Source: Brachybacterium subflavum (GTDB lineage: Bacteria; Actinomycetota; Actinomycetes; Actinomycetales; Dermabacteraceae). Taken from it: a stretch of DNA of 64,000 bases. Below, piece after piece: positions 1 to 64,000 of the stretch. The stretch lies in assembly GCF_009299795.1 (NCBI RefSeq), contig NZ_VIGP01000006.1, positions 62,001-126,000 of the forward strand, given 5' to 3'. The notes beneath the pieces were generated by a model that was not told the origin of the DNA, did no database searches, and saw only the letters and a list, made by a program, of their open reading frames with translations. The position numbers were made by a program, and so were the translations under genes. Within the stretch, counting starts at the first letter, position 1; the number at the start of each line of letters is the position of its first letter.

Positions 1-87
1 GGCGACGCCTTCCGCGGCGGCGACCTCTCCGCGCTCGCCGACCGCGCCCGCGAGTTCGTCGCCGTGTGCGCGGAGGCGGGCAGGTGA
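1..87 (+). CDS. C-terminal fragment, possibly KDPG/KDG aldolase
   Basis: Only the last 28 codons are inside the window; the frame is open from base 1 and ends at TGA 85-87. The tail (ending LADRAREFVAVCAEAGR) is a charged helix like the end of 2-keto-3-deoxy-6-phosphogluconate aldolase. The stop overlaps the GTG start of the KDG kinase by four bases, so the two are translationally coupled. KDG kinase followed by aldolase is the standard pair turning KDG into pyruvate and glyceraldehyde 3-phosphate. Identity is inferred mainly from this context; the fragment alone cannot prove it. Confidence 0.4.
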   Translation, partial: GDAFRGGDLSALADRAREFVAVCAEAGR

Positions 88-1238
88 CCGACGCGCACGG
101 CCGACGGGCCGAGCGGGCGGGCGACGCCCACGGCCGGCGGGCCGAGCGGGCGGACGATGCGCCGCGCGTCGTCACCGTCGGCGAGACCATGGCGCTGCTG
201 CACAGCGAGGGCATCGGCTCCCTCGCCCACGCGCGCGGCATGACCGTCGGCATCGGCGGCGCCGAGAGCAACCTCGCGATCGGCCTGCGCCGCCTCGGCG
301 TCCCGGTCGCCTGGGCGAGCAGGGTCGGGGCCGACGAACTGGGCACCCGGGTGCTGCGCGAGCTGCTCGCTGAGCAGGTCGACGTGCGCGCCCGCATCGA
401 CCCCGAGCGGCCGACGGGCCTGATGCTCAAGTCCCATCCCAGCGGCGGGGCGACCACGGTCCGCTACTACCGCAGCGGCTCGGCCGCCTCCGCCCTCAAC
501 GCGCAGGAGCTCGCCGAGGATGTCCCGGACGAGCTGCTGGCGGGCGCCGACATCCTCCACCTCACGGGCATCACGCCGCTGCTGTCGCCGCAGGCGCGGG
601 ATGCGGCCGTGGCGCTCCTCGAGCGCGCCCGCGCCGCCGGCACGCTGATCAGCTTCGACGTGAACCTGCGCTCCGCCCTGGCTCCGCGCGAGGTCGCCGC
701 CCCGCTGCTGGCCCGCCTCGCGGCCGCCGCGGACATCGTCTTCGGCGGCACCGAGGAGCTCGAGCTCGTTGCCGACGCGCTGGGTTCGGCGAGGCAGAGC
801 ACGGGTGCGGGGGCAGGTGCGGGCGAGCGTGCCGACACCTCCCTGCTGCGCGCCCTGCACGCCCACGGGATCCCCGAGGTGGTCGAGAAGCGCGGCGCCT
901 ACGGCGCCCGCGCGCTCGTCGGAGCCGGAGCCGGTGCCGGAGCCGATGCGGGAGAGTCCGGTGAGGACACTGCCGGTGCCGGCCCCCGCACCGGCCCTGA
1001 GACGGCCGAGGTGCCCGGGCTCCGCGTGGACGTCGTGGACACCGTCGGCGCGGGCGACGCGTTCGTCGCCGGATACCTCAGCGCGCACCTCGAGGGGCTC
1101 GACGTCGCCGGCCGACTCGCTCGCGGCAACGAGTGCGGTGCCCTGATGTGCACGAGCCCGGGGGACTGGGAGGGCGCCGTCCACCGCGAGGGCCTCGGCC
1201 GCCTCGCCGCGGGCGCGGCGGACCCCGTCGCCCGCTGA
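84..1238 (+). CDS. kdgK: 2-keto-3-deoxygluconate kinase, PfkB family
   Basis: PfkB/ribokinase-fold sugar kinase that would phosphorylate 2-keto-3-deoxygluconate to KDPG in the cytoplasm. The N-terminal substrate half has the GGAESNLAIGLRRLG segment and the C-terminal PfkB signature DTVGAGD lies at residues 319-325, with D325 the expected catalytic base. GTG 84 is chosen over GTG 66 because GGAGG (72-76) sits 7 bases upstream and the start overlaps the preceding stop (GTGA). The 384-residue product is longer than usual family members: residues 3-24 are two copies of an 11-residue repeat (33-bp tandem duplication, 90-155), and a Gly/Ala/Asp-rich low-complexity stretch interrupts the region before the signature. 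The conserved fold begins at about residue 29 (VVTVGETMALL). Confidence 0.85.
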   Translation: MTDAHGRRAERAGDAHGRRAERADDAPRVVTVGETMALLHSEGIGSLAHARGMTVGIGGAESNLAIGLRRLGVPVAWASRVGADELGTRVLRELLAEQVDVRARIDPERPTGLMLKSHPSGGATTVRYYRSGSAASALNAQELAEDVPDELLAGADILHLTGITPLLSPQARDAAVALLERARAAGTLISFDVNLRSALAPREVAAPLLARLAAAADIVFGGTEELELVADALGSARQSTGAGAGAGERADTSLLRALHAHGIPEVVEKRGAYGARALVGAGAGAGADAGESGEDTAGAGPRTGPETAEVPGLRVDVVDTVGAGDAFVAGYLSAHLEGLDVAGRLARGNECGALMCTSPGDWEGAVHREGLGRLAAGAADPVAR

Positions 1239-1296
1239 CCCGTCGGCCCCGGCCCCACGCGAGCCGCTGCGCCCGGATCCCGGCCACAATGGGTCC

Positions 1297-2655
1297 ATGA
1301 CCTCCCCGATCGCGACCCTGGACTCCGTGCTCGCGCTGCTGAGGGAGGACCCGACCGGCGAGGCCGGCCTCGAGCGCCTCGCCCGCGAGGCGCACGCCCT
1401 GCCGGTCGCGGACCTCGTCTACCTCGTGCGCACGAGCGACGCGGAGCAGTCGGCCCTGCTCTTCCGCGTGCTGGACAAGAGCCAGGCGCTGCGGGTCTTC
1501 GAGGAGCTCGCGCCCCATCAGCAGGCCGAGCTGATCTCCGCCCTGCGCGACCCGCAGGTCGCCCAGATCATCGAGGACCTCGACCCCGACGACCGCGCCT
1601 CGCTCTTCGACGAGCTGCCCGCCTCCGTCGCCGAGAAGCTCCTGCACGGGCTCGACGCCGACGAGCGCGCGATGACGACGACGGTCCTGGGGTATCCGCG
1701 CGATGCCATCGGTCGGTTCATGTCGCCCGAGGTCATCGCGCTGCACCCCGAGCAGAGCGTCGCTCGGGCCCTCGCCCACCTGCGCGCCCACATCGACGAG
1801 CCCGAGACGATCTACCTGCTGCCCGTCGTCGACGGCGCGCGGAAGGTCCTCGGCGTCGTGGGCCTGCGCCGGCTGCTCGCGGAGGACGGGACGACCCGCG
1901 TCGGCGACCTCGCGCACACCGCGGTCATGGCCCGCGCGAGCGAGGAGCGCGAGCAGGTCGCGCGGCGCTTCCTCGCGGAGAAGCTGCTGGCCATGCCCAT
2001 CGTCGACGGCGAGGACCGGCTCGTCGGCATCCTCACCATCGACGACGCGATGGCGATCATCGAGGAGGAGGACGCCGAGGACTCCGCCCGCCACGGCGGC
2101 GCGGAACCGCTCTCCCGCGCCTACCTCGCGACCCCGATCCTGCAGATCGTGCGCAGCCGCATCGTCTGGCTCGTGGTGCTCGCGGTCTCCGCGATCCTCA
2201 CTGTCCAGGTGCTCGAGTTCTTCGAGGCGAGCCTCGACCAGGTCGTGGTGCTCGCCCTGTTCATCCCGCTGCTCACCGGCACGGGCGGGAACACCGGCAA
2301 CCAGGCCGCGACCACGGTGACGCGCGCGCTCGCCGTGGGGGAGGTGCGCGTGCGCGACCTGCCGCGCGTGGTGTGGCGCGAGCTGCGGATCGGCGCGACC
2401 CTCGGATCGGTGCTCGGCACGCTCGGCCTGGTCATCGCCGGGATCTTCTACGGCCTGCCGATCGGCATCGTGATGGGCCTGACGCTGCTGGCGATCTGCA
2501 TGATGGCCGCGGTCGTCGGCGGGCTGATGCCCCTGATCGCCAAGCGCATCGGCGCCGACCCGGCCGTGTTCTCCAACCCCTTCATCTCCACCTTCTGCGA
2601 TGCGACCGGTCTGGTCGTCTACTTCTCCATCGCGACCGTGGTGCTGGGGCTCTGA
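1297..2655 (+). CDS. mgtE: Magnesium transporter MgtE
   Basis: Mg2+-gated Mg2+ channel of the inner membrane. Domain order is canonical: cytosolic superhelical N domain (about 1-130), two CBS domains (about 143-260, beginning MSPEVIALHP and then MARASEEREQ), a plug helix, and a five-helix membrane domain from about 289. The hallmark GGNTGNQA lies near residue 330 and the C-terminal NPFISTFCDATGLVVYF helix carries the conserved Asp of the pore. Length (452) is typical. No clear ribosome binding site precedes ATG 1297. Only 58 bp separate it from kdgK, too little for an M-box riboswitch. It ends just before a strong hairpin terminator shared with the convergent PadR gene. Confidence 0.95.
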   Translation: MTSPIATLDSVLALLREDPTGEAGLERLAREAHALPVADLVYLVRTSDAEQSALLFRVLDKSQALRVFEELAPHQQAELISALRDPQVAQIIEDLDPDDRASLFDELPASVAEKLLHGLDADERAMTTTVLGYPRDAIGRFMSPEVIALHPEQSVARALAHLRAHIDEPETIYLLPVVDGARKVLGVVGLRRLLAEDGTTRVGDLAHTAVMARASEEREQVARRFLAEKLLAMPIVDGEDRLVGILTIDDAMAIIEEEDAEDSARHGGAEPLSRAYLATPILQIVRSRIVWLVVLAVSAILTVQVLEFFEASLDQVVVLALFIPLLTGTGGNTGNQAATTVTRALAVGEVRVRDLPRVVWRELRIGATLGSVLGTLGLVIAGIFYGLPIGIVMGLTLLAICMMAAVVGGLMPLIAKRIGADPAVFSNPFISTFCDATGLVVYFSIATVVLGL

Positions 2656-2706
2656 GGGGAGGGATCGGCCGACGGGCGGATCCGTGCACGAGCCCCTGGA
2701 CATGAC

Positions 2707-2743
2707 GAAGCGCCCGCACCCCGGGTGGGGATGCGGGCGCTTC
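2707..2743. terminator. Bidirectional hairpin between mgtE and padR
   Basis: Perfect 12-bp stem (2707-2718 with 2732-2743, arm GAAGCGCCCGCA) with an inner CCCC/GGGG extension, so the loop is small. It lies between convergent gene ends and is the best terminator-like hairpin on the left side of the window. No T-run follows, as is common in high-GC actinobacteria. Confidence 0.75.
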
Positions 2744-2768
2744 CGTGCGCGCGGGGCGCGTCAGGACG

Positions 2769-4022
2769 TCAGGCGGTCGGCTCGCCGGACTGCTCCGACG
2801 GGGACGACGTGGCGGACGGGTTCGACGGGGACGACGGGGAGGACGGGGAGGATGGGCCCGACCCATTTCCCTGCGCTCCGCTGTCGTCCGCGCTGCTCGC
2901 GGCGGCCGGGACATCGCCGGCGAGGATCCGGTAGATCGAGCGCTTGGCCTCGGTGAGGACCTCGGCGACCTGGCTCATCTGCTGGGCCTCGCCCGAGCGG
3001 GTGGCCTCGCGGACGGCGCCCGTGAGGTCCCGCAGCGAGCTGCGCAGATCGTGCGCGCCCTGCGCGAAGGAATCGTCCTCGCCCGCGAAGGGGTCGGACC
3101 AGGAGGCCCTGTTCTCCTCCACGTGCGCCGTGCCGGTGTCGGTGAGCGTGGCGAGCTTGCGCCCGCCCTCCTTCGACATCTCGACGAAGCCCTCGTCCTC
3201 CAGCTGGGAGAGCGTCGGGTAGATCGCGCCGGGGCTGACCGACCAGGTCCCGCCCGTGCGCTCGTCGATGGTCTGCATGAGCTGGTAACCGTGCATCGGC
3301 TCCTCGCTCAGCAACAGCAGGACGGCCGTGCGGACGTCGCCACGGGGCCGACGCCCGCGTCCCCGGCCGCGACCTCGGCCGCCGCGAGGACCGCGCGGAC
3401 CGAAGCCGCGCTCGGGGTCGTCGGCGTCCTCGAAGCCCGGACCGCCGGGACCGCCGGGACCGCGGCCGCCGGGGCCGCGCCCGCCGACACCGGGGCCACG
3501 TCCGTCGAAGCCGGGGCCGCCGAACCCGTGGCCGCCGGGTCCGCCGAATCCGGCGTCCTCGGGGCCACCGAAGCCGTGGCCTCGGCCGCGACCACGACCG
3601 CGACCGCGTCCATCGGGTCCGTCGAAGCCGCGGCGATCGACGTCGCCGTCCTCGAACGAGCCGTCCTCGAACGAGCCGTCCTCGAACGCGGGGCCGCGGC
3701 CCTCGAAACCGTGATGCTCGGGGTGGGCGTGGTGCTCCGGGTGTCCGTGATGCTCGGGATGCTCAGGGCGCTCCGAACGCTCAGGGCGCTCAGGGCGCTC
3801 GGGACGCTCCGGGTGTCCGGCGTGGTCCGGGTGAGCGCCCGGACCACGGCCCGCACGGGGTCCGCCGCGCCGCTCGCGAGGGCCGAAGCCCAAGTCATCG
3901 GGGTACATGGCCCCTCCTTCCTCGGCGCGTCGGCGCTGGCCTCCGCGTCGCATGAGTGCCCGGCGCAGGGCGCGCGGGTCGAGTTCCTGATGCTGGTCGT
4001 GATGATCGTGATGGCGTCGCAT
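2769..4022 (-). CDS. PadR-family regulator with long disordered N-terminus
   Basis: The DNA-binding core is at the C-terminal side: a PadR winged helix from about residue 228 (RGDVRTAVLLLLSEEPMHGYQLM, then SPGAIYPTLSQLEDEGFV), followed by an acidic helical region and a Ser/Pro-rich tail. PadR proteins are normally 100-200 residues; here some 220 residues of low complexity precede the fold. These are His/Pro/Glu-rich (about 64-105), three FEDGS repeats (about 113-127), then Gly/Arg-rich. Two starts have good ribosome binding sites: ATG 4022 (AAGGAG, 8 bases upstream) and in-frame ATG 3908 (AAGGAGG, 4-5 bases upstream; M39, 379 residues). Target genes are unknown; palindromes at 4050-4072 suggest autoregulation. 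Confidence 0.8.
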   Translation of the reverse strand: MRRHHDHHDQHQELDPRALRRALMRRGGQRRRAEEGGAMYPDDLGFGPRERRGGPRAGRGPGAHPDHAGHPERPERPERPERSERPEHPEHHGHPEHHAHPEHHGFEGRGPAFEDGSFEDGSFEDGDVDRRGFDGPDGRGRGRGRGRGHGFGGPEDAGFGGPGGHGFGGPGFDGRGPGVGGRGPGGRGPGGPGGPGFEDADDPERGFGPRGPRGGRGRGRGRGRRPRGDVRTAVLLLLSEEPMHGYQLMQTIDERTGGTWSVSPGAIYPTLSQLEDEGFVEMSKEGGRKLATLTDTGTAHVEENRASWSDPFAGEDDSFAQGAHDLRSSLRDLTGAVREATRSGEAQQMSQVAEVLTEAKRSIYRILAGDVPAAASSADDSGAQGNGSGPSSPSSPSSPSNPSATSSPSEQSGEPTA

Positions 4023-4049
4023 GAGTGATCTCCTTACGGTCGTTCATGT

Positions 4050-4072
4050 CGTGACAGCATCACGATATATCG
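4050..4072. promoter_or_regulatory. Overlapping palindromes upstream of padR
   Basis: Two perfect palindromes overlap in the padR leader: CGTGAcagcaTCACG (4050-4064) and CGATATATCG (4063-4072). The second is AT-rich in a GC-rich genome and resembles the TATATCGATATA type of PadR operator; it could also supply a -10 for padR on the minus strand. Autoregulation is inferred from position. Confidence 0.45.
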
Positions 4073-4163
4073 CTCACTCGAGAATGTGCAAGGGTGAGCT
4101 GCGCGACGCGGGGCCGTGAGTCGTCCGACGCTCGAGCGCGCCACGCACCGCGGACACCCGGAA

Positions 4164-4219
4164 CGAGCGGTGCGAAACTCCCGCCATCAGCGCTTTTGGC
4201 GTCGGTTTCGCACCACTCG
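4164..4219. repeat. GTGCGAAA-type intergenic palindrome, copy 1
   Basis: Arms GGTGCGAAAC (4169-4178) and GTTTCGCACC (4205-4214) are perfect; CGAG/CTCG extend the stem outward after one mismatch, and CGCCA/TGGCG pair inside. It lies between divergent starts, so it cannot be an ordinary terminator for either neighbour. Its inner TTTTGGC segment is shared with copy 4 (62774-62829). Confidence 0.7.
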
Positions 4220-4369
4220 TGGGCAATTCTGCGGGACTCGGTGGCTCCGGGGCGCGCGTGAAGGAGGCCTTCTGCGGGGGCATCGCTGCCCGGCGCTCCA
4301 GGCGCTGTGGAGGACCGGCGGTGTGGATAACTCCTGGTGTGCGGCGCGGGCTTGGGCATTCTGATCGCC

Positions 4370-5311
4370 ATGCCCTCGCGCCGGTCGACCTTGCCCCAGA
4401 GCCTCGCCACCGTGTTCACGATGGCCGAAGCGCGCGATGCGGGCGTGAGCCCACGGCGACTGGATGCCCCGGATGTCCGTCGACTCTCCCGCGGTGTGTA
4501 CGCGCGAGCGGGCGTCGCCGTCACGATCGCCGATCTCGCCCGAGCACACTGCAGCGACGCCCCCGACATCGTCGTGTGCGGCGCCACTGCCGCCGAACTG
4601 CTGAAGATGCCGCTCCCGTTCCGTCGCACGGTGCGCGAGACAGGGGTTCTCGACGTCTCCGCTCAGGCTCGGCGGCGTGACGTGCCGTATGTGCGGTGGC
4701 ATCGGCTCGGCGGGCTCACCGCAGCGGACGTGCTCGAGGCCCAGGGAATACGGTTGACGTCGCGCGTGCGCACCTGGGAGGACCTCGCGGCGGTCCTGAC
4801 GGTCGACGAGCTGGTCTCCGTCACCGACCATCTCATCCGCTGGCCCAGGTTCCGGTTCGAGGGACGCCGACGTCCCTACGCGACCCTCGATGAGCTCGAC
4901 TCGTCCGTGGAGGGCGGTTCGGGACGACGGGGCAACGCGAGGCTGCGCGCAGCGCTCGAGCAGGCTCGCGTGGGGAGCGACTCACCTGCCGAGACCATGC
5001 TGCGACTGCACCTGGCCCGCGCCGGCCTCCCGGAGCCGCGCCTCAACGTCACGATCTCCGAGCGCGGGATCGATCTGGGGCAGCCGGATCTGTCCTGGCC
5101 GGAGTACCGCGTCTGCGCCGAGCATGAGGGGCCGACGCATCTGACCCGTGAACAGCAGGAGCGGGACATCGCGCGGACCGAGGCGAGGGTCCGTCACGGC
5201 TGGATCGAAGTGCGGACGGTCGCCGCAGACCTCCGCGAGCAGGGCGCCCGAGCGGTGAGACGGGTGTCCGCCGCGCTCCGGCGCCACGGATGGGACGGAC
5301 GGAGACGCTGA
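4370..5311 (+). CDS. DUF559/PD-(D/E)XK nuclease-fold protein, AbiEi-like N-terminus
   Basis: 313 residues. The N-terminal part (about 10-60) has the SLATVFTMAEARDAGVSPRRL pattern of the helix-turn-helix found in AbiEi-type antitoxin and DUF559 proteins. The C-terminal part is a Vsr-like nuclease fold: SPAETMLRLHLARAGL, then GQPDLSWPEYRVCAEHEG with D240 and E251-x-E253 as candidate catalytic residues, then a basic helix and VRTVAADL. Such proteins occur in many variable copies in actinobacteria and their role is unsettled (nuclease, defence or selfish function). ATG 4370 is chosen over GTG 4337 because the conserved part starts right after it. The gene is flanked on both sides by members of the same palindrome family. 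Confidence 0.7.
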   Translation: MPSRRSTLPQSLATVFTMAEARDAGVSPRRLDAPDVRRLSRGVYARAGVAVTIADLARAHCSDAPDIVVCGATAAELLKMPLPFRRTVRETGVLDVSAQARRRDVPYVRWHRLGGLTAADVLEAQGIRLTSRVRTWEDLAAVLTVDELVSVTDHLIRWPRFRFEGRRRPYATLDELDSSVEGGSGRRGNARLRAALEQARVGSDSPAETMLRLHLARAGLPEPRLNVTISERGIDLGQPDLSWPEYRVCAEHEGPTHLTREQQERDIARTEARVRHGWIEVRTVAADLREQGARAVRRVSAALRRHGWDGRRR

Positions 5312-5413
5312 GGACGCGCCCTCGCGCCCCGCAGACCCGGCGCCCTCCACGGGCCTCCATCACCTCTCCCGCCACCCTCCCCAGCGATCCCGGGCCCCGA
5401 GGAGACCACGAAC

Positions 5414-5459
5414 GGTGCGAAACCGCCCCCAAGATCGATCTTGGGGGCGGTTTCGCACC
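5414..5459. repeat. GTGCGAAA-type intergenic palindrome, copy 2
   Basis: Perfect 46-bp palindrome: left half 5414-5436 begins GGTGCGAAACC, the centre is CCAAGATCGATCTTGG and the right half is its exact reverse complement. It lies between the convergent DUF559 and MFS genes and may act as a bidirectional terminator. The central 16 bases are identical to copy 3 at 36697-36752. Confidence 0.8.
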
Positions 5460-5521
5460 ACTCGATGGCCGTGGGAGGGGGACACCTCGCTGGGCCGGTC
5501 CCGCAGCCCTTCAGCGCAGCC

Positions 5522-6838
5522 TCACACCTCGTCGCCGGCGGTGATGGCCTCGGCCTCCTCCTGGCTGGACAGGTGGTGCTGCTGGCCGACGTGGGAGAGG
5601 TGGCGTCGGCCGATGACGAGCATCAGCATGCTCAGCACCACGGTGACGGCGCCCAGGATGTACGGCGAGGCGGGTCCGGCGGCGGATTCGGAGAGCGGGC
5701 CCGCGACGGCCGGGGCGATCGCGCCGCCCAGGAAGCGCACGCCCGAGTAGGCGGAGCTGGCGACGCCGCGCGGCAGGTCGGTGGCCTCCATGACGGTCTC
5801 GGTCAGCGCGGTGTTCATGACGCCCAGCAGCAGGCCGCCGATGATGATCAGCACGATGATGCCGACCATCGATCCGTGCGCGAGGGCGAGGCCCAGCATG
5901 AGCACGGCGAGCAGGCCCTCGATGGTGAGCAGCGTGGGGATCAGGCCCAGCTTGCGGGTGAGGATCGGGGCGACGAACACCGAGGTGATCGCGAGGCACA
6001 CGCCCCAGCCGAAGAACACGCCGCCGATCTGCATGGCGCCGAACTCCTTGCCCTGGGCCGCGGCAGCGGCCTCGAGCGGGAACGGGGAGTAGGCGAGCAT
6101 CACGAAGAAGGTGAAGTTGTAGAAGATCGCGACCAGCGCGAGGGTGCGCAGAGCCGGGTTGCCCAGCGCCCGCAGGGAGGCGAGCGGGGAGACGTGGACC
6201 GGCTTGGCCTCCTTCTTCAGCAGGGCGGTGATGGCGATGAAGCCGATGGCCATGAGCACGGCGGTGCCGAAGAACGGGGCGCGCCAGGAGACGCTGCCCA
6301 GCAGGCCGCCCAGCAGCGGGCCGAGCGCCATGCCGATGCCCAGCGCGGTCTCGTAGAGGATGATCGCGCCGCCCGACGGGCCGGCGGTGGCGCCCACGAT
6401 CGCGGCGAGCGCGGTGGAGATGAACAGGGCGTTGCCCAGGCCCCAGCCGGCGCGCAGGCCGATGATCTCGCTGACCGAGCCGGACGCCCCGGCGAGCGCC
6501 GCGAAGACGACGACGAGCGCGAGGCCGATCAGCAGGGTGGTGCGCACGCCGACCTTCGAGCTGAACCAGCTCGTGAAGAACATGGCGATCGCGGTGATGA
6601 ACAGGTAGCTGGTGAACAGCAGCATCGCCTGCGTGGGCGAGGCGTCCAGCTGGGAGCTGATCGCGGGGAGGATCGGGTCCACCAGGCCGATGCCCATGAA
6701 GGACACGGTCGCGGCGAAGGCGATCGCCCACACGGCCTTGGGCTGGTGGAAGGCGTCGCGCAGGGTGGGAGCGGTGTTCGACGCGGGGGCGGGCGCTGAG
6801 CCCGCCGTGTGCGGATTCGTGTCGGAAGGGGCTGTCAT
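5522..6838 (-). CDS. MFS drug-efflux-type transporter
   Basis: 438-residue major facilitator with about twelve hydrophobic segments starting near residue 36 (AIAFAATVSFMGIGLVDPILPAI). The loop between TM2 and TM3 (SSKVGVRTTLLIGLALVVV) is the MFS motif A region. The polar N- and C-termini are cytosolic. It follows the MarR gene by about 100 bp in the same direction, the usual layout of a MarR-controlled efflux pump, so export of a small toxic compound or aromatic ligand is likely; the substrate cannot be read from sequence. ATG 6838 has GAGAAGG upstream. Confidence 0.85.
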   Translation of the reverse strand: MTAPSDTNPHTAGSAPAPASNTAPTLRDAFHQPKAVWAIAFAATVSFMGIGLVDPILPAISSQLDASPTQAMLLFTSYLFITAIAMFFTSWFSSKVGVRTTLLIGLALVVVFAALAGASGSVSEIIGLRAGWGLGNALFISTALAAIVGATAGPSGGAIILYETALGIGMALGPLLGGLLGSVSWRAPFFGTAVLMAIGFIAITALLKKEAKPVHVSPLASLRALGNPALRTLALVAIFYNFTFFVMLAYSPFPLEAAAAAQGKEFGAMQIGGVFFGWGVCLAITSVFVAPILTRKLGLIPTLLTIEGLLAVLMLGLALAHGSMVGIIVLIIIGGLLLGVMNTALTETVMEATDLPRGVASSAYSGVRFLGGAIAPAVAGPLSESAAGPASPYILGAVTVVLSMLMLVIGRRHLSHVGQQHHLSSQEEAEAITAGDEV

Positions 6839-6939
6839 GCGATCGGTGACCTTCTCATGATCGGTGGGGCGGGACGTCGGAGGACGGGTTCGGGGGAGCG
6901 GGCGAGGCCGCCGGGTCGGGGCGCGGCGACGCCGACGAG

Positions 6940-7401
6940 TCAGGTCGCGGGAGGTGCGGAGCCGGTCGCGGGAGGGGCGGAGTCGTGGGTCTCCACGATC
7001 CGCGCCAGGATCTCGGCGGCCTGCGCGAGGGTGCGGCGGTCGTCGTCCCCGAGGTCGTCGAGGATGGGGCCGACGCCGTGGTTCATGCGGCTGCGCCAGT
7101 CGGCGAGCTTCTCGCGGCCGGCCGGGGTGATGTCGACGAGGACGGAGCGCGAGTCGGCGGGATCGGGGGCCCGGAAGACCAGGCCCTCCTCCTCCAGTCG
7201 CTTCGCCACGGTGGTCGCCGTGGGGCGGGTGACCCTCTCGCGCTCGGCGATCTCGCTGAGCCGCAGCGGTCCCCGCTGCTCGATCGTGCTCACGACCCGC
7301 CAGGAGACGGAGGAGACGCCGACGTCCGCGCGGCGCGCGGCGAGCCGCACGAAGCGGCTGCAGGCGAGCGTCAGGTCCTGGGGGAAATCTTGGGTGGGCA
7401 C
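6940..7401 (-). CDS. MarR-family transcriptional regulator
   Basis: 153-residue winged-helix regulator. The recognition region is LRLSEIAERERVTRPTATTVAKRLEEEGLV (about 51-80) followed by the wing with the conserved DPADSRSVLVDITPAGR. N- and C-terminal helices would form the dimer. Start is GTG 7401. The gene precedes and probably represses the MFS pump at 5522-6838. An inverted repeat 12-32 bases upstream of the start is a good operator, so autoregulation with release on ligand binding is the expected scheme. The C-terminal tail has a short GSAPPAT repeat. Confidence 0.88.
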   Translation of the reverse strand: MPTQDFPQDLTLACSRFVRLAARRADVGVSSVSWRVVSTIEQRGPLRLSEIAERERVTRPTATTVAKRLEEEGLVFRAPDPADSRSVLVDITPAGREKLADWRSRMNHGVGPILDDLGDDDRRTLAQAAEILARIVETHDSAPPATGSAPPAT

Positions 7402-7412
7402 GTCACCCCAAT

Positions 7413-7433
7413 GTAGTTAGGAATGCGAACTAC
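7413..7433. promoter_or_regulatory. MarR operator candidate
   Basis: Inverted repeat GTAGTT-N9-AACTAC immediately upstream of the MarR start; the AGTT...AACT half-site pattern is typical of MarR boxes. It sits in a locally AT-rich stretch that would also contain the promoter of the marR-MFS operon. Confidence 0.65.
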
Positions 7434-7494
7434 TGCAACATGCTGTGGCGCACGGGACGGCGGGCGGCGGTCTGTGGGTGGGTGGATGCCTCGC

Positions 7495-9054
7495 TCAGTC
7501 GCCCGTCGGCCGGTCTTCGTCGTCCGCGCCCCGGCGCGAGGCGGCGCCGTGGTTCCAGTCCGGATGCCAGCTGCCGGGCCCCGTGTACGGGTGGTCGCCG
7601 ACGTCGGCCTGCATCTGCGCGAGCTGCGCGGCCAGGTCTTCGCGGATCCCGGCGTAGTCGGGGTCCGCGGCGACGTTGCGGAGTTCCTCGGGGTCCGTGC
7701 GCAGGTCGTAGAGCTCGTACTCGCGCTCGAAGACGCGGTCCGAGGCGCCGGGCGCTCCGAGGCCCGCGCCGTAGTAGTCGATGAAGGCGAACTCCTCTGT
7801 GCGGATCCCGTAGTGCGCGGGAGCATGGTGCTCGGGGTCGTCGTGCTCCCAGTAGCGGTAGTAGACGGCGCGCGGCCAGTCCTCGATCTCCTCGCCGCGC
7901 AGCAGCGGGCGGAAGCTGCGGCCCTGCTGGCCGGGCATCGCCGCGTCCGCGTCGAGACCGGCGACGTCCAGCAGGGTCGCGGCGATGTCGACGTTGCGCA
8001 GCATCGAGGTCACGCGCGATCCCGCCGGGACCTCGGCGGGCCAGCGCACGAGCATGGGCATCTGCAGCGACTCGTCGTACATCAGGCGCTTGTCGAACAG
8101 CCCGTGGTCACCCAGGAAGAACCCCTGGTCCGAGGTGTAGACCACGAGCGTGTCCTCGGCGATGCCGAGCTGATCGAGGTGGTCGAGCACGCGGCCCACG
8201 CTGTCGTCGACCGCCTGGACGGTCTGCAGGTAGTCGCGCAGGTAGCGCTGGTAGTTCCAGCGGGCGCGGTCCTCGCGGCGGTCCTCGGCGCGCAGCTCCT
8301 CGGGCATGTCCTCCTTGACGTCGGTGCGGGTGAGGTCGTCGGCGATCGACATGCGCGCGCCCTGCACCGCCTTCGAGCGGGTCGAGAGGTCCTCGAGGAG
8401 GGTCTCGGGCTCGGGGATGCTGCCCACGGGGTAGCGCTCGGCGTGCCGGGGGTGCGGGATCCACGGCCGGTGCGGCGCCTTGTGGTGGAGCATCAGGCAG
8501 AAGGGGTCCGACGGGCGCTGCGCGCGCTCCTCGTCGATCCAGTCGAGCGCCATCTCCGTGAGCAGATCTGTCACATACCCCTCGTGCTGCTCCTCGCCGT
8601 CCGGCGTGAGGAACCGCGGATCCCAGTACTCGCCCTGGCCGGGGAGGATCCGCCAGGAGTCGAAGCCGCGCGGCAGGGCCGACGGCGAATGGCCCAGGTG
8701 CCACTTCCCGAACAGCGCGGTCGCGTACCCGGCGTCCTGCAGCGCCTCGGAGACCGTGGGCACGCGGTGGTCGAACTCGGTGTAGAGCGTCGCGGCGCCG
8801 TTGATGTGGCTGTAGGTGCCCGTGAGGATCGAGGCGCGCGACGGTGTGCAGATCGAGTTCGTGCAGTACATGGCGTCGAGCCGCGCGCCCTCCTCTGCGA
8901 GACGGTCCATGTGCGGGGTGGAGTTCACGCGGCTGCCGTACGCGGAGATCGCGTGCGCCGCGTGGTCGTCGGACATCACGAAGACGATGTTGGGGCGGGC
9001 GGGGGATGACGGGACGCCGCGCGCTGCGGACGACGCATGGCCGGGGCTGGACAT
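7495..9054 (-). CDS. Sulfatase (arylsulfatase superfamily, Cys-type)
   Basis: 519-residue sulfatase. The N-terminal NIVFVMSDDHAAHA supplies the metal-binding Asp pair (about residues 27-28). CTPSRASILTG carries the CxPSR motif with C69, to be converted to formylglycine by a separate enzyme. GKWHLGH and DQGFFLGDHGLFDKR complete the active-site signatures. ATG 9054 follows AGGAG by about 5 bases; upstream in-frame codons lack family similarity. I see no signal peptide, so a cytosolic enzyme acting on an imported oligosaccharide or sulfated sugar is likely. Divergent from the fucose operon, it may remove sulfate from fucose-containing glycans (inference). Confidence 0.88.
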   Translation of the reverse strand: MSSPGHASSAARGVPSSPARPNIVFVMSDDHAAHAISAYGSRVNSTPHMDRLAEEGARLDAMYCTNSICTPSRASILTGTYSHINGAATLYTEFDHRVPTVSEALQDAGYATALFGKWHLGHSPSALPRGFDSWRILPGQGEYWDPRFLTPDGEEQHEGYVTDLLTEMALDWIDEERAQRPSDPFCLMLHHKAPHRPWIPHPRHAERYPVGSIPEPETLLEDLSTRSKAVQGARMSIADDLTRTDVKEDMPEELRAEDRREDRARWNYQRYLRDYLQTVQAVDDSVGRVLDHLDQLGIAEDTLVVYTSDQGFFLGDHGLFDKRLMYDESLQMPMLVRWPAEVPAGSRVTSMLRNVDIAATLLDVAGLDADAAMPGQQGRSFRPLLRGEEIEDWPRAVYYRYWEHDDPEHHAPAHYGIRTEEFAFIDYYGAGLGAPGASDRVFEREYELYDLRTDPEELRNVAADPDYAGIREDLAAQLAQMQADVGDHPYTGPGSWHPDWNHGAASRRGADDEDRPTGD

Positions 9055-9478
9055 GGGGCTCCTCGTGGGTCGTCGATCGGCGACCGGACTGAGAGCAGCC
9101 GCCGTGCTGCCATACGGGCACGCTATCGCGATCCATGGCGTGGGGGAGCGGTCGATGCGCGTCCGGACGCGCCATACATCCGAGGACCGCCCGACGGGCA
9201 TCCGGGATTCAGAGGAGCGCGGAGTCGGGGTGGGCCGCTGACATGCGAGCACGCAGGGGCGGAAACGCGGATGGACGCGGCAATCCCTCGGACACCTCTT
9301 GACTCATCCCATGTTTTCCTCAAGAGTGGTCGTGCCGCGAAGACATCCGATGTCTTGAGGGGCGGGCCTCGACGGCGCAGGACGCGACGGCACATGACGC
9401 GCGGCTCGGGCCTCTGCGGCTCGGGCGTCCGCGGCGCTCGAGAAGGACGACGACGACCTTCGGGACCAGGGGTGGTAC
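9055..9478. other. Divergent intergenic region sulfatase / fucose importer
   Basis: 424 bp. Besides the operators and -35-like element at 9299-9356, the inverted repeat CTCTTGA...TCAAGAG brackets the weaker operator. The stretch from 9357 to the importer start is GC-rich and without recognisable sites. I see no gene here. Confidence 0.5.
9302..9356. promoter_or_regulatory. Control region of the fucose operon: two ACATC-type operators
   Basis: A perfect 17-bp palindrome AAGACATCcGATGTCTT occupies 9340-9356. A second, weaker copy (CATCCCATG core, 9302-9318) lies 38-39 bp upstream and overlaps a TTGACT -35-like element (9299-9304). A half-site ACATCCGA at 9176-9183 lies nearer the divergent sulfatase. 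The same palindrome recurs at 20622-20640 in front of the other fucose operon, so one regulator, most simply the GntR protein at 18002-18775, should bind both. Confidence 0.65.
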
Positions 9479-10732
9479 ATGCCGATGACGAAGAGAGCCG
9501 CACCGCTCTCGCGCCGCGCGCTGCTCGCAGGCGCGGGCATGGGACTGCTCGGTGCCTCCGGCGCGCTGACGGCCTGCGGAGGACAGGGCGGCGACCCCAG
9601 CACGCGACTCTTCACCTGGATCTCGAGCGCGAGCGATCGCGAGCAGTGGCAGGCGTTCATCGACGCCGCGCAGCAGGAGGACCCCGGATTCTCCCTCACT
9701 CTCGAGGGCCCCAGCTTCGAGGACTTCTGGACCAAGGCGAAGACCCGGATGACGGCGAAGGACGCCCCTGCGCTGCTGACCACGCAGGCGGCCAGGACGC
9801 AGGAGATCGGCCCCCTGCTCGCTCCGCTCGAGGATCTCGCGCAGGACGCGGGCGTCGATCTGGGCGCCTTCAACGAGGCGATGATGACCGCCATGACGGT
9901 CGACGGCACCATCCGCGCCGTCCCGTACGACGCCGAGCCGATGGTCCTCTACTTCAACCGCTCCCTGTTCGAGGACGCCGGCCTCCAGATGCCCGGCCTC
10001 GACTACACCACCGACCATTTCCTCGAGGATGCGAAGGCGCTGACCTCGGGGGACGTCCACGGCCTCGCGATCTCCGCGGGCCTCGTGCACCTGGGCATGG
10101 CGATCGGCTTCGCCGACGGCGGAGCCCCCGTCGCCGACGGGGGCCTCACGCTCACCGACCCCGCGATCGTCGAGGGCATGCAGTTCGGGTTCGACCTCGT
10201 CACCGAGCACGGCGTCGCGACGGCCCCGCCGGCCGTGGACTCCGAGCCGGCCGCCCAGCAGGACCTCATGAGCAGTGCCGCCGCGATGTACGTCGACGGG
10301 CCGTGGATGTACCAGGTGTACGCCGACGCCCTCGGCGACGACCTCGGCGTCGGCGTGATCCCCTCGCGCAGCGGCGATGCCCGCGGGCTGATCCAGGGCT
10401 CGGGTTTCGGGATCGCGGCCGAGGCGGAGGACCCCGCCGCGGCGTTCCGGACGCTCGCGGCCATCACGACCCCGGACGTCATCGGCAGTGTGGCCCACGC
10501 GCGCGGCACGTTCCCCTCGCTCGCGCAGGAGCGGGACCGCTGGGCGGAGGGGAAGCCCGAGGACAGCGTCCGCGCCGTGACAGCTCTCGCGGACTCCGGG
10601 CAGCCGCTGGTGACGACCTCGAACTGGAACGAGATCGTCTCGGTCTTCGCCCAGTACGCGACCGACGGCTTCCGGGGGCGCCGCACGGCGCAGCAGATCC
10701 TCGGCGAGATCCAGGAGGCGACCGCACGATGA
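9479..10732 (+). CDS. CUT1 sugar ABC transporter, substrate-binding lipoprotein
   Basis: 417-residue extracellular binding protein. It starts with a Sec/lipoprotein signal: basic MPMTKRAAPLSRR, hydrophobic core, lipobox LTAC with C33 for lipidation. The mature part matches the family 1 (MalE/UgpB-like) fold, with the WISSASDREQWQAFIDAA opening and a PYDAEPMVLYFNRSLFEDAGL segment typical of CUT1 proteins. It is the first gene of the fucose operon and its stop overlaps the first permease start (ATGA). Substrate is inferred from neighbours: fucose, or small fucosylated or sulfated oligosaccharides cleaved inside the cell by the GH29 enzyme. Confidence 0.85.
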   Translation: MPMTKRAAPLSRRALLAGAGMGLLGASGALTACGGQGGDPSTRLFTWISSASDREQWQAFIDAAQQEDPGFSLTLEGPSFEDFWTKAKTRMTAKDAPALLTTQAARTQEIGPLLAPLEDLAQDAGVDLGAFNEAMMTAMTVDGTIRAVPYDAEPMVLYFNRSLFEDAGLQMPGLDYTTDHFLEDAKALTSGDVHGLAISAGLVHLGMAIGFADGGAPVADGGLTLTDPAIVEGMQFGFDLVTEHGVATAPPAVDSEPAAQQDLMSSAAAMYVDGPWMYQVYADALGDDLGVGVIPSRSGDARGLIQGSGFGIAAEAEDPAAAFRTLAAITTPDVIGSVAHARGTFPSLAQERDRWAEGKPEDSVRAVTALADSGQPLVTTSNWNEIVSVFAQYATDGFRGRRTAQQILGEIQEATAR

Positions 10733-11676
10733 CCGCAGCTCTCGACCAGGCGCCCGCGTCGGCCCCCGCCGCGCCGGCGCGCCGCCCGCAGCGCGCGGGC
10801 CGGGGCCGCCCGGCGCGCTGGCCCGCCGTCCTCTACCTCGGTCCGGGCATGCTCGGGTTCGCCGTCTTCATCGTCGTGCCCCTCGCGGCCTCGCTGGTCA
10901 TCAGCGTGTTCGACTGGCCGCTGCTGGGGTCGCCGAAGTTCGTCGGCCTCGAGAACTACCGGTACATGCTCGCGGGCGACCCGGCGTTCTGGCGGAGCAT
11001 GCTGAACACCCTGATCTTCGCGGTGCTCTACACGGCCGTGAACCTCGCCGTCGCCCTGGGGCTCAGCTACTGGCTGATGAACCTCGGCGGCCGCTGGGCC
11101 GCGTTCTTCCGGGTCCTCTTCTTCGTCCCCGTGGTGACGCCGATGATCGGCAACGCGCTGGTCTTCCGCCTCCTGCTCGACGACGACGGCGTGGTCAACG
11201 CCCTGCTCGCCCACCTCGGGATCACCGGCCCGCAGTGGCTCAACACGCCGGGATGGGCGATGGTCTCGCTGGTCATGATGTCGCTGTGGCAGGGGATGGG
11301 CTACAACATCATCGTCCTCGGCGCGGGGATCTCCGGCATCAGCCCCACCGTCCTCGAGGCCTCCCGGATCGACGGCGCAGGGCCCGTGGACCGCTTCGTC
11401 CGGGTGGTCTTCCCGATGCTCTCGCCCACGATCTTCTTCTGCACGATCATGACCGTGATCGGTGCGTTCAAGGTCTTCGCCCAGCCCTACGCCCTCACCG
11501 AGGGCGGGCCGGGGAACGCGACCAACACGCTCGTGCTCCACCTCTACCGCAACGGCTTCTCCTTCGATCGCCTCGGCTACGCCTCCGCGCTCGCCTGGGC
11601 GCTCTTCGTGATCGTCATGCTCATCACCGCCGTCCAGTTCAGCCAGCAGAAGAGGTGGGTCTCCTATGACAGCTGA
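10729..11676 (+). CDS. CUT1 sugar ABC permease (MalF-like)
   Basis: 315-residue membrane subunit with about six transmembrane helices after an Ala/Pro/Arg-rich cytosolic leader. The EAA loop that docks the ATPase is EASRIDGAGPVDRFVRVVFPML. The ATG overlaps the binding-protein stop (ATGA, 10729-10732), so translation is coupled. The second permease starts before this gene ends. No ATPase gene lies in the operon. Confidence 0.88.
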   Translation: MTAALDQAPASAPAAPARRPQRAGRGRPARWPAVLYLGPGMLGFAVFIVVPLAASLVISVFDWPLLGSPKFVGLENYRYMLAGDPAFWRSMLNTLIFAVLYTAVNLAVALGLSYWLMNLGGRWAAFFRVLFFVPVVTPMIGNALVFRLLLDDDGVVNALLAHLGITGPQWLNTPGWAMVSLVMMSLWQGMGYNIIVLGAGISGISPTVLEASRIDGAGPVDRFVRVVFPMLSPTIFFCTIMTVIGAFKVFAQPYALTEGGPGNATNTLVLHLYRNGFSFDRLGYASALAWALFVIVMLITAVQFSQQKRWVSYDS

Positions 11677-12538
11677 GATGACAGCCCAGCGCGCCGCTCC
11701 CATCCCGCGCCGCAGCGGCTTCCGCCCGGGGCGGCTGATCTCCCGGGTCCTCATCTGCATGGTGGGACTGGCCTTCGCCTTCCCGTTCCTGTGGATGCTC
11801 GCGACGTCGCTGAAGCCGACCGACGAGGTCTTCGCGACCGGCACCAGTCCGCTGGGCTCCCGCCTCGAGTGGTCGAACTATCTGACCGCGTGGACGGCCA
11901 TCCCCTTCGCACGGATCCTCGTCAACAGCTTCCTCATCGCCCTCGTGGGAGCCGCGATCACGGTAACGGTCTCCGTGCTCAGCGCCTACGCGTTCACGCG
12001 CTTCGCCTTCCGGGGGCGCGCGGCCCTGTTCGGCGCGTTCCTGGCGACGATGGTGCTGCCGCAGGAGGTGCTGATCATCCCGTTGTACCTGATGATGCAG
12101 GAGCTGGGGCTGGTGAACTCCTATCCCGCGCTGATCCTGCCCTTCGCCTTCGGGGCCTTCGGCACCTTCCTGATCCGCCAGTTCCTGCTCAGCCTGCCCG
12201 CCGACTACGAGGAGGCCGCGACGATCGACGGGGCAGGGCGGCTGCGCACCCTGGTCAGCATCATCGTCCCGCTGCTGCGCGCTCCGATCTCCGTGGTCTT
12301 CGTCTTCGCGTTCATCGAGTACTGGGCGAGCTTCCTGTGGCCGCTGATCATCGTCAACGACACCTGGATGGCGACGGTGCCCATCGGCCTGCAGATGTTC
12401 TCCGGTGAGCGTGGCACCGACTGGGGGCCGCTGATGGCGGCCGTCAGCCTGGTCGTCCTGCCCAGCCTGCTGATCGTCGTCCTGCTCCAGAAGCAGCTGC
12501 AGCAGGGGGTGAGCATGGGCGGCTTCGGAGGCCGCTGA
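11666..12538 (+). CDS. CUT1 sugar ABC permease (MalG-like)
   Basis: 290 residues, six predicted transmembrane helices, EAA loop EEAATIDGAGRLRTLVSIIVPLL. It pairs with the permease at 10729-11676, overlapping its end by 11 bp. An N-terminal helix (VLICMVGLAFAFPFLWMLATSLKP) followed by a long external loop is typical of MalG-type subunits. It completes the fucose-operon importer except for the shared ATPase. Confidence 0.88.
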   Translation: MTAEMTAQRAAPIPRRSGFRPGRLISRVLICMVGLAFAFPFLWMLATSLKPTDEVFATGTSPLGSRLEWSNYLTAWTAIPFARILVNSFLIALVGAAITVTVSVLSAYAFTRFAFRGRAALFGAFLATMVLPQEVLIIPLYLMMQELGLVNSYPALILPFAFGAFGTFLIRQFLLSLPADYEEAATIDGAGRLRTLVSIIVPLLRAPISVVFVFAFIEYWASFLWPLIIVNDTWMATVPIGLQMFSGERGTDWGPLMAAVSLVVLPSLLIVVLLQKQLQQGVSMGGFGGR

Positions 12539-12597
12539 CTCTTCGCCGATCTTCCCGACCGACCCCGCACCGACGCTCCAGAGGAGACGATGAACCC

Positions 12598-13956
12598 ATG
12601 GCCGCTGATCCCGACACCAGCACGGACACCCCAGCCGAGATGACCGCTCCCGATGCCGACCGCGCCGCGGTGACCGACGATTCCCGGCGCTGGGCCTCCC
12701 TGCCCACCCGGCACCCCGACTGGTTCCGCGACGCCCCGCTGGGCATCTTCATCCACTGGGGCGCCTACGCGGTCCCGGCCTGGGCGGAGCCGATCGGGGA
12801 GCTCGGCACCTTCGACAACGACCACGAGTGGTTCTCCCACAACCCCTACGCCGAGTGGTACTTCAACACGATCCGGCTCGACGGGTCGCCTGCGCAGCGG
12901 CATCAGCAGGAGGTCTTCGGCGGCGCCCCCTACGACGACTTCCTCGACGCCTGGGACGCGAGCGCCTTCGACGCGCGCGCCTGGGTCGACCTGTTCCGCC
13001 GGGCGGGCGCCGACTACGTCGTGCCCACCACCAAGCACCACGACGGCATCACCCTCTGGGACGCCCCCGACACGGGGGACCGCAACACGGTGGCCCGCGG
13101 ACCGCACCGCGACATCGTCGGCGAGCTCGCCGAGGCGACGACGAGCGCCGGGCTGCGCTTCGGCGTCTACTACTCCGGGGGGCTCGACTGGCACGTACGG
13201 CCGACGGACCCGATCGGTCTCGAAGGGGCGGCCGAGCGCATGCCCCGCCCGCTCGACGACGAGTACGGCCGGTACTGCTCCGCCCACGTGCGAGACCTCA
13301 TCGACCGCTACGCCCCCGACGTCTTCTGGAACGACATCGGCTGGCCCGACGAGAACCACCACTTCGGGCCCGGCGGCCTCGGGGAGCTGCTCGAGCACTT
13401 CTACGCGCAGCGCCCGGAGGGCCTGATCAACGACCGCTTCTCCGATGCCCACCACGACTTCGTGACCACCGAGTACCAGGCCGGGGAGATCCCCGAGGGC
13501 GAGGCCTGGGAGAACTGCCGCGGCATCGGCCTGTCCTTCGGGTACAACCAGGTGGAGGGCCCCGAGCAGTACCTCGGCGTCGCACAGGCGATCCGCCACG
13601 TCGTCGACGCCGTCTCCCGGGGCGGGCGCGTGCTGCTGAACGTCGGCCCGAAGGCCGACGGCACCCTTCCCGCTCCCCAGGTCGCGGTCCTCGAGGGACT
13701 CGGGGAGTTCATGGCCGAGCACAAGACGCACCTGGCCGGATCCACGGGCCTCGGCGCGCTCGAGATCCCCGGGGTGACCTGGGCGCGCGCCGTCGAGAAG
13801 GACGGCACCGTGCACGTCTTCCTCAGTGGACCGGCGGAAGAGGTCGAGATCCCCGCGGACGCGCTGCCCGCGGCCGGCTGGGCCGAGGGCGGCGTGCGCG
13901 TGCGCCTCGCCGGCGAGGGCGCACCGCCCGTGGCGATCAGCGCGCCCGCCGCCTGA
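12598..13956 (+). CDS. Alpha-L-fucosidase, GH29
   Basis: 452-residue GH29 retaining fucosidase. Family landmarks are [27 protein letters not shown] near the N-terminus, [12 protein letters not shown], and [13 protein letters not shown], in which D246 is the likely nucleophile; a C-terminal beta domain follows [12 protein letters not shown]. There is no signal peptide, so it acts on imported substrate. GAGGAG precedes by 11 bases; an out-of-frame ATG 8 bases upstream lies closer to it. Position after the importer and before the fuconate genes shows its job: releasing L-fucose for the oxidative pathway encoded downstream. Confidence 0.9.
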
Positions 13957-14003
13957 TCCCGCCCCACCAACCGACCGACCGACCGAACCGAGGACAACCA
14001 CCG

Positions 14004-15314
14004 GTGAGCACCTTCGTCTCCTTCGACGTCCGCGACGTCCGCTTCCCCACGAGCCGCGACCTCGACGGCTCGGACGCGATGAACCCCGACCCCGACTACT
14101 CCGCTGCCTACCTCACGATCCGCACGGACGCCGGGGACCCGGCCGACGCCGGCACGAGCCTGGTGTTCACCATCGGCAGGGGCAACGACGTGCAGAGCGC
14201 GGCGATCCGCGCGCTCGAGCCGCACGTGATCGGGAGGGACGTCGAGGAGGTGCTCGCCGACCTCGGCGGCATGCAGAAGGAGCTCGACGGCGACTCGCAG
14301 CTGCGGTGGCTCGGTCCGGAGACGGGCGTGATGGCGATGGCGATCGGCGCCGTCGTCAACGCCCTGTGGGACCTGCGCGCGCGCCGCGAGGGGCGGCCGC
14401 TCTGGCTCACCCTCGCCATGCTCTCGCCCGAGGAGATCCTCGACCTCGTCGACTTCCGCTACCTCAGCGACGCCCTCACCCGCGCCGAGGCCCTCGAGAT
14501 CCTGCGGCGCGGGACCGAGGGCCGCGAGGAGCGGATCGCTGCGCTGCGCGCGCACGGCGTCCCCGCCTACACGACGACCCCGGGCTGGCTCGGCTACAGC
14601 GACGAGAAGCTGCGCCGCCTGCTGGGCGAGGCCCGCGACGAGGGCTTCGAGATGGTGAAGCTCAAGGTCGGGGCCGACGTCGAGGATGACGTGCGCCGCT
14701 TCGCGCTCGCCCGCGCCGAGATGGGGGAGGGCTTCCCGATCGCGGCGGACGCGAACCAGCGCTGGGACGTCGCCGAGGCGATCGAGTGGCTGAGCCGCCT
14801 CGCCCCCTACGACCCGTACTGGATCGAGGAGCCGACGTTCCCCGGGGACGTCCTCGCCCACGCCGCGATCCGTCGGGCCGTCGCCCCGCTCAAGGTCGCG
14901 ACCGGCGAGCAGGGCGCGAACCGGATCGTGTTCAAGCAGCTGCTGCAGGCCGGCGCCATCGACGTGCTCCAGCTCGACGCGACCCGGGTTGCGGGGGTCG
15001 GGGAGAACGTCGCGAACCTGCTGCTCGCGGCGAAATTCGGCGTGCCCGTGTGCCCGCACGCGGGCGGCGTGGGGCTGTGCGAGATGGTGCAGCACCTCGC
15101 GTTCTTCGACGCTGTCGCGATCGGGGGCGAGGACCCCCGGCGCCGCATCGAGTTCGTCGACCACCTGCACGAGCACTTCGAGGTGCCGGTGCGCGTCGAG
15201 GGCGGCGCCTACCGCGCGCCCGAGGAGCCCGGCGGCGGAGCGCGCATGCTCGCCGCATCCGTCGAGGAGCACGAGTTCCCGAGCGGCGCCGTGTGGGCGG
15301 GGGAGAGCGCATGA
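14004..15314 (+). CDS. L-fuconate dehydratase (enolase superfamily)
   Basis: 436 residues. The N-terminus [26 protein letters not shown] is the signature of L-fuconate dehydratase (human ENOSF1 family). The barrel has the KxK pair K219/K221 and Mg2+ ligands D249 (AADANQRWD), E275 in the WIEEP segment and E302 (TGEQ), with PHAGGVG near 351 providing the catalytic His. It removes water from L-fuconate to give 2-keto-3-deoxy-L-fuconate. Start is GTG 14004. The next gene overlaps by ATGA. This is the most diagnostic gene for calling the operon an L-fucose system. Confidence 0.92.
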
Positions 15315-16357
15315 GCGCGGGCGGGCCCGGCACGGACATCGCGGATCTGCGCCTCCCGGTGCCGCCGCTCGGCTTCGGGGCCGCGCAGCTCGGGAACCTC
15401 TACCGCGTCACCACCGACGAGGAGGTCGACTCCGCGGTCGCCGCCGCCTGGGACCGCGGGATCCGGTACTTCGACACCGCCCCGCACTACGGGATCGGCA
15501 CCAGCGAGCGCCGCCTCGGCGAGCGGCTGCGCGGTCTCCCGCGCGAGGAGTACCTGGTCTCCACGAAGGCGGGCCGGCTCCTGGACCCCGGACCGGGCAC
15601 GGGCGACGACCACGGCAACGCCTTCTGGGTTCCCGACGACCACGTGCGCCGCTGGGACTTCTCCGAGGAGGGCGTGCGCGCCTCCCACCAGGCATCCCTC
15701 GAGCGGCTCGGTCTGGACCGCGTGGACATCCTCTATGCCCATGATCCCGAGGAGGGGCCGACGGAGCAGGCCTTCGCCGAGGGCCTGCCGGCGCTGGCCC
15801 GCATGCGCGAGGAGGGGTTGGTGGGCGCGATCGGCGTCGGCTCCAAGGACGCCGACGTCTGCACCCGGGCCGTGCGCACGGGCCTCATCGACCTCGTCAT
15901 GCTCTCGGGCCGGTTCACCCTCCTCGAGCAGGGCGCCGCGCGCGAGCTGCTCGAGGCCTGCCTCGAGCACGGCGTGCGGATCGTCGCCGTCAGCGTCTTC
16001 AACTCCGGGCTGCTCTCGCGGCCCACCGTGCCCGACGACGCCACCTACGAGTACGCCGCCGCCCCGCCCGAGATCATCACACGCGCCCGCGCACTCGCCG
16101 CGCTCGCCGAGCGCTTCGGCGTCACCCTGCCCGACCTCGCCGTCCAGTACCCGCTGCGCCATCCCGCGATCGCCTCGGTCGTCCTGGGGATGCGCACCGG
16201 TGCGCAGGTGGACTCGAACGTCGAGCGGATGGGGCGTGCAGTGCCCGAAGAGGCCTGGCAGGCCATCGCGGCGCTCGAGGCGCAGTGGACGGCCGACGAC
16301 CGGGCCGCCGATCGGGCTGAACCCGGGCACCCCGAGCCGGAGCCGCGGCATGGCTGA
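15311..16357 (+). CDS. Aldo-keto reductase, probable L-fucose dehydrogenase
   Basis: 348-residue AKR of the D-threo-aldose 1-dehydrogenase / pyridoxal dehydrogenase type. The catalytic tetrad is visible: D55 and Y60 (YFDTAPHYG), K86 (STKAG), H144 (YAHDPEEG). By pathway logic it oxidises L-fucose to L-fucono-lactone with NAD(P)+. It is coupled to the dehydratase (ATGA) and overlaps the lactonase by 8 bp. Specificity between L-fucose and related aldoses (L-galactose, D-arabinose) cannot be read from the sequence. Confidence 0.85.
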
Positions 16358-17300
16358 CACCCTCGCCTCGACCTCGACCTCGACCTCGACCTCGACCTCG
16401 ACCCCGACCCCGACCCCAGCACCTGCCGTCACCGACACCCACCTGCACCTCTGGGACCTGCGGCGCAGCCCGTATGCCTGGCTCGCGACGGCGCCCGCGC
16501 CCCTGCGCCGCACGGGGGAGTGGTCGATGGTGCGCGACGGGCTCGTGGGACTCGGCGCCTCCCGCGTGATCCTGGTCCAGGCCGACGACACCCCGGAGGA
16601 CACCGCTCATCTGCAGCGCACCGCGCGCGCCATCGAGGCGGAGGGCGCGGGCATCAGGGCCGACGTCGTCGGCTGGCTGCCGCTCGAGGACCCCGCGGAG
16701 GTCGAGCGGGCGCTCGCCGACCCCGAATGCACCGACCATCTCGTCGGCGTCCGGCACCTCGTCCACGACGAGCCCGATCCGGGCTTCCTCGAGCGCCCTG
16801 CCGTCGGCCGCTCCCTCGAGCTGCTCGCCGCGGCCGGGCTCCCGCTCGACGTGCCCGACGCCTTCCCCCGCCACATGGAGCAGGTCGCGCGTCTGGCCGC
16901 AGCGCATCCGGGGCTCACCCTCGTGCTCGACCACCTCGGCAAGCCGCCGCTCGGCGACCGCGCGCAGATGGCGCACTGGCACGCGGCGCTCGCGCGGATC
17001 GCCGCGGCACCCGGTGCCCGCGCGAAGCTCTCCGGGCTCGCGACCAGCGGGAACGGAGAGTTCGCCCCCGCGATCGACGCGGCGCTCGAACTGTTCGGCC
17101 CCGCGCGCCTGATGGTCGGATCCGACTGGCCGATCGCCCCGTCGGCCTTCACCCTCGACGGCTTCTCCCCGCTGCTCGCCCACGTGCGCGAGCAGCTCGC
17201 CGGCGACGACGAGGCGCTCGACGCGGTGCTCCGGGGGACGGCGGAGCGGGTCTACGCCGGAGTGACGGAGGGCAGGGGGCTCGCAGAGGAGGACGAGTAG
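16350..17300 (+). CDS. Amidohydrolase-family lactonase, probable L-fuconolactonase
   Basis: 316-residue metal-dependent hydrolase of the amidohydrolase-2/COG3618 type. DTHLHLWD (H31, H33) opens the barrel, LDHLGKPP supplies a further His, and GSDWP with D259 is the conserved Asp. In fucose operons this family opens L-fucono-lactone to L-fuconate. The real domain starts near residue 28; before it is an odd (Ser-Thr)n/(Pro-Thr)n leader encoded by a hexanucleotide repeat (16371-16418). ATG 16350 overlaps the AKR end. Last gene of the operon. Confidence 0.85.
   Translation: MADTLASTSTSTSTSTSTPTPTPAPAVTDTHLHLWDLRRSPYAWLATAPAPLRRTGEWSMVRDGLVGLGASRVILVQADDTPEDTAHLQRTARAIEAEGAGIRADVVGWLPLEDPAEVERALADPECTDHLVGVRHLVHDEPDPGFLERPAVGRSLELLAAAGLPLDVPDAFPRHMEQVARLAAAHPGLTLVLDHLGKPPLGDRAQMAHWHAALARIAAAPGARAKLSGLATSGNGEFAPAIDAALELFGPARLMVGSDWPIAPSAFTLDGFSPLLAHVREQLAGDDEALDAVLRGTAERVYAGVTEGRGLAEEDE
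16371..16418 (+). repeat. Hexanucleotide microsatellite in the lactonase N-terminus
   Basis: Five exact ACCTCG units (16371-16400) followed by three ACCCC(G/A) variants. Each unit encodes Thr-Ser or Thr-Pro, so copy-number change keeps the frame and only lengthens or shortens a flexible leader. Confidence 0.85.
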
Positions 17301-17304
17301 ACGC

Positions 17305-17634
17305 TCATGCCCCGGCGAGCCGGTGAGCGGCGAGCCTGTTCAGCGAGATGTTCTGCTCGGCAGCCTCGATGGCGAGACTGCGATGCGCCTCCGGAGGGAT
17401 GCGGACGAGGAACTTCCCCGAGAAGGATCTCTCGGTGAACGGAGTGGGAGGCGTCTCGCCCGTCTCCGCCATGTCCGCCAGGACCTCGTCCAGCGCATCG
17501 CGGATGCCGTCGAAGGCGGCGCGCGGATCCTCGGAGATCCACGACAGCGAGGGGAACTCCGCGACAGTGCCGACGAAGCCCTGATCCTCCGGGGACCACT
17601 GGACCCTGTATGTGAAGTGATCGCGGCTGCTCAC
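17305..17634 (-). CDS. hicB: HicB-family antitoxin
   Basis: 109 residues. The N-terminal partial RNase H-like HicB fold reads FTYRVQWSPEDQGFVGTVAEFPSL; the C-terminus SGKFLVRIPPEAHRSLAIEAAEQNISLNRL is a ribbon-helix-helix/Arc-like DNA-binding part. It would neutralise HicA and repress the operon. GTG 17634 overlaps the hicA stop (GTGA). The pair occupies the narrow gap between the two convergent fucose operons; hicB ends 4 bp after the lactonase stop. Confidence 0.85.
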   Translation of the reverse strand: MSSRDHFTYRVQWSPEDQGFVGTVAEFPSLSWISEDPRAAFDGIRDALDEVLADMAETGETPPTPFTERSFSGKFLVRIPPEAHRSLAIEAAEQNISLNRLAAHRLAGA

Positions 17635-17864
17635 GCGCGCCCCTCCCTCTCCCATGTCTCGATCGCGACGAGGACCTGTTTCACCTGGTTGGGCTTGGCC
17701 TTCCCGTGGTCGTTCTGGATGTTGACGCGGGGGTCGCCCTGCCACGGCGTGCGGTACACGTGGTGGGAACCGCTACGGTGGCGGGGCGGACCGAAGTAGT
17801 GCTCGCAGACCTTCGCGAGGTCGTCGAACCGGACATCGGTCGCGCTTCGCCTCATCCGCTGCAC
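17631..17864 (-). CDS. hicA: HicA-family mRNA interferase toxin
   Basis: 77 residues with the double-stranded-RNA-binding-like HicA fold: RSGSHHVYRTP with the catalytic His (H34 or H35) and NDHGKAKPNQVKQVLVAI as C-terminal helix. It would cleave mRNA in a ribosome-independent way when HicB is lost. GTG 17864 and in-frame ATG 17855 are both possible starts. It is first in a two-gene operon with hicB and lies behind a palindromic AT-rich promoter (17892-17911). No catalytic residue appears missing, so the unit looks intact. Confidence 0.82.
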   Translation of the reverse strand: MQRMRRSATDVRFDDLAKVCEHYFGPPRHRSGSHHVYRTPWQGDPRVNIQNDHGKAKPNQVKQVLVAIETWEREGRA

Positions 17865-17891
17865 GAGCCTCTGACGCTGGTCATCGGTGAA

Positions 17892-17911
17892 TAGTATCGA
17901 TGATGATACTA
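17892..17911. promoter_or_regulatory. hicAB operator/promoter
   Basis: Perfect inverted repeat TAGTATC-N6-GATACTA, one of the most AT-rich spots of the area, 28 bp upstream of hicA. The right arm read on the minus strand offers a TACTAT -10-like hexamer. Autorepression by the HicB RHH domain is the expected control. Confidence 0.65.
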
Positions 17912-18001
17912 GACCTCAGGGGTTTGTGGACGACTGCGGACGGGCCGTCCTTCGTGTCCCAGGGCCGGCCGCTTCCGGACGCGCGGTTCCCCGCCTGCCC
18001 A

Positions 18002-18775
18002 TCATTCCTGTGCAGCCGTGGCGTCTGCCTGTGTCGGTACCGCGTGGCCGGTCGAGCCTGCTCCGTCGTTCCCCGCCTCGCCCGCATCCTCCTCGGGCAT
18101 GCCCTGGCGGATCAGCCAGGACTCGACGCCCGCGACGTGCGAGGTCGCGTACGCCCGGGCGAGGTCGGCGCGGCCCTCGCGCAGCGCCTCGAGGATCCGC
18201 GAGTGCTCGGAGAGCGTGCGCTCGACGGCCTCGGAGTCGGTGAGGCCGCGCCAGACGCGCGCCCGCGAGGTCGAGCTCGCGAGGGAGTCCAGCAGAGTGC
18301 TCAGGTAGGCGTTGGGGCAGCGGTGGTTGATGAGCCGGTGGAAGGCGATGTCGGAGGCCACGAGGGCCTCGACGCCCGAGTCCGCGTTCAGCTGGGCGAG
18401 CATCTCGTCGAGCCGCGCGAAGTCCTCGTCGGTCAGATGCGGGGTGGCCTGCTCCACGGCGATCGGCTCCATGAGGCGGCGCAGCTCGAGGATCTCCAGG
18501 TGCGAGGAGTCCTGGTGCAGGTCCAGCACGAAGGAGAGCGACTCGAGCAGCTGCTCGGGCTCCAGCGCCGTGACGTAGGTCCCGTCGCCCTGGCGCACGT
18601 CGAGCACGCGGATCACAGAGAGCGCCTTCACGGCCTCGCGCAGGGAGTTGCGGGAGACGCCGATCGTCTCGGCGAGTTCCTTCTCGGTGGGGAGGCGGTC
18701 GCCGGGCTTCAGCCGCCCGTCGACCACCATCTGCTTGATGGCGGAGATCGCCTTGTCGCTGACTGCCGAGGCCAT
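18002..18775 (-). CDS. GntR-family regulator, FadR/FCD type
   Basis: 257 residues. N-terminal winged helix (about 5-70; LPTEKELAETIGVSRNSLREAVKAL, then VRQGDGTYV) and C-terminal FCD ligand domain with metal-binding residues in SDIAFHRLI, SEHSRIL and SHVAG. It is the last gene of the operon FAH - SDR - gntR, one base after the SDR stop. It most likely senses a fucose-pathway acid and controls both fucose operons through the ACATCnGATGT palindromes at 9340 and 20622. The tail after about 225 is low complexity. Confidence 0.88.
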   Translation of the reverse strand: MASAVSDKAISAIKQMVVDGRLKPGDRLPTEKELAETIGVSRNSLREAVKALSVIRVLDVRQGDGTYVTALEPEQLLESLSFVLDLHQDSSHLEILELRRLMEPIAVEQATPHLTDEDFARLDEMLAQLNADSGVEALVASDIAFHRLINHRCPNAYLSTLLDSLASSTSRARVWRGLTDSEAVERTLSEHSRILEALREGRADLARAYATSHVAGVESWLIRQGMPEEDAGEAGNDGAGSTGHAVPTQADATAAQE

Positions 18776-18776
18776 C

Positions 18777-19538
18777 TCAACCCACCGGCCTCGTGCGCAG
18801 GCCGCTCATGCCGCCGTCGACCGCGAGCGAGGTGCCCGTGGTCGAGGAGTTCAGGGGGCTCGCGAGGAAGGCCACGGAGTCGGCGACCTCCTGCGGGGTG
18901 ACCATGCGGCCCGTGGGCTGGCGGGCGTCGAGCGCCGCCCGCTCGGCGACCGGATCGGGGAAGCGCTGGACCATGCGGTCGACGAACTCGGTCGCGACCG
19001 TCCCGGGGTTCACGCAGTTGACGCGGACGCCCTCGCGCACGTGGTCGGTGGCCATCGCGAAGGTCATCGCCTGCACGGCGCCCTTGGTCGCCGAGTAGAG
19101 CACCCGCTCCTGCAGCCCTGCGGTCGCCGCGATCGAGGACATGTTCACCACTGCCGGATGCGCCGAGCGGCGCAGGTGGGGGAGCGCCGCCGCGGTCACG
19201 CGCGCCATGGCGGTGACGTTCACGCTGAGCACGCGCGCCCACTCCTCGTCGTCGTTCGCGCTCACATCGCCCACGGCGCTGACGCCCGCGTTGTTCACGA
19301 CCACGTCGAGCCCGCCCAGGGACTCGGCAGCGGCGTCGACGGCGCTGGTCGTGGCCGCGCGCTCGCCCAGGTCGACCTGGTGGACGACCGCGCCCTCGGG
19401 GGCGCCGGTGGCCGAGAGGTCGAGGACGGCGACGCGCGCGCCGAGCTCCAGGAACCGGGCCGTGGTCGCCCGGCCGATGCCCGAGCAGCCGCCCGTGACC
19501 AGGACTCGGAGGCCGTCGTAGGGGTTCGCGGGGCTCAT
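18777..19538 (-). CDS. SDR oxidoreductase, probable 2-keto-3-deoxy-L-fuconate dehydrogenase
   Basis: 253-residue classical short-chain dehydrogenase: cofactor motif TGGCSGIG (15-22), NNAG (82-85), catalytic S134/S135, Y148 and K152 (YSATK). D40 after the second strand (VAVLDL) favours NAD(H). By pathway position it oxidises 2-keto-3-deoxy-L-fuconate to the 2,4-diketo acid. It is coupled to the upstream FAH gene (ATGA overlap 19535-19538) and followed at once by gntR. Confidence 0.85.
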   Translation of the reverse strand: MSPANPYDGLRVLVTGGCSGIGRATTARFLELGARVAVLDLSATGAPEGAVVHQVDLGERAATTSAVDAAAESLGGLDVVVNNAGVSAVGDVSANDDEEWARVLSVNVTAMARVTAAALPHLRRSAHPAVVNMSSIAATAGLQERVLYSATKGAVQAMTFAMATDHVREGVRVNCVNPGTVATEFVDRMVQRFPDPVAERAALDARQPTGRMVTPQEVADSVAFLASPLNSSTTGTSLAVDGGMSGLRTRPVG

Positions 19539-20578
19539 CGGACGTCCTCCTTCGCGGTGGAGGTGGTCGCCTCGGCGGACGGGGCATCGCGGAAGGTCTG
19601 GCGCTGGTTGCCCAGGCCCTCGATGGCGAGCTCGACGACGTCGCCGTCGCGCAGGTAGGGCTGGCCGGGCAGGCCCATCGCGACGCCCGCGGGCGTTCCG
19701 GTGTTCACGAGGTCGCCCGGGTAGAGGGTCATGAAGCGCGAGAGGTAGGCGAGGACCTCGCCGACGCCGAAGATCTGGTCGGCCGTGGTGCCGTCCTGGC
19801 GGCTCTCGCCGTTCACCGAGAGGGTGAGGGAGAGGTCCTGGACGTCGGCGATCTCGTCGGCCGTGACGAGGAACGGGCCCATGGGGTTGAAGGTCTCGCA
19901 GTTCTTGCCCTTGTCCCAGGTGCCGCCGCGCTCGATCTGGAACTCGCGCTCGGAGACATCGTTGCTGATGGTGTACCCGGCGACCGCCGCGAGCGCCTCC
20001 TCGGGAGAAGCGGCGTAGCGCAGCGTGCGGCCGATGACGACCCCCAGCTCGACCTCCCAGTCGGTCTTCGCCGAGTCGCGGGGGAGGAGCACATCGTCAT
20101 GGGGGCCGACGGCGGTGTCCGGCGCCTTCATGAACAGGATCGGCTCGGCGGGGATCTCGGCGTTCGTCTCCGCCGCGTGGTCGCGGTAGTTCAGGCCGAT
20201 GCACAGGATCTTGCCCGGTGCGAGCGGGGCGCCGAAGCGGGCGTGACCGGCCGGGGACGCGGAGGCGCCGGCCGTGCCGACGCTGCCGGCCGTGCCGACG
20301 CTGCCGCCCGTGCCGACGGTGCCGCTCGTGCCGGTCGCACCGGCCAGGTCCGCGGCCCCGGACGACACGCCGTCCAGGGTCGGCAGCGCGGCGGGATCCA
20401 GCGCGGGCAGGGCGCCGTCCGCGATCGCGTGGCGGGTGCGCTCGATGCCGCCGTCCTCGAGGAATCCCCTCGAGATCGCGGTGACCTCGCCCGTGAGAGG
20501 CGTCAGGTCATAGGACGTGCCGTCGTGCAGGACGGCCGGGCGCTCGGCCCCGGCAGGGCCCTGGGCATAGAACTTCAC
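19535..20578 (-). CDS. FAH-family hydrolase, probable 2,4-diketo-3-deoxy-L-fuconate hydrolase
   Basis: 347 residues. The fumarylacetoacetase C-terminal fold is clear: GLNYRDHAAET (129-137), DWEVELGVVIG with metal ligands E175 and E177, then SNDVSERE and NTGTPAGVAMG. It would cleave the diketo acid to pyruvate and L-lactate, ending the fucose route. GTG 20578 follows GGGGAG by 5 bases. Residues 81-108 are a Gly/Thr/Val/Ala repeat encoded by four 18-bp units (20270-20341), an insertion before the catalytic domain not expected in the family. First gene of its operon, directly behind an ACATCnGATGT site. Confidence 0.85.
   Translation of the reverse strand: MKFYAQGPAGAERPAVLHDGTSYDLTPLTGEVTAISRGFLEDGGIERTRHAIADGALPALDPAALPTLDGVSSGAADLAGATGTSGTVGTGGSVGTAGSVGTAGASASPAGHARFGAPLAPGKILCIGLNYRDHAAETNAEIPAEPILFMKAPDTAVGPHDDVLLPRDSAKTDWEVELGVVIGRTLRYAASPEEALAAVAGYTISNDVSEREFQIERGGTWDKGKNCETFNPMGPFLVTADEIADVQDLSLTLSVNGESRQDGTTADQIFGVGEVLAYLSRFMTLYPGDLVNTGTPAGVAMGLPGQPYLRDGDVVELAIEGLGNQRQTFRDAPSAEATTSTAKEDVR
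20270..20341 (-). repeat. 18-bp tandem repeat inside the FAH gene
   Basis: Four 18-bp units; the first two are identical and the third and fourth diverge. They encode a Gly-rich linker in frame between the N-terminal part and the catalytic domain. Confidence 0.8.
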
Positions 20579-20621
20579 GGGGACTCCCCTTCGCGTGGGC
20601 GGTGATGCCCTCGCAGGCTAC

Positions 20622-20640
20622 CCCAGACATCGGATGTTTG
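20622..20640. promoter_or_regulatory. Second fucose operator
   Basis: CCAGACATCgGATGTTTGG, a palindrome with one mismatch, matches the perfect palindrome at 9340-9356 over its ACATCnGATGT core. It lies 44-62 bp upstream of the FAH start on the minus strand, where a repressor would cover the promoter. Confidence 0.65.
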
Positions 20641-20729
20641 GAGCGGAACAAGGTGGGGCGAGACGACCGTGGTGCGGTGCGTCCCGGACGCGTCCCCGAC
20701 GTCCTCCGCACGGAGTCTTCCAGGCGGGT

Positions 20730-20805
20730 GTGCACGACGCGTAGCAGGAGGTCGGGTCACGGCGAATAGTGCACGTGACCCGACCTCCCACTACGCGTAG
20801 TGCAC
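20730..20805. repeat. Long intergenic inverted repeat (31-bp arms)
   Basis: Arms 20730-20760 and 20775-20805 match at 28 of 31 positions around a 14-base spacer; inner arms include GGAGGTCGGGTCAC. It separates the Gfo/Idh gene ending at 20891 from the FAH gene, both on the minus strand, so it could terminate transcription entering from the former. The sequence is unrelated to the GTGCGAAA family. Confidence 0.75.
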
Positions 20806-20890
20806 GGGGCGGCGGTAGACCCCGAGGGCGTGGAGCGCGCGAGGTCCGGGTTCTGGGGGCAGACCAGGGGTCGCGAAGCCCCGCGCGAGC

Positions 20891-21982
20891 TCAGGCGCCG
20901 GGCGCTTCCTTCAGCACGCGGGCCTGGTCCTGTGCCTTCAGGGCGAGCTCGACGGCGGTGAAGACGTGCTCCTGGGTCATCGCGTTCTCGGTGCGGTGCA
21001 GGACGTCGAGGATGAGGTCGCCGAAGAAGGGGTAGCCGACCTTGCCGGTGGCGTCGATGCGGTGCTCGCCCTCGCCGTCGACCAGGAGGACCTGGCCGGG
21101 GCCGTTCTCGGTGGTGACGTCGATGTACTTGCGCAGCTCGATGTAGCCCTCGGTGCCGAGGATGAAGGTGCGGCCGTCGCCCCAGGTGCGCAGACCGTCG
21201 GGGGTGAACCAGTCCACGCGCACGTACCCGGAGGCGCCCGAGGACAGGGCCACGTGGGCGTCGCCGAAGTCGTCGAGCTCGGGGTGGTCGGCGTGGTCGA
21301 AGTTGCCGATCGAGGACGAGAGGATCTCGGCGCTGTCGGACCCGGTGAAAGTGAGCATCTGCTCGAAGTTGTGCGAGCCGATGTCGGTGAGGATGCCGCC
21401 GTAGCGTGCGCGCTCGTAGAACCAGTCGGGGCGGGAGTCGGGATCGCCGAGGCGGTGCGGCCCCATGCCGAGGACCTGGATCACGGTGCCGATGGCTCCG
21501 CGGTCGATGAGCTGCCCGGCGAGGACGGCGGCCTCGACGTGGATGCGCTCGGAGAAGTAGCAGGCGTACTTCTTCCCGGTGCGCCGGGCGGCGGCGCGTG
21601 CGCGCTCGAGCTGGTCGAAGCTGGTCAGCGGCGTCTTGTCGGTGAAGTAGTCCTTGCCGGCGTCCATGACGCGGATGCCGAGGTCGGCGCGATCGGCGGG
21701 GACCGCCGCGGCGGCGACGAGGAGCACCTCGGGGTCGGTGAGGATCTGCTCCTCGGACTCGGCGAGCTGGACGCCCTCGAAGTGCTCGGCGAAGGCGGCG
21801 GCGCGCTCGGGCTGGGTGTCGTAGACCCACTTCAGGGTGCCGCCGGCGCCGATGAGGCCCTCGCACATGGCGGTGATGTGGCCGTGGTCCAGGTGCATCG
21901 CGGCGAAGGTGAACTCACCGGGGGAGACGACGGGCTTCGGCATCGGAGCGGGGGCGTAGTTCGCGCCTTCGGAGACGGCCAT
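20891..21982 (-). CDS. Gfo/Idh/MocA oxidoreductase (1)
   Basis: 363-residue NAD(P)-dependent sugar-type dehydrogenase, diverged from the standard N-terminus: the Rossmann part reads FAAMHLDHGHITAMCEGLIGAGGTLKWVYDTQPERAAAFAEHF and the usual EKP motif is replaced by TDKTPLTS (near residue 111). The DIGSHNFEQML segment provides the active-site His region. It follows oxidoreductase 2 by 47 bp and is the last of five co-directional genes. The DKTPLT variant occurs in a distinct subfamily; substrate unknown. Confidence 0.8.
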   Translation of the reverse strand: MAVSEGANYAPAPMPKPVVSPGEFTFAAMHLDHGHITAMCEGLIGAGGTLKWVYDTQPERAAAFAEHFEGVQLAESEEQILTDPEVLLVAAAAVPADRADLGIRVMDAGKDYFTDKTPLTSFDQLERARAAARRTGKKYACYFSERIHVEAAVLAGQLIDRGAIGTVIQVLGMGPHRLGDPDSRPDWFYERARYGGILTDIGSHNFEQMLTFTGSDSAEILSSSIGNFDHADHPELDDFGDAHVALSSGASGYVRVDWFTPDGLRTWGDGRTFILGTEGYIELRKYIDVTTENGPGQVLLVDGEGEHRIDATGKVGYPFFGDLILDVLHRTENAMTQEHVFTAVELALKAQDQARVLKEAPGA

Positions 21983-22029
21983 GATGCGGAGGGTTCCTTT
22001 CGCGGAAGCGGATGGGACGGGGCGGAGGG

Positions 22030-23205
22030 TCAGGCCTGTGCGGCGTCGGGGAGGCCGACGGGCATGTACCCGTCCTGGCTGGCGACCGATCCGGTCTTCT
22101 CGTGGAAGTGCGGGGCGCGCTCCACAAGGGTGCCCGAGCGGTAGTACGGATCCTCCGGGCTGATCGGCAGGTCGATGACGCGCCGCTCGATCGCGGACTC
22201 GTAGACCGCGGTCACGAGCTCGACGGCGTTGCGACCGTCGTGCCCGGTGACGAGCGGCTCGCGGCCCTCGCGCACGGCGGCCACGACGTCGGCCAGCTGC
22301 GCCGGATGCCCGGTCCGGGGCAGCGGTGGGAGCGAGGCCGCGAACTCCTCGAGCTCGGCGACGGTCTCGGCGTCGCCGCCCTGCTCGGGGAAGCCGTTGG
22401 GGCGGGCGACCTCGGCCGCGGGCTCCCAGGGCTGGGAGACGCGGGCGCGCGCGCCCTGGATCTCGATCCCCTGGTTCTGCCCGTGATGGACCACGGAGCT
22501 GGTGAGCTCGGCGAGGCTGCGCTCGTACTGGAGGATCGCGATCGACAGGTCCTCGACCTCGGCGTTGTCGTGCTGGGCGTTCGTCATCATCGCGCTCACG
22601 GCGAGCGGACGGCCCAGCAGCCACAGGGCGATGTCGATGTGGTGGATGGCGTGGTTCAGCGTCGGACCGCCGCCCTCGGAGGCCCACGTGCCGCGCCACC
22701 ACAGGTCGTAGTAGGAGTGCCCGCGCCACCACTCGGAGGCGATCCGCGCGGAGGAGAGCGGGCCGATCTTCCCGGAGTCCAGCACGGCCTTCAGTCGCGC
22801 CATCTCGTCGCGGAAGCGGTTCTGGGCGATCGTCGAGAGGACCTTCCCGCTCGCGCGCTGGGCGGCGAGCATCGCGTCGCACTCCTCGAGGGAGGTCGCC
22901 ATCGGCTTCTCGACCACGACGTTCACGCCGGCCTCGAGCGCCTGGATCGCCAGCGGCGCATGGGCCGACGGGGGCGTGGTGACGGAGACCAGGTCCAGGT
23001 CCTCGGCCTCGAGCATCGCTGCGACGTCGTCGTAGACGCGAGCGTCCTCGAGCCCGAAGGCCTCGCGCTTGGCCGTCGGCCCCGCGAGATCCAGGTCCGC
23101 CAGGGCGACGATGCGCAGGTCGGGGAACTCGGCGGCGAGCTCCTGGTAAGCGCTGATGTGGGCGTCGGAGATGGCGCCGGTGCCGATGATGCCGACGGAG
23201 AACAT
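22030..23205 (-). CDS. Gfo/Idh/MocA oxidoreductase (2)
   Basis: 391 residues. Canonical features: GIIGTGAISDAH dinucleotide-binding loop at the N-terminus, VVVEKPMATSLEE carrying the catalytic EKP Lys, and GGGPTLNHAIHHIDIALWLLG with the conserved His region. ATG 23205 (MFSVGIIGTG) is preferred over GTG/ATG codons further upstream because the fold starts there and GGAAGG lies 12 bases ahead. A 303-bp gap with degenerate repeats separates it from oxidoreductase 3, so it may have its own promoter. Confidence 0.87.
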   Translation of the reverse strand: MFSVGIIGTGAISDAHISAYQELAAEFPDLRIVALADLDLAGPTAKREAFGLEDARVYDDVAAMLEAEDLDLVSVTTPPSAHAPLAIQALEAGVNVVVEKPMATSLEECDAMLAAQRASGKVLSTIAQNRFRDEMARLKAVLDSGKIGPLSSARIASEWWRGHSYYDLWWRGTWASEGGGPTLNHAIHHIDIALWLLGRPLAVSAMMTNAQHDNAEVEDLSIAILQYERSLAELTSSVVHHGQNQGIEIQGARARVSQPWEPAAEVARPNGFPEQGGDAETVAELEEFAASLPPLPRTGHPAQLADVVAAVREGREPLVTGHDGRNAVELVTAVYESAIERRVIDLPISPEDPYYRSGTLVERAPHFHEKTGSVASQDGYMPVGLPDAAQA

Positions 23206-23508
23206 GTCGGGGATGTGCCTTCCGGAGGTGGGCGGAGGAGCCCGCGGGGTCGTCGTCGGGTGCCGCGGGCGGTGATCACGCACCCGTCAGTGTCCCGCGT
23301 CACCTCGATCGTCGCAGATGGATGCCACGGGTTGCCGCCGGATGCCACGGGCGACGGGCCGCCGGGCGTGCCGACGGATGGGCCGACAAGCGGATCGACG
23401 GGCGGGGGCCGACGGGCGGGCCGATAAGCGGACCGAAGGGTGGACTGACGGACGGACCGACGGGCCGGAGACGCTGCGCGGCCCGGCTCGTCGGCCCCGC
23501 GCCGCCGC
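23206..23508. repeat. Degenerate GACGGRC-type tandem repeat region
   Basis: About 140 bp (23340-23480) consists of imperfect repetitions of CCGACGGGCGG / CCGAYAAGCGGA-like words in the gap between two oxidoreductase genes. All six frames look non-coding. The rest of the gap shows nothing recognisable. Confidence 0.55.
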
Positions 23509-24603
23509 TCAGCCCCGCACGTCGGTCAGCGGCACCGCCTCGGGGCGCCCGCAGCTGCTCGCGACCTCGACGCGGGAGCCGCTGCGGGAGGAGGCGAGCA
23601 CGGCGTTCATGACCTCGAGGGCGTGCTGGCCGAGCGCGCCGCTCGCCCGCAGATCCGCGCCGCGCAGCGCCATGTCCTGCAGTCCGATCCCGCGCGAGGC
23701 GTCCACATAGCCGGCGCTCACGGGCAGGGTCTCCCACCCTTCGCCGCCCAGGCGGTGCAGCTCGACATCGCCGTCGAAGCGGTTGGGGTCGGGCACCGCG
23801 AGGCTGCCCGCGCTGCCGTGGATCTCGATCGGGTGGATCGAGGTGGCCACCGCGTCGAAGCTCATGACGAGCGTGGAGAGCACTCCGGAGGAGTGCACGA
23901 GGATCCCGCTGACGTGCGTGTCCGTGCTGACCGGGATGACCTCGCCCGCCCGCGGGCCGGAGCCGATGGTGCGCTCGGAGCGGGTGCGGGAGGCCGCGCC
24001 GATCACCGCGTCGACCGGGCCCAGCAGCGTGACCAGCGCATGGATGTAGTACGGGCCCATGTCCAGCAGTGGTCCGCCGCCGGGCACGTAGTAGAAGTCG
24101 GGGTTGGGGTGCCAGCGCTCATGGCCGGGGGTGAGCATGGTGGCGGTCGCCGCGATCGGGGCGCCGATGAGGCCCTCGTCGATCGCGGCCCGCGCCGTCT
24201 GCGTGCCCGTGCCCAGCACGGTGTCGGGGGCGGAGCCGACGAGCACTCCGGCCGCGCCGGCCGCCTCGAGCACGGCGGCGCCGTCGGCCGTCTCGACGGC
24301 GAAGGGCTTCTCGGCGTACACGTTCTTCCCGGCGGCGATCGCCCGCTGGTCCACCTCGGCGTGGGACGCGGGGATCGTGAGGTTCAGGACCGTGTCCACC
24401 TCCGGATCGGCGATCAGGTCGTCGACCGAGAGGGCGCGCACGCCCTGGTGCGCGGAGGCGACGGCCTCGGCGCGGGCGGCGTCGAGGTCCGCGACCGCGA
24501 CGAGCTCCACGTCCGGGAGGGCGGGGAAGGAGGCGAGGTACTGCGCGGAGATGTTCCCGCAGCCGATCATGCCGATCCGCAGGGGCCTGGTCGCGGCGCT
24601 CAT
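23509..24603 (-). CDS. Gfo/Idh/MocA oxidoreductase (3)
   Basis: 364 residues. GMIGCGNISAQYLASF is the Rossmann glycine loop; NVYAEKPFAVETADG carries the EKP motif; GGGPLLDMGPYYIHALVTLLGP is the conserved helix before the second active-site region. ATG 24603 follows GGAGGAGG closely and overlaps the ThuA stop (ATGA). It belongs to the tightly packed set Gfo4-ThuA-Gfo3, each joined by a 4-bp overlap, so these three enzymes probably act on one compound in sequence. Confidence 0.88.
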   Translation of the reverse strand: MSAATRPLRIGMIGCGNISAQYLASFPALPDVELVAVADLDAARAEAVASAHQGVRALSVDDLIADPEVDTVLNLTIPASHAEVDQRAIAAGKNVYAEKPFAVETADGAAVLEAAGAAGVLVGSAPDTVLGTGTQTARAAIDEGLIGAPIAATATMLTPGHERWHPNPDFYYVPGGGPLLDMGPYYIHALVTLLGPVDAVIGAASRTRSERTIGSGPRAGEVIPVSTDTHVSGILVHSSGVLSTLVMSFDAVATSIHPIEIHGSAGSLAVPDPNRFDGDVELHRLGGEGWETLPVSAGYVDASRGIGLQDMALRGADLRASGALGQHALEVMNAVLASSRSGSRVEVASSCGRPEAVPLTDVRG

Positions 24604-25361
24604 CGGGCCTCCTCCGTCCGGTGCGCGCGGCCGGCTGACGGGGCGGCGTACGGATCCTCGGAGCCGCGCGCGGCCCACAGCAGCCCGCGCTCGACGATCG
24701 TGCGCACGCTGGGATCCTCGAGCACGTCGACGTGGTGGCCGGGGGTCGCCACGAAGATGCGGCCCTTCCCCCACTGGCGGGTCCAGACCGCGGGCGAGGT
24801 GATCGGGCGGCTCCACGGGTCCCACTCCCGCACCTTCTGGGTGGTGGTCGCGAGCACGTCGATGTAGTCGTCGGAGAGCACCCAGTACTGCTCGGTGACC
24901 AGGTCGAAGTCCTCCACGCCGCGGGTGATGGGGTGCTCGGCCGCAGCCGGCAGCATGTTCACCGTGTACGGGACGTAGTTGTCGGCCTGCTCGCCGCGGC
25001 GCTCGTCGGGGTGCTTGCCCGGGTGGCAGCCGAACTGGCCGCCGATGAGGGTGAGGTAGTCCGATTCGGCGCGGTAGCTGTCGGCGATGCCGCCGTGCCA
25101 TCCGGCCAGACCCGTGCCCGCCTCGACCGCGGCGCGCAGGCCCTCGAACTGGGGGCGCTCGATCGCGGACATCGTCATGCACTGCACGATGAGGTCGACG
25201 CCTGCCATGTACTCGGCGTCCGCGTAGATCGCGGGGCTCTCCTCGATGCGCACCTCGAAGCCGTGCTCGCGCAGGTGGGGGATGAACAGCTCGGTCGCCT
25301 CGACGGGCTGGTGCCCGTCCCAGCCGCCGCGGACGACGAGGGCAGTGCGGGTGGTGGTCAT
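24600..25361 (-). CDS. ThuA-like (trehalose utilisation) protein
   Basis: 253 residues with the class I glutamine-amidotransferase-like fold of ThuA: ALVVRGGWDGHQPVEATELFIPHL, GLAGWHGGIADSYRAESDYLTLIGGQFGCHPG, HPITRGVEDFDLVTEQYWV, and a C-terminal WGKGRIFVATPGHH. The family was named from Sinorhizobium trehalose/maltitol utilisation, where it works with a dehydrogenase making 3-keto sugars; its chemistry is not settled. Four-base overlaps on both sides place it between two Gfo/Idh dehydrogenases. A 3-keto-glycoside pathway is a reasonable inference only. Confidence 0.85.
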   Translation of the reverse strand: MTTTRTALVVRGGWDGHQPVEATELFIPHLREHGFEVRIEESPAIYADAEYMAGVDLIVQCMTMSAIERPQFEGLRAAVEAGTGLAGWHGGIADSYRAESDYLTLIGGQFGCHPGKHPDERRGEQADNYVPYTVNMLPAAAEHPITRGVEDFDLVTEQYWVLSDDYIDVLATTTQKVREWDPWSRPITSPAVWTRQWGKGRIFVATPGHHVDVLEDPSVRTIVERGLLWAARGSEDPYAAPSAGRAHRTEEAR

Positions 25362-26617
25362 CGGGCGGTCTCCTCGGTGGTGGGCGATGCGGAAACGGGG
25401 GCGGACGGGTCGGATGGGCTGGTGCCGACGTCCGTCCAGCGGGAGCCGTCGGCGTGGCTGGCCTCGACGGCGGCCAGCACGCGCTGCACGCGCACGGCCT
25501 CGTCGAAGGAGGGCGAGGGGTCGGTGCCCTCGCCGATGGCGCGCACCAGGTCCGCGACCTCGTGCGTGAAGGTGTGCTCGTAGCCCAGGCCGTGCCCGGT
25601 GGGCCACCAGGCGGCGGCGTAGGGGTGCTCGGGCTCGGTGGTGAGCACGCGGGTGAAGCCCTGGCGCCCCGCGGGGGCGGTGGCGTCGTAGATCTCCAGC
25701 TCGTTCATGCGCTCGAAGTCGAAGGCGATCGCGCCGCGCGAGCCGTGGAGCTCGATGCGCATCGCGTTCTTGCGCCCCTGCGCCATGCGGGTGGCCTCGA
25801 AGGAGCCGAGGACGCCGCTCGCGAGTCGCACCGAGAACAGGGCGGTGTCGTCGACGGTGACCCGGCCGCGCTCTCCGGAGGCGTCACCCGTGCCGCCGAG
25901 GCCCTGCATCGCTCCCGCCGCCGGACGGGTGGGGACCACGGTCGCGAGGGTCCCGGAGACGGCCTCGACGTCCTCTGCGGTGATCCACTGGACGAGGTCG
26001 ATGACGTGCGCGCCGATGTCGCCGAGCGCACCGGACCCAGCCTTCTCCTTCTCCAGCCGCCAGGTCATGGGGGCGTCGGCGTCGGCCAGCCAGTCCTGCA
26101 GGTACTGGGCGCGGACCTGCCGCAGGTCGCCCACGAAGCCCTCCTCGACGAGCTGTCGGGCATAGGCGAGTGCGGGCGTGCGGCGGTAGGAGAACCCGCA
26201 CAGCGAGCGCACGCCGCGGGCCGAGGCGGCGCGGGCGGCGTCGGCCATCTCCTCGGCCTCCGCCACGGAGTTCGCGAGCGGCTTCTCGCACAGCACGTGC
26301 TTGCCGGCGGAGAGTGCGGCGAGGGCGATCTCCCGGTGGGTGTCGCCCGGGGTGCAGATGTCCACGAGGTCGATCTCGGGGTCCTCGACGACGTCCTGCC
26401 AGCGCGTGGTGGTGGCCGCGAAGCCGTACCGCTGCGCGGACTCGGCGAGGGTCTCGGGGCGCCGGCCGGCGAGGGTGCGCAGCTCGGGGGTCAGCGGCAG
26501 GTCGAAGAAGCGGTGCGCGGTGCGCCAGGCGTGGGAGTGGGCGGCGCCCATGAAGCCGTGGCCGATGAGGCCGACGCGCAGCGGGCGGGAGGACGGGGTG
26601 GTCACGGCAGGGGTCAC
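25358..26617 (-). CDS. Gfo/Idh/MocA oxidoreductase (4)
   Basis: About 419 residues. GLIGHGFMGAAHSHAWR is the cofactor loop; HVLCEKPLANSVAEAEEM holds the EKP motif; GSGALGDIGAHVIDLVQWI the active-site His helix. The start is uncertain: GTG 26617 has GAGGAG only 2 bases upstream, in-frame GTG 26605 has it 14 bases upstream. It is first of the operon Gfo4-ThuA-Gfo3-Gfo2-Gfo1 and lies behind a well-formed promoter (26694-26722). Of the four it looks most like inositol 2-dehydrogenase/levoglucosan-dehydrogenase-type enzymes, but substrate cannot be assigned. Confidence 0.87.
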   Translation of the reverse strand: MTPAVTTPSSRPLRVGLIGHGFMGAAHSHAWRTAHRFFDLPLTPELRTLAGRRPETLAESAQRYGFAATTTRWQDVVEDPEIDLVDICTPGDTHREIALAALSAGKHVLCEKPLANSVAEAEEMADAARAASARGVRSLCGFSYRRTPALAYARQLVEEGFVGDLRQVRAQYLQDWLADADAPMTWRLEKEKAGSGALGDIGAHVIDLVQWITAEDVEAVSGTLATVVPTRPAAGAMQGLGGTGDASGERGRVTVDDTALFSVRLASGVLGSFEATRMAQGRKNAMRIELHGSRGAIAFDFERMNELEIYDATAPAGRQGFTRVLTTEPEHPYAAAWWPTGHGLGYEHTFTHEVADLVRAIGEGTDPSPSFDEAVRVQRVLAAVEASHADGSRWTDVGTSPSDPSAPVSASPTTEETAR

Positions 26618-26693
26618 GGCTCCTCGGTGAGCGGACGGTGGCGGTGGGGCGGAAGCTCGGCGGGCAGGACGTCGAGAACCGGCGGCCCTCTCG

Positions 26694-26722
26694 AACCTAT
26701 CCGGGCCGCCGCCGGTGGACAA
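26694..26722 (-). promoter_or_regulatory. Promoter of the Gfo/ThuA operon
   Basis: On the minus strand TTGTCC (26722-26717), a 17-bp spacer and TAGGTT (26699-26694) form a good housekeeping promoter about 77 bp before the first oxidoreductase. The inverted repeat CCGGCGGCCC / GGGCCGCCG around the -10 may be a regulator site. Confidence 0.55.
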
Positions 26723-26753
26723 CCGGCATGGCCGCGCAGGTCAGCGCGCAGAA

Positions 26754-26789
26754 GGACGGGGAGGACCGCCGCAGCGGCCCTCCCCGTCC
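26754..26789 (-). terminator. Hairpin after the small peptide gene
   Basis: Arms GGACGGGGAGG (26754-26764) and CCTCCCCGTCC (26779-26789) pair perfectly, with further pairing inside. It lies 18 bp after the stop of the 23-codon gene 26878-26807 and before the Gfo/ThuA promoter, so it marks the peptide as its own transcription unit. Confidence 0.7.
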
Positions 26790-26806
26790 CACGGGGTCGG
26801 GTGGGG

Positions 26807-26878
26807 TCAGAGGATGCCGCCGAGGAGACCGCCGACGACGCCGAGGATCGAATCGAGGAGGCCGGTGACGAGGTCCAT
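26807..26878 (-). CDS. 23-residue hydrophobic peptide, PSM-like
   Basis: Small gene not similar to anything I can name. ATG 26878 lies 6 bases after AAAGGA, and TGA at 26809-26807 is followed by a strong hairpin, so all parts of an expressed gene are present. The peptide starts MDLVTGLLDSIL and is made only of Leu, Ile, Val, Gly plus one Met, Thr, Ser and two Asp. Hydrophobic pairs (L3V4, L7L8, I11L12, V14V15, L18L19, I22L23) repeat every 3-4 residues, as in a helix with one hydrophobic and one Gly-rich face. Net charge is about -2. Length and pattern recall phenol-soluble-modulin or type I toxin peptides. Function unknown. Confidence 0.6.
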   Translation of the reverse strand: MDLVTGLLDSILGVVGGLLGGIL

Positions 26879-27059
26879 GGTGGGTCCTTTCGCAGGGACG
26901 GAGGGATTCCGTCGGGGACCCCCAGCCTCCCGGGAAGGCGGACCGGAGCTGCCGTCCGGTCACCGGTCGTGACACCCTCGTGACCGGCACGTCCACCGTG
27001 CGGGCGGGTGTTGACCCCGCCTCTCGGATCCCGGGCGGCGATGCGCCGTCGGCACCGAC
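26879..27059. other. Leader of the small peptide gene
   Basis: 181 bp between the peptide and the permease. A short hairpin GACGGA/TCCGTC sits at about 26896-26912, and GGTCAC/GTGACC inverted half-sites occur near 26955-26985. No promoter as clear as its neighbours' is visible, so read-through from the importer operon is possible. Confidence 0.35.
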
Positions 27060-27872
27060 TCACTTGCCTGCCCCCGCGGTCATACCGCCCACCAGGTACC
27101 TCCGGCCCAGGGCATACAGGACGATGATCGGGATCGAGGAGAGGACCACGGCGGCCATCACCACGGGCACGTTCGTCGCGTACTCGCCCTGGAAGGACCA
27201 CAGCGCGAGCGGCAGCGTGCGCTTGTCGGGGCTCTGGGTGAGGATCAGCGGGAACAGGAACCCGTTCCACGACATCAGCGCCTGGTACACGCCCACGGTG
27301 ACCAGCGCGGGGCGGGTCATCGGGAAGGCGAGGCGCCACATCTTCTGCCACTCGCTGCAGCCGTCGATGTCCATCGCCTCGAACAGCTCGCCGGGCACGT
27401 CGCGCATCGAGTTGGAGATGATCAGGATGCTCAGCGGCAGGCCGAAGGCGATGCCGGGGAGCATCAGCGCCCCGAGCGAGTCGTACATGTGCAGGCGGAT
27501 GATCAGCAGGTAGATCGGCACGATCGTCGCCTGCACGGGGATCGCCAGCCCCAGCAGGAACACACTGCGCAGGGGCCTCGAGAAGCGGCCGGTCGCGCGG
27601 ACGATCGAGTACGAGGCCATGAAGGCCATGAGCACCAGCGGGACCACCGTGCCGAGCGCGACGAGCACGCTGTTGACCAGGTACATCCCGAAGTCGGCCT
27701 CGAGGACCGCGGTGAAGTTCTCGAACGCGAGCGTCGCCGAGGGCAGCACGGGGTTCGAGCCGAAGTACGTGGAGATCGACTTCAGGCTGGTGATCCCCAC
27801 GAAGTAGATGGGCAGCAGCACGAGCAGCAGCCAGAGCCAGCCGAAGGCTCCTCCGATCCAGTTCCTGCGCAT
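27060..27872 (-). CDS. CUT1 sugar ABC permease (MalG-like)
   Basis: 270 residues, six hydrophobic helices, EAA loop FEAMDIDGCSEWQKMWRLAFPMT. N-terminal helix LWLLLVLLPIYFVGITSLKS precedes the long periplasmic loop. Third gene of the importer operon starting at 30214; its start is 3 bp from the preceding stop. No ATPase is present. The nearby Gfo/ThuA genes probably process the imported compound. Confidence 0.88.
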   Translation of the reverse strand: MRRNWIGGAFGWLWLLLVLLPIYFVGITSLKSISTYFGSNPVLPSATLAFENFTAVLEADFGMYLVNSVLVALGTVVPLVLMAFMASYSIVRATGRFSRPLRSVFLLGLAIPVQATIVPIYLLIIRLHMYDSLGALMLPGIAFGLPLSILIISNSMRDVPGELFEAMDIDGCSEWQKMWRLAFPMTRPALVTVGVYQALMSWNGFLFPLILTQSPDKRTLPLALWSFQGEYATNVPVVMAAVVLSSIPIIVLYALGRRYLVGGMTAGAGK

Positions 27873-27875
27873 GGC

Positions 27876-28883
27876 TCAGGCTCCTTCCGTCTGGCTGGCA
27901 GAGGCGTCCTTGCCGCCCAGGCGCTGCACGCCGAGCGCGAGGCCGAGGCCCAGGACCACGAGGATCACGGCGAGGGCGCTCGCGACCCCCATCTCGTTGC
28001 CGCGGAATCCGGTGAGGTACATGTCCAGCGGCAGGATCCGCGTGGACGTGCCGGGACCGCCCTGGGTGAGCACGAAGATGATGTCGAAGTAGGTCAGAGC
28101 GCCGACGACCATCAGGGTCGAGCTCGTGATCAGCGTGTACTTCAGCTGCGGCAGGGTGATCGAGAAGAACTGGCGCACGCGGCCGGCGCCGTCGATCTGC
28201 GCCGCCTCGTACATCGTCTGCGGGATCTGCCGCACCGCGCCCTGGTAGATGAGGGTGTGGAAGGGGATGAACTGCCAGGCGATGATCACCAGCAGGACGA
28301 TCCACACGAGGGTCGAGTCGCCCAGCCAGTTCTGCTTGAGGAAGGGCATGTTCAGCCCGCTCGCGAGCCCGAAGTTCGGGTCCAGCAGCGACTTGAAGGT
28401 GATCGCGATCGCCGCCGAGGACAGCAGCAGCGGCAGGAAGTAGAGCACCGCGAGCACGTTGCGGTAGCGCTGGCGGCCGGCGAGGAACGTGCCCAGCAGG
28501 ATGCTCAGCGGCGTCTGCAGCACCCAGGTCGCCACGATCATGAGCACCACGAGCGCGAGCCCGTGCCAGGTGGTGGAGCGGGTGAGCACCTCGCCCCAGC
28601 TGGTGAGCCCGGTGAACGTGATGGCGCCGATGCCGTTCCACGAGGTGAAGGACAGGACGAGCACGCCCACCAGCGGCAGCAGCGCGAAGATCGCGAAGAA
28701 GGCGAGCGCGGGCAGGGCGAACAGCACGTGGGAGAGCTGGAGGGGCTCTCGGCCGGGGGCGCCGCGGGCCGTGCGCTCGGCGCCCCCTGCGGTGCGGTGC
28801 ACCGCGGCGTCCGGGAGGCGCTCCACGCGCTCGCCGCTCTCGAGCCGCTCGCCGTGATCGAGGCGGGCCGATGGGCTGGTCAT
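27876..28883 (-). CDS. CUT1 sugar ABC permease (MalF-like)
   Basis: 335 residues with a long polar cytosolic leader (about 1-48, rich in Arg/Glu/Gly) and six transmembrane helices; EAA loop YEAAQIDGAGRVRQFFSITLPQL. Its ATG lies two bases after the stop of the binding protein (TGAGCATG), so the genes are translated together. Pairs with the permease at 27060-27872. Confidence 0.88.
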   Translation of the reverse strand: MTSPSARLDHGERLESGERVERLPDAAVHRTAGGAERTARGAPGREPLQLSHVLFALPALAFFAIFALLPLVGVLVLSFTSWNGIGAITFTGLTSWGEVLTRSTTWHGLALVVLMIVATWVLQTPLSILLGTFLAGRQRYRNVLAVLYFLPLLLSSAAIAITFKSLLDPNFGLASGLNMPFLKQNWLGDSTLVWIVLLVIIAWQFIPFHTLIYQGAVRQIPQTMYEAAQIDGAGRVRQFFSITLPQLKYTLITSSTLMVVGALTYFDIIFVLTQGGPGTSTRILPLDMYLTGFRGNEMGVASALAVILVVLGLGLALGVQRLGGKDASASQTEGA

Positions 28884-28885
28884 GC

Positions 28886-30214
28886 TCAGGCCCCCTTGCC
28901 GCTGTTCATGTTCTCGGCGAACTGCTCGGGCTCGAGCTTGCCCAGGAACAGCTGCTCGGTGTTCACCAGCAGCGTCTCGGCGTCGGTGGGCTGCAGCGCC
29001 TGGTCCCAGGACTGGGTGAAGGCCGACGCGTCCTGGAGGGACTGGTAGACCCACTGGAGGTAGTCGGCGTCGTCGCTCGCCTTCAGCGCGTCCTCCTGCC
29101 CGGTGATGACGGGGGCGGAGCCGGAGTCGACGAAGGCCGCGGCCACGTCGTCGGTCATCATGCCGTCGAGGAAGAAGTCCTTGGCGACGGTCTTCTCGGC
29201 GTCGGAGGCGGCAGAGGACAGCGAGACGTAGTTGCAGGGGTTGCCCACGAGGTCGCCGAGCTCGCCCTTGCCGCCCTCGATGGTGGGGAAGGGGCCGTAG
29301 CCCAGGTGCCCGCCGGAGACGAAGTCGCCGCCGCTGGCCTTCATGCCGCCGAAGGTCCAGCCGCCGTGCAGCATGAGGGCGGCCTTGTCGGACCACAGCA
29401 GCGCCTGGTCGGTGTTGGAGTCGGCGGCCATGGACTCGAAGCCGTCGGCGAAGGCCTTGACCTCCAGCAGCTCCTTGACCCTGTCCCCCATCTCGACGAC
29501 GGCGTCGTCGAGCCAGGCGTCCTTCTCCCCGGCGGCGATCCTCTCGAACACCTTCGGCCCGCCGATGCGGTCCAGCAGGTACTCGAGCCACATCATCGAG
29601 GTCCAGCGGGACTGGCCGGCGAGGGAGATCGGGGCGACGCCGCCCGAGTGGGCCTTCTCGATGACGTCCAGAAGGTCGTCCCAGGTGGTGGGGGCCTTCG
29701 CACCGATCTTCTGGAGCACCGTCTTGTTGTGGAACATGATGATCGGCTGGGTCGCGCCGATCGGGAGCGCATAGATCTTGTCATCGACGGTCGCGGCGCC
29801 CCACACCGACTCGATGAAGCGGTCCTTGAAGTCGGCGTTCTCCTCGAGCCACGAGGTGAGGTCGTCGACCTGCTTCTCCTCGGCGTAGGTGCGCAGTCCG
29901 CCGCCGCCCCAGCCGTAGATGATCGTGGGCGCCTCGCCCGCGCCGATGGCGGTGCGGATCTTCTGCTTGTAGGCGTCGTTCTGGAAGAACGTGAGGTCGA
30001 TGGTGCCCTTGTCGAGCTCGTTGAAGGCGTCGACGGAGTCCTTGTAGATGCCTTCGTTCGGCTGTCCCGAAAGCTGCCAGAAAGTTGCGGAGTCGACGCC
30101 GCCCGAGGAGCCGGATCCGCCGGGGCCCGACGTGCCGCAGGCGGCGAGGGCGAGGGCGGAGGCGCCCGCGGCGGCGCCGAGCGCGGTGCGGCGCGAGATG
30201 AGGGGTGTGTGCAT
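28886..30214 (-). CDS. CUT1 sugar ABC substrate-binding lipoprotein
   Basis: 442 residues. ATG 30214 follows AGGAG by 7 bases and opens a lipoprotein signal with SRRTALGAAAGAS and lipobox LAAC (C26). The mature protein has the CUT1 fold with DAFNELDKGTIDLTFFQND and GAGEAPTIIYGWGGGGLRTY; the rather Trp/Gly-rich pocket fits a carbohydrate. First gene of a three-gene importer operon with a near-consensus promoter. Divergent from a LacI regulator that probably controls it. Confidence 0.87.
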   Translation of the reverse strand: MHTPLISRRTALGAAAGASALALAACGTSGPGGSGSSGGVDSATFWQLSGQPNEGIYKDSVDAFNELDKGTIDLTFFQNDAYKQKIRTAIGAGEAPTIIYGWGGGGLRTYAEEKQVDDLTSWLEENADFKDRFIESVWGAATVDDKIYALPIGATQPIIMFHNKTVLQKIGAKAPTTWDDLLDVIEKAHSGGVAPISLAGQSRWTSMMWLEYLLDRIGGPKVFERIAAGEKDAWLDDAVVEMGDRVKELLEVKAFADGFESMAADSNTDQALLWSDKAALMLHGGWTFGGMKASGGDFVSGGHLGYGPFPTIEGGKGELGDLVGNPCNYVSLSSAASDAEKTVAKDFFLDGMMTDDVAAAFVDSGSAPVITGQEDALKASDDADYLQWVYQSLQDASAFTQSWDQALQPTDAETLLVNTEQLFLGKLEPEQFAENMNSGKGA

Positions 30215-30301
30215 GACCTGCTCCTGCTGTCGACGGTGACGAGAAGTGCGGTGGGAAGCGGGTGCGCTGCGGGCCGACGGCCATCGCCGCGCGATAAGTG
30301 A

Positions 30302-30334
30302 GGCTAATTTACAAAGCCGTGCGGGATTGGTCAA
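30302..30334 (-). promoter_or_regulatory. Promoter of the 30214-27060 importer operon
   Basis: Minus-strand -35 TTGACC (30334-30329), 17-bp spacer, -10 TAAATT (30311-30306). An imperfect dyad with GGCT/AGCC ends (30302-30318) overlaps the -10 and is a candidate repressor site. It is the most consensus-like promoter in the window. Confidence 0.7.
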
Positions 30335-30650
30335 GGGGTCGGCGACGTTGGGGATCGGGAGTGCATTGTCGTTCGAATCCGCAGGTCAATCGCATGTATG
30401 AGGCGGGGCGCAGGGCGGGTGCGTGGTGGTGGCGATGGTGTCTGGGCATTTCTCCTCCCGCAGCGGCGGTCTGCATGGAGCCGTGCCGGCTCCTGTCCTG
30501 ACCCCCGATGCGGTGGTCGGTCGCGGCGGGGTGAGAGAGGTGTGTCCTCCCTGCTGCGCGGTTCCCGGCACAGGGCGCGGTGCCCGCCGGCGGGGCGCGG
30601 GAGAAGAGGTGCGGCGAGTACGGTGACTCCATTGCTGCCCGGGACGAAAA

Positions 30651-30660
30651 GTTTCGAAAC
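30651..30660. promoter_or_regulatory. LacI-type operator candidate
   Basis: Perfect palindrome GTTTCGAAAC, CG-centred, in front of the LacI gene at 30710; probably its autoregulatory site. The importer promoter 320 bp away lacks an obvious second copy. Confidence 0.45.
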
Positions 30661-30709
30661 GGAGCGTGTCGGATGCTCCGGCGGAGTGGCGGGCGAGGAG
30701 TCAATGGGG

Positions 30710-31885
30710 ATGCGAGGTGCGGTGGACATGAGGGGCGATGCAGGTGGCGCGCACAGGAAACGTGCGCGCGGGAGCGCGACGGGTGACGGGAGCAGCCGGG
30801 GTGGCGGAGCGCAGCAGCGGAAGGTGACCCTCGGGGAGGTCGCCCGCCGGGCCGGCGTCTCGCTCGCGACGGCCTCGAAGGTGATGAACGCGCGCGCCGA
30901 CGTGCGCGAGGAGACCCGCGAGCGCGTGTCCCGCATCGCGCGGGAGCTCGGGTACGCGCCGCGGACCCGCGCGCCGCGACCCGGCCCCCTCGCCCTCATC
31001 CGCTTCCCGCGCCTGGACAGTCCCTACGTCATCGACATCCTCGCCGGGGCCGAGCACGCCGCGCAGCGCGCGGGGGCCCAGCTCCTCGTCGAGACCGGTG
31101 GAGGCGACATCGGAACCCAGGAGCCGCTCACCCGGGACCGGATGGAGGAGGCTGCGGGACGCGGCGCCGCGGGGATCATCGCCGTCACCACTCCCGTCGG
31201 CCCCGAGCATGCGCACTGGAGCCGCGAGCTCGACCTGCCGCTCATCGTCATCGACCCCATCTCGGTGCCGGACGCGGCCGTCGGCGCGCCCGTTCCGGGC
31301 CTGGTGACGATCGCGGCGACGAACTGGGAGGGGGCGGTCTCGGCTGTCCGCCACCTCGCCGAACTCGGCCACCGCCGGATCGCCACCCTCGCCGGCCCGG
31401 AGGAATCGATCCCCGGCAGGCAGCGCCTGCAGGGGTATCGCAGCGGGCTCGAGCAGCAGGGCATCGCCTTCGACCCGGCGCTCGTGCGGCACGGCCGCTT
31501 CGACGACGCCGACGGGGAGAGGGGAGCCGCGCAGCTCCTCGATCTCGAGGACCCGCCCACGGCGGTCTTCGCCGCCTCCGACGGGCTCGCGGTCGGCGCC
31601 CTGCGCGAGGCGCGCCGGCGCGGGCTCGATGTGCCCGGCGACCTCAGCGTGATCGGCTTCGACGACACCATCGTGTGCCGCTGGACGTGGCCCCGCCTCA
31701 CCACCATCCGCCAGCCGCTGTACGCGATGGGGCAGGTCGCCGTTGAGCGCCTGCTCGCGCTCGCCGAGGACCCCGAGCTGTTCGCCCACCCCTTCCAGCT
31801 CGAGACGCGCCTGGTGGAACGCGAGTCCACCGGGCCCGGACCCGCTCGGGAGGTCCCGAACCCCGACACCGACGAGCACGTCTGA
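30710..31885 (+). CDS. LacI-family transcriptional regulator (1)
   Basis: 391 residues. A basic, Gly-rich leader of about 37 residues precedes the HTH VTLGEVARRAGVSLATASKVMN; the hinge and periplasmic-binding-protein-like core follow (LIRFPRLDSPYVIDILAGAEHAA to the C-terminal VIGFDDTIVCRWTWPRLTTIRQP). ATG 30710 is 9 bases after GAGGAG; ATG 30704 and 30728 are in frame too. Divergent from, and likely repressor of, the importer at 28886-30214. Confidence 0.87.
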   Translation: MRGAVDMRGDAGGAHRKRARGSATGDGSSRGGGAQQRKVTLGEVARRAGVSLATASKVMNARADVREETRERVSRIARELGYAPRTRAPRPGPLALIRFPRLDSPYVIDILAGAEHAAQRAGAQLLVETGGGDIGTQEPLTRDRMEEAAGRGAAGIIAVTTPVGPEHAHWSRELDLPLIVIDPISVPDAAVGAPVPGLVTIAATNWEGAVSAVRHLAELGHRRIATLAGPEESIPGRQRLQGYRSGLEQQGIAFDPALVRHGRFDDADGERGAAQLLDLEDPPTAVFAASDGLAVGALREARRRGLDVPGDLSVIGFDDTIVCRWTWPRLTTIRQPLYAMGQVAVERLLALAEDPELFAHPFQLETRLVERESTGPGPAREVPNPDTDEHV

Positions 31886-31983
31886 GCGGGTGGCGTCGCC
31901 TGGTCGGTCCGCGTCGTCGAGTCTGGCCGGGCCGCGGGGTCGAGCCGCGCCATCGGGCCTTTCGACGCGGGCGGCGCGAGCGA

Positions 31984-33180
31984 TCAGGCCGCGCGGGCGA
32001 TCCACTCGCCGGGGGCGGCGAAGACCGGCTCGAGCGCCCACCGCGCGGCGCCGCGCAGGGCGAGGTCGGCGGGGGCGTCCGAGCGCTCGATCGTGAGCGG
32101 GCCTGCCTCGGTCGCGAGCGCATGCTCGGCGACGGTCTCGCTGATCACGGGCCCGATCTCCTCGCCGATCGGGGCGAGGTGACCCGAGAGGACCACGGTC
32201 GAGAGGTCGAGGACGTTCAGGGCATTGGCGAGCGCGATGCCGATAGCACGGCCGATCGTGCCGATCACCTCGCTGCGGCCCCCGGTCCCGCCGTCACCGC
32301 CCTCGCGGGCGAGCGCGTCGACCAGCTCCTCCAGTGACGCATCCGCGCCGAGTCCCGCGCGCTCGCGCAGGGCGTGCGCGGACACGTACGCCTCGAGGCA
32401 GCCGCGTCGCCCGCAGCGGCAGAGCGCACCGCCGGGCTCGACGACCATGTGCCCGAACTCGCCGGCCCAGCCGTGCTCGCCCTCCAGCACGCGTCCGCCC
32501 AGAACGACCGCGCCGCCCACGCCGGTGTGTCCGCGCAGGTAGAGGAAGGACTGGCCAGGTCGTTGATCGAGCTCGGTGAGCACCGAGAGGCGGTTGTCGT
32601 TCTGCGCGAGCACGGGGAGACCGGCGAGCTCGGGCCGCTCGCCCAGCCGGGCGACGAAGGGGACGTCGGTCCAGCCGAGCCCGGGCGCCGAGAGCACGGA
32701 CCCATCGGCCGGATCGATCCGTCCCGGCAGGGCCGCGCACACCCCGACCACGGGCAGCGGTGCCGGAACGTCGGCACTCGCCGCCTCGCGCGTCCGCGCG
32801 ACGAGCCGTCCGCAGGTCTCGATGACATGCTCCGGCCGTGCGCGGATGACCTCCAGGGGTTCATCGACCGCTGCGAGCACGTCTCCGGTCAGGTCCGTGG
32901 CCGCGCAGGAGACGCCGTCGGCCGTGACCTCGAGGCCGATCGCGAGCAGCGTGCCGCTCGCAGGGCGCAGCGGGACCATCGGCCGACCGGTGCCGTGGAT
33001 CAGCGGGGCGTCCTGCGCGACGAGGCCCGCCCCGATGAGCTCCTCGACGAGCTTGGAGACGGTGGGCTTGGTGAGCCCGGTGCTGGCGGCGAGGCCCGCG
33101 CGGGAGAGCGGCTCGGGCGCTGAGGAGAGGGTGCGCAGGCAGAGGGAGAGGTTGTGCTCCCGCAGGTGGGTGGACTGCAC
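31984..33180 (-). CDS. ROK-family transcriptional repressor (XylR-like)
   Basis: 398 residues. N-terminal winged helix (about 10-70; LSRAGLAASTGLTKPTVSKLVEELIGAGLV) joined to a ROK sugar-kinase-like domain with HGWAGEFGHMVV and the zinc-site motif CRCGRRGCLEAY. GTG 33180 follows GAGGAG by 5 bases. It is divergent from xylA, whose promoter carries a TTAGT-N11-ACTAA dyad of ROK type, so xylose-relieved repression of xylA is the natural reading. Confidence 0.88.
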   Translation of the reverse strand: MQSTHLREHNLSLCLRTLSSAPEPLSRAGLAASTGLTKPTVSKLVEELIGAGLVAQDAPLIHGTGRPMVPLRPASGTLLAIGLEVTADGVSCAATDLTGDVLAAVDEPLEVIRARPEHVIETCGRLVARTREAASADVPAPLPVVGVCAALPGRIDPADGSVLSAPGLGWTDVPFVARLGERPELAGLPVLAQNDNRLSVLTELDQRPGQSFLYLRGHTGVGGAVVLGGRVLEGEHGWAGEFGHMVVEPGGALCRCGRRGCLEAYVSAHALRERAGLGADASLEELVDALAREGGDGGTGGRSEVIGTIGRAIGIALANALNVLDLSTVVLSGHLAPIGEEIGPVISETVAEHALATEAGPLTIERSDAPADLALRGAARWALEPVFAAPGEWIARAA

Positions 33181-33340
33181 GGGGTGCTCCTCTCGTCGTT
33201 CGCCGCGGTGCTCGCCCGGTTGGGCTCGCGGCCGGGGCCGGGCGCGGTCGGGATCGTCGTCGGCCCGCTGAGCGTATCCGGTGGGCCGACGGGTCGAGCC
33301 GTGTCCGGGACCCGGGCGGGTCGAGTCCTGTCCGGTGCAC

Positions 33341-33388
33341 TTGTGCCGTCGGACGGCGCCCGGTAGGTTAGTTGCCGCATCTTACTAA
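33341..33388 (+). promoter_or_regulatory. xylA promoter with ROK operator
   Basis: -35 TTGTGC (33341-33346), 17-bp spacer, -10 TAGGTT (33364-33369). The dyad TTAGT (33368-33372) / ACTAA (33384-33388) overlaps the -10 and start site, where a ROK repressor would block initiation. Upstream, GGGTCGAGYCSTGTCCGG occurs twice in tandem (33291 and 33318). Confidence 0.65.
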
Positions 33389-33404
33389 ACAGAGGAGATC
33401 AACG

Positions 33405-34598
33405 ATGACCGCACCCACCCCCACCCGCGAGGACCGCTTCTCCTTCGGCCTGTGGACCACCGGCTGGACCGCGAAGGACCAGTTCGGCGACCCGACGCGT
33501 CCGCCGCTCGAGCTCACCGCGCACATCCGCCGGCTCGCCGAGATCGGTGCCTGGGGCTTCACCTTCCACGACAACGACGTGGTCCCCTTCGGGGCGAGTC
33601 CCGAGGAGCGCTCGCGCATCATCGAGCAGCTGAAGAGGGTCACGGAGGAGACGGGCCTGGTGATCGAGATGATCACGACCGACACCTTCGCCCACCCGGT
33701 CTTCAAGGACGGCGCCTTCACGAGCAACGACCGCGCCGTGCGCCGCTACGGCCTGCGCAAGGTGCTCACGAACGTCGACCTCGCCGCCGAGCTCGGCGCG
33801 AAGACCTTCGTCATGTGGGGCGGGCGCGAGGGCGCCGAGTACGACGGCTCCAAGGACCTGCTCGCCGCGCATCAGCGCTACGCCGAGGGCATCGACACCG
33901 TCGCCGGATACATCAAGGACAAGGGGTACGACCTGCGGGTCGCCCTCGAGCCCAAGCCCAACGAGCCCCGCGGCAACATCTTCCTGCCCACCGTCGGCCA
34001 CGCCCTCGCCTTCATCGAGCAGCTCGAGCACCGCGACATCATCGGCATCAACCCCGAGACCGGCCACGAGCAGATGGCGACCCTGAACTACACCCACGGC
34101 CTCGCCCAGGCGCTGTGGGCCGGCAAGCTCTTCCACATCGATCTCAACGGCCAGCACGGCCCGATGTACGACCAGGACCTCGTGTTCGGCCACGGCGACC
34201 TGATCAGCGCGTTCTTCACCGTGGACCTGCTCGAGAACGGCTTCCCCTCGAAGCCCGGCGCCTTCGAGGGCGCTCGCCACTTCGACTTCAAGCCCTCGCG
34301 CACCGAGCACGAGAAGGGCCAGTACGACGCGGCCGCGGCGAACATGGAGATGTACCTGATGCTCAAGGAGCGCGCGCTGGCCTTCCGCGCCGATCCGGAG
34401 GTCCAGGAGGCCCTGGCCTACTCGGGGATCGAGGATCTGGGCAAGCCCACCCTCGGCGCGGGCGAGTCGCTCGAGGACCTCCTGGCCGACCGCAGCGCCT
34501 ACGAGGACTTCGACGTCGACGCCGCGGGGGCCCGGAACTTCGGATTCGTGCGCCTGCAGCAGCTGGCCATGCGGCATCTGCTGGGGTTCGCGGGGTGA
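33405..34598 (+). CDS. xylA: Xylose isomerase
   Basis: 397 residues, normal length for the actinobacterial group. [12 protein letters not shown] holds the catalytic His (H55) and Asp; [26 protein letters not shown] and HFDFKP are the metal- and substrate-binding segments. ATG 33405 follows GAGGAGA closely. It interconverts D-xylose and D-xylulose in the cytoplasm. No xylulokinase or xylose importer is adjacent; the ROK repressor is the only obvious partner. Confidence 0.96.
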
Positions 34599-34630
34599 GT
34601 GGGGAGCGTGGGCCCGGCTGATCGGGCGGC

Positions 34631-34691
34631 CGATGTCGCTGGGTGAGGTCTCGACGCGTATATGGGGTCGAGACCTCACCCGGCGACATCG
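34631..34691. repeat. Long intergenic hairpin after xylA
   Basis: Arms 34631-34655 and 34667-34691 match at 24 of 25 positions with an 11-base loop; the arms contain GGGTGAGGTCTCGAC. It lies between convergent genes and probably terminates both. It shows no T-run and no similarity to the other palindromes here. Confidence 0.75.
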
Positions 34692-34729
34692 AAGGCCGCA
34701 CGCGAGGGGCATGAGCGCCCCCGCGCCTA

Positions 34730-35596
34730 CTACGGCAGCACCACGTGCGCCTGCACCGGCAGGTGGTCGCTCGGGAAGACTCCGCCGGGCCGACGCGCGT
34801 CGATCGTCGCGTCCAGGACCCGCACGCCGGGGCTGAGCAGGATCCAGTCGATGCGGAAGTCGGACTCCTCGACCTCGCCGAAGAAGGGGAAGGTCGACAG
34901 CTGCGGGCTCAGGCGCTGCTCGGCCGCGACCCACGAGTCCTGCAGTCCGCCCCGCTCGACGAGGATCTCGTAAGCGGGGGAGTCCCCGGCGACGGAGTTG
35001 AAGTCACCGGTGGTGATCGTCGGCAGGCCCCACAGGGAGAACTGCCTCAGACGGTCGGAGATCAGCTGCGCGCCCTTGGCCTTCGCCTGCGTGATCACGT
35101 GGTCCAGGTGAGTGTTGAGGTGCACGAGGTCGCTCCCGCTCTCGCGATCGCGCAGGCGCGCCCAGGTGGCACCGCGCGGACCAGTGTTCCCCCAGGTCGT
35201 CGAGCCGATCACGCGCGGGGTGTCCGAGAGCCAGAACTGGTCCCAGGCGACCAGCTCGAAGCGCTCGGTGTTGAACAGGATCGGGTTGATGAGGCCCTGG
35301 CTGCCGCCCTTGACGCCCATCGTGCCGACGGCCCGATACGTGCTCCCGAGCCCCTCCTCGACGGGCCCGAAGGTGTGCATCTGCATCTCCTGCAGGCCCA
35401 GCAGGTCCGGCGTCACCTCCGCCATCAGATCGCGGATCGCGGGTGCGCGATGCGCCCAGTGGGCGGGCTCGCCCGGGGCGGTGGAGTCGGTCTGGAAGAG
35501 CGCATTGAAGCTCATGACGTGCACGGGGCGGGCGGCATCGTGCCGCTCGGCGGGCGCTTCGTGTCGCCGGTCGGGGATGTCCTGCTCGGGAGTCAT
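34730..35596 (-). CDS. Endonuclease/exonuclease/phosphatase-family hydrolase
   Basis: 288 residues with all EEP-fold motifs: HVMSFNALFQT, LLGLQEMQ (metal Glu), VHLNTHLDHV, TTGDFNSVAGD and SDHLPVQAHV (catalytic His). Family members cleave phosphodiesters or phosphomonoesters in nucleic acids, lipids or inositol phosphates; this cytosolic form without signal peptide cannot be assigned further. ATG 35596 (9 bases after AGGAAGG) is preferred to the 35659 start, which would overlap the preceding gene. Sixty bp after the ATP-grasp gene, so perhaps co-transcribed with it. Confidence 0.82.
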   Translation of the reverse strand: MTPEQDIPDRRHEAPAERHDAARPVHVMSFNALFQTDSTAPGEPAHWAHRAPAIRDLMAEVTPDLLGLQEMQMHTFGPVEEGLGSTYRAVGTMGVKGGSQGLINPILFNTERFELVAWDQFWLSDTPRVIGSTTWGNTGPRGATWARLRDRESGSDLVHLNTHLDHVITQAKAKGAQLISDRLRQFSLWGLPTITTGDFNSVAGDSPAYEILVERGGLQDSWVAAEQRLSPQLSTFPFFGEVEESDFRIDWILLSPGVRVLDATIDARRPGGVFPSDHLPVQAHVVLP

Positions 35597-35655
35597 CTGC
35601 GGGATCCTTCCTGGTGGCGTTGAAGGCCGGGGTTCCGCGTCGGCCGGGCGGAGGC

Positions 35656-36552
35656 TCAAGCCCCCTGGGGGAGCCGTGCGAGGATCGCCTCGGCGAACAC
35701 CTCGACGATCTCGGGCGCGAGGTGGAGGTTGAAGGTCGGCTCGAACAGCTCGGCCTCGAGCAGCACGAGTCCGTGGTGCGCGGAGTCCACGGTATCGATC
35801 CGCGCGTACAGCGGCATCTGCTGGCCCGTCGCCCGGACCACCGCGGAGAGCACCTGTTTGGCGAAGGCGCGCTCCTCCGCCGTAGTCTCCACGACCACGG
35901 GGTTCTCCTCGTACACGCCGCCGATGAGGCCGCCGCCGCGGGCGAGCAGCGCACCCTTGGCGATCGCGTGGGTGAAGTGCCCGTCGATGAGGTAGAGCGC
36001 CTTCTCCGCGCCGGCCGAGAGCTCGGGCACCTCGGGCTGCAGCATCACGGTGCCGCCCTCGGCGAGGATCTCCAGGCCGAGCGCCTGCGCGGAGGGATCG
36101 CCGGCGCTGAACAGGCCGGTCAGGCGGGATCCGGCGCCGACGGCGGGCTTGAGGACGACATGCTCGGTGCCGTGCCCCACGAGCGCCGTGGCGAGCTCCG
36201 CCCCGTCCTCGAGGTAGTCCGTGGGGACGACGGCCACGCCCTCACGCTCGAGGTCGGCGAGATAGTGCTTGTCCATGTTCCAGCGCACCAGGGCCGGGTC
36301 GTTCAGCACGTGCGAGGCCGTGCCCGCGTGCTCCAGCCAGGCGTCGAACGCCCGGGGCTGGGTCGCGTAGTCCCACGGACTGCGCAGCACGAGCAGGTCC
36401 CAGGCGCCCCAGTCCAGGTCCTCGTGCCAGTCCAGGCGCGCGGAACGATGCCCGCGCGCCTCGAGCGCGGCCACGAGAGGTGCGGAGTCGTTGTCGTAGT
36501 CGAGGTCGGAGTAGAAGCTCGGGCTGGTGCCGATGATGCCGATGGATGCCAC
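35656..36552 (-). CDS. ATP-grasp enzyme, DcsG-like
   Basis: 298 residues. The N-terminal pre-ATP domain reads SPSFYSDLDYDNDSAPLVAALEARGH and LLVLRSPWDY, as in the ATP-grasp group that includes the D-cycloserine ligase DcsG. The ATP-binding part has VVLKPAVGAGSRLTGLF and MLQPEVPELSAGAEKALYLIDG, ending with MPLYARIDTV and LLEAELFEPTFNLHL. It should join a carboxylate to an amine or ring-close a substrate using ATP; the substrate is unknown. Start is GTG 36552, with TACGCT a few bases upstream, so a leaderless transcript is possible. Confidence 0.75.
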   Translation of the reverse strand: MASIGIIGTSPSFYSDLDYDNDSAPLVAALEARGHRSARLDWHEDLDWGAWDLLVLRSPWDYATQPRAFDAWLEHAGTASHVLNDPALVRWNMDKHYLADLEREGVAVVPTDYLEDGAELATALVGHGTEHVVLKPAVGAGSRLTGLFSAGDPSAQALGLEILAEGGTVMLQPEVPELSAGAEKALYLIDGHFTHAIAKGALLARGGGLIGGVYEENPVVVETTAEERAFAKQVLSAVVRATGQQMPLYARIDTVDSAHHGLVLLEAELFEPTFNLHLAPEIVEVFAEAILARLPQGA

Positions 36553-36696
36553 GTGACCAGCGTAGGGGCAGGGATGCGCCCACGCTCGGGCGTCCGCGGA
36601 GTCGGGGCGGGCGGCCGTCCCTGGGACGCCGACGACGGGAGGGCCGCCCCGCCGTGCCGCGGTTCAGTCCGCCGGGTCGCTGCCGACCCCGGCCCT

Positions 36697-36752
36697 CGAG
36701 TGGCACGAAATCGACGCCAAGATCGATCTTGGCGTCGATTTCGTGCCACTCG
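36697..36752. repeat. GTGCGAAA-type intergenic palindrome, copy 3
   Basis: Perfect 56-bp palindrome; each half starts CGAGTGGCACGAAATCGAC. The centre CCAAGATCGATCTTGG is identical to copy 2, while the outer arm has GGCACGAAA instead of GGTGCGAAA with the matching change in the other arm, a compensated substitution. It lies between two minus-strand genes, upstream of the ATP-grasp gene. Confidence 0.8.
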
Positions 36753-36816
36753 TCGGGCGACGGGAGGGGCGAGCCGTGGGCGGAGTGCGACGGGACGGAG
36801 AGTCGGCACGCTGGCT

Positions 36817-36864
36817 CAGTGCCAGTGCCAGTGCCAGTGCCAGTGCCAGTGCCGGTGCCGGTGC
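36817..36864. repeat. CAGTGC hexanucleotide repeat
   Basis: Six exact CAGTGC units followed by two CGGTGC units, 24 bp downstream of the permease stop at 36888. Non-coding, so copy changes could affect only the 3' end of the importer transcript. Confidence 0.85.
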
Positions 36865-36887
36865 TGGCGCCGGTGATCGGGGGCCGG

Positions 36888-37757
36888 TCAGCCCTTCACC
36901 GCTCCCGCGACCAGCCCCTGCACGTAGAACCTCTGCAGTGCCACGTAGAGGATGATGCACGGGACCATCGCGACGACGGCCCCGGCGACGAGGAGCCCGT
37001 AGTCGAGCTCGCCGAAGGTGCCGGACTGCAGGTTCAGCAGCGCGATCGGCAGCGTGTAGAGGTTCTCCCGGGTGATGAAGGTGAGCGCTCCCAGGAACTC
37101 CGTCCACGAGGCGAGGAACGCGTAGAGCCCGGCGCTCGCCATCCCCGGCAGCAGCAGCGGACGCAGCACGCCCGTGAGCATCCGCAGCGTGCCCGCACCG
37201 TCGACGATCGCGGAGTCCTCGAGGGAGGAGGGCACCGCATCGCAGGCCGCCTTCATGACGAACACCCCGAAGGGAAGGTTCACCGTCGTGTAGAAGAGCA
37301 CGAGCCCCAGCAGGGAGTCGGTGAGGTGCAGGGCGTTCATCTCGAGGTAGAGCGGGGTGAGGATCGCCTGGAACGGCACCATCATCGACAGCAGGATCAC
37401 GGAGAACGCCACCCGGGCCCCTGGGAAGCGGAAGCGTGAGAGCCCGTATCCGGCGAGTGTGGCGATCACGGCCGTGAGCACCGCTGTGCCCAGGGAGACG
37501 ATCACCGAGTTGATCAGGGCCGACCACAGCGAGCCGCTCGGAGACAGGATCTGCGCGAAGTTCTTCCAGGTGAGGTCGAACATCTGCGAGAGGGAGGCGG
37601 CGGTGACGATGGTGTCGTTGGGTTGGAAGGCCCGCAGCACCGCCCACACCAGCGGCAGGGTGAACACCAGGGCGAGGGTGACGCCGAAGGCGGCGTACAG
37701 CGTCACCTTCCCGCGAGGCTCGCGGTCGGTCGCGTGGGTCGCGTGGGTCGCGCTCAT
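36888..37757 (-). CDS. CUT1 sugar ABC permease (MalG-like)
   Basis: 289 residues; leader with HATHATD repeat, then six hydrophobic helices. The EAA loop LEDSAIVDGAGTLRMLTGVLRPLLLP is present. Last gene of the operon GH127 - binding protein - permease - permease. Its ATG lies two bases after the MalF-like stop. It probably helps import arabinofuranosyl oligosaccharides; substrate is inferred from the GH127 gene. Confidence 0.87.
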   Translation of the reverse strand: MSATHATHATDREPRGKVTLYAAFGVTLALVFTLPLVWAVLRAFQPNDTIVTAASLSQMFDLTWKNFAQILSPSGSLWSALINSVIVSLGTAVLTAVIATLAGYGLSRFRFPGARVAFSVILLSMMVPFQAILTPLYLEMNALHLTDSLLGLVLFYTTVNLPFGVFVMKAACDAVPSSLEDSAIVDGAGTLRMLTGVLRPLLLPGMASAGLYAFLASWTEFLGALTFITRENLYTLPIALLNLQSGTFGELDYGLLVAGAVVAMVPCIILYVALQRFYVQGLVAGAVKG

Positions 37758-37759
37758 CG

Positions 37760-38701
37760 TCAGTCCTTCTCTCGCAGCAGCAGGAACTGGGCACCGGTGA
37801 CCGCGGCGACCACGATCACCAGCAGCAGGGACATGGCGGTGGCAGAGCCCAGCTGGAGCTCGACGAAGGCGCGGTTGTAGATGTAGCCGACCATCGTCAT
37901 GGTGTCCGTGCCCGGGCCGCCGCGGGTGAGGATGTAGAACTGGTTGAAGGCGAGCAGCGAGCCGATCACCGAGATGATCAGGGCGATCGCGATGGAGGGC
38001 CTGATGATCGGGATGGTGATCCGCCATTCGCGCTGCCACCAGGTGGCGCCGTCGATCTCGGCGGCCTCGTAGACCTCCGAGGGGACGCCCTGCATGGCGG
38101 ACATCAGCAGGATCATGGTCAGCCCCGGCACGGTCCAGATCACGAGGAGGCACAGGAGGATCGTCGCGAGCGGCCCGTCGACCAGCCAGGCGGTGGTGCC
38201 GTCGGTGATCCCGAGAGCCTTCAGCAGCCGGTTGATCACGCCGGAATCCGGCTGCGCCTCGAGCACGAGCATGTAGCTCAAGGTCGTGAGGCCGACGACG
38301 TAGGGCACGAAGAAGATCGTGCGCAGCAGGGTCGAGCCACGACGGCGCCGCCGCACGAGCACCGCGAGCCCGTACCCGAGCACGAGGATCGGCACGGTCA
38401 CGATGAGCGTGTAGACCAGCGTGTACCGCACGGCCTTGAACATGCCCGGGTCCTGGAGGGCGAGGCGGTAGTTGTCCAGGCCCACGAACCGGTACTCGCC
38501 GATCAGCGGCCAGTTCGTCAGCGAGATGTACACCGCGAAGACGAGCGGGACCAGGGCGAACAGTGCCACCAGCAGTACGGCCGGGGCCACCAGGAGGATG
38601 CCGGTGCGGGCCGGGTGCGTGAGGGAGCCGCGCCGTCGGCGCCGCGAGCGCGCCGCACCCGGCAGCGCGGGGAGAGCTTCTGAGCTGGATCGTGTCGTCA
38701 T
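37760..38701 (-). CDS. CUT1 sugar ABC permease (MalF-like)
   Basis: 313 residues. Basic leader (RSRRRRRGSLTHPART) then six helices; EAA loop YEAAEIDGATWWQREWRITIPII; RGGPGTDTMTM before the last helices is typical of MalF-type proteins. ATG 38701 is 5 bp after the binding-protein stop. Partner of the permease at 36888-37757. Confidence 0.88.
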   Translation of the reverse strand: MTTRSSSEALPALPGAARSRRRRRGSLTHPARTGILLVAPAVLLVALFALVPLVFAVYISLTNWPLIGEYRFVGLDNYRLALQDPGMFKAVRYTLVYTLIVTVPILVLGYGLAVLVRRRRRGSTLLRTIFFVPYVVGLTTLSYMLVLEAQPDSGVINRLLKALGITDGTTAWLVDGPLATILLCLLVIWTVPGLTMILLMSAMQGVPSEVYEAAEIDGATWWQREWRITIPIIRPSIAIALIISVIGSLLAFNQFYILTRGGPGTDTMTMVGYIYNRAFVELQLGSATAMSLLLVIVVAAVTGAQFLLLREKD

Positions 38702-38706
38702 GACGT

Positions 38707-40026
38707 TCACGGCCTCGTCTGCTCGAGGATGCGGTCGTACTCGGACTGCGCGGACTGCATCGCGCCCTCTACGTCGCCGGCGAACACGGCTTCGCGGAAC
38801 ATCGCGAGCCAGGGACCGGCGGGCTGGTTGTACAGCAGGTTGTAGCCGAGGGTGAAGGGCACGTACCCGTCGGCGATCCCGTCGATGGGCGGGACCGCGA
38901 GCGGGAAGTCCTCGCGGAACCTGTCGGTCGCCGCATCGGAGCGTATCGGCAGGTAGCCGGCCTCCGGCAGGCGCTCCTGCTGCTCGACCGCCAGGAGGAA
39001 GCGGCAGAACTCCCAGGCTCCGGATGCGTTCGCGCAGCCGTTGGGGATGCACAGGTCGTCGCCGCCGGAGAACGTGGAGCGCCCGCCCTCAGGGCCGGGG
39101 ATCAGCACGTTCGCGAAGCGACCGCGCATGTCCTCGGTCGCATCGGGCACGGCCATGCCGTAGCTGCCGGGGATCATCGCGACCCCGCCGGTCCGGAAGT
39201 CCGCTCCCCACTGGGTGCCGTCGTCGGAGTAGGTCCGACGAGTCACCAGCTCGCCCTTCCACAGGTCCCGGTGGAATTCCAGCACGGACTGCAGAGCGTC
39301 GTTGCCCTCGACGTTCCCGCGCTGGTCGGCGGGATCCTCGGTCACGAGGTCCGTCCCCGCCGCCCAGATCATCGGCTGCACGGTGAATCCGAGCGTCCCG
39401 GACGCGTTGCCGGGGAAGCTCCACGGCGTGACGTCGGGGGTCTTCTCCTGGAGGGTGCGGCAGGCGTCCAGCACGGACGGGAGGTCGGCGGTGGCCTTCT
39501 CGGGGTCGACTCCCGCGTCCTCGAGGATCTGCGTGTTGTACCAGAGGGTCGAGTAGTCGCCCAGGAACGGGATGCCGTAGTACCGCTTGCGGTAGGTGAC
39601 CTCGCCGAGGTGGCCGGGGGAGAGGACGTCGGTGATGCCGAGCGCCTCGACCTGCTCGGTGAGGTCGGCGAAGGCGTCGCGGACGATGAACATCGGGCAG
39701 TTGATGAGGTCGAAGTCCACGAGGTCCGGGACGGTGCCGCCGCGGATCGAGGTCGCGAGCTTGGTGACGTACTGGGCGTCGGGGATCGGCGTGACGTCGA
39801 CGGTCAGCCGGTCCTGTGCCTGGGAGAAGGCCTTCGCCGCCGCGGTGATCGCGTCCTGTGTTCCCGCTCTGCACCACACGCGCACCGTGCCCTTCGCGCC
39901 CTCGCCGAAGCCGCGTACGCTCGTATCGGTCGCCGGCAAGGTGCCCGAGCACCCCGCCAGCGCGGCCGCGCCCGCGGACACCCCGGCCAGAGCGCCGCCT
40001 CGAAGGAGCGTCCGTCGGCTGATCAC
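38707..40026 (-). CDS. CUT1 sugar ABC substrate-binding lipoprotein
   Basis: 439 residues. GTG 40026 (GGGAG 5 bases upstream, overlapping the GH127 stop as GTGA) starts a twin-Arg-like SRRTLLRGGALAG signal with lipobox LAGC (C26). The CUT1 fold follows: VRVWCRAGTQDAITAAAKAFSQAQ, YYGIPFLGDYSTLWYNTQILEDAGVDP. Coupled translation with the GH127 gene links it to arabinofuranosides. Confidence 0.86.
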   Translation of the reverse strand: MISRRTLLRGGALAGVSAGAAALAGCSGTLPATDTSVRGFGEGAKGTVRVWCRAGTQDAITAAAKAFSQAQDRLTVDVTPIPDAQYVTKLATSIRGGTVPDLVDFDLINCPMFIVRDAFADLTEQVEALGITDVLSPGHLGEVTYRKRYYGIPFLGDYSTLWYNTQILEDAGVDPEKATADLPSVLDACRTLQEKTPDVTPWSFPGNASGTLGFTVQPMIWAAGTDLVTEDPADQRGNVEGNDALQSVLEFHRDLWKGELVTRRTYSDDGTQWGADFRTGGVAMIPGSYGMAVPDATEDMRGRFANVLIPGPEGGRSTFSGGDDLCIPNGCANASGAWEFCRFLLAVEQQERLPEAGYLPIRSDAATDRFREDFPLAVPPIDGIADGYVPFTLGYNLLYNQPAGPWLAMFREAVFAGDVEGAMQSAQSEYDRILEQTRP

Positions 40027-42086
40027 GACGTCTCCCGCAGCGGCATCCACACGCGCATCGGGCCGATCTCGCGGTTCGCCCAGGCGAAGTAGGGGATCGC
40101 GCGCCAGGTGTGCGGGGTCGGCTCCGGGGTGGCAGATGACGCTGAACCCGACCAGGCGCGATACGGCCATGCCTGGTCCGCCGCGGGCACCTCGCCCTCT
40201 CCGGTCACGGTCGGGGGCGGGGGCGCGGCCCAGCCCGCGACGTCGAGGGCGACCACGCCGTCGAGCGCATCGATGCGGTGCTCGCGAACGGGCGCCGAGG
40301 GGTCGACGAGCGCGTCGTCCACGGTGCGCTGGCTTTCCTGGTCGGCCTGCTCGAGCGCATACACGAGCGGGCCGCGCTCCAGGGCGACCGCGCGGCGGGA
40401 AGCGTCGACCCGATGGGGAGCGGTGACGAAGCGGGCGCTCATCGGCAGGTCCAGCAGCAGCTCGTCACCGGGGGCGAAGATGCGCCGCACCGTGCGGGTG
40501 CCGGGGGAGAGGCGCGTCGAGCCGTCCCCGTCGGCCGAGTCGTCCGCGCCGCCCGCTCCCGCGGCGTCGACGAGACGCGCCCCATCGGCCCAGGTCGGCA
40601 CGCGCAGTGTCAGCTCCGCCTCGGTGCTCGGGGCCCTGAGGACGCGGATGTGCACGCGACCGTGGTGCGGGTAATCGGTCTCGACCTCGATCGTGAAGTC
40701 CTCGCCGCCCACCTGCGTCCCGAAGCGGCCGCTCGCGAAGAGGTGCAGCTGCAGCCCGGCCCCGTCGGACGTCGCGACGTACTGGTCGAGGCTCGCCAGG
40801 GTGCGCATGACGTTCGGCGGGCAGCATGCGCAGTCGAACCAGCCGCGGCGACCGTGGGCGATGGAGCGGCCCTCGTCGGCGATCGCACCCTCGCGCAGCT
40901 GCAGCGAGTTCACATAGAAGAACTCCGTGCCCGCGAGCGAGACGCCCGGCAGCACGGCGTTGTGCAGGAGGCGGTCGATCGCGTCGGCGAAGGTCTCGTC
41001 GCCCGTGGCGAGCAGAAGGCGCCAGGCCCACTGCACGGCGGCGATGCCCGCGCAGGTCTCCGCATAGCCGCGGTCGGTGCCCAGCTCGAAGGGGTCGCCG
41101 AAGGCCTCCCAGTCCCAGCGCGATCCCATCCCGCCGGTCACATAGGTCTTGGTGGCCAGGGTCGTCGCGAACAGGCGCTGCTCGTGGGCGAGCAGCTCGG
41201 CGTCGTCGTCCTCGATCGCGAGGTCCGTCGCCCCCGCGGCGAGGTACAGGGCGCGCACGGCGTGGCCCTCGACCGTGGTCGTCTCCCGCACCGGCACACG
41301 GTCCGAGAAGTAGCCCGGGCCCGGGTCCTTCGAGGTGGTGGCATGGCCGCGGCGCTCGAGGAAGCCCCGCGCGAGGTCCAGGGCGTCGGTCCGGCCGGTC
41401 TCGCGGTACAGCTCGACGAGGGCCATCTCGATCTCCGGGTGCCCGGGGACGCCAGGGTTCCTGCCGGGGCCGAAGACCGTCGTCAAGTGGTCGAGAATCC
41501 GCAGCGCCACCTGCAGCAGCGCGTCGTCGCCGGCGCTGCGGGACTGGGCGACGGCGGCCTGCATGAGGTGGCCGTAGCAGTAGAGCTCGTGGTTCCACGC
41601 GAGGTTCGTATAGCGCTCCTCGCGCGAGTGGCGCAGCTGATGGACGCTGTTGAGGTACCCGTCCTCCTGCTGGGCGGAGGCGACGGTCGCGGTGACCTCC
41701 TCCATGAGTCGCCGCAGCTCGGCGTCGTCCTCGCGTCCCAGCTCGAAGGCCACGGCCTCGAGCCACTTGTAGACGTCCGAGTCCTGGAAGATCATGCCGT
41801 GCGCCTCGCCCTCGGCGCTCCCGGCGGCGATCCGGAAGTTCTGCAGCGTGCCGGAGGCCTCGAGCTGTGCGTGCCCCGCGCGCAGGGCATCGCGCCGGTT
41901 GCGCTCCTGACGGAGGCCCCAGAACCCGCCGTCGATGCGGGCGGCGCCCGGTGCGAGGGGATGCAGCCGGACGCGGGCAGACGGGGTGGGCCGCACCGGG
42001 GCGGCGAGGGCGGGTGCCGGGCGCGCCGTCTGAGCGGCGGCGGGCTCGGGGCGGCTGGGGGCGGCGGAGCCGGACGGCTGCGTCAT
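40023..42086 (-). CDS. Beta-L-arabinofuranosidase, GH127
   Basis: 687 residues. The GH127/DUF1680 fold is unmistakable: GGFWGLRQERNRRDAL, YLNSVHQL, NHELYCYGHL, and the zinc-cysteine active site FDCACCPPN (C419, C421, C422), matching the Cys-nucleophile site of the Bifidobacterium HypBA1 enzyme. It would release L-arabinose from beta-arabinofuranosides such as plant hydroxyproline-linked oligosaccharides. No signal peptide, so it acts after import. ATG 42086 follows AAGGAG by about 7 bases. First gene of the importer operon, controlled by the CG-centred palindrome at 42116. Confidence 0.9.
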   Translation of the reverse strand: MTQPSGSAAPSRPEPAAAQTARPAPALAAPVRPTPSARVRLHPLAPGAARIDGGFWGLRQERNRRDALRAGHAQLEASGTLQNFRIAAGSAEGEAHGMIFQDSDVYKWLEAVAFELGREDDAELRRLMEEVTATVASAQQEDGYLNSVHQLRHSREERYTNLAWNHELYCYGHLMQAAVAQSRSAGDDALLQVALRILDHLTTVFGPGRNPGVPGHPEIEMALVELYRETGRTDALDLARGFLERRGHATTSKDPGPGYFSDRVPVRETTTVEGHAVRALYLAAGATDLAIEDDDAELLAHEQRLFATTLATKTYVTGGMGSRWDWEAFGDPFELGTDRGYAETCAGIAAVQWAWRLLLATGDETFADAIDRLLHNAVLPGVSLAGTEFFYVNSLQLREGAIADEGRSIAHGRRGWFDCACCPPNVMRTLASLDQYVATSDGAGLQLHLFASGRFGTQVGGEDFTIEVETDYPHHGRVHIRVLRAPSTEAELTLRVPTWADGARLVDAAGAGGADDSADGDGSTRLSPGTRTVRRIFAPGDELLLDLPMSARFVTAPHRVDASRRAVALERGPLVYALEQADQESQRTVDDALVDPSAPVREHRIDALDGVVALDVAGWAAPPPPTVTGEGEVPAADQAWPYRAWSGSASSATPEPTPHTWRAIPYFAWANREIGPMRVWMPLRETS

Positions 42087-42115
42087 GGGTGCTCTCCTTC
42101 GAGCAGTGGGAAACT

Positions 42116-42131
42116 AGGCAAACGTTTGCCT
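42116..42131. promoter_or_regulatory. LacI operator between GH127 and LacI genes
   Basis: Perfect 16-bp palindrome AGGCAAACGTTTGCCT, CG-centred as LacI operators are. A minus-strand promoter TTGCGT (42169-42164), 18-bp spacer, CATACT (42145-42140) lies just before it, so the operator covers the GH127 transcription start. The divergent LacI gene is the natural repressor. Confidence 0.75.
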
Positions 42132-42192
42132 CACGTCACAGTATGCGAGGTCCTTCGCCGCGGACGCAAGCCCCCTGACGTACAGTTCCTGC

Positions 42193-43194
42193 ATGTCTGC
42201 GCATTCCTCCGTCCCTCCCGTCGTGAAGATCGGCGATGTCGCGCGCGCTGCGGGAGTTTCCGTGGGAACCGTCTCCAAGGCCCTGAACGGGACCGGCAGC
42301 CTGCGGGCCGAGACGCGCCGACACGTCCAGGAGGTCGCGGACCGTCTCGGGTTCGTCGCCGATTCTCGCGGGCGAGGGCTCTCGAGCGGTCGCACCTTCA
42401 CCGTCGGCTTCCTGACCACGGACACCTTCGGCCGATTCACCCTGCCGATCCTCATGGGTGCCGAGGACGCGCTCGCCGTCGGGCGCATGGCGGTGATCCT
42501 CGCCGACACCCGAGACGACCCCGCCCGCGAGGAGCACCTTCTGCGCTCACTGCGCGGTCGACGCGTGGACGGCCTCGTCGTCACGGGCCGCACCACGGAC
42601 GAGCGCCCCCCGGTGGACATCGACATCCCCGTCGTGCACGCCTTCGCCCCCTCGTCGGACCGGGACCGGCCCGCCGTGCTGAGCGACGAGAGCACCGGCG
42701 CGCGCATGGTCGCCGAGCACCTGCTGGCGATCGGCCGCACCCGGGTCCTGCACGTGACGGGACCGCGCCGCCATCACTCGGCGACCGTCCGGGCGGAGGT
42801 CGTCGCGGGTGTCCTCGGCGAGGCCCTGGTCGGCCAGGCGATGTTCGGCGAGTGGAGCGAGGAGTGGGGTCGGCGCGCCGTCGACCTCGCCCTCGCGTCG
42901 GGACTCTCCTTCGATGCCGTCTGCTGCGGCTCCGACCAGGTGGCGCGCGGGGTGCTGGACCGGCTGCGGGATCACGGCACGAGCGTCCCGGGCGAGGTCG
43001 CCGTCACCGGGTTCGACAACTGGGATGTGATGGCGCTCGCCGCCCGGCCGCCCCTGACCACGATCGATCTGTGCCTGTGGGACGTCGGACGCAGTGCCGG
43101 CCGCATGCTCCTGGATCTCATCGAGGGGCGCGAGGTCGCCGAGCGCCGCGTGGTCGTGCCGCCCCGCCTCGAGGTGCGCGGCTCGACCGTCTGA
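42193..43194 (+). CDS. LacI-family transcriptional regulator (2)
   Basis: 333 residues. HTH VKIGDVARAAGVSVGTVSKALNG near the N-terminus, hinge, then the effector core ending VAVTGFDNWDVMALAARPPLTTI. No ribosome binding site precedes ATG 42193; TACAGT lies about 7 bases upstream, so the message may be leaderless. It is divergent from the GH127 operon and most likely represses it through 42116-42131. Unusual CCGSDQVARGV replaces the more common NDxMA segment in the effector domain. Confidence 0.87.
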   Translation: MSAHSSVPPVVKIGDVARAAGVSVGTVSKALNGTGSLRAETRRHVQEVADRLGFVADSRGRGLSSGRTFTVGFLTTDTFGRFTLPILMGAEDALAVGRMAVILADTRDDPAREEHLLRSLRGRRVDGLVVTGRTTDERPPVDIDIPVVHAFAPSSDRDRPAVLSDESTGARMVAEHLLAIGRTRVLHVTGPRRHHSATVRAEVVAGVLGEALVGQAMFGEWSEEWGRRAVDLALASGLSFDAVCCGSDQVARGVLDRLRDHGTSVPGEVAVTGFDNWDVMALAARPPLTTIDLCLWDVGRSAGRMLLDLIEGREVAERRVVVPPRLEVRGSTV

Positions 43195-43282
43195 AGCTCC
43201 CCGTCCAGTCGGCATCGACGGTTCGGCCGTGAGGGGTCGGTCGCCGCGCCCCGCCGCTCGCCGCCCGCCGCACCCTCATCCT

Positions 43283-43333
43283 CGACAGCCCGTGCCGTTC
43301 ATGGTCTACGATGCGGGAAAGCGGTTACCCACA
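43283..43333 (+). promoter_or_regulatory. Promoter/operator of the Gfo-DUF993 operon
   Basis: A -35-like TCGACA (about 43282-43287) and -10-like TACGAT (43307-43312) run into a 22-bp CG-centred dyad at 43312-43333 whose half-sites fit TGnGGGnAAnC and its complement. This LacI-type site differs from the operators at 42116 and in the arabinose regulon, so another LacI protein should bind it. Confidence 0.6.
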
Positions 43334-43410
43334 TCGTGCTCGCGATGACTCGACGGGGGCCGCCCCGACGCACCCGACCCGGCACCGCCGCCGGACACCA
43401 GGAGACCCCC

Positions 43411-44574
43411 ATGACCCAGCGACGCATCGGCATCATCGTCAACGGCGCGAGCGGCCGCATGGGCTACCGCCAGCACCTCGTGCGCTCCCTGCTGGCGATC
43501 CGCGAGCAGGGCGGCGTCGAGCTCGCCGACGGCACCCGCCTCGTGCCCGACCTGCTGCTGGTGGGCCGCAACGAGGAGAAGCTGCGCGCGATCGCCGAGC
43601 GCCACGGCCTGACCGAGTGGACCACCGACCTCGACGCCGCGCTCGCCGACGATCGCTTCGAGATCTACTTCGACGCCCTGGTCACGAACCTGCGGGTCGC
43701 GAACATCCGCAAGGCGATCACCGCCGGCAAGGCCATCTACACGGAGAAGCCCACGGCCGAATCCCTCGACGACGCCCTCGCGCTCGCCCGCGAGGCGAAG
43801 GCCGCCGGCGTCGTCACCGGCGTCGTCCACGACAAGCTCTACCTGCCCGGCCTGCTCAAGCTGCGCCGCCTCATCGACGAGGGGTTCTTCGGGCGCATCC
43901 TCTCGGTGCGCGGCGAGTTCGGCTACTGGGTGTTCGAGGGCGATCACCAGAGCCCCCAGCGCCCCTCCTGGAACTACCGCGCCGAGGACGGCGGAGGCAT
44001 CGTCGCCGATATGTTCCCCCACTGGAACTACGTCATCGAGAACCTCTTCGGCCGTATCGAGGACGTCTACGCGCAGGTCAGCACCCACATCCCTGAGCGC
44101 TGGGACGAGAAGGGCGAGCGCTACGAGGCCACGGCCGACGACGCCGCCTACGGCGTCTTCCGCCTCGAGGGCGGGACGATCGTGCAGATGAACTCGAGCT
44201 GGGACGTGCGCGTGGACCGCGACGAGCTCGTGCAGTTCCAGGTCGACGGGACGCACGGCAGCGCCGTCGTCGGCCTCTGGGGCGCGAAGATCCAGCCCCG
44301 AGCGGCGACCCCGCGCCCCACCTGGAACCCCGATGTGCCGGACGCCCACGACTACCGGGCCGACTGGCACGAGATCCCCGACAACGCCGGGCCCGACGGC
44401 TTCGACAACGGCTTCAAGGCGCAGTGGGAGGACTTCCTCGCCCACTGGGCCGAGGGCCGCGACTACCCCTACGACCTGCTCGCCGGCGCCCGCGGCGTGC
44501 GCCTCGCCGAGGCGGGCCTCGAGAGCTCCGCGCAGGGCCGACGCATCGCCCTCGATCCGCTGACGGAGGCGTGA
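43411..44574 (+). CDS. Gfo/Idh/MocA oxidoreductase (5)
   Basis: 387 residues. The cofactor loop is unusual (GIIVNGASGRMGYRQH) because it is extended relative to the GxGxxG of the other copies. AIYTEKPTAESLDDA has the EKP motif; GGGIVADMFPHWNYVIENLFG is the active-site helix. ATG 43411 follows AGGAG by 7 bases. First of a three-gene operon with a DUF993 protein and a sugar phosphate isomerase-like protein. This trio looks like a conserved actinobacterial catabolic module; the substrate is unknown. Confidence 0.87.
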   Translation: MTQRRIGIIVNGASGRMGYRQHLVRSLLAIREQGGVELADGTRLVPDLLLVGRNEEKLRAIAERHGLTEWTTDLDAALADDRFEIYFDALVTNLRVANIRKAITAGKAIYTEKPTAESLDDALALAREAKAAGVVTGVVHDKLYLPGLLKLRRLIDEGFFGRILSVRGEFGYWVFEGDHQSPQRPSWNYRAEDGGGIVADMFPHWNYVIENLFGRIEDVYAQVSTHIPERWDEKGERYEATADDAAYGVFRLEGGTIVQMNSSWDVRVDRDELVQFQVDGTHGSAVVGLWGAKIQPRAATPRPTWNPDVPDAHDYRADWHEIPDNAGPDGFDNGFKAQWEDFLAHWAEGRDYPYDLLAGARGVRLAEAGLESSAQGRRIALDPLTEA

Positions 44575-44579
44575 GCGAC

Positions 44580-45896
44580 ATGACCGAGCAGGCCACCGGC
44601 ACGACGACCCCGACGACCCCGACGACCCTGACGGCCCCGCGCCTCGCCCTCCTCGACGAGGACGGTGCTCTCCGGACGGCGCCGCTGCCCCCGTCGGCCG
44701 CCTTCGCCCGTCCCACCGCACCGCTGCGCTCGCGTGTGGTCTACGCGGCCTCGCACGTGGTCCCGCTCGCCCACGCCGACAACACCCCCGGCGCCCCCGC
44801 GGCGATCGACTGGGAGGCGACGCTCGGCTTCCGCCGCACGATCTGGTCCTGGGGGCTCGGCGTCGCCGACGCCATGGACACCGCGCAGCGGAACATGGGG
44901 CTGGATCCCGCGGCGACCCGGGAGCTCATCACCCGCAGCGCCGACGCCGCCCGCGAGGCGCTCGCCGATCCCGCGATCGCCCCACTGTTCGGTCCGGACG
45001 CCCAGGTCAGCGACCTCGTCGTCGCCGGGGTCTCGACCGACCACCGGGAGGAGGCGGAGCTCTCGCTCGACGAGATCGTGGACGCCTACCGCGAGCAGCT
45101 CGCGGCGACCGAGGAGTCCGGCGCCGGCGCCGTGCTGATGGCGAGCCGTCACCTGGCCCGTGCCGCGCGCTCGGCCGCCGATTTCGAGGAGGTCTACGTC
45201 CGCGTCCTCGAGCACGCCCGTCGTCCCGTGGTGCTGCACTGGCTCGGCACCGCCTTCGATCCGCAGCTCGAGGGCTACTTCGGCTCGTCCGACACCGCCG
45301 AGGCCGCGGACACCCTGCTGCGCATCATCGCCGCCGATCCCACGCGGATCCGCGGCGTGAAGATGAGCCTGCTCGACGACGCCGCGGAGGTCGCCGTGCG
45401 CGACCGCCTGCCCGCGGGCGTCCTCATGCTCACCGGCGACGACTTCCACTTCTCCCACCTCATCGTGGGCGACGAGGGCGAGAGCGGTTCCGCGCAGCGG
45501 AGCACCCCGGCCGACGGGGGCTTCTCCCACGCGCTGCTCGGCGCCTTCGCCGCGACCGCCCCGGCCGCATCGGCCGCGATCCAGGCGCTGGATGCGGGCG
45601 ATGCCGCCCGTGCCCGTGCGATCCTCGACGACGCCGAGCGTCTGGCGCGGCAGGTGTTCGCCGCCCCCACCTACCACTACAAGGCCGGCGTCGCGTTCCT
45701 GTCCTGGCTCAACGGCCACCAGCGCGCCTTCCAGATGGTCGGCGGACTGCACAGCGCGCGCAGCCTCCCGCACCTCTCGCGCATCGTCGAGCTCGCCGCG
45801 GCCACCGGGAACCTCGAGGACCCGGCCCTGGCCGCCGAGCGCTGGCACGCGATGCTGCGCCTGCACGGCTTCGACCCCCAGGAGGCCCTCGCATGA
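44580..45896 (+). CDS. DUF993 protein, dihydrodipicolinate synthase-like
   Basis: 438 residues, a DUF993-type member of the class I aldolase/DapA superfamily. Visible segments are VVYAASHVVPLAHADN, AIDWEATLGFRRTIWSWGLGVADAMDTAQRNMGL, RRPVVLHWLGTAFDP and RGVKMSLLDD, where the Lys is a candidate Schiff-base residue by analogy to DapA. A Thr/Pro-rich leader (about 5-20) precedes the fold. ATG 44580 lies 10 bases after GGAGG, 5 bp after the oxidoreductase stop. It may perform a retro-aldol or dehydration step on the oxidised sugar; this is inference. Confidence 0.8.
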   Translation: MTEQATGTTTPTTPTTLTAPRLALLDEDGALRTAPLPPSAAFARPTAPLRSRVVYAASHVVPLAHADNTPGAPAAIDWEATLGFRRTIWSWGLGVADAMDTAQRNMGLDPAATRELITRSADAAREALADPAIAPLFGPDAQVSDLVVAGVSTDHREEAELSLDEIVDAYREQLAATEESGAGAVLMASRHLARAARSAADFEEVYVRVLEHARRPVVLHWLGTAFDPQLEGYFGSSDTAEAADTLLRIIAADPTRIRGVKMSLLDDAAEVAVRDRLPAGVLMLTGDDFHFSHLIVGDEGESGSAQRSTPADGGFSHALLGAFAATAPAASAAIQALDAGDAARARAILDDAERLARQVFAAPTYHYKAGVAFLSWLNGHQRAFQMVGGLHSARSLPHLSRIVELAAATGNLEDPALAAERWHAMLRLHGFDPQEALA

Positions 45897-46765
45897 GCGT
45901 CCCGCGCCCCGCGCCCGCATCTCGCCCCGCATCCGTCCCGCGCCTGTCCCTGAACCGCTGGAGCGTGCGCACCACCCCCATCGGCCAGGTGCTCGCGGCC
46001 TGCGTCGACGGCGGCATCGGAGGGATCGGCCTGTGGCGCCAGGACGTCGAGACCACGGGGCTGACCGAGCTGCGGCGCCGGGTCGACGACGCCGGGCTGC
46101 AGGTCACGAGCCTGTGCCGCGGCGGGTTCTTCACGGCCGCCGATCCTGCCGATCGCCGCGCCGCGCTCGAGGACAACCGCCGCGCGATCGACGAGGCCGT
46201 GGGACTCGGGACCGACGTGCTCGTGCTGGTCGTCGGCGGCCTGAGCCATGAGGACAAGGACCTCGCGGCCGCCCGCGAGCGGGTCGCGGAGAACATCGCG
46301 CAGCTCGCCCCGCACGCCGAACAGGCCGGGGTGCGCCTCGCGATCGAGGCCATGCATCCGATCTTCGCGGCCGACCGCGGCGTCGTCTCCACCACCGCCC
46401 AGGCCCTCGACATCGCCGAGCAGGTGGGCAGCGACGCCGTCGGCGCCATCGTGGACACCTATCACGTGTGGTGGGACCCGGGCCTGGCCGCATCCATCGC
46501 CCGCGCGGGCGCGAGCGGCCGCCTGCTGGGCTACCAGGTGTGCGACTGGATCCTGCCGCTCGCCGCCGAGACCCTGAACTCCCGCGGGTACATGGGGGAC
46601 GGTTTCATCGACTTCCCCGCGATCACCCGCATGATCGCGGAGACCGGCTACAGCGGTCCGATCGAGGTCGAAATCTTCCACGAGGACGTCTGGGCGACGC
46701 CCGTCGAGCAGGCCGTGCGCACCATCCGCGAGCGCTTCGAGGAGCTGGTCCTGCCCAGCGCCTGA
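45893..46765 (+). CDS. Sugar phosphate isomerase/epimerase (xylose isomerase-like TIM barrel)
   Basis: 290 residues of the AP-endonuclease-2/IolE-type TIM barrel: LAACVDGGIGGIGLWRQDVE, LAIEAMHPIFAADRGVVST with metal Glu and His, AIVDTYHVWWDPGL, and IEVEIFHEDVWATPV with the last metal Glu. Such enzymes isomerise, epimerise or dehydrate keto-sugars. ATG overlaps the DUF993 stop (ATGA). The barrel starts near residue 18 after a Pro/Arg leader. Last gene of the module. Confidence 0.85.
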   Translation: MSVPRPAPASRPASVPRLSLNRWSVRTTPIGQVLAACVDGGIGGIGLWRQDVETTGLTELRRRVDDAGLQVTSLCRGGFFTAADPADRRAALEDNRRAIDEAVGLGTDVLVLVVGGLSHEDKDLAAARERVAENIAQLAPHAEQAGVRLAIEAMHPIFAADRGVVSTTAQALDIAEQVGSDAVGAIVDTYHVWWDPGLAASIARAGASGRLLGYQVCDWILPLAAETLNSRGYMGDGFIDFPAITRMIAETGYSGPIEVEIFHEDVWATPVEQAVRTIRERFEELVLPSA

Positions 46766-46799
46766 CGCGGGTACCCGATGCGAGTGCCTGACGCGGGAG

Positions 46800-46822
46800 C
46801 CCGACCCGGGTCACCGGTCGGG
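46800..46822. terminator. Hairpin at the convergent end near 46.8 kb
   Basis: CCCGACC (46800-46806) pairs with GGTCGGG (46816-46822) across a 9-base loop, between the isomerase (+) and the minus-strand reading frame ending at 46811. Moderately strong. Confidence 0.45.
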
Positions 46823-47125
46823 GTCAGGCGCCGCCGACGGGGTGCGCCCGCGTCCGGTGGTCAGCCTGCCGGGGCACACGTGCTGCAGCGCTTCCCCGAT
46901 GTCGTCGAGCGTGGCCGAGTACTGGGCGGGCTTGACCTTCAGTTCCTTGTCGCGCCCGGAGACGCGGATCCGCACACCGCCGCCGCGCATGTTGACCTCC
47001 TCGATGCTCTCGGCCGGGATCCAGATCGCCCCCTTCTCCGCGCGCAGGGCCTGCAGGCCCTTCCGCTCGAGGCGTCGGGTGATCCGCTCGGCCTGGCGGT
47101 CCTCGCGGCTGCCGCCCGCGAGCAT
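46811..47125 (-). CDS. Downstream part of an M48-like gene, other frame
   Basis: 104 codons from ATG 47125, but codon use stays coding-like back to about 47170 in this frame (QDLLNIRRRINGFA before the Met). The protein is basic, then has a beta-rich stretch (AIWIPAESIEEVNMRGGGVRIRVSGRDKELKVKP) and a final helix, resembling small PH-like domains. No ribosome binding site fits ATG 47125. The simplest reading is that it is the continuation of the peptidase-like frame at 47155-47514 after a one-base loss. It could also be a separate small gene. Confidence 0.5.
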   Translation of the reverse strand: MLAGGSREDRQAERITRRLERKGLQALRAEKGAIWIPAESIEEVNMRGGGVRIRVSGRDKELKVKPAQYSATLDDIGEALQHVCPGRLTTGRGRTPSAAPDPDR

Positions 47126-47154
47126 CGCGAAGCCGTTGATCCTGCGGCGGATGT

Positions 47155-47514
47155 TCAGCAGGTCCTGGCATCGGACCCGGCCAGCCGCAGCGAGAAGCCG
47201 TCGGCCGCGCGCTCCATCTCACGGGAGCTCAGCTGCGCCGCCCAGACGTACAGTCGCGCGTAGCCGCGGAACAGAAGACCCCACGGGCCCGAGGAGTTGC
47301 GGCCGATCGCGACCAGGGCCCGCTGGGCGTGCAGCAGGAACGAGCCCAGTGCGCAGCACCCGGCCGCGTAGTGGCCGAGCTCGTGCGCGAGGACCGAGCG
47401 GAGCTCGACGATGGTGAGGACGAGCAGTGCCACCACGATCACCACCAGCGCGATCACGAGGACCGGGTAGAGGATCAGCATGAGCAGCGCAGGGAGTGCG
47501 CGGAGATAGGACAT
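47155..47514 (-). CDS. M48-like membrane metallopeptidase, truncated by frameshift
   Basis: 119 residues. Two hydrophobic stretches near the N-terminus (about 6-36) lead into HELGHY (H44, E45, H48), the HExxH zinc motif, and REMERAAD (about 98-105) holds the third-ligand region of M48 peptidases. The frame stops right after LRLAGSDARTC, where family members continue. One extra C near 47168 would join it to the frame at 46811-47170. ATG 47514 follows AGGAGG by 11 bases. Either a pseudogene, a sequencing error or a programmed frameshift. Confidence 0.6.
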   Translation of the reverse strand: MSYLRALPALLMLILYPVLVIALVVIVVALLVLTIVELRSVLAHELGHYAAGCCALGSFLLHAQRALVAIGRNSSGPWGLLFRGYARLYVWAAQLSSREMERAADGFSLRLAGSDARTC

Positions 47515-47816
47515 GGGTACGGGGCCTCCTGAGGTGCGGAGTGAGGGTAGGACTGCACGGGCGGACGCGGGACGGCTCTCCAGATTCCGTGCGTCGTCCG
47601 CGCGTGGCCCGGATGTCGAGAAGCCTCCTGCGTCCGTGCGCGCCTCGCGCGGAGACCACCCACCGCTGGACGATCGGGAAGCCCCTCAGCCCCGGACGCG
47701 GGATCGCCGGTCACCGCGGTGACGCGACCGTCCCCTGCTGTGCCTCCCTGTGGCGCGATCGCCGTGACCTGCCGCGACGCGATCGTCGTGGCCTACCGCG
47801 ATGCGATCGTCGTGGC
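47515..47816. other. Intergenic region M48-like / LacI 3
   Basis: 302 bp. The right part is the 24-bp repeat; the left part (47520-47750) shows no convincing gene, hairpin or promoter apart from the ribosome binding site of the M48-like frame. Confidence 0.4.
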
Positions 47817-47847
47817 CTACCGCGACGCGGTCGCCGTGCTCTCGCGC
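47755..47847. repeat. 24-bp tandem repeat at the 3' end of a LacI gene
   Basis: Units at 47755-47778, 47779-47802 and 47803-47826 fit GCGATCGYCGTGRCCTRCCG plus CGAY; a partial fourth reaches 47847. The stop codon of the LacI gene (47819-47817) lies inside the third unit, so the repeat has grown across the gene end. Confidence 0.8.
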
Positions 47848-48929
47848 AGTGCGATCTCCCCGGGCGCCGTCCAGACGGTCTGCGTCGCCGGAGGTTCCTC
47901 GCCGTCCTCTCCGAGCACCCAGCTCACGGCCGTGTCGGCGATCTGCTCGAGGGGGAGGGCGAGGGTGCTCAGGGTGGGGCTCGCGTCGAGACCGGCCGGG
48001 ACCCCGCCGAACCCGGCGACGGCCACGTCCTGCGGGACCCGCAGTCCCTGGCGGCGCAGTTCGCCGATGGCACCGAGCGCCATGACGTCCGCCGGGGCGA
48101 ACACGCACAGCGGAACTGCTGCCGCCGGGCTGTCGGTCCCGGTGCCCGCTCCGGTGTCCGCCCTGTCGCGCGTCCCGGCTCCCGCGGCCTCGTCGCCCTC
48201 GCGCAGGTGCTCGGCGACGCGCCGGGCGAGCTCGTGCCCGCCCTGGCGGTCGAGCGTCGCCTCGACGCTCAGCTCGGCCTCGAGGCCCGCCTCCGCGAGG
48301 CCCGCGAGGAATCCGCCTGTGCGGTGGGCGGCCGCGGGCACGGGACCGTGCGCGCCGACCACGGCGAAGCGACGATGTCCCTCCACGACCAGCGCGGTCG
48401 CGAGCGCCCGGGCGCCGTCGGCGTCCCCGACGTCGATCGTGCGGCCCACGCCCGGTGACTGGCCGATCCCGACCACCAGGCCGCCGTTGCGCGCGAACCC
48501 CTCGAGCATCGCCGTCAGGGTCTCGTCGGAGCTGGCGCCGTAGGACGAGGAGCCGACGATCACCAGGGCGTCCACGCGCTGGGCGATCAGCGCCCGGATC
48601 GCGCGCGACTCGGTCTCCGCATCGCGGTCGGTCTGGGTGAGCAGCACCTGCGTGCCCGAGGCGAAGACCCGCATCTGGATCTGCCGGGCGATCTCCCCGA
48701 AATACGGGTCGGAGATGTCGTGGACGACGAGTCCGATGAGCCCGGATCGGGAGCGCGCGAGGGCCTGGGCCTGCGCGTTCGTCACGTACCCGAGCTTCGC
48801 CGCCGAGCGCTGCACGCGCTCTGCGACGTCCTTGCCGGGCACCCTGTCCGAGCCGTTGAGAACCCTCGAGGCGGTGGCGAGCGAGACGCCGGCGTCTCGC
48901 GCGACGTCGGTGAGCCGGACGGCGGGCAT
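47817..48929 (-). CDS. LacI-family transcriptional regulator (3)
   Basis: 370 residues. ATG 48929 (AGGAGG 4-5 bases upstream) starts at once with the HTH MPAVRLTDVARDAGVSLATASRVLNG. The core has GLVVHDISDPYFGEIARQIQ and ends AVAGFGGVPAGLDASPTLSTLALP. Residues about 235-255 are an Ala/Gly/Thr-rich insertion (AGAGTRDRADTGAGTGTDSPA) in the effector domain. No target is obvious; candidates are the Gfo-DUF993 operator at 43312 or the araA region (palindrome 51935-51948). Confidence 0.87.
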   Translation of the reverse strand: MPAVRLTDVARDAGVSLATASRVLNGSDRVPGKDVAERVQRSAAKLGYVTNAQAQALARSRSGLIGLVVHDISDPYFGEIARQIQMRVFASGTQVLLTQTDRDAETESRAIRALIAQRVDALVIVGSSSYGASSDETLTAMLEGFARNGGLVVGIGQSPGVGRTIDVGDADGARALATALVVEGHRRFAVVGAHGPVPAAAHRTGGFLAGLAEAGLEAELSVEATLDRQGGHELARRVAEHLREGDEAAGAGTRDRADTGAGTGTDSPAAAVPLCVFAPADVMALGAIGELRRQGLRVPQDVAVAGFGGVPAGLDASPTLSTLALPLEQIADTAVSWVLGEDGEEPPATQTVWTAPGEIALRESTATASR

Positions 48930-49100
48930 GCGGCCTCCTGCAGATCGGGACGGCGTCCGCGCGGCACGGTGGGCCCGAGGACCGGGGCTCGGTGCCGCAC
49001 GGACGGTTGCTGGGAAGGATACGTGCGCGAGCAGGCGCGCACCGACCGCGCTCGCGAGATCCCGGCTGTCCGTCACCTCGCCGACTGGCCCGGCGGTCGC
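48930..49100. other. Gap between LacI 3 and alditol oxidase
   Basis: 171 bp with no hairpin or operator I can support; a TATCCT -10-like word on the minus strand near 49017-49022 may serve LacI 3. How the araA-oxidase transcript ends is not visible. Confidence 0.35.
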
Positions 49101-50372
49101 CTACTCGCCCAGCAGGGCGTCCACGTACTCGTTCCTGAACACGCGGCGGGGGTCCAGTCGATCCCGCAGCGCCTGGAAGTCAGCGAGCCGCGGGTACTGG
49201 GCGCGCACGGCCTCCGGCGCCATCGTGAACACCTTCCCCCAGTGGGGGCGCGGCGAGAACGGGGCGAGCGCGGCTTCGACCTCGGGCAGCAGGGCACGGA
49301 CCTCGTCCGGCCTGCTCTGCCAGGTGAAGTGGATGCACGCGCTCGCGCGCTCGTGGGCGGGGCTCAGCCAGAGGTCGTCGGCCGCGGTGGAGCGGATCTC
49401 CGAGACGATCAGCAGCGGGCGGATCCGCTCGGCCCGTTCGCTCACGGCGGCGACGGCCCGGCCCACCTGCTCGCGCGGCACGAAGTACTCCGACTGGATC
49501 TCCGCGCCGCTGCTCGGCGTGAACTCCATCCGGAAGTGGGGGAGGACCTCGAACGCGGGGCCGGGCCGCCCGCTCTGATCGGTGCAGAACGTGGGCGACA
49601 TGCCCGGGGCCGGGTGGACCGGGCCCGGGGCGCGCCGCGCGCCGTGCCATGCGTCCGGCATCGGCTCCGCGTCGCCCTCGGCCTCCTGCTTCACCCACAC
49701 CTGCGCGGTCTTCCCGTCCCAATGGTGGAACATGCTCACGCTGTAGGCGCTCGCGAGCACGGCGCCCAGGCCCTCGTCGCTCATCCGCTCGGGAGGCAGA
49801 TCCAGGTAGACGGCCTGCCGCATCCGGAAGGCGGGCACCAGGTCGAGCTCGAGGCGCGTGACGACGCCCAGCGCGCCCAGGGCGAGCACCATCCCGTCGA
49901 ACACCTCGGGGTCGGCCTCGCGGGAGAAGCCGACGAGGTCGCCGTCCGCCGTCACCAGTTCGATCGCCCGCACCGAGGACGCGAGCGACCGTTGGGCGTC
50001 GCCGGACCCGTGGGTGCCGGTCGCGCTCGCGCCGCCCACCGAGATGTGCGGCAGGGAGCCCATGCTCGGCAGCGCGAGGCCCTGTTCCCAGAGGGCGAGC
50101 ACGAGCGTCCCGTAGCGCACGCCGGCGCCGACCCGGACCGTGCGGCGCGCGGTGTCGATCTCGATGCGCTCCGGCAGGGCGTCAAGGGTCACCAGGTCTG
50201 CGTCCGAGGCTGCGACCTGCGAGAACGAGTGGCGCGTGCCGAGCGCGCGGATCCGCGCCGAGCGGCCGACGAGGGCGCGCAGCTCGTCGACGCCCGTCGG
50301 CCGATGCAGCGGCCCCGGGCCGAGGTCGATCGTGCCCGACCAGCTGAGGCCCGGACGGGCGCCCGCGCTCAT
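49101..50372 (-). CDS. FAD-dependent alditol (xylitol) oxidase
   Basis: 423 residues of the vanillyl-alcohol-oxidase FAD fold, closest to Streptomyces AldO. RALGTRHSF places H48 where AldO carries its covalent FAD (His46). VRVGAGVRYGTL, GSLPHISVGGASATGTHGSG and the C-terminal PRPHWGKVFTM and PRLADFQALRDRLDPRRVF agree well. It oxidises the primary alcohol of sugar alcohols with O2, giving an aldose and H2O2. It starts 3 bp after the araA stop, so it is expressed with arabinose isomerase; arabitol or xylitol would feed the same pentose pool. Confidence 0.85.
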   Translation of the reverse strand: MSAGARPGLSWSGTIDLGPGPLHRPTGVDELRALVGRSARIRALGTRHSFSQVAASDADLVTLDALPERIEIDTARRTVRVGAGVRYGTLVLALWEQGLALPSMGSLPHISVGGASATGTHGSGDAQRSLASSVRAIELVTADGDLVGFSREADPEVFDGMVLALGALGVVTRLELDLVPAFRMRQAVYLDLPPERMSDEGLGAVLASAYSVSMFHHWDGKTAQVWVKQEAEGDAEPMPDAWHGARRAPGPVHPAPGMSPTFCTDQSGRPGPAFEVLPHFRMEFTPSSGAEIQSEYFVPREQVGRAVAAVSERAERIRPLLIVSEIRSTAADDLWLSPAHERASACIHFTWQSRPDEVRALLPEVEAALAPFSPRPHWGKVFTMAPEAVRAQYPRLADFQALRDRLDPRRVFRNEYVDALLGE

Positions 50373-50375
50373 CGC

Positions 50376-51884
50376 TCAGAACCCCTGCGCGAGGCGGTGG
50401 AAGACCTGGTTGACGCGCAGATCCTGCGCGAAGGAGCGCACGGTGGTCGACTCGTCGATGACAGCGAGCTCGAGCCCGGAGATCTCCGCGAGGTCCTGCC
50501 AGGTCTCGAGGTCGGTCGCCGTGGTCATCACCGTGTGGTGGGCGGCGCCGGCGGTCAGCCAGCACTCTGCCGAGGTCCCGAGGCTCGGCGCGGGCTCCCA
50601 CACCGCGCAGGCCACGGGCAGGTGCGGCAGGGGCGCGTCGGGCGCGACGATCTCCACCGTGTTGGCGACCAGGCGGAACCGCTCGCGCATGTCGCTCATG
50701 GCGATCACGAGACCGGGGCCGGCGTCGGCCGTGAACGTCAGCCGCACCGGGTCCTCGCGGTCGCCGATCCCCAGGGGGTGGATCTCGAGACGGGGCCGCG
50801 CCGTGGTCAGCGACGGGGAGACCTCGAGCATGTGGGCGCCGAGGATCTTCTGCTCGCCGGGCGTGAGCTCGTAGGTGTAGTCCTCCATGAGCGAGGCGCC
50901 GCCGTCGCGGCCGTATCCCATGACGTTCGCGACGCGCACCAGGATCGCGGTCTTCCAGTCGCCCTCGGCGCCGAAGCCGTAGCCGTCTGCCATGAGGCGC
51001 TGCACCGGCAGGCCGGGCAGCTGGCGCAGCCCGCCGAGGTCCTCGAAGTTGGTGGTGAAGGCGCCGAAGCCGCCCTCCTCGAGGAAGGAGCGCAGGCCCA
51101 GCTCGAGCCGCGCGCCGTAGCGCAGGGACTCGCGGCGCTCGCCACCCTCCTGCAGCTCGGGCACGACGTCGTACTCGGCGTCGTAGACCGCGACGAGCTC
51201 GTCGATCGCGGAGTCCTCGATGCCGTCGACGACCTCGACGAGGTCGTTCACGCCCCACGTGTTCACCGAGACGCCCAGGCGCAGCTCGGCCTCGGTCTTG
51301 TCGCCCTCGGTGACGGCGACGTCGCGCATGTTGTCGCCGAAGCGCGCGAGGCGCAGCGAGTGCAGCTCCGCCCAGCCCGTCGCCGCGCGCGCCCAGCGGC
51401 CGATGCGCTGCTGGACGTCGGCATGCGAGGCATGGCCGACGACCGTCTTGCGCTCGACGCCGAGCCGCGAGGCGATGTACCCGAACTCGCGGTCGCCGTG
51501 GGCGGCCTGGTTGAGGTTCATGAAGTCCATGTCGATGCTCGACCAGGGCAGCTTCTCGTTGGCCTGCGTGTGCAGGTGCAGCAGCGGGGTCGTCAGGGCG
51601 TCCAGCCCCAGGATCCACATCTTCGCCGGGGAGAAGGTGTGCATCCAGGCGATGACGCCCACGCAGGCAGGGTCGGAGTTCGCCGCGAGAGCGGTCTCGC
51701 GGATCGCGTCGCGGCTGGTGAGCACGGGCTTCCAGACGATCTTCACGGGCACGTCGCTCGCGGCATCGAGAGTCCGGGCGATGGTGCGCGACTGCTCGGC
51801 GACCTGATCGAGGGTCTCCTGGCCGTACAGGCCCTGACTGCCGGTGAGGAACCAGATCTCACGTGCTGCGAACGGGTTGTCCAC
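50376..51884 (-). CDS. araA: L-arabinose isomerase
   Basis: 502 residues, family length. [26 protein letters not shown] opens the protein; [49 protein letters not shown] and [18 protein letters not shown] are conserved segments, with catalytic Glu in FGAEGDW. GTG 51884 follows AGGAG by 5 bases; codons upstream in frame belong to the leader. It converts L-arabinose to L-ribulose. The promoter carries an arabinose-regulon operator. Followed by the alditol oxidase. Confidence 0.96.
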
Positions 51885-51934
51885 GGATTCTCCTGTCGTC
51901 GGGATGTGCTCGAGCGCCCCGGCGTCACGGCGGC

Positions 51935-51979
51935 GTTCTCCGGAGAACCAAGTGTGAACGTTGACATCGCGGGAGTCAA
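51935..51979 (-). promoter_or_regulatory. araA promoter with arabinose-regulon operator
   Basis: Minus-strand -35 TTGACT (51979-51974), 17-bp spacer, weak -10 CACACT (51956-51951). The operator TGTGAACGTTGACA (51953-51966) fills the spacer. A second perfect palindrome GTTCTCCGGAGAAC (51935-51948) lies just downstream in the leader, a possible site for another regulator. Confidence 0.7.
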
Positions 51980-52062
51980 TCACTCCTCGACCAGCGGCGC
52001 GGCCGGGTCGCGGACCGGGGCGGCGACGGCTCCGGGTCGCGGGCGATGGGGCCGGGGATGAG

Positions 52063-52113
52063 CGCACAGCACAGGAGGCCGACCCATCCGGGTCGGCCTC
52101 CTGCGACTGTGCG
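52063..52113 (-). terminator. Terminator of the BCCT gene
   Basis: A perfect 14-bp stem (52072-52085 with 52090-52103, arm CAGGAGGCCGACCC) closes a 4-base loop, and CGCACAG/CTGTGCG (52063-52069, 52107-52113) extend it outside. It lies 57 bp after the BCCT stop. Confidence 0.8.
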
Positions 52114-52169
52114 GTGTCCCGTATCCTCGCGCAGGGCAGACGCCCGTGGCGAGGAGACTCAGGAGACGG

Positions 52170-54086
52170 TCACTCCGAGGTGGTGGGCGCAGAGCCCGAG
52201 CCCTTGCCTCCCCCGGGAGCGCCCTTCTCGGCCCTGCCGCGACCTGAGAACGCGCCGCGCGTGCGGCTGAGGCGATAGTCGATGCGATCATCGACGTAGC
52301 TCTCGAACCTCTCGTTCTCCGGGAGCGTCGAGGTGAACTCGGAGGAGATGTGCCGGGTGACGCGCTCCAGGCGCTCCATCTGCTCGTGCTGGCGCAGCAC
52401 CGCGTGGTCCAGGCCCAGGGCCTTCACGAGGGCGACGCACATCAGCAGCAGGATGATGCAGAACGGCAGCGCTGTGACCAGGGACCCCGCCTGCAGGGAC
52501 TCGAGACCGCCGGAGAGCAGCAGCGCGATCGCCAGGAAGCCCTCGAGGACTGCCCAGACCACGCGGGACCAGATCGGCGGATTCGGGTGGCCGCCCGAGG
52601 CCAGCATGTCGACCACGAGCGATCCGGAGTCCGACGAGGTGATGAAGAAGATCGCCACCAGGATGATACCCAGCACGGACAGCAGCCCCGTGGCGGGGAA
52701 TCCGTCGAAGATGCGGAACATCGACTCCTCCGCGGTGATGTCGCCGAGGTCGCCGGCGCCGAACCACTGGCGGAAGAGGCCGTTGCCGCCCCAGACGGAG
52801 AACCAGATCATGCCCACCAGCGAGGGCACGAGCAGGACGCCGGCGATGAACTGGCGCACGGTGCGGCCGCGGGAGATGCGGGCGATGAACACGCCCACGA
52901 ACGGCGACCAGGCGATCCACCAGCCCCAGTAGAACAGGGTGTTGCCGGCGAACCAGGTCTGCGCCTCCTCCGAGCGCTGATAGGCGCCCACGTCGAGCGT
53001 CATGCTGAAGAAGTTCGCCAGGTAGATGCCGAGCGACTCCACGAAGTTCTGGAAGATGAAGACGGTGGGCCCGAACAGCAGCGCTGCGATCATCAGCAGG
53101 CCCGCCAGCGAGAGGTTCGCGTTCGAGAGCCACTTGATGCCCACGCCGACGCCGCTGACCACCGAGAGGGTGGCCAGGAACGTGATGCACACGATGAGCA
53201 CGATCATGAACCAGTTCGTCGCCTGGCCGACCAGGCCGATGGCGATCAGGCCGGCGGTGATCTGCTGGACGCCCAGGCCCAGCGAGGTGGCGATGCCGAA
53301 CACGGTGCCGACGATGGCGAGGACGTCGATGACGTCGCCGATCCATCCCTTGACGCGCTCGCCGAAGATCGGCTCGAGCGCCCAGCGGATGGAGACCGGG
53401 CGGCCCCGGCGGTGGATCGCGTAGGCGATCGCCAGCCCGATCACGGCGTAGGCCGCCCACGGGTGCAGGCCCCAGTGGATGAAGGTCTGGGCCATAGCGA
53501 GCCCTGAGAGTTCCGCCCCGTCGCCGGTCCAGCCGGGCTTGACGTTATTCGTCGTGAAGCCGAGCGGCTCAGCGACGCCGTAGAACACCAGGCCGATTCC
53601 CATGCCGGCCGCGAAGAGCATCGCGAACCAGGAGATCAGCCCGAACTCGGGACGGTCGTCGTCACGGCCCAGTCGGATCGCGCCGTACGGGGACAGTGCG
53701 AGAACGATCGCGAAGACCACGAAGACGCCGATCGAGACCATGTAGAACCAGCCGAGGTTCGCCACGACCCAGCCCTGTGCGCCCTGGAAGACGGTGCTCG
53801 AGGCACCGGGGAAGAACACGGTGAACAGCGCGGCGCCGAGGATGATCACGAGCGCGGGGATGAAGACCGCCGGGGCGACGGTCCCCCGTCCGATGCGCGC
53901 GCCCTGGCGGCGCAGCTTCTGGGTGATCTCGTCGTCGTTGTCCTCGTCGGCGATCTGCAGGGACCGGGGGAGGTGGACGGTGGTGGGGAGCTCCTCGGGC
54001 CACGCGACCGGGGTCGAGGAGTGGGGCGGGCTCGCACCCTGGGGGGTCTCCCCCTCGGGCGGAGCGGTGCTGCCTGGGGAACTCAT
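52170..54086 (-). CDS. BCCT-family betaine/choline/carnitine transporter
   Basis: 638 residues. Long polar N-terminus (about 1-65), twelve transmembrane helices, and an Arg/Gly-rich C-terminus. Signatures: AAGMGIGLVFYGVAEP, the aromatic NTLFYWGWWIAWSPFVGVFIARISRGRT, and SSDSGSLVVDML. Proteins of this kind take up glycine betaine or ectoine with Na+ under osmotic stress; charged tails often sense it. ATG 54086 follows GGAAGGA by 8 bases. It sits inside the arabinose region without sharing its operators, so it is probably unrelated to sugar use. Confidence 0.92.
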   Translation of the reverse strand: MSSPGSTAPPEGETPQGASPPHSSTPVAWPEELPTTVHLPRSLQIADEDNDDEITQKLRRQGARIGRGTVAPAVFIPALVIILGAALFTVFFPGASSTVFQGAQGWVVANLGWFYMVSIGVFVVFAIVLALSPYGAIRLGRDDDRPEFGLISWFAMLFAAGMGIGLVFYGVAEPLGFTTNNVKPGWTGDGAELSGLAMAQTFIHWGLHPWAAYAVIGLAIAYAIHRRGRPVSIRWALEPIFGERVKGWIGDVIDVLAIVGTVFGIATSLGLGVQQITAGLIAIGLVGQATNWFMIVLIVCITFLATLSVVSGVGVGIKWLSNANLSLAGLLMIAALLFGPTVFIFQNFVESLGIYLANFFSMTLDVGAYQRSEEAQTWFAGNTLFYWGWWIAWSPFVGVFIARISRGRTVRQFIAGVLLVPSLVGMIWFSVWGGNGLFRQWFGAGDLGDITAEESMFRIFDGFPATGLLSVLGIILVAIFFITSSDSGSLVVDMLASGGHPNPPIWSRVVWAVLEGFLAIALLLSGGLESLQAGSLVTALPFCIILLLMCVALVKALGLDHAVLRQHEQMERLERVTRHISSEFTSTLPENERFESYVDDRIDYRLSRTRGAFSGRGRAEKGAPGGGKGSGSAPTTSE

Positions 54087-54396
54087 GCGCGGATCCTTCC
54101 GTTAGGGGACGAGACTGCCGGCCGCGCGGGAGCGGAGTCGGTGTGGGCCGAGCCCCGAGGAGGAGGCGGGTCGCGGCAGGGAGGGCGTGCCCGCATCACC
54201 GGGCGCCCTCGCGCCGCGCCTGTCGCCGCGCACCGGCGAGGGGTGGTTCAACGGGCATTCGCCACCGATGCTTTCACAATCGAGCGGACACGTCGCGGCT
54301 CATGCGGGGTGAGACATATGACGTCAGCCTGTGGGGACGTCCGCGCCTCGGGCTGCGCAGCGGGGAATCGGCCGCGGGCTCCGGGGCGGACGGGGA
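54087..54396. other. Intergenic region araD / BCCT
   Basis: 310 bp. A somewhat AT-richer stretch (54247-54320) could hold the BCCT promoter, with a TTGTGA word on the minus strand. I find no convincing terminator for araD, no operator and no gene. Confidence 0.4.
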
Positions 54397-55230
54397 TCAC
54401 GCGCGGGGGCCGTCGCCCTGTCCGTAGACGTTCTGATACCGCTCGAACAGGGAGTCGACGAGGTGCTCCGGGATCTCCAGCGGCTCGCCGAGCTGCCGGG
54501 AGACGTGCACGGTGCGCGCGACCTCCTCGCACATGACGGCGGCCTTCACCGCGTCGCGCGCGTCGTGCCCGATGGTGAACGGGCCGTGGTTCCGCATGAG
54601 CACGGCGCGCGAGCGCGAGTCGCGCAGGGTCTCCACGATGCCCTGTCCGATCGAGTCGTCGCCGATCACGGCGAGCGGCCCCACGGGGATCGGGCCGCCG
54701 AACTCGTCGGCCATCATCGTGAGCACGCAGGGGATCTCCTCGCCGCGCGCCGCCCATGCCGTCGCGTACGTGGAGTGGGTGTGCACGACCCCGCCCACGT
54801 GGTCCAGGTGACGGTAGACGTAGGCGTGGGCCGCCGTGTCCGAGGAGGGGCGCAGGGCATCGGGGGTGCCGTCCTGGATCTTCTGCCCGTCCAGCGTGCA
54901 CACGACCATCGTCTCGGGGGAGAGGTCGTCGTAGGAGACCCCCGAGGGCTTGATGACGAACAGCTCCGGGATGTCGTCGTGGCCGGCCGACGGGGTGGGG
55001 GCATCCGGCGCGGCAGGTCCGGCCGACGGGGTGGGGGCATCCGACGCGGCAGGTCCGGCCGGCGCGCTGGGGCCCTCCGGCGGGCGGGGCACGCGTTCGG
55101 ACACGTTCCCGGCGGTCCAGACGACGAGGCCGTTGCGCGGGAGCTCGGCGTGCAGTGCGGCGACACGCTCGCGGGTCCCCGCGACCGCCGCTTGGACGGT
55201 CTCGGGGAGCTCGGTGAGGACGACGGTCAT
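54397..55230 (-). CDS. araD: L-ribulose-5-phosphate 4-epimerase
   Basis: 277 residues, class II aldolase fold. GLVVWTAGNVSERV (35-47) and IKPSG (93-97) bind phosphate; HTHSTYATAWA supplies two zinc His and LMRNHGPFTIG a third. The C-terminal NVYGQ is typical. It epimerises L-ribulose 5-phosphate to D-xylulose 5-phosphate. Between the first two motifs it carries about 35 extra residues (Pro/Ala/Gly/Ser, residues 48-84) made by a 36-bp tandem duplication; family members have only a short loop there. ATG 55230 follows GAAGGAGAC. Operator upstream at 55262. Confidence 0.92.
   Translation of the reverse strand: MTVVLTELPETVQAAVAGTRERVAALHAELPRNGLVVWTAGNVSERVPRPPEGPSAPAGPAASDAPTPSAGPAAPDAPTPSAGHDDIPELFVIKPSGVSYDDLSPETMVVCTLDGQKIQDGTPDALRPSSDTAAHAYVYRHLDHVGGVVHTHSTYATAWAARGEEIPCVLTMMADEFGGPIPVGPLAVIGDDSIGQGIVETLRDSRSRAVLMRNHGPFTIGHDARDAVKAAVMCEEVARTVHVSRQLGEPLEIPEHLVDSLFERYQNVYGQGDGPRA
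54985..55056 (-). repeat. 36-bp tandem duplication inside araD
   Basis: Units 54985-55020 and 55021-55056 differ at one base; a partial third copy follows from 55057. In frame, 12 residues per unit, in a surface loop of the epimerase. Confidence 0.88.
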
Positions 55231-55261
55231 GGGTCTCCTTCGAAGTGCGGCCCCATCATCA

Positions 55262-55275
55262 TGGCAACGTTCACA
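55262..55275 (-). promoter_or_regulatory. Arabinose-regulon operator at araD
   Basis: Minus-strand TGTGAACGTTGCCA. The promoter TTGCAC, 18-bp spacer, TAATGT ends inside it, so a bound repressor would block araD initiation. Confidence 0.72.
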
Positions 55276-55347
55276 TTACGGTTCTGGCGACAGCGCGTGC
55301 AAGACCGGCGTCGGAGTGTGCGCTCGCCGAATCGCTGGTCTTGGGCG

Positions 55348-55387
55348 GGTCTGCGGACCTTTCCGTTCGCTGAAAGGTCCGCAGACC
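55348..55387. repeat. Intergenic hairpin between araB and araD
   Basis: Perfect 16-bp arms GGTCTGCGGACCTTTC and complement (55348-55363, 55372-55387), 8-base loop, with GGGC/GCCC extending the stem. It lies between the araB end and the araD promoter and likely terminates the lacI-araB transcript, giving araD its own unit. Confidence 0.75.
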
Positions 55388-55453
55388 GGCCCGAAACGGG
55401 AGCGTCGAGGCTGTCACGCGGCTCGGCGCCAGGCCGTGTACGGCGCCCCGCCG

Positions 55454-57157
55454 TCAGTCGATGGACTCGCCGGCCAGGCGCTCCGCGGGGAGTGCGGCAC
55501 GGTAGGAGCGCAGCCACCGGGCGTACCCGGCCGCGCCCTCTTCGGTCGGCTCGAGCGTCGTGACCTGCTGGGAGGCGAAGACCTCATCGGCCAGGAAGCG
55601 GCGCAGCGCGTCGGCGGTGGCCGCCTGCTCCCCTCCGGTCCGTCCGCCGTCCTGACCGTCCTGACCGTCCTGAACGTCCTCGGCGCCGTCGCGGGCCAGC
55701 TGCGCCGTGTGCGCGGCGAGCAGCGCCATGCCCCAGGCGCCGCCCTCCCCGGCGGACTCGCCGAGGGCGACGGGGGTGCGCAGGGCATCGGCGAGGACCT
55801 GCTGGGCCACGCCCTTCGTGCGGAAGATGCCGCCGTGGGCGTACATGACGTCGAGCCCCACCTTCTCCTCCTCGAGGAGCACCTCCATGCCCACGGCCAG
55901 CGCGCCGAAGGCGCCGTGCAGCTGGGCGCGCATGAGGTTCTCGAGCGTGAAGCTCGCCTGCTGGGTGCGCACGAGCAGCGGCCGGCCGGAGTCGACGCCC
56001 GTCTGGTGCTCGCCCGAGAGGTAGTTGAAGGACAGCACACCGCCCGCGTCGGCGTCGCCCGCGGCACCGGCCTCGAAGAGACGCGCGTAGAGCTCCTCGG
56101 TGTCGACGTCCTGCCCGAGCAGCTGCGCGAACTGCGCGAACACCCCGAGCCACTGGTCGAGATCGCCCGTGCAGTTGTTCGTGTGGATCATCGCGACCGG
56201 GTCGCCCGAGGGGGTCGTGACCATGTCGATCTCCTCGCGGGGGGTCGCGAGGGGGCGCTCGAGCACGACCATCGCGAAGGCGCTGGTCCCGGCGCTCACA
56301 TTGCCCGTGCGCGGGGCGATCGCCTGGGTCGCGACCATGCCCGTGCCGGCGTCGCCCTCCGGCGGTGCGGTGAGGGCGCCGGCCTCGAGGGCACCCGACG
56401 GGTCGAGCAGCCGCGCGCCCTCCTCGGTGAGCGTCCCGGCGTCCTGCCCGGCCACGAGCACCTCCGGGAGCAGATCGGCGAGGTCCCACGGGACGCCCGC
56501 GACCGCATCGAGGGCGGCGAAGCGCTCGAGGAGATCGCGGTCGTAGTCCGGCGCGCCGCCCGCGGAGGAGATCGGGAACATGCCGCTGGCATCGCCCACG
56601 CCCAGCACGGAGCGTCCGGTGAGGCGGCGGTGGACGAGGCCGGAGAGCGTGGTGATCGCGGCGATCCTCCCCACATGCTCCTCGCTGCCGAGCACGGCGT
56701 GCAGGAGATGGGAGACGGACCAGCGCAGGGGGATGTTCTGGCCGAAGGTCTCCGAGAGCAGGGACGCTGCGTCGGACGTATAGGTGTTGCGCCAGGTGCG
56801 GAACGGGGCGAGCAGCTCGCCGTCCGCGTCCAGGGCGATGTAGCCGTGCATCATCGCGGAGATGCCCAGGGACGCGAGGCGGGCGAGCGGCACGTCGAAG
56901 CGCGTGCGCACGGCGTCGGCGAGGTCCGCGAAGCACGCGGCCAGGCCCTCCCAGACCTCGTCCATCGGGTACGTCCAGCTGTCGTCGGCCAGGGTGTTCT
57001 CCCAGGCGAACGAGCCGGTCGCGAGCACGGCCCCGGCATCGTCGATGAGGGCCGCCTTGATCCGGGTCGAGCCCAGCTCGATCCCCAGGTGCGCGCGCCC
57101 CCGGGAGATGAGGTCGGCGGCATCGGGGCGGGGGGCGGTCACATCGTCGTGAGTCAT
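55454..57157 (-). CDS. araB: FGGY-family kinase, probable L-ribulokinase
   Basis: 567 residues. The FGGY fold starts with HLGIELGSTRIKAALIDDAG (ATP/Asp site) and has WSVSHLLHAVLG, GDASGMFPI, GNVSAGTSAFAMVVL and GGIFRTKGVAQQVLADAL. Length fits ribulokinases more than xylulokinases, and the neighbourhood (lacI upstream, araD downstream, araA nearby) supports phosphorylation of L-ribulose. A short Gln-Asp-Gly repeat from 9-bp units lies near residue 500. No good ribosome binding site precedes ATG 57157. A xylulokinase role cannot be excluded, since no xylB is present beside xylA. Confidence 0.8.
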   Translation of the reverse strand: MTHDDVTAPRPDAADLISRGRAHLGIELGSTRIKAALIDDAGAVLATGSFAWENTLADDSWTYPMDEVWEGLAACFADLADAVRTRFDVPLARLASLGISAMMHGYIALDADGELLAPFRTWRNTYTSDAASLLSETFGQNIPLRWSVSHLLHAVLGSEEHVGRIAAITTLSGLVHRRLTGRSVLGVGDASGMFPISSAGGAPDYDRDLLERFAALDAVAGVPWDLADLLPEVLVAGQDAGTLTEEGARLLDPSGALEAGALTAPPEGDAGTGMVATQAIAPRTGNVSAGTSAFAMVVLERPLATPREEIDMVTTPSGDPVAMIHTNNCTGDLDQWLGVFAQFAQLLGQDVDTEELYARLFEAGAAGDADAGGVLSFNYLSGEHQTGVDSGRPLLVRTQQASFTLENLMRAQLHGAFGALAVGMEVLLEEEKVGLDVMYAHGGIFRTKGVAQQVLADALRTPVALGESAGEGGAWGMALLAAHTAQLARDGAEDVQDGQDGQDGGRTGGEQAATADALRRFLADEVFASQQVTTLEPTEEGAAGYARWLRSYRAALPAERLAGESID

Positions 57158-57270
57158 GGCCCTATTCGATCAGGCGCACCCGGGGTCGGCAACGTGCGGA
57201 TCGGGCGCGGCGCGGGATTCCGGCCGCCCGGGAGCATCGGCGCGAGCGGCCGAGGGCGCGGAGGTGCGTC

Positions 57271-58323
57271 TCAGCGAGGTCGGATGCTCGACTCGCGGAC
57301 GACGAGCTCCGGGGCGAGCGCGGCGGGGGAGTGCGACGGGCCGCTGCTGCCGTCGGCCGCGTCGGACCCCTCCGACTCGTCGGCACCGTGCCCGAGCCGC
57401 GCGAGCAGCCGGTGCATCGCCGCCCGACCGAGCTGCGCGAAGGGCTGGGCGACGGAGGTGAGAGAGGGCGTGGAGTAGGTGGCGCCCTCGATGTCGTCGA
57501 AGCCGACGAGGGCGACGTCGCGGGGCACCTCGATGCCGCGCTCGCGCAGGGCGCGCAGGATCCCGATCGCCATCAGGTCGTTCGCGGCGAAGATCGCGTC
57601 CGGGAGTGCTCGCGCGGCGAGCTCCGTGCCGATCCGATGGCCCGAGCGCGCCGACCAGTCGCCGGGTTCCGTGCACTCGCCGTCGGCCCCGATCCGCGCG
57701 AGCGCCTCCTCCGTGCCGCGGCGGCGGGCGCGCGCGTCGAACCAGTCGACGGGGCCCGGCACGTGCACGATCCGACGCATGCCCTGCTCGGTCAGGTGCG
57801 CGATGACCGCGCGGGCGCCGCTCGCCTGGTCCACGCCGACGACCTCCACGCCCGTCGCGTCCAAGGGCCCGGAGGACACCGAGAGCACGGGGGTGGTGCG
57901 GGCCGCGGCCTCGGCCACGGGCGTCATCCCGTCGTGCCCGGCGACCACGATGATCCCGTCGACCCCGGACCCGACGAGGTCCGAGGCGACCTGCTCGTGC
58001 GGCTCACCAGGGGCGACGGTCGCGAGAAGGGTCGAGTAGCCGGCCTCGCGCGCGGCCCGTTCGATCGCTGCGGTGGTCTCCGCGGGGCCGAACAGCGAGG
58101 AGCCGTCCGACAGCACGCCGACGAGCGCCGAGCGGGTGGTCTTCAGCGCCCGGGCCGCGCGGTTGCGCGCGTACCCGAGCTCGTCGATCGCCTCGAGCAC
58201 GCGGTCGCGGGTCTCCGGGCGCACGATCGCGGGCTCGTTCAGCACTCGGGAGACCGTCTGGTAGGAGACCCCGGCGCGCGCCGCCACATCGAGCATCGAG
58301 GGTCGGCGCGAGGTCGTCGGCAT
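57271..58323 (-). CDS. LacI-family regulator of the arabinose genes
   Basis: 350 residues. HTH SMLDVAARAGVSYQTVSRVLNEP, hinge AARALKTTRS, effector core up to ALVGFDDIEGATYSTPSLTSV. ATG 58323 lies 5 bases after GGAG. Located between araB and the ChvE-like importer, which it faces divergently. Its likely operator, TGTGAACGTTnnnA, recurs at araA, araD and twice in its own upstream region, making it the arabinose repressor (AraR in function). Confidence 0.86.
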   Translation of the reverse strand: MPTTSRRPSMLDVAARAGVSYQTVSRVLNEPAIVRPETRDRVLEAIDELGYARNRAARALKTTRSALVGVLSDGSSLFGPAETTAAIERAAREAGYSTLLATVAPGEPHEQVASDLVGSGVDGIIVVAGHDGMTPVAEAAARTTPVLSVSSGPLDATGVEVVGVDQASGARAVIAHLTEQGMRRIVHVPGPVDWFDARARRRGTEEALARIGADGECTEPGDWSARSGHRIGTELAARALPDAIFAANDLMAIGILRALRERGIEVPRDVALVGFDDIEGATYSTPSLTSVAQPFAQLGRAAMHRLLARLGHGADESEGSDAADGSSGPSHSPAALAPELVVRESSIRPR

Positions 58324-58652
58324 GGGAGCTCCGTGGATGTCGGCGGGGGAGGAGGTGCGTGCGGCATGCGTGGGGGAGTGCGCGGGGCCTTTCGAAGGAT
58401 ACGGCGGCACGGCTGCGGGCACCCCCGTCGCGCACGCCGATGTGAACGTTGCGATTCCGTGACCTCGTGGGGCGCGCAAAGAGTTGCGCCCGGAGAGGAT
58501 GTGAACGTTATCATCCATGGTGCTCCACGCCACAGAGCGTGGATCCGATGCCGCCGGCACCGCTGCCGGCCCATCCGCCCGCCGCCCCATCTCGTCGCCC
58601 GCGCAGCGCGCGCGAGCCCCGGACGCGGACACCGTTTCGAAGAGGAGACACC
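58324..58652. other. Divergent intergenic region arabinose lacI / chvE
   Basis: 329 bp. It holds the two operators, the importer promoter and a small inverted repeat GCGCAA/TTGCGC (58474-58489). A TATCCT -10-like word for lacI lies on the minus strand near 58396. No gene is seen. Confidence 0.5.
58441..58514. promoter_or_regulatory. Twin arabinose operators, lacI / importer divergent region
   Basis: TGTGAACGTTGCGA (58441-58454) and TGTGAACGTTATCA (58500-58513), 59 bp apart in the same orientation. The second overlaps a + strand -10-like TATCAT (58509-58514) preceded by TTGCGC (58484-58489) and so should control the importer; the first may serve the lacI gene. Looping between them is possible. 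Confidence 0.7.
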
Positions 58653-59822
58653 ATGACCAGCAGCCATCCCGTGCCCAGCAGGCGCACGTTCCTCGCCGGC
58701 GCCGGCTCCCTCGGCGCCATCGCCGCCCTCGCGGCCTGCTCCGGCGGCGGCGCCGGATCCTCGGGCCCCGACACCGAGGCCGACCCCAAGGACCAGACCA
58801 TCGGCGTGGCCATGCCCACCCAGACCTACGAGCGCTGGGTCCAGGACGGCGCGAACATCAAGAAGTCCCTCGAGAAGGAGGGCTACAAGGTCACCCTCCA
58901 GTACGCCGACGACGACATCCCCACCCAGTCCCAGCAGATCGACCAGATGGTCACCCAGGGCGTCGCCGCATTGATCATCGCCTCGATCGACGGCTCGGCC
59001 CTGACCAGCCAGCTCGACGCCGCGAAGGCCGCCGGGATCCCCGTCATCTCCTACGACCGCCTGCTCACCAACAGCGAGAACGTCGACTTCTACGTCACCT
59101 TCGACAACTACAAGGTGGGCGTCACCCAGGCGAACTCCCTGCTCTTCGGGCTGGGCCTGCTCGACGAGAAGTTCAAGAAGGCCTCCGACGCCCCGAAGGG
59201 CCCGCTGAACATCGAGCTGTTCGCCGGCTCGCTCGACGACAACAACGCCCACCTGTTCTGGAAGGGCGCGATCGACACCCTGCAGCCGTACATGGACGAC
59301 GGCGTGCTCGAAGTGCCCTCCAAGCAGACCGACATCGACCAGTGCGCCATCCAGCGCTGGGAGCAGGAGACCGCGCAGAAGCGCATGGAGAACCTGCTGA
59401 CCACGCACTACAAGGGCGACAAGAAGCTCGACGGCGTCCTCGCCCCGGCCGACCCGCTCTCGCGCGGCATCATCAACGCCCTGCAGAACGCCGGCCGCGG
59501 CGACACCATCGATGACGGCCTGCCGATCATCACCGGCCAGGACGCCGAGATCGCCTCGATCAAGCTCATCGCCGACGGCGTGCAGTTCTCGACGATCTTC
59601 AAGGACACCCGCAAGCTCGCCGACCAGGCCGTGGTCGCCGCGAAGGCGTACCTCGAGGGCGAGGAGCCGGAGGCGAACGACACCAAGACGTACGACAACG
59701 GCTCGAAGGTCGTCCCCTCCTACCTGCTGCCGGTCGAGATGGTGCTCGAGTCCAACTACGAGAAGATCCTCGTCGACTCCGGCTACTACACGGAGGAGCA
59801 GGTCGAGAAGGGCCAGGCCTGA
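58653..59822 (+). CDS. chvE: ChvE-like multiple-sugar-binding lipoprotein (CUT2)
   Basis: 389 residues. Signal with [21 protein letters not shown] (lipobox Cys C29), then the CUT2 pentose/hexose-binding fold: [72 protein letters not shown], and [13 protein letters not shown]. This is the ChvE/XylF group binding monosaccharides in a closed pocket. ATG 58653 follows AGGAG by 5-6 bases. Regulated with the arabinose genes, so L-arabinose is the probable ligand. Confidence 0.9.
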
Positions 59823-59937
59823 GCGTGCTCGGGACGAATCGGCGTCGGCCGCGGGACCGGCGGATGCTCGCCGCGGCCGACGCCCCCACCCGTGCCCGCG
59901 GCGCATGCACCTGTGCCCCAGCCCGAAGGAGGGCCCG

Positions 59938-61521
59938 ATGAACGACAGCATCCTCGAGATGCGCTCCATCACCAAGCGCTTCCCCGGCGTCACCGCCCTG
60001 AAGGACGTCTCCCTGAGCGTCCGCGAGGGCGAGATCCACGGGATCTGCGGGGAGAACGGGGCCGGGAAGTCCACGCTCATGAAGGTGCTCTCGGGTGTCG
60101 AGCCCGCCGGCACCTACGACGGCGAGATCCATTTCCGCGGCCGCCCCATGAGCTTCCACTCGGTCAACGACTCCGAGGCCGAGGGGATCGTGATCATCCA
60201 CCAGGAGCTCGCCCTGGTGCCTCACCTGACCATCGCCGAGAACATCTTCCTGGGCAACGAGCGCTCCCGCGGGGGCGTCATCAGCTGGGGCGAGACGAAC
60301 GCCGAGGCGCTGCGCCTGCTGCGCCGGGTGGGGCTCGACGAGAACCCGGTGACGCCCGTCGGCCACCTCGGGGTCGGCAAGCAGCAGCTCGTCGAGATCG
60401 CCAAGGCGCTCTCGAAGAACGTGAGCCTGCTGATCCTCGACGAGCCCACCGCCGCCCTGAACGACGACGACTCCGAGCACCTGCTCGGCCTCATCCGCGG
60501 CCTGCGCGACGAGCAGGGCGTCACCTCGATCATCATCTCCCACAAGCTCGGGGAGATCGCCGAGATCGCCGACACCACCACCGTCATCCGCGACGGCTCG
60601 ACCATCGAGACCATCGACATGCACGGCGGGGGAGCGGGCGGCGGCACGTCGGCCGACGGAGCCCCCGTCGGCCCGACGGGACGCGCCCTCATCCCCCGGA
60701 TCATCAAGGGGATGGTCGGGCGCGACATGGACAGCATGTTCCCCGAGCGCAGCGTCGAGATCGGCGAGGAGGTGCTGCGCATCGAGGACTGGCACGTCAC
60801 CCATCCGACCCAGCCCGACCGCACCCTCGTGGACGGCGTCTCGATCACCGCGCGCGCAGGTGAGGTCGTCGGCATCGCCGGCCTCATGGGCGCCGGCCGC
60901 ACCGAGCTCGCGATGAGCGTGTTCGGCCGCTCCTATGGGCGTGAGATCAGCGGGAGGGTGTTCATGCACGGGCGCCCCGCGAACGTGCGCGGCGTGGCCG
61001 ACGCGATCGGCAGCGGCATCGCGTACGTCAGCGAGGACCGCAAGCGCTACGGGCTGAACCTCATCCAGGACGTGCGGCGCAACATCAGCGCCGCGGCACT
61101 GGACAAGGTCTCCCGCACCGGCTGGATCGACGGCAACCAGGAGATCTCCGTCGCCGAGCGCTACCGGAAGTCGCTGAACATCAAGACACCGACGGTCCTC
61201 TCGCGCGTCGGCCAGCTCTCCGGCGGCAACCAGCAGAAGGTCGCGCTGAGCAAATGGCTGTTCACCGAGCCCGACGTGCTGATCCTCGACGAGCCCACCC
61301 GCGGCGTCGACGTCGGCGCGAAGTACGAGATCTACACGCTGATCAACGAGCTCGCCGAGCAGGGGAAGGCGATCGTCGTGATCTCCTCCGAGCTGCCCGA
61401 GGTGATGGGGCTCGCCGATCGCATCTACACACTGTCCGCCGGCCGCATCACCGGTGAGGTGAGCGCCGCGGACGCCACGCAGGAGCACCTGATGGAGCTC
61501 ATGACCATGGAGAGGGAGTGA
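59938..61521 (+). CDS. gguA: CUT2 sugar ABC transporter ATPase (GguA/XylG-like)
   Basis: 527 residues with two ABC domains in tandem. First: Walker [10 protein letters not shown] (38-46), [11 protein letters not shown]; its signature is degenerate (GVGKQQ). Second: degenerate A loop GLMGAGRTE (about 315), signature LSGGNQQK and [19 protein letters not shown], the usual CUT2 pattern. An extra Gly-rich linker ([15 protein letters not shown]) lies between them at about 229-245. ATG 59938 follows AAGGAGG by 6 bases, 115 bp after chvE. It powers the importer with the GguB-like permease. Confidence 0.93.
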
Positions 61522-61531
61522 GGGACCACCG

Positions 61532-62713
61532 ATGGCCGGAACCTCCGATATCAAGGACCTGCTCACCAGGAACGTCCGCCAGAGCGGCATCTACATCGCG
61601 TTCGTGTTCATCGTGCTGCTGTTCACGGTGCTCACCCGCGGCGCGCTGCTGAGCCCGGGCAACCTCACGAACCTGATCCTGCAGTACTCCTACATCCTGA
61701 TCCTCGCGATCGGGATGGTGCTCATCATCGTCGCCGGGCACATCGACCTCTCGGTCGGCTCGGTCGTCGCGTTCACCGGCTCGGTCGCCGCCGTGGTCGT
61801 CATCCAGCACGGGCTGCCGTGGTGGCTGGGGATCCTCGCGGCCCTGGGCGTCGGCATCCTGGTGGGGCTGTGGCAGGGCTTCTGGGTCGCGATCGTGGGC
61901 ATCCCCGCCTTCATCGTGACCCTCGCCGGCATGCTCATCTTCCGCGGCATGACCATGCAGACCCTGGGCAACGTGTCGCTCTCGCCGTTCCCCGAGGCGT
62001 ACCAGAAGATCGCCGGCGGATTCCTCAACGGCCTCTTCGGCGGGCCCGGGTACGACGTGTTCACCCTGGTCGTCGCGGCCGCCGTGGTGATCGTTTTCGC
62101 GCTCCAGCAGTGGCGGGCGCGCCTCGCGAAGCTGCGCTACGACCAGAGCGTCGAGGCGCTGTGGATCTTCGCGGTCAAGGTCGCCGTCGTCGCCGTCATC
62201 GTGATGGCCTTCGCCTGGCAGATCGCCAATGCCCGCGGCCTCCCCGTGGTGCTGATCCTGCTCGCCGCGCTGATCCTCATCTACTCCTTCGTCAGCCAGC
62301 AGACCGTCTTCGGTCGGCACGTCTACGCCATGGGCGGGAACCTGCAGGCCGCGAGGCTCTCCGGCGTGAAGACGCGCCTGGTGAACATGATGCTGTTCGT
62401 GAACATGGGCCTGCTCTCCGCGATCGCCGGCATCGTCTACTCGGCCCGCTCGAACTCGGCGCAGCCGGGCGCGGGCAACATGTTCGAGCTCGACGCGATC
62501 GCTGCGGCGTTCATCGGCGGCGCCGCCGTCAGCGGTGGTGTGGGCAAGGTGCAGGGCGCCATCATCGGCGGCCTGATCATGGCGGTCATGTCCAACGGCA
62601 TGCAGATCATGGGCATCGGCCAGTCCACCCAGTCGATCGTGCGCGGCGTGGTGCTGATCCTCGCCGTCGCCTTCGACGTCTACAACAAGAAGCGCGCCGG
62701 CGCCGAGGGGTGA
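61532..62713 (+). CDS. gguB: CUT2 sugar ABC permease (GguB/XylH-like)
   Basis: 393 residues, about ten hydrophobic helices. GMVLIIVAGHIDLSVGSVVAFTG is the CUT2 permease signature; later AIAAAFIGGAAVSGGVGKVQGAIIGGLIMAVMSNGM is equally conserved. Ten bp after the ATPase gene. It forms the channel of the arabinose importer. Downstream are two large palindromes, which may terminate the operon. Confidence 0.93.
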   Translation: MAGTSDIKDLLTRNVRQSGIYIAFVFIVLLFTVLTRGALLSPGNLTNLILQYSYILILAIGMVLIIVAGHIDLSVGSVVAFTGSVAAVVVIQHGLPWWLGILAALGVGILVGLWQGFWVAIVGIPAFIVTLAGMLIFRGMTMQTLGNVSLSPFPEAYQKIAGGFLNGLFGGPGYDVFTLVVAAAVVIVFALQQWRARLAKLRYDQSVEALWIFAVKVAVVAVIVMAFAWQIANARGLPVVLILLAALILIYSFVSQQTVFGRHVYAMGGNLQAARLSGVKTRLVNMMLFVNMGLLSAIAGIVYSARSNSAQPGAGNMFELDAIAAAFIGGAAVSGGVGKVQGAIIGGLIMAVMSNGMQIMGIGQSTQSIVRGVVLILAVAFDVYNKKRAGAEG

Positions 62714-62773
62714 GCGGGCGGGCCGGCGGCCCGCCAGGCCCGGCGGCCCGGCTCGTCGGCCGCCCGCGGAGCG

Positions 62774-62829
62774 CGAGAGGTGCGAAACCGCTGCCAAGAG
62801 TGCTTTTGGCAGCAGTTTCGCACCTCTCG
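62774..62829. repeat. GTGCGAAA-type intergenic palindrome, copy 4
   Basis: Arms 62774-62788 (CGAGAGGTGCGAAAC) and 62815-62829 are perfect complements; after one mismatch GCTGCCAA/TTGGCAGC continue the stem. Total 56 bp, the same length as copy 3. It lies 60 bp after gguB in a convergent gap. Confidence 0.8.
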
Positions 62830-62924
62830 TTGCCTGGCGGGCGCGCGTCGGCGCGCCAGCGCGCCCGCGCTCCGGCGCGGCGGCGCGATGCGCAGGGCGG
62901 AGAGCAGGGCAGGGAACAGGTCAG

Positions 62925-62980
62925 AGATAGGAGGATGGTGAGCCACCGGAGCGCTCCGGTGGCTCACCATCCTCCTATCT
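62925..62980. repeat. Perfect 56-bp palindrome
   Basis: Left half 62925-62952 starts AGATAGGAGGATGGTGAGCC and the right half 62953-62980 is its exact reverse complement, with no loop. It lies in the same convergent gap as copy 4, 95 bp away, close to the end of the - strand permease. Sequence is unrelated to the GTGCGAAA family although length and symmetry are alike. Confidence 0.85.
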
Positions 62981-63020
62981 TCGTGCTCGTCGGCCGGAGG
63001 CCGCGTTCGTCCGTCGCCCG

Positions 63021-63944
63021 CTACCCCTTCAGGCCGGTCCCCGCCACGCCTTCGACGATCTGGCGCTGGAAGACCAGGTAGAGCAGCACCAGGGGCAGGG
63101 CGGCGAGGATCGCGCCGGCCTGGATGTCCGCGTAGCGCTGGCCGAAGCTGCCCTGCACCGTCGCGAGGCCCACGGGGATGGTCATCAGGTTCGGGTTGGT
63201 GAGCACGAACAGCGGCAGCAGCAGGTTGTTCCACACGCCCACGAAGGTGAGGATCGCGACCGCGGCGATCACGGGGCGCGAGAGCGGCATGATCACCGAC
63301 CAGAAGATCTTCCAGAGCCCGGCGCCGTCGATGCGCGCGGCCTCCTCGAGCTCGCGGGGGATGCCGTCGAAGAACTGCTTGAAGATGAACACCGAGATCA
63401 CCGCGGGCACCTGCGGGAAGATCACCGCCCAGTAGGTGTTCAGCAGGTTCGCGGCACCCAGCATCTCGAAGATCGGCACGATGAGCACCTGGCTGGGGAT
63501 CATGATGCCCAGCAGGATCATCAGCATCACCGTGGACCGGCCCCGGAAGCGCAGCCGCGAGAGCGCGAACGCGGCCATGGCGGAGAAGAGCACCGTCAGC
63601 GCCGTCGTGATGATCCCGGTGATCGCGCTGGCGATGTACCAGTTCCAGATGTCACCGGCCCGGAACAGCGTCGCGTAGGAGTGCAGCGTCGGGTACCAGT
63701 TCGAGAGGATCTCTCCCGCACCGAGCGCGGCCGTCCCGTTCTCGGACAGCGAGGTCTTCAGCGCGAACAAGCTCGGCGCCAGCCACATCAGGGCGAAGAG
63801 CGTGAGGATGACCCAGGTGACGATCGTGAAGGTGCGGCCGCTGATGCCCGCACCGGCGCCCGTCGGCCGGGCCGGGGGAGCGGCGGCGCTGATCCCGTTG
63901 CGGGCGCGGGGCGAGCGGCGGGGGCTCGTGGTCGTGGCGCTCAT
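63021..63944 (-). CDS. CUT1 sugar ABC permease (MalG-like)
   Basis: 307 residues. Polar Arg/Ser/Pro leader, then six transmembrane helices; EAA loop EEAARIDGAGLWKIFWSVIMPLS is present and the tail VEGVAGTGLKG is typical of MalG-type subunits. It starts three bases after the stop of a gene that continues past the window end, probably its MalF-like partner. Substrate unknown. It represents a further sugar importer at the right edge. Confidence 0.88.
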   Translation of the reverse strand: MSATTTSPRRSPRARNGISAAAPPARPTGAGAGISGRTFTIVTWVILTLFALMWLAPSLFALKTSLSENGTAALGAGEILSNWYPTLHSYATLFRAGDIWNWYIASAITGIITTALTVLFSAMAAFALSRLRFRGRSTVMLMILLGIMIPSQVLIVPIFEMLGAANLLNTYWAVIFPQVPAVISVFIFKQFFDGIPRELEEAARIDGAGLWKIFWSVIMPLSRPVIAAVAILTFVGVWNNLLLPLFVLTNPNLMTIPVGLATVQGSFGQRYADIQAGAILAALPLVLLYLVFQRQIVEGVAGTGLKG

Positions 63945-63947
63945 GGC

Positions 63948-64000
63948 TCAGGCCTCCTGATCGCGACGGGCCGCCGCGCGCTCGACGAGCTCGCGGATCA
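63948..64000 (-). CDS. C-terminal end of an upstream gene, cut by the window
   Basis: Only the last 16 or so codons are visible (tail IRELVERAAARRDQEA, stop 63950-63948). By position it should be the first permease of the importer, but the tail itself is not diagnostic. Confidence 0.4.
   Translation of the reverse strand, partial: IRELVERAAARRDQEA

Follow-up and report, generated by a model that had tools for sequence, protein, structure and literature searches.

The 64,000-nt window considered here (the whole stretch of Brachybacterium subflavum DNA that was analysed) carries four long palindromes of related sequence, which an earlier note made from the letters had described as a dispersed intergenic family. 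The question raised by this locus is what these elements are and how their symmetry is kept. Two of the four flank a nuclease gene, and the reading preferred here, to which we assign a probability of roughly 60%, is that the palindromes are cognate sites of the nuclease whose gene they flank. The features concerned are as follows, with "." as the strand of the palindromes.

4164..4219, strand., palindrome copy 1, 56 bp, near-perfect; divergent gap, upstream flank of the nuclease gene
4337..5311, strand +, nuclease gene, 324 aa, GTG start; open reading frame, homology match spans the whole model
5409..5464, strand., palindrome copy 2, 56 bp; convergent gap, downstream flank of the nuclease gene
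36697..36752, strand., palindrome copy 3, perfect 56 bp; solo, between tandem genes
55343..55392, strand., second-family palindrome with GGGTCTGCGGACCTTTC arm, solo; arms like those flanking a broken second nuclease copy (L001)
62774..62829, strand., palindrome copy 4, 56 bp, near-perfect; solo, between convergent genes

A dispersed family of intergenic palindromes

Re-reading of the window letters returned the sequence and symmetry of all four sites as described: copy 3 is perfect over the full 56-mer, and copy 2 over a 46-bp core (5414-5459) within the 56-bp element 5409-5464. The pattern CGAAAN{18,40}TTTCG occurs four times in the window; across 100 dinucleotide shuffles the mean was 0.11, and no shuffle gave as many as four. 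The folding z-scores of the four 56-mers as single-strand DNA are -5.5, -10.6, -13.3 and -10.2. The earlier note had proposed counting copies in the complete genome and in its relatives. A search with a degenerate 40-mer, allowing up to 3 mismatches, located 14 copies of CGAGWGGYRCGAAAYNNNNGCCAWGANNNNTCWTGGCNNNNRTTTCGYRCCWCTCG-type 56-mers in the window genome (G000; 3.99 Mb in 25 contigs), and its reversed control located none. Among the 58 genomes searched with this tolerance, the pattern was present in 3 of the 36 of the genus, namely G000 and two sister species (19 copies in G025, 16 in G029), with no match in the 33 other congeners or in the 22 genomes of other genera. A species-genome collection, from which the window genome itself and its closest neighbours may be missing, contained the exact pattern only in Brachybacterium halotolerans MASK1Z-5. 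A simple gene caller based on codon usage places all 49 copies of the three genomes between genes. The family is dispersed, sequence-related and intergenic, as first proposed. Its sites are mostly orthologous among G000, G025 and G029 (copy 1 has orthologues at L066 of G025 and L072 of G029), and one G000 gap missed by the pattern still has a palindrome with diverged arms (site E). The window family is old and for the most part inherited vertically, so that no recent jumping is seen.

The window has further long intergenic palindromes, which differ in sequence from the four. A perfect 56-bp palindrome of unrelated sequence (62925-62980) shares the convergent gap of copy 4, at a distance of 95 nt, and a 61-bp palindrome with a CGATGTCGCTGGGTGAGGTCTCGAC arm (34631-34691) belongs to another family, with relatives in G025 (L058:16094) and G035 (L236:15178). 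The intergenic inverted repeat at 20730-20805, 76 nt long and with GTGCAC at its foot, is unrelated to the other palindromes of the window. Arms of GAGAAGTTGCTGTCA or GAGAAGTCGTCGTCA-like type mark a sister subfamily (L060 ~4890-4950, L062:17945-18001, L045:8880-8936), which adjoins the main family or stands in its place.

Placement of the palindromes

The 20 distinct sites of the window family lie in 10 convergent, 7 tandem and 3 divergent gaps, and 17 of them are located 37-135 nt past a stop codon (135 nt for copy 3). In a sample of G025 made up of 40 evenly spaced 20-kb pieces, 74 of 437 gaps are convergent, giving a binomial p of 0.0007 for the convergent excess of sites. The same unbiased sample contains 21 palindromes of score at least 18, with none in a called CDS; 12 are in convergent, 8 in tandem and 1 in divergent gaps, versus 74, 253 and 110 gaps of these kinds. 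Congeners have long palindromes of different sequence in orthologous gaps: outside the clade, a strong palindrome, differing in sequence, follows pgi in 12 of 27 congeners, and one of score at least 18 is found in the gap downstream of gdhA in 5 of 27 genomes. Such a preference for gene 3' ends would suit a role in bidirectional termination or as hairpins at mRNA 3' ends; the nuclease association would then be a by-product of compact gene ends. We regard this as unlikely, as TTTT follows within 12 nt of the hairpin at 0 of 27 sense-strand ends, and as a terminator needs no shared sequence, yet the arms are common to the copies within a lineage and to the pair at a nuclease gene. The view of the earlier note that termination does not explain all copies is upheld by the missing U-tracts and the divergent gaps.

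Clustering of family copies towards the origin is weak and plays no part in the reading preferred here. With positions set by dnaA, the origin-proximal half holds 11/14 clusters in G025, 11/12 in G016, 5/6 in G014 and 5/6 in G058 (binomial p 0.03, 0.003, 0.11 and 0.11), and on contig C1 of G023, chosen after looking and with 3 copies on C2 unplaced, 13/13 clusters are within 0.61 Mb of dnaA. A terminus or ter-domain function was rejected, since the dnaA positions show the opposite.

One site is occupied by a lone palindrome in G000 and by two, bracketing a gene, in G025 and G029. On its left side, the G000 palindrome has a flank like that of the first copy (81% over 161 nt), and on its right side one like that of the second copy (93% over 43 nt). 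A relative of the bracketed gene (84% over 566 aa) is found in the corresponding neighbourhood of G035, which makes a deletion in G000, with the two palindrome copies as its end points, the simpler reading. Two sites are without the element in G035, in gaps too diverged for target duplication to be read, and the comparison of a few orthologous gaps, similarly diverged, established no duplication.

A nuclease gene between copies 1 and 2

Copy 1 sits 117 nt ahead of the nuclease start and copy 2 lies 97 nt past its stop. The earlier note missed that two of its four sites flank this gene, and likewise that the association recurs with unrelated palindrome families. The N-terminus of the protein is AbiEi-like (E 7.7e-9, profile search) and its C-terminus is restriction/Vsr-like of the MTES_1575/DUF559 type, with a PF18741 match (E 0.0036) that falls under the gathering score. 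Among 24 members of this protein type (~300-390 aa, an AbiEi-like N-terminus joined to a Vsr/DUF559-like nuclease C-terminus), PF18741 (MTES_1575) is found in 14 and PF04480 (DUF559) in 10 at E <= 0.01. The profile of the 24 members has 3r3p, a "Mobile intron protein", as its best match among solved structures (E 0.005), with 3hrl at E 0.21; the single-sequence structure model of the window protein has a pLDDT of 37.6, too low to be of use. Nuclease matches are found in 38 of 38 genomes of the genus, and profile matches in 221 of 248 genomes of the order, in a search at the level of the proteins alone. Proteins of this kind in the order go under the names DUF559 or AbiEi family, with no role assigned.

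A broken second copy of the nuclease gene is present in the window genome (L001, G000:C1:335702-337009) as two match pieces, with a palindrome on each side (scores 21 and 20). A phage origin of the nuclease was considered and rejected: the only homolog among 50,697 phage records is in an unverified contig, and two viral-contig scans detected no relative.

An AbiEi-like N-terminus and a palindrome upstream of the gene would also fit a repressor, with the palindromes as operators at its own gene and the solo copies, which are kept in place, as its regulon. This we consider distinctly improbable, as most sites (the 17 noted above) are 3' of genes and not in promoters, and as the gene often has a palindrome of the same family downstream as well. 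Furthermore, from site to site of a genome the inner arms vary yet keep their symmetry, and the loop varies too, a pattern not expected from one operator consensus. The genes beside the 14 copies appear functionally mixed (first 80 residues, judged by eye; not all are library-annotated), and the regulon idea was rejected on this ground.

Association of palindromes and nuclease across the genus

Palindromes are associated with this gene type in other lineages of the genus as well, and the families involved are dispersed and lineage-specific. In G025 and G029, as in the window, palindromes bracket the nuclease gene; in G016 and G023 the same gene type lies between palindromes of other families, and in G035 palindromes at C1:660509 and 661851 enclose a nuclease gene at 660678-661655. 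When 20 x 20 kb were sampled from G035 and again from G023, one palindrome family proved dominant in either genome. The family 2 pattern is present in 14/38 genomes (24 copies in G016) and the family 3 pattern in 18/38 (22 copies in G028, 18 in G023); the G035 family pattern has 15 copies in G035 and single matches in 5 other genomes, 3 of them non-palindromic. Within G016, four tandem palindrome copies with an 82-bp period were observed at L253 ~5780-6060, and one copy of another family falls inside a called CDS. Some close palindrome pairs bracket genes other than the nuclease, such as an alpha/beta-hydrolase-type gene (G035 C16) and another gene in G016 (L254).

The association was measured in three ways. 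First, 205 copies of four families from 25 genomes were entered from search tables, leaving out one non-palindromic chance match each in G013, G028 and G024, 4 of the 7 G007 copies, and nuclease matches beyond the row at E 2.4e-18; of these copies, 16 are within 400 bp of a nuclease match versus 0.35 expected, and they come from 10 genomes and all four families. Second, a palindrome of score at least 16 is found on the 5' side of 13/30 nuclease loci versus 5/326 control genes, on the 3' side of 13/30 versus 22/326, and on both sides of 8/30 versus 1/326; at 12/30 loci neither side has one. L271-L273 among the 30 are one orthologous unit counted three times, and without them the counts are 11 (5'), 10 (3') and 6 (both) of 27. 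The heuristic misses window copy 1 (score 8, L273), and the test is therefore conservative there. The 5' excess, like the sites in divergent gaps, also speaks against terminators. Third, the 5' and 3' palindromes of one gene are alike: over 18 pairs, with window copy 1 and one G016 copy (L274) entered by hand, the resemblance to the own partner sums to 241, compared with 175 for the best of 20,000 shuffles, and the own partner ranks first in 12 of the 18. With the hand-entered copies removed, 16 pairs gave the same result, again with 0/20,000 shuffles reaching the observed value. The palindromes flanking a nuclease gene are thus matched to each other.

Homologs in other genera

Eight homolog loci were drawn from plasmid and phage records, the large "plasmid" records being possibly chromosomal. 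At Tsukamurella L308 and Arthrobacter L304 the two gene ends carry matching palindromes. A palindrome of score at least 16 was found upstream of L301 and downstream of L303 and L307, with a shorter related palindrome upstream at L303; at the remaining 3 of the 8 loci, L302 and L305 have no palindrome close by and L306 has a weak one only. With both strands counted, the L308 palindrome occurs at 20 places, and the 8 records concerned are all from Tsukamurella. The Arthrobacter families occur at 43 and 11 places, all in two records of one strain; neither the L308 nor the Arthrobacter palindromes matched records of any other genus. The layout of a nuclease gene with palindromes and dispersed solo copies therefore recurs in Arthrobacter and Tsukamurella.

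Symmetry of the arms

The differences between copies are matched in the two arms. In 48 copies (46 distinct rows), changes on both sides were found in 16 of 26 arm pairs, and two-sided-change cells number 122 versus 43.6 in shuffles, with 0/500 shuffles reaching 122; paired cells amount to 95.4%, versus 35-43% with the partner slid by 1 to 3 columns. Orthologous sites change in the same manner, in agreement with the claim of the earlier note that symmetry is kept by matched arm changes. At 13 sites shared by G000 and G025, 261 pairs are the same, 40 are matched doubles, 33 single and 4 other; the corresponding numbers are 202, 45, 35 and 4 for G000 and G029 (11 sites) and 357, 12, 20 and 1 for G025 and G029 (15 sites). 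Element identity in these three comparisons is 82, 77 and 94%, and that of the 60-nt flanks, under a generous alignment, is 59, 55 and 72%. With sister species differing by such matched changes, the way in which palindrome symmetry arises can be tested directly.

In principle a purely mutational process, in which the hairpin templates its own correction as DNA is replicated, could keep the symmetry; the palindromes would then have no function and the nuclease no part in it. The closest genomes, G025 and G029, show the 12 matched doubles, 20 single changes and 1 other double in 390 pairs; double changes are frequent, transversion pairs included, and some arms run past the family boundary, all of which would suit such a process. 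As it leaves both the arm sequence common across sites and the nuclease association unexplained, we give it very little weight as the whole explanation, although hairpin-templated correction may be part of the mechanism.

Comparison with known systems

The closest parallel is with REP elements and their RAYT (TnpA-REP) enzymes, the "REPtrons": both have scattered extragenic palindromes in lineage-specific families, and a nuclease-type gene flanked by cognate copies, although a different enzyme is involved here. REPs measure 20-40 bp and carry GTAG or CGTC tags, according to PMC3733652, whereas the Brachybacterium palindromes are ~45-70 bp, near-perfect and symmetric with neither tetranucleotide at either foot, and number tens of copies rather than hundreds. 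The enzyme is AbiEi plus Vsr/DUF559-like, and the genus has no HuH Y1 transposase: PF01797 was found in 0/38 genus genomes, with a control positive in 5/14 named genomes (Y1 class only), and a RAYT partner was rejected on this basis. An alternative is that a transposase moves the palindromes, as classical REP elements or MITEs, and that the nuclease is a passenger. The dispersed, extragenic, lineage-specific families and the repeat-flanked gene, as in REP/RAYT loci, would suit it, but, besides lacking the foot tetranucleotide and the Y1 transposase, the system has the nuclease as its repeat-flanked gene in four families, and we find this alternative improbable. The earlier designation "REP-like" therefore holds for a dispersed extragenic family, but not in the strict sense.

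The nuclease domain has its best solved-structure match in 3r3p, which we take to be the EDxHD (Vsr-like) homing endonuclease I-Bth0305I. The Brachybacterium nuclease differs in lying outside an intron or intein and in having an AbiEi-like N-terminus, and it presumably targets palindromes spread over many intergenic gaps. An I-Bth0305I-type homing endonuclease is reported to dimerise on a target of nearly 60 bp (PMC3943268), and the similarity of this length to that of the ~56-bp palindromes is suggestive only. The AbiEi-like N-terminus recalls the AbiEi antitoxin of the AbiE type IV toxin-antitoxin system, but here it is fused to a nuclease domain, and the gene is the sole ORF called between the palindromes, with no AbiEii partner there. 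Stem-loop (SLS) repeat families are likewise species-specific intergenic hairpins, but differ in that the accessible portions of PMC1590033 and PMC2267715 link no cognate nuclease to them. At the level of listings, the open literature, outside which most subscription journals lie, contained no link of a DUF559/AbiEi/Vsr-like nuclease to dispersed palindromes, and listings on Brachybacterium palindromes contained nothing that links such a nuclease to them.

A nuclease and its proposed cognate palindromes

That the palindromes are cognate sites of the nuclease is favoured by the bracketing of its gene, the recurrence in other families and genera, the likeness of the flanking pair, the matched arm changes, the deletion in G000 and the similarity of the nuclease domain to a mobile-intron protein. 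Against it count the nuclease loci with no palindrome on either side (12 of 30), the homolog loci of other genera with none or only a weak one close by (3 of 8), the close pairs that bracket other genes, the mainly vertical descent of the window family, the preference for gene 3' ends, which terminators would show too, and the sub-threshold domain match of the window protein. The suggestion of the earlier note that they could be recombinase or nuclease targets gains a candidate enzyme in the flanked nuclease gene; cutting, and the spread of palindromes by the nuclease, we infer. The nuclease would bind the palindrome or the hairpin formed by it, probably as a dimer whose two subunits each take one arm, and would cut or nick near the palindrome centre, after which repair would copy one arm onto the other and palindromes between sites. 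Cutting with arm-copying repair would explain the perfect symmetry and the drift of each family to its own consensus, as well as the occasional replacement of a family in one gap and deletions between copies. In its workings such an arrangement would resemble a REP/RAYT pair or a homing endonuclease, the enzyme being of a different class, and the best reading of the system may be that it is REP/RAYT-like but built on an unrelated, homing endonuclease-like nuclease.

The data point to an undescribed repeat-plus-nuclease system. A broader proposal, which we hold tentatively and at slightly less than even odds, is that these elements, selfish or domesticated, form a class as yet without a name that is common in Actinomycetota, in which an AbiEi-Vsr/DUF559 nuclease targets its own ~56-bp flanking palindrome, seeds solo copies, homogenises their arms and is replaced by rival pairs. 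If so, each species would carry its own family as rival nuclease-palindrome pairs replace one another in the gaps, and the class would be an independent counterpart of REP/RAYT with restriction enzyme-like chemistry. The nuclease is a candidate partner enzyme for lineage-specific intergenic palindromes in genomes without known REP enzymes, and, if a sizeable part of its family is palindrome-linked, a large unexplained protein family would gain a testable function.
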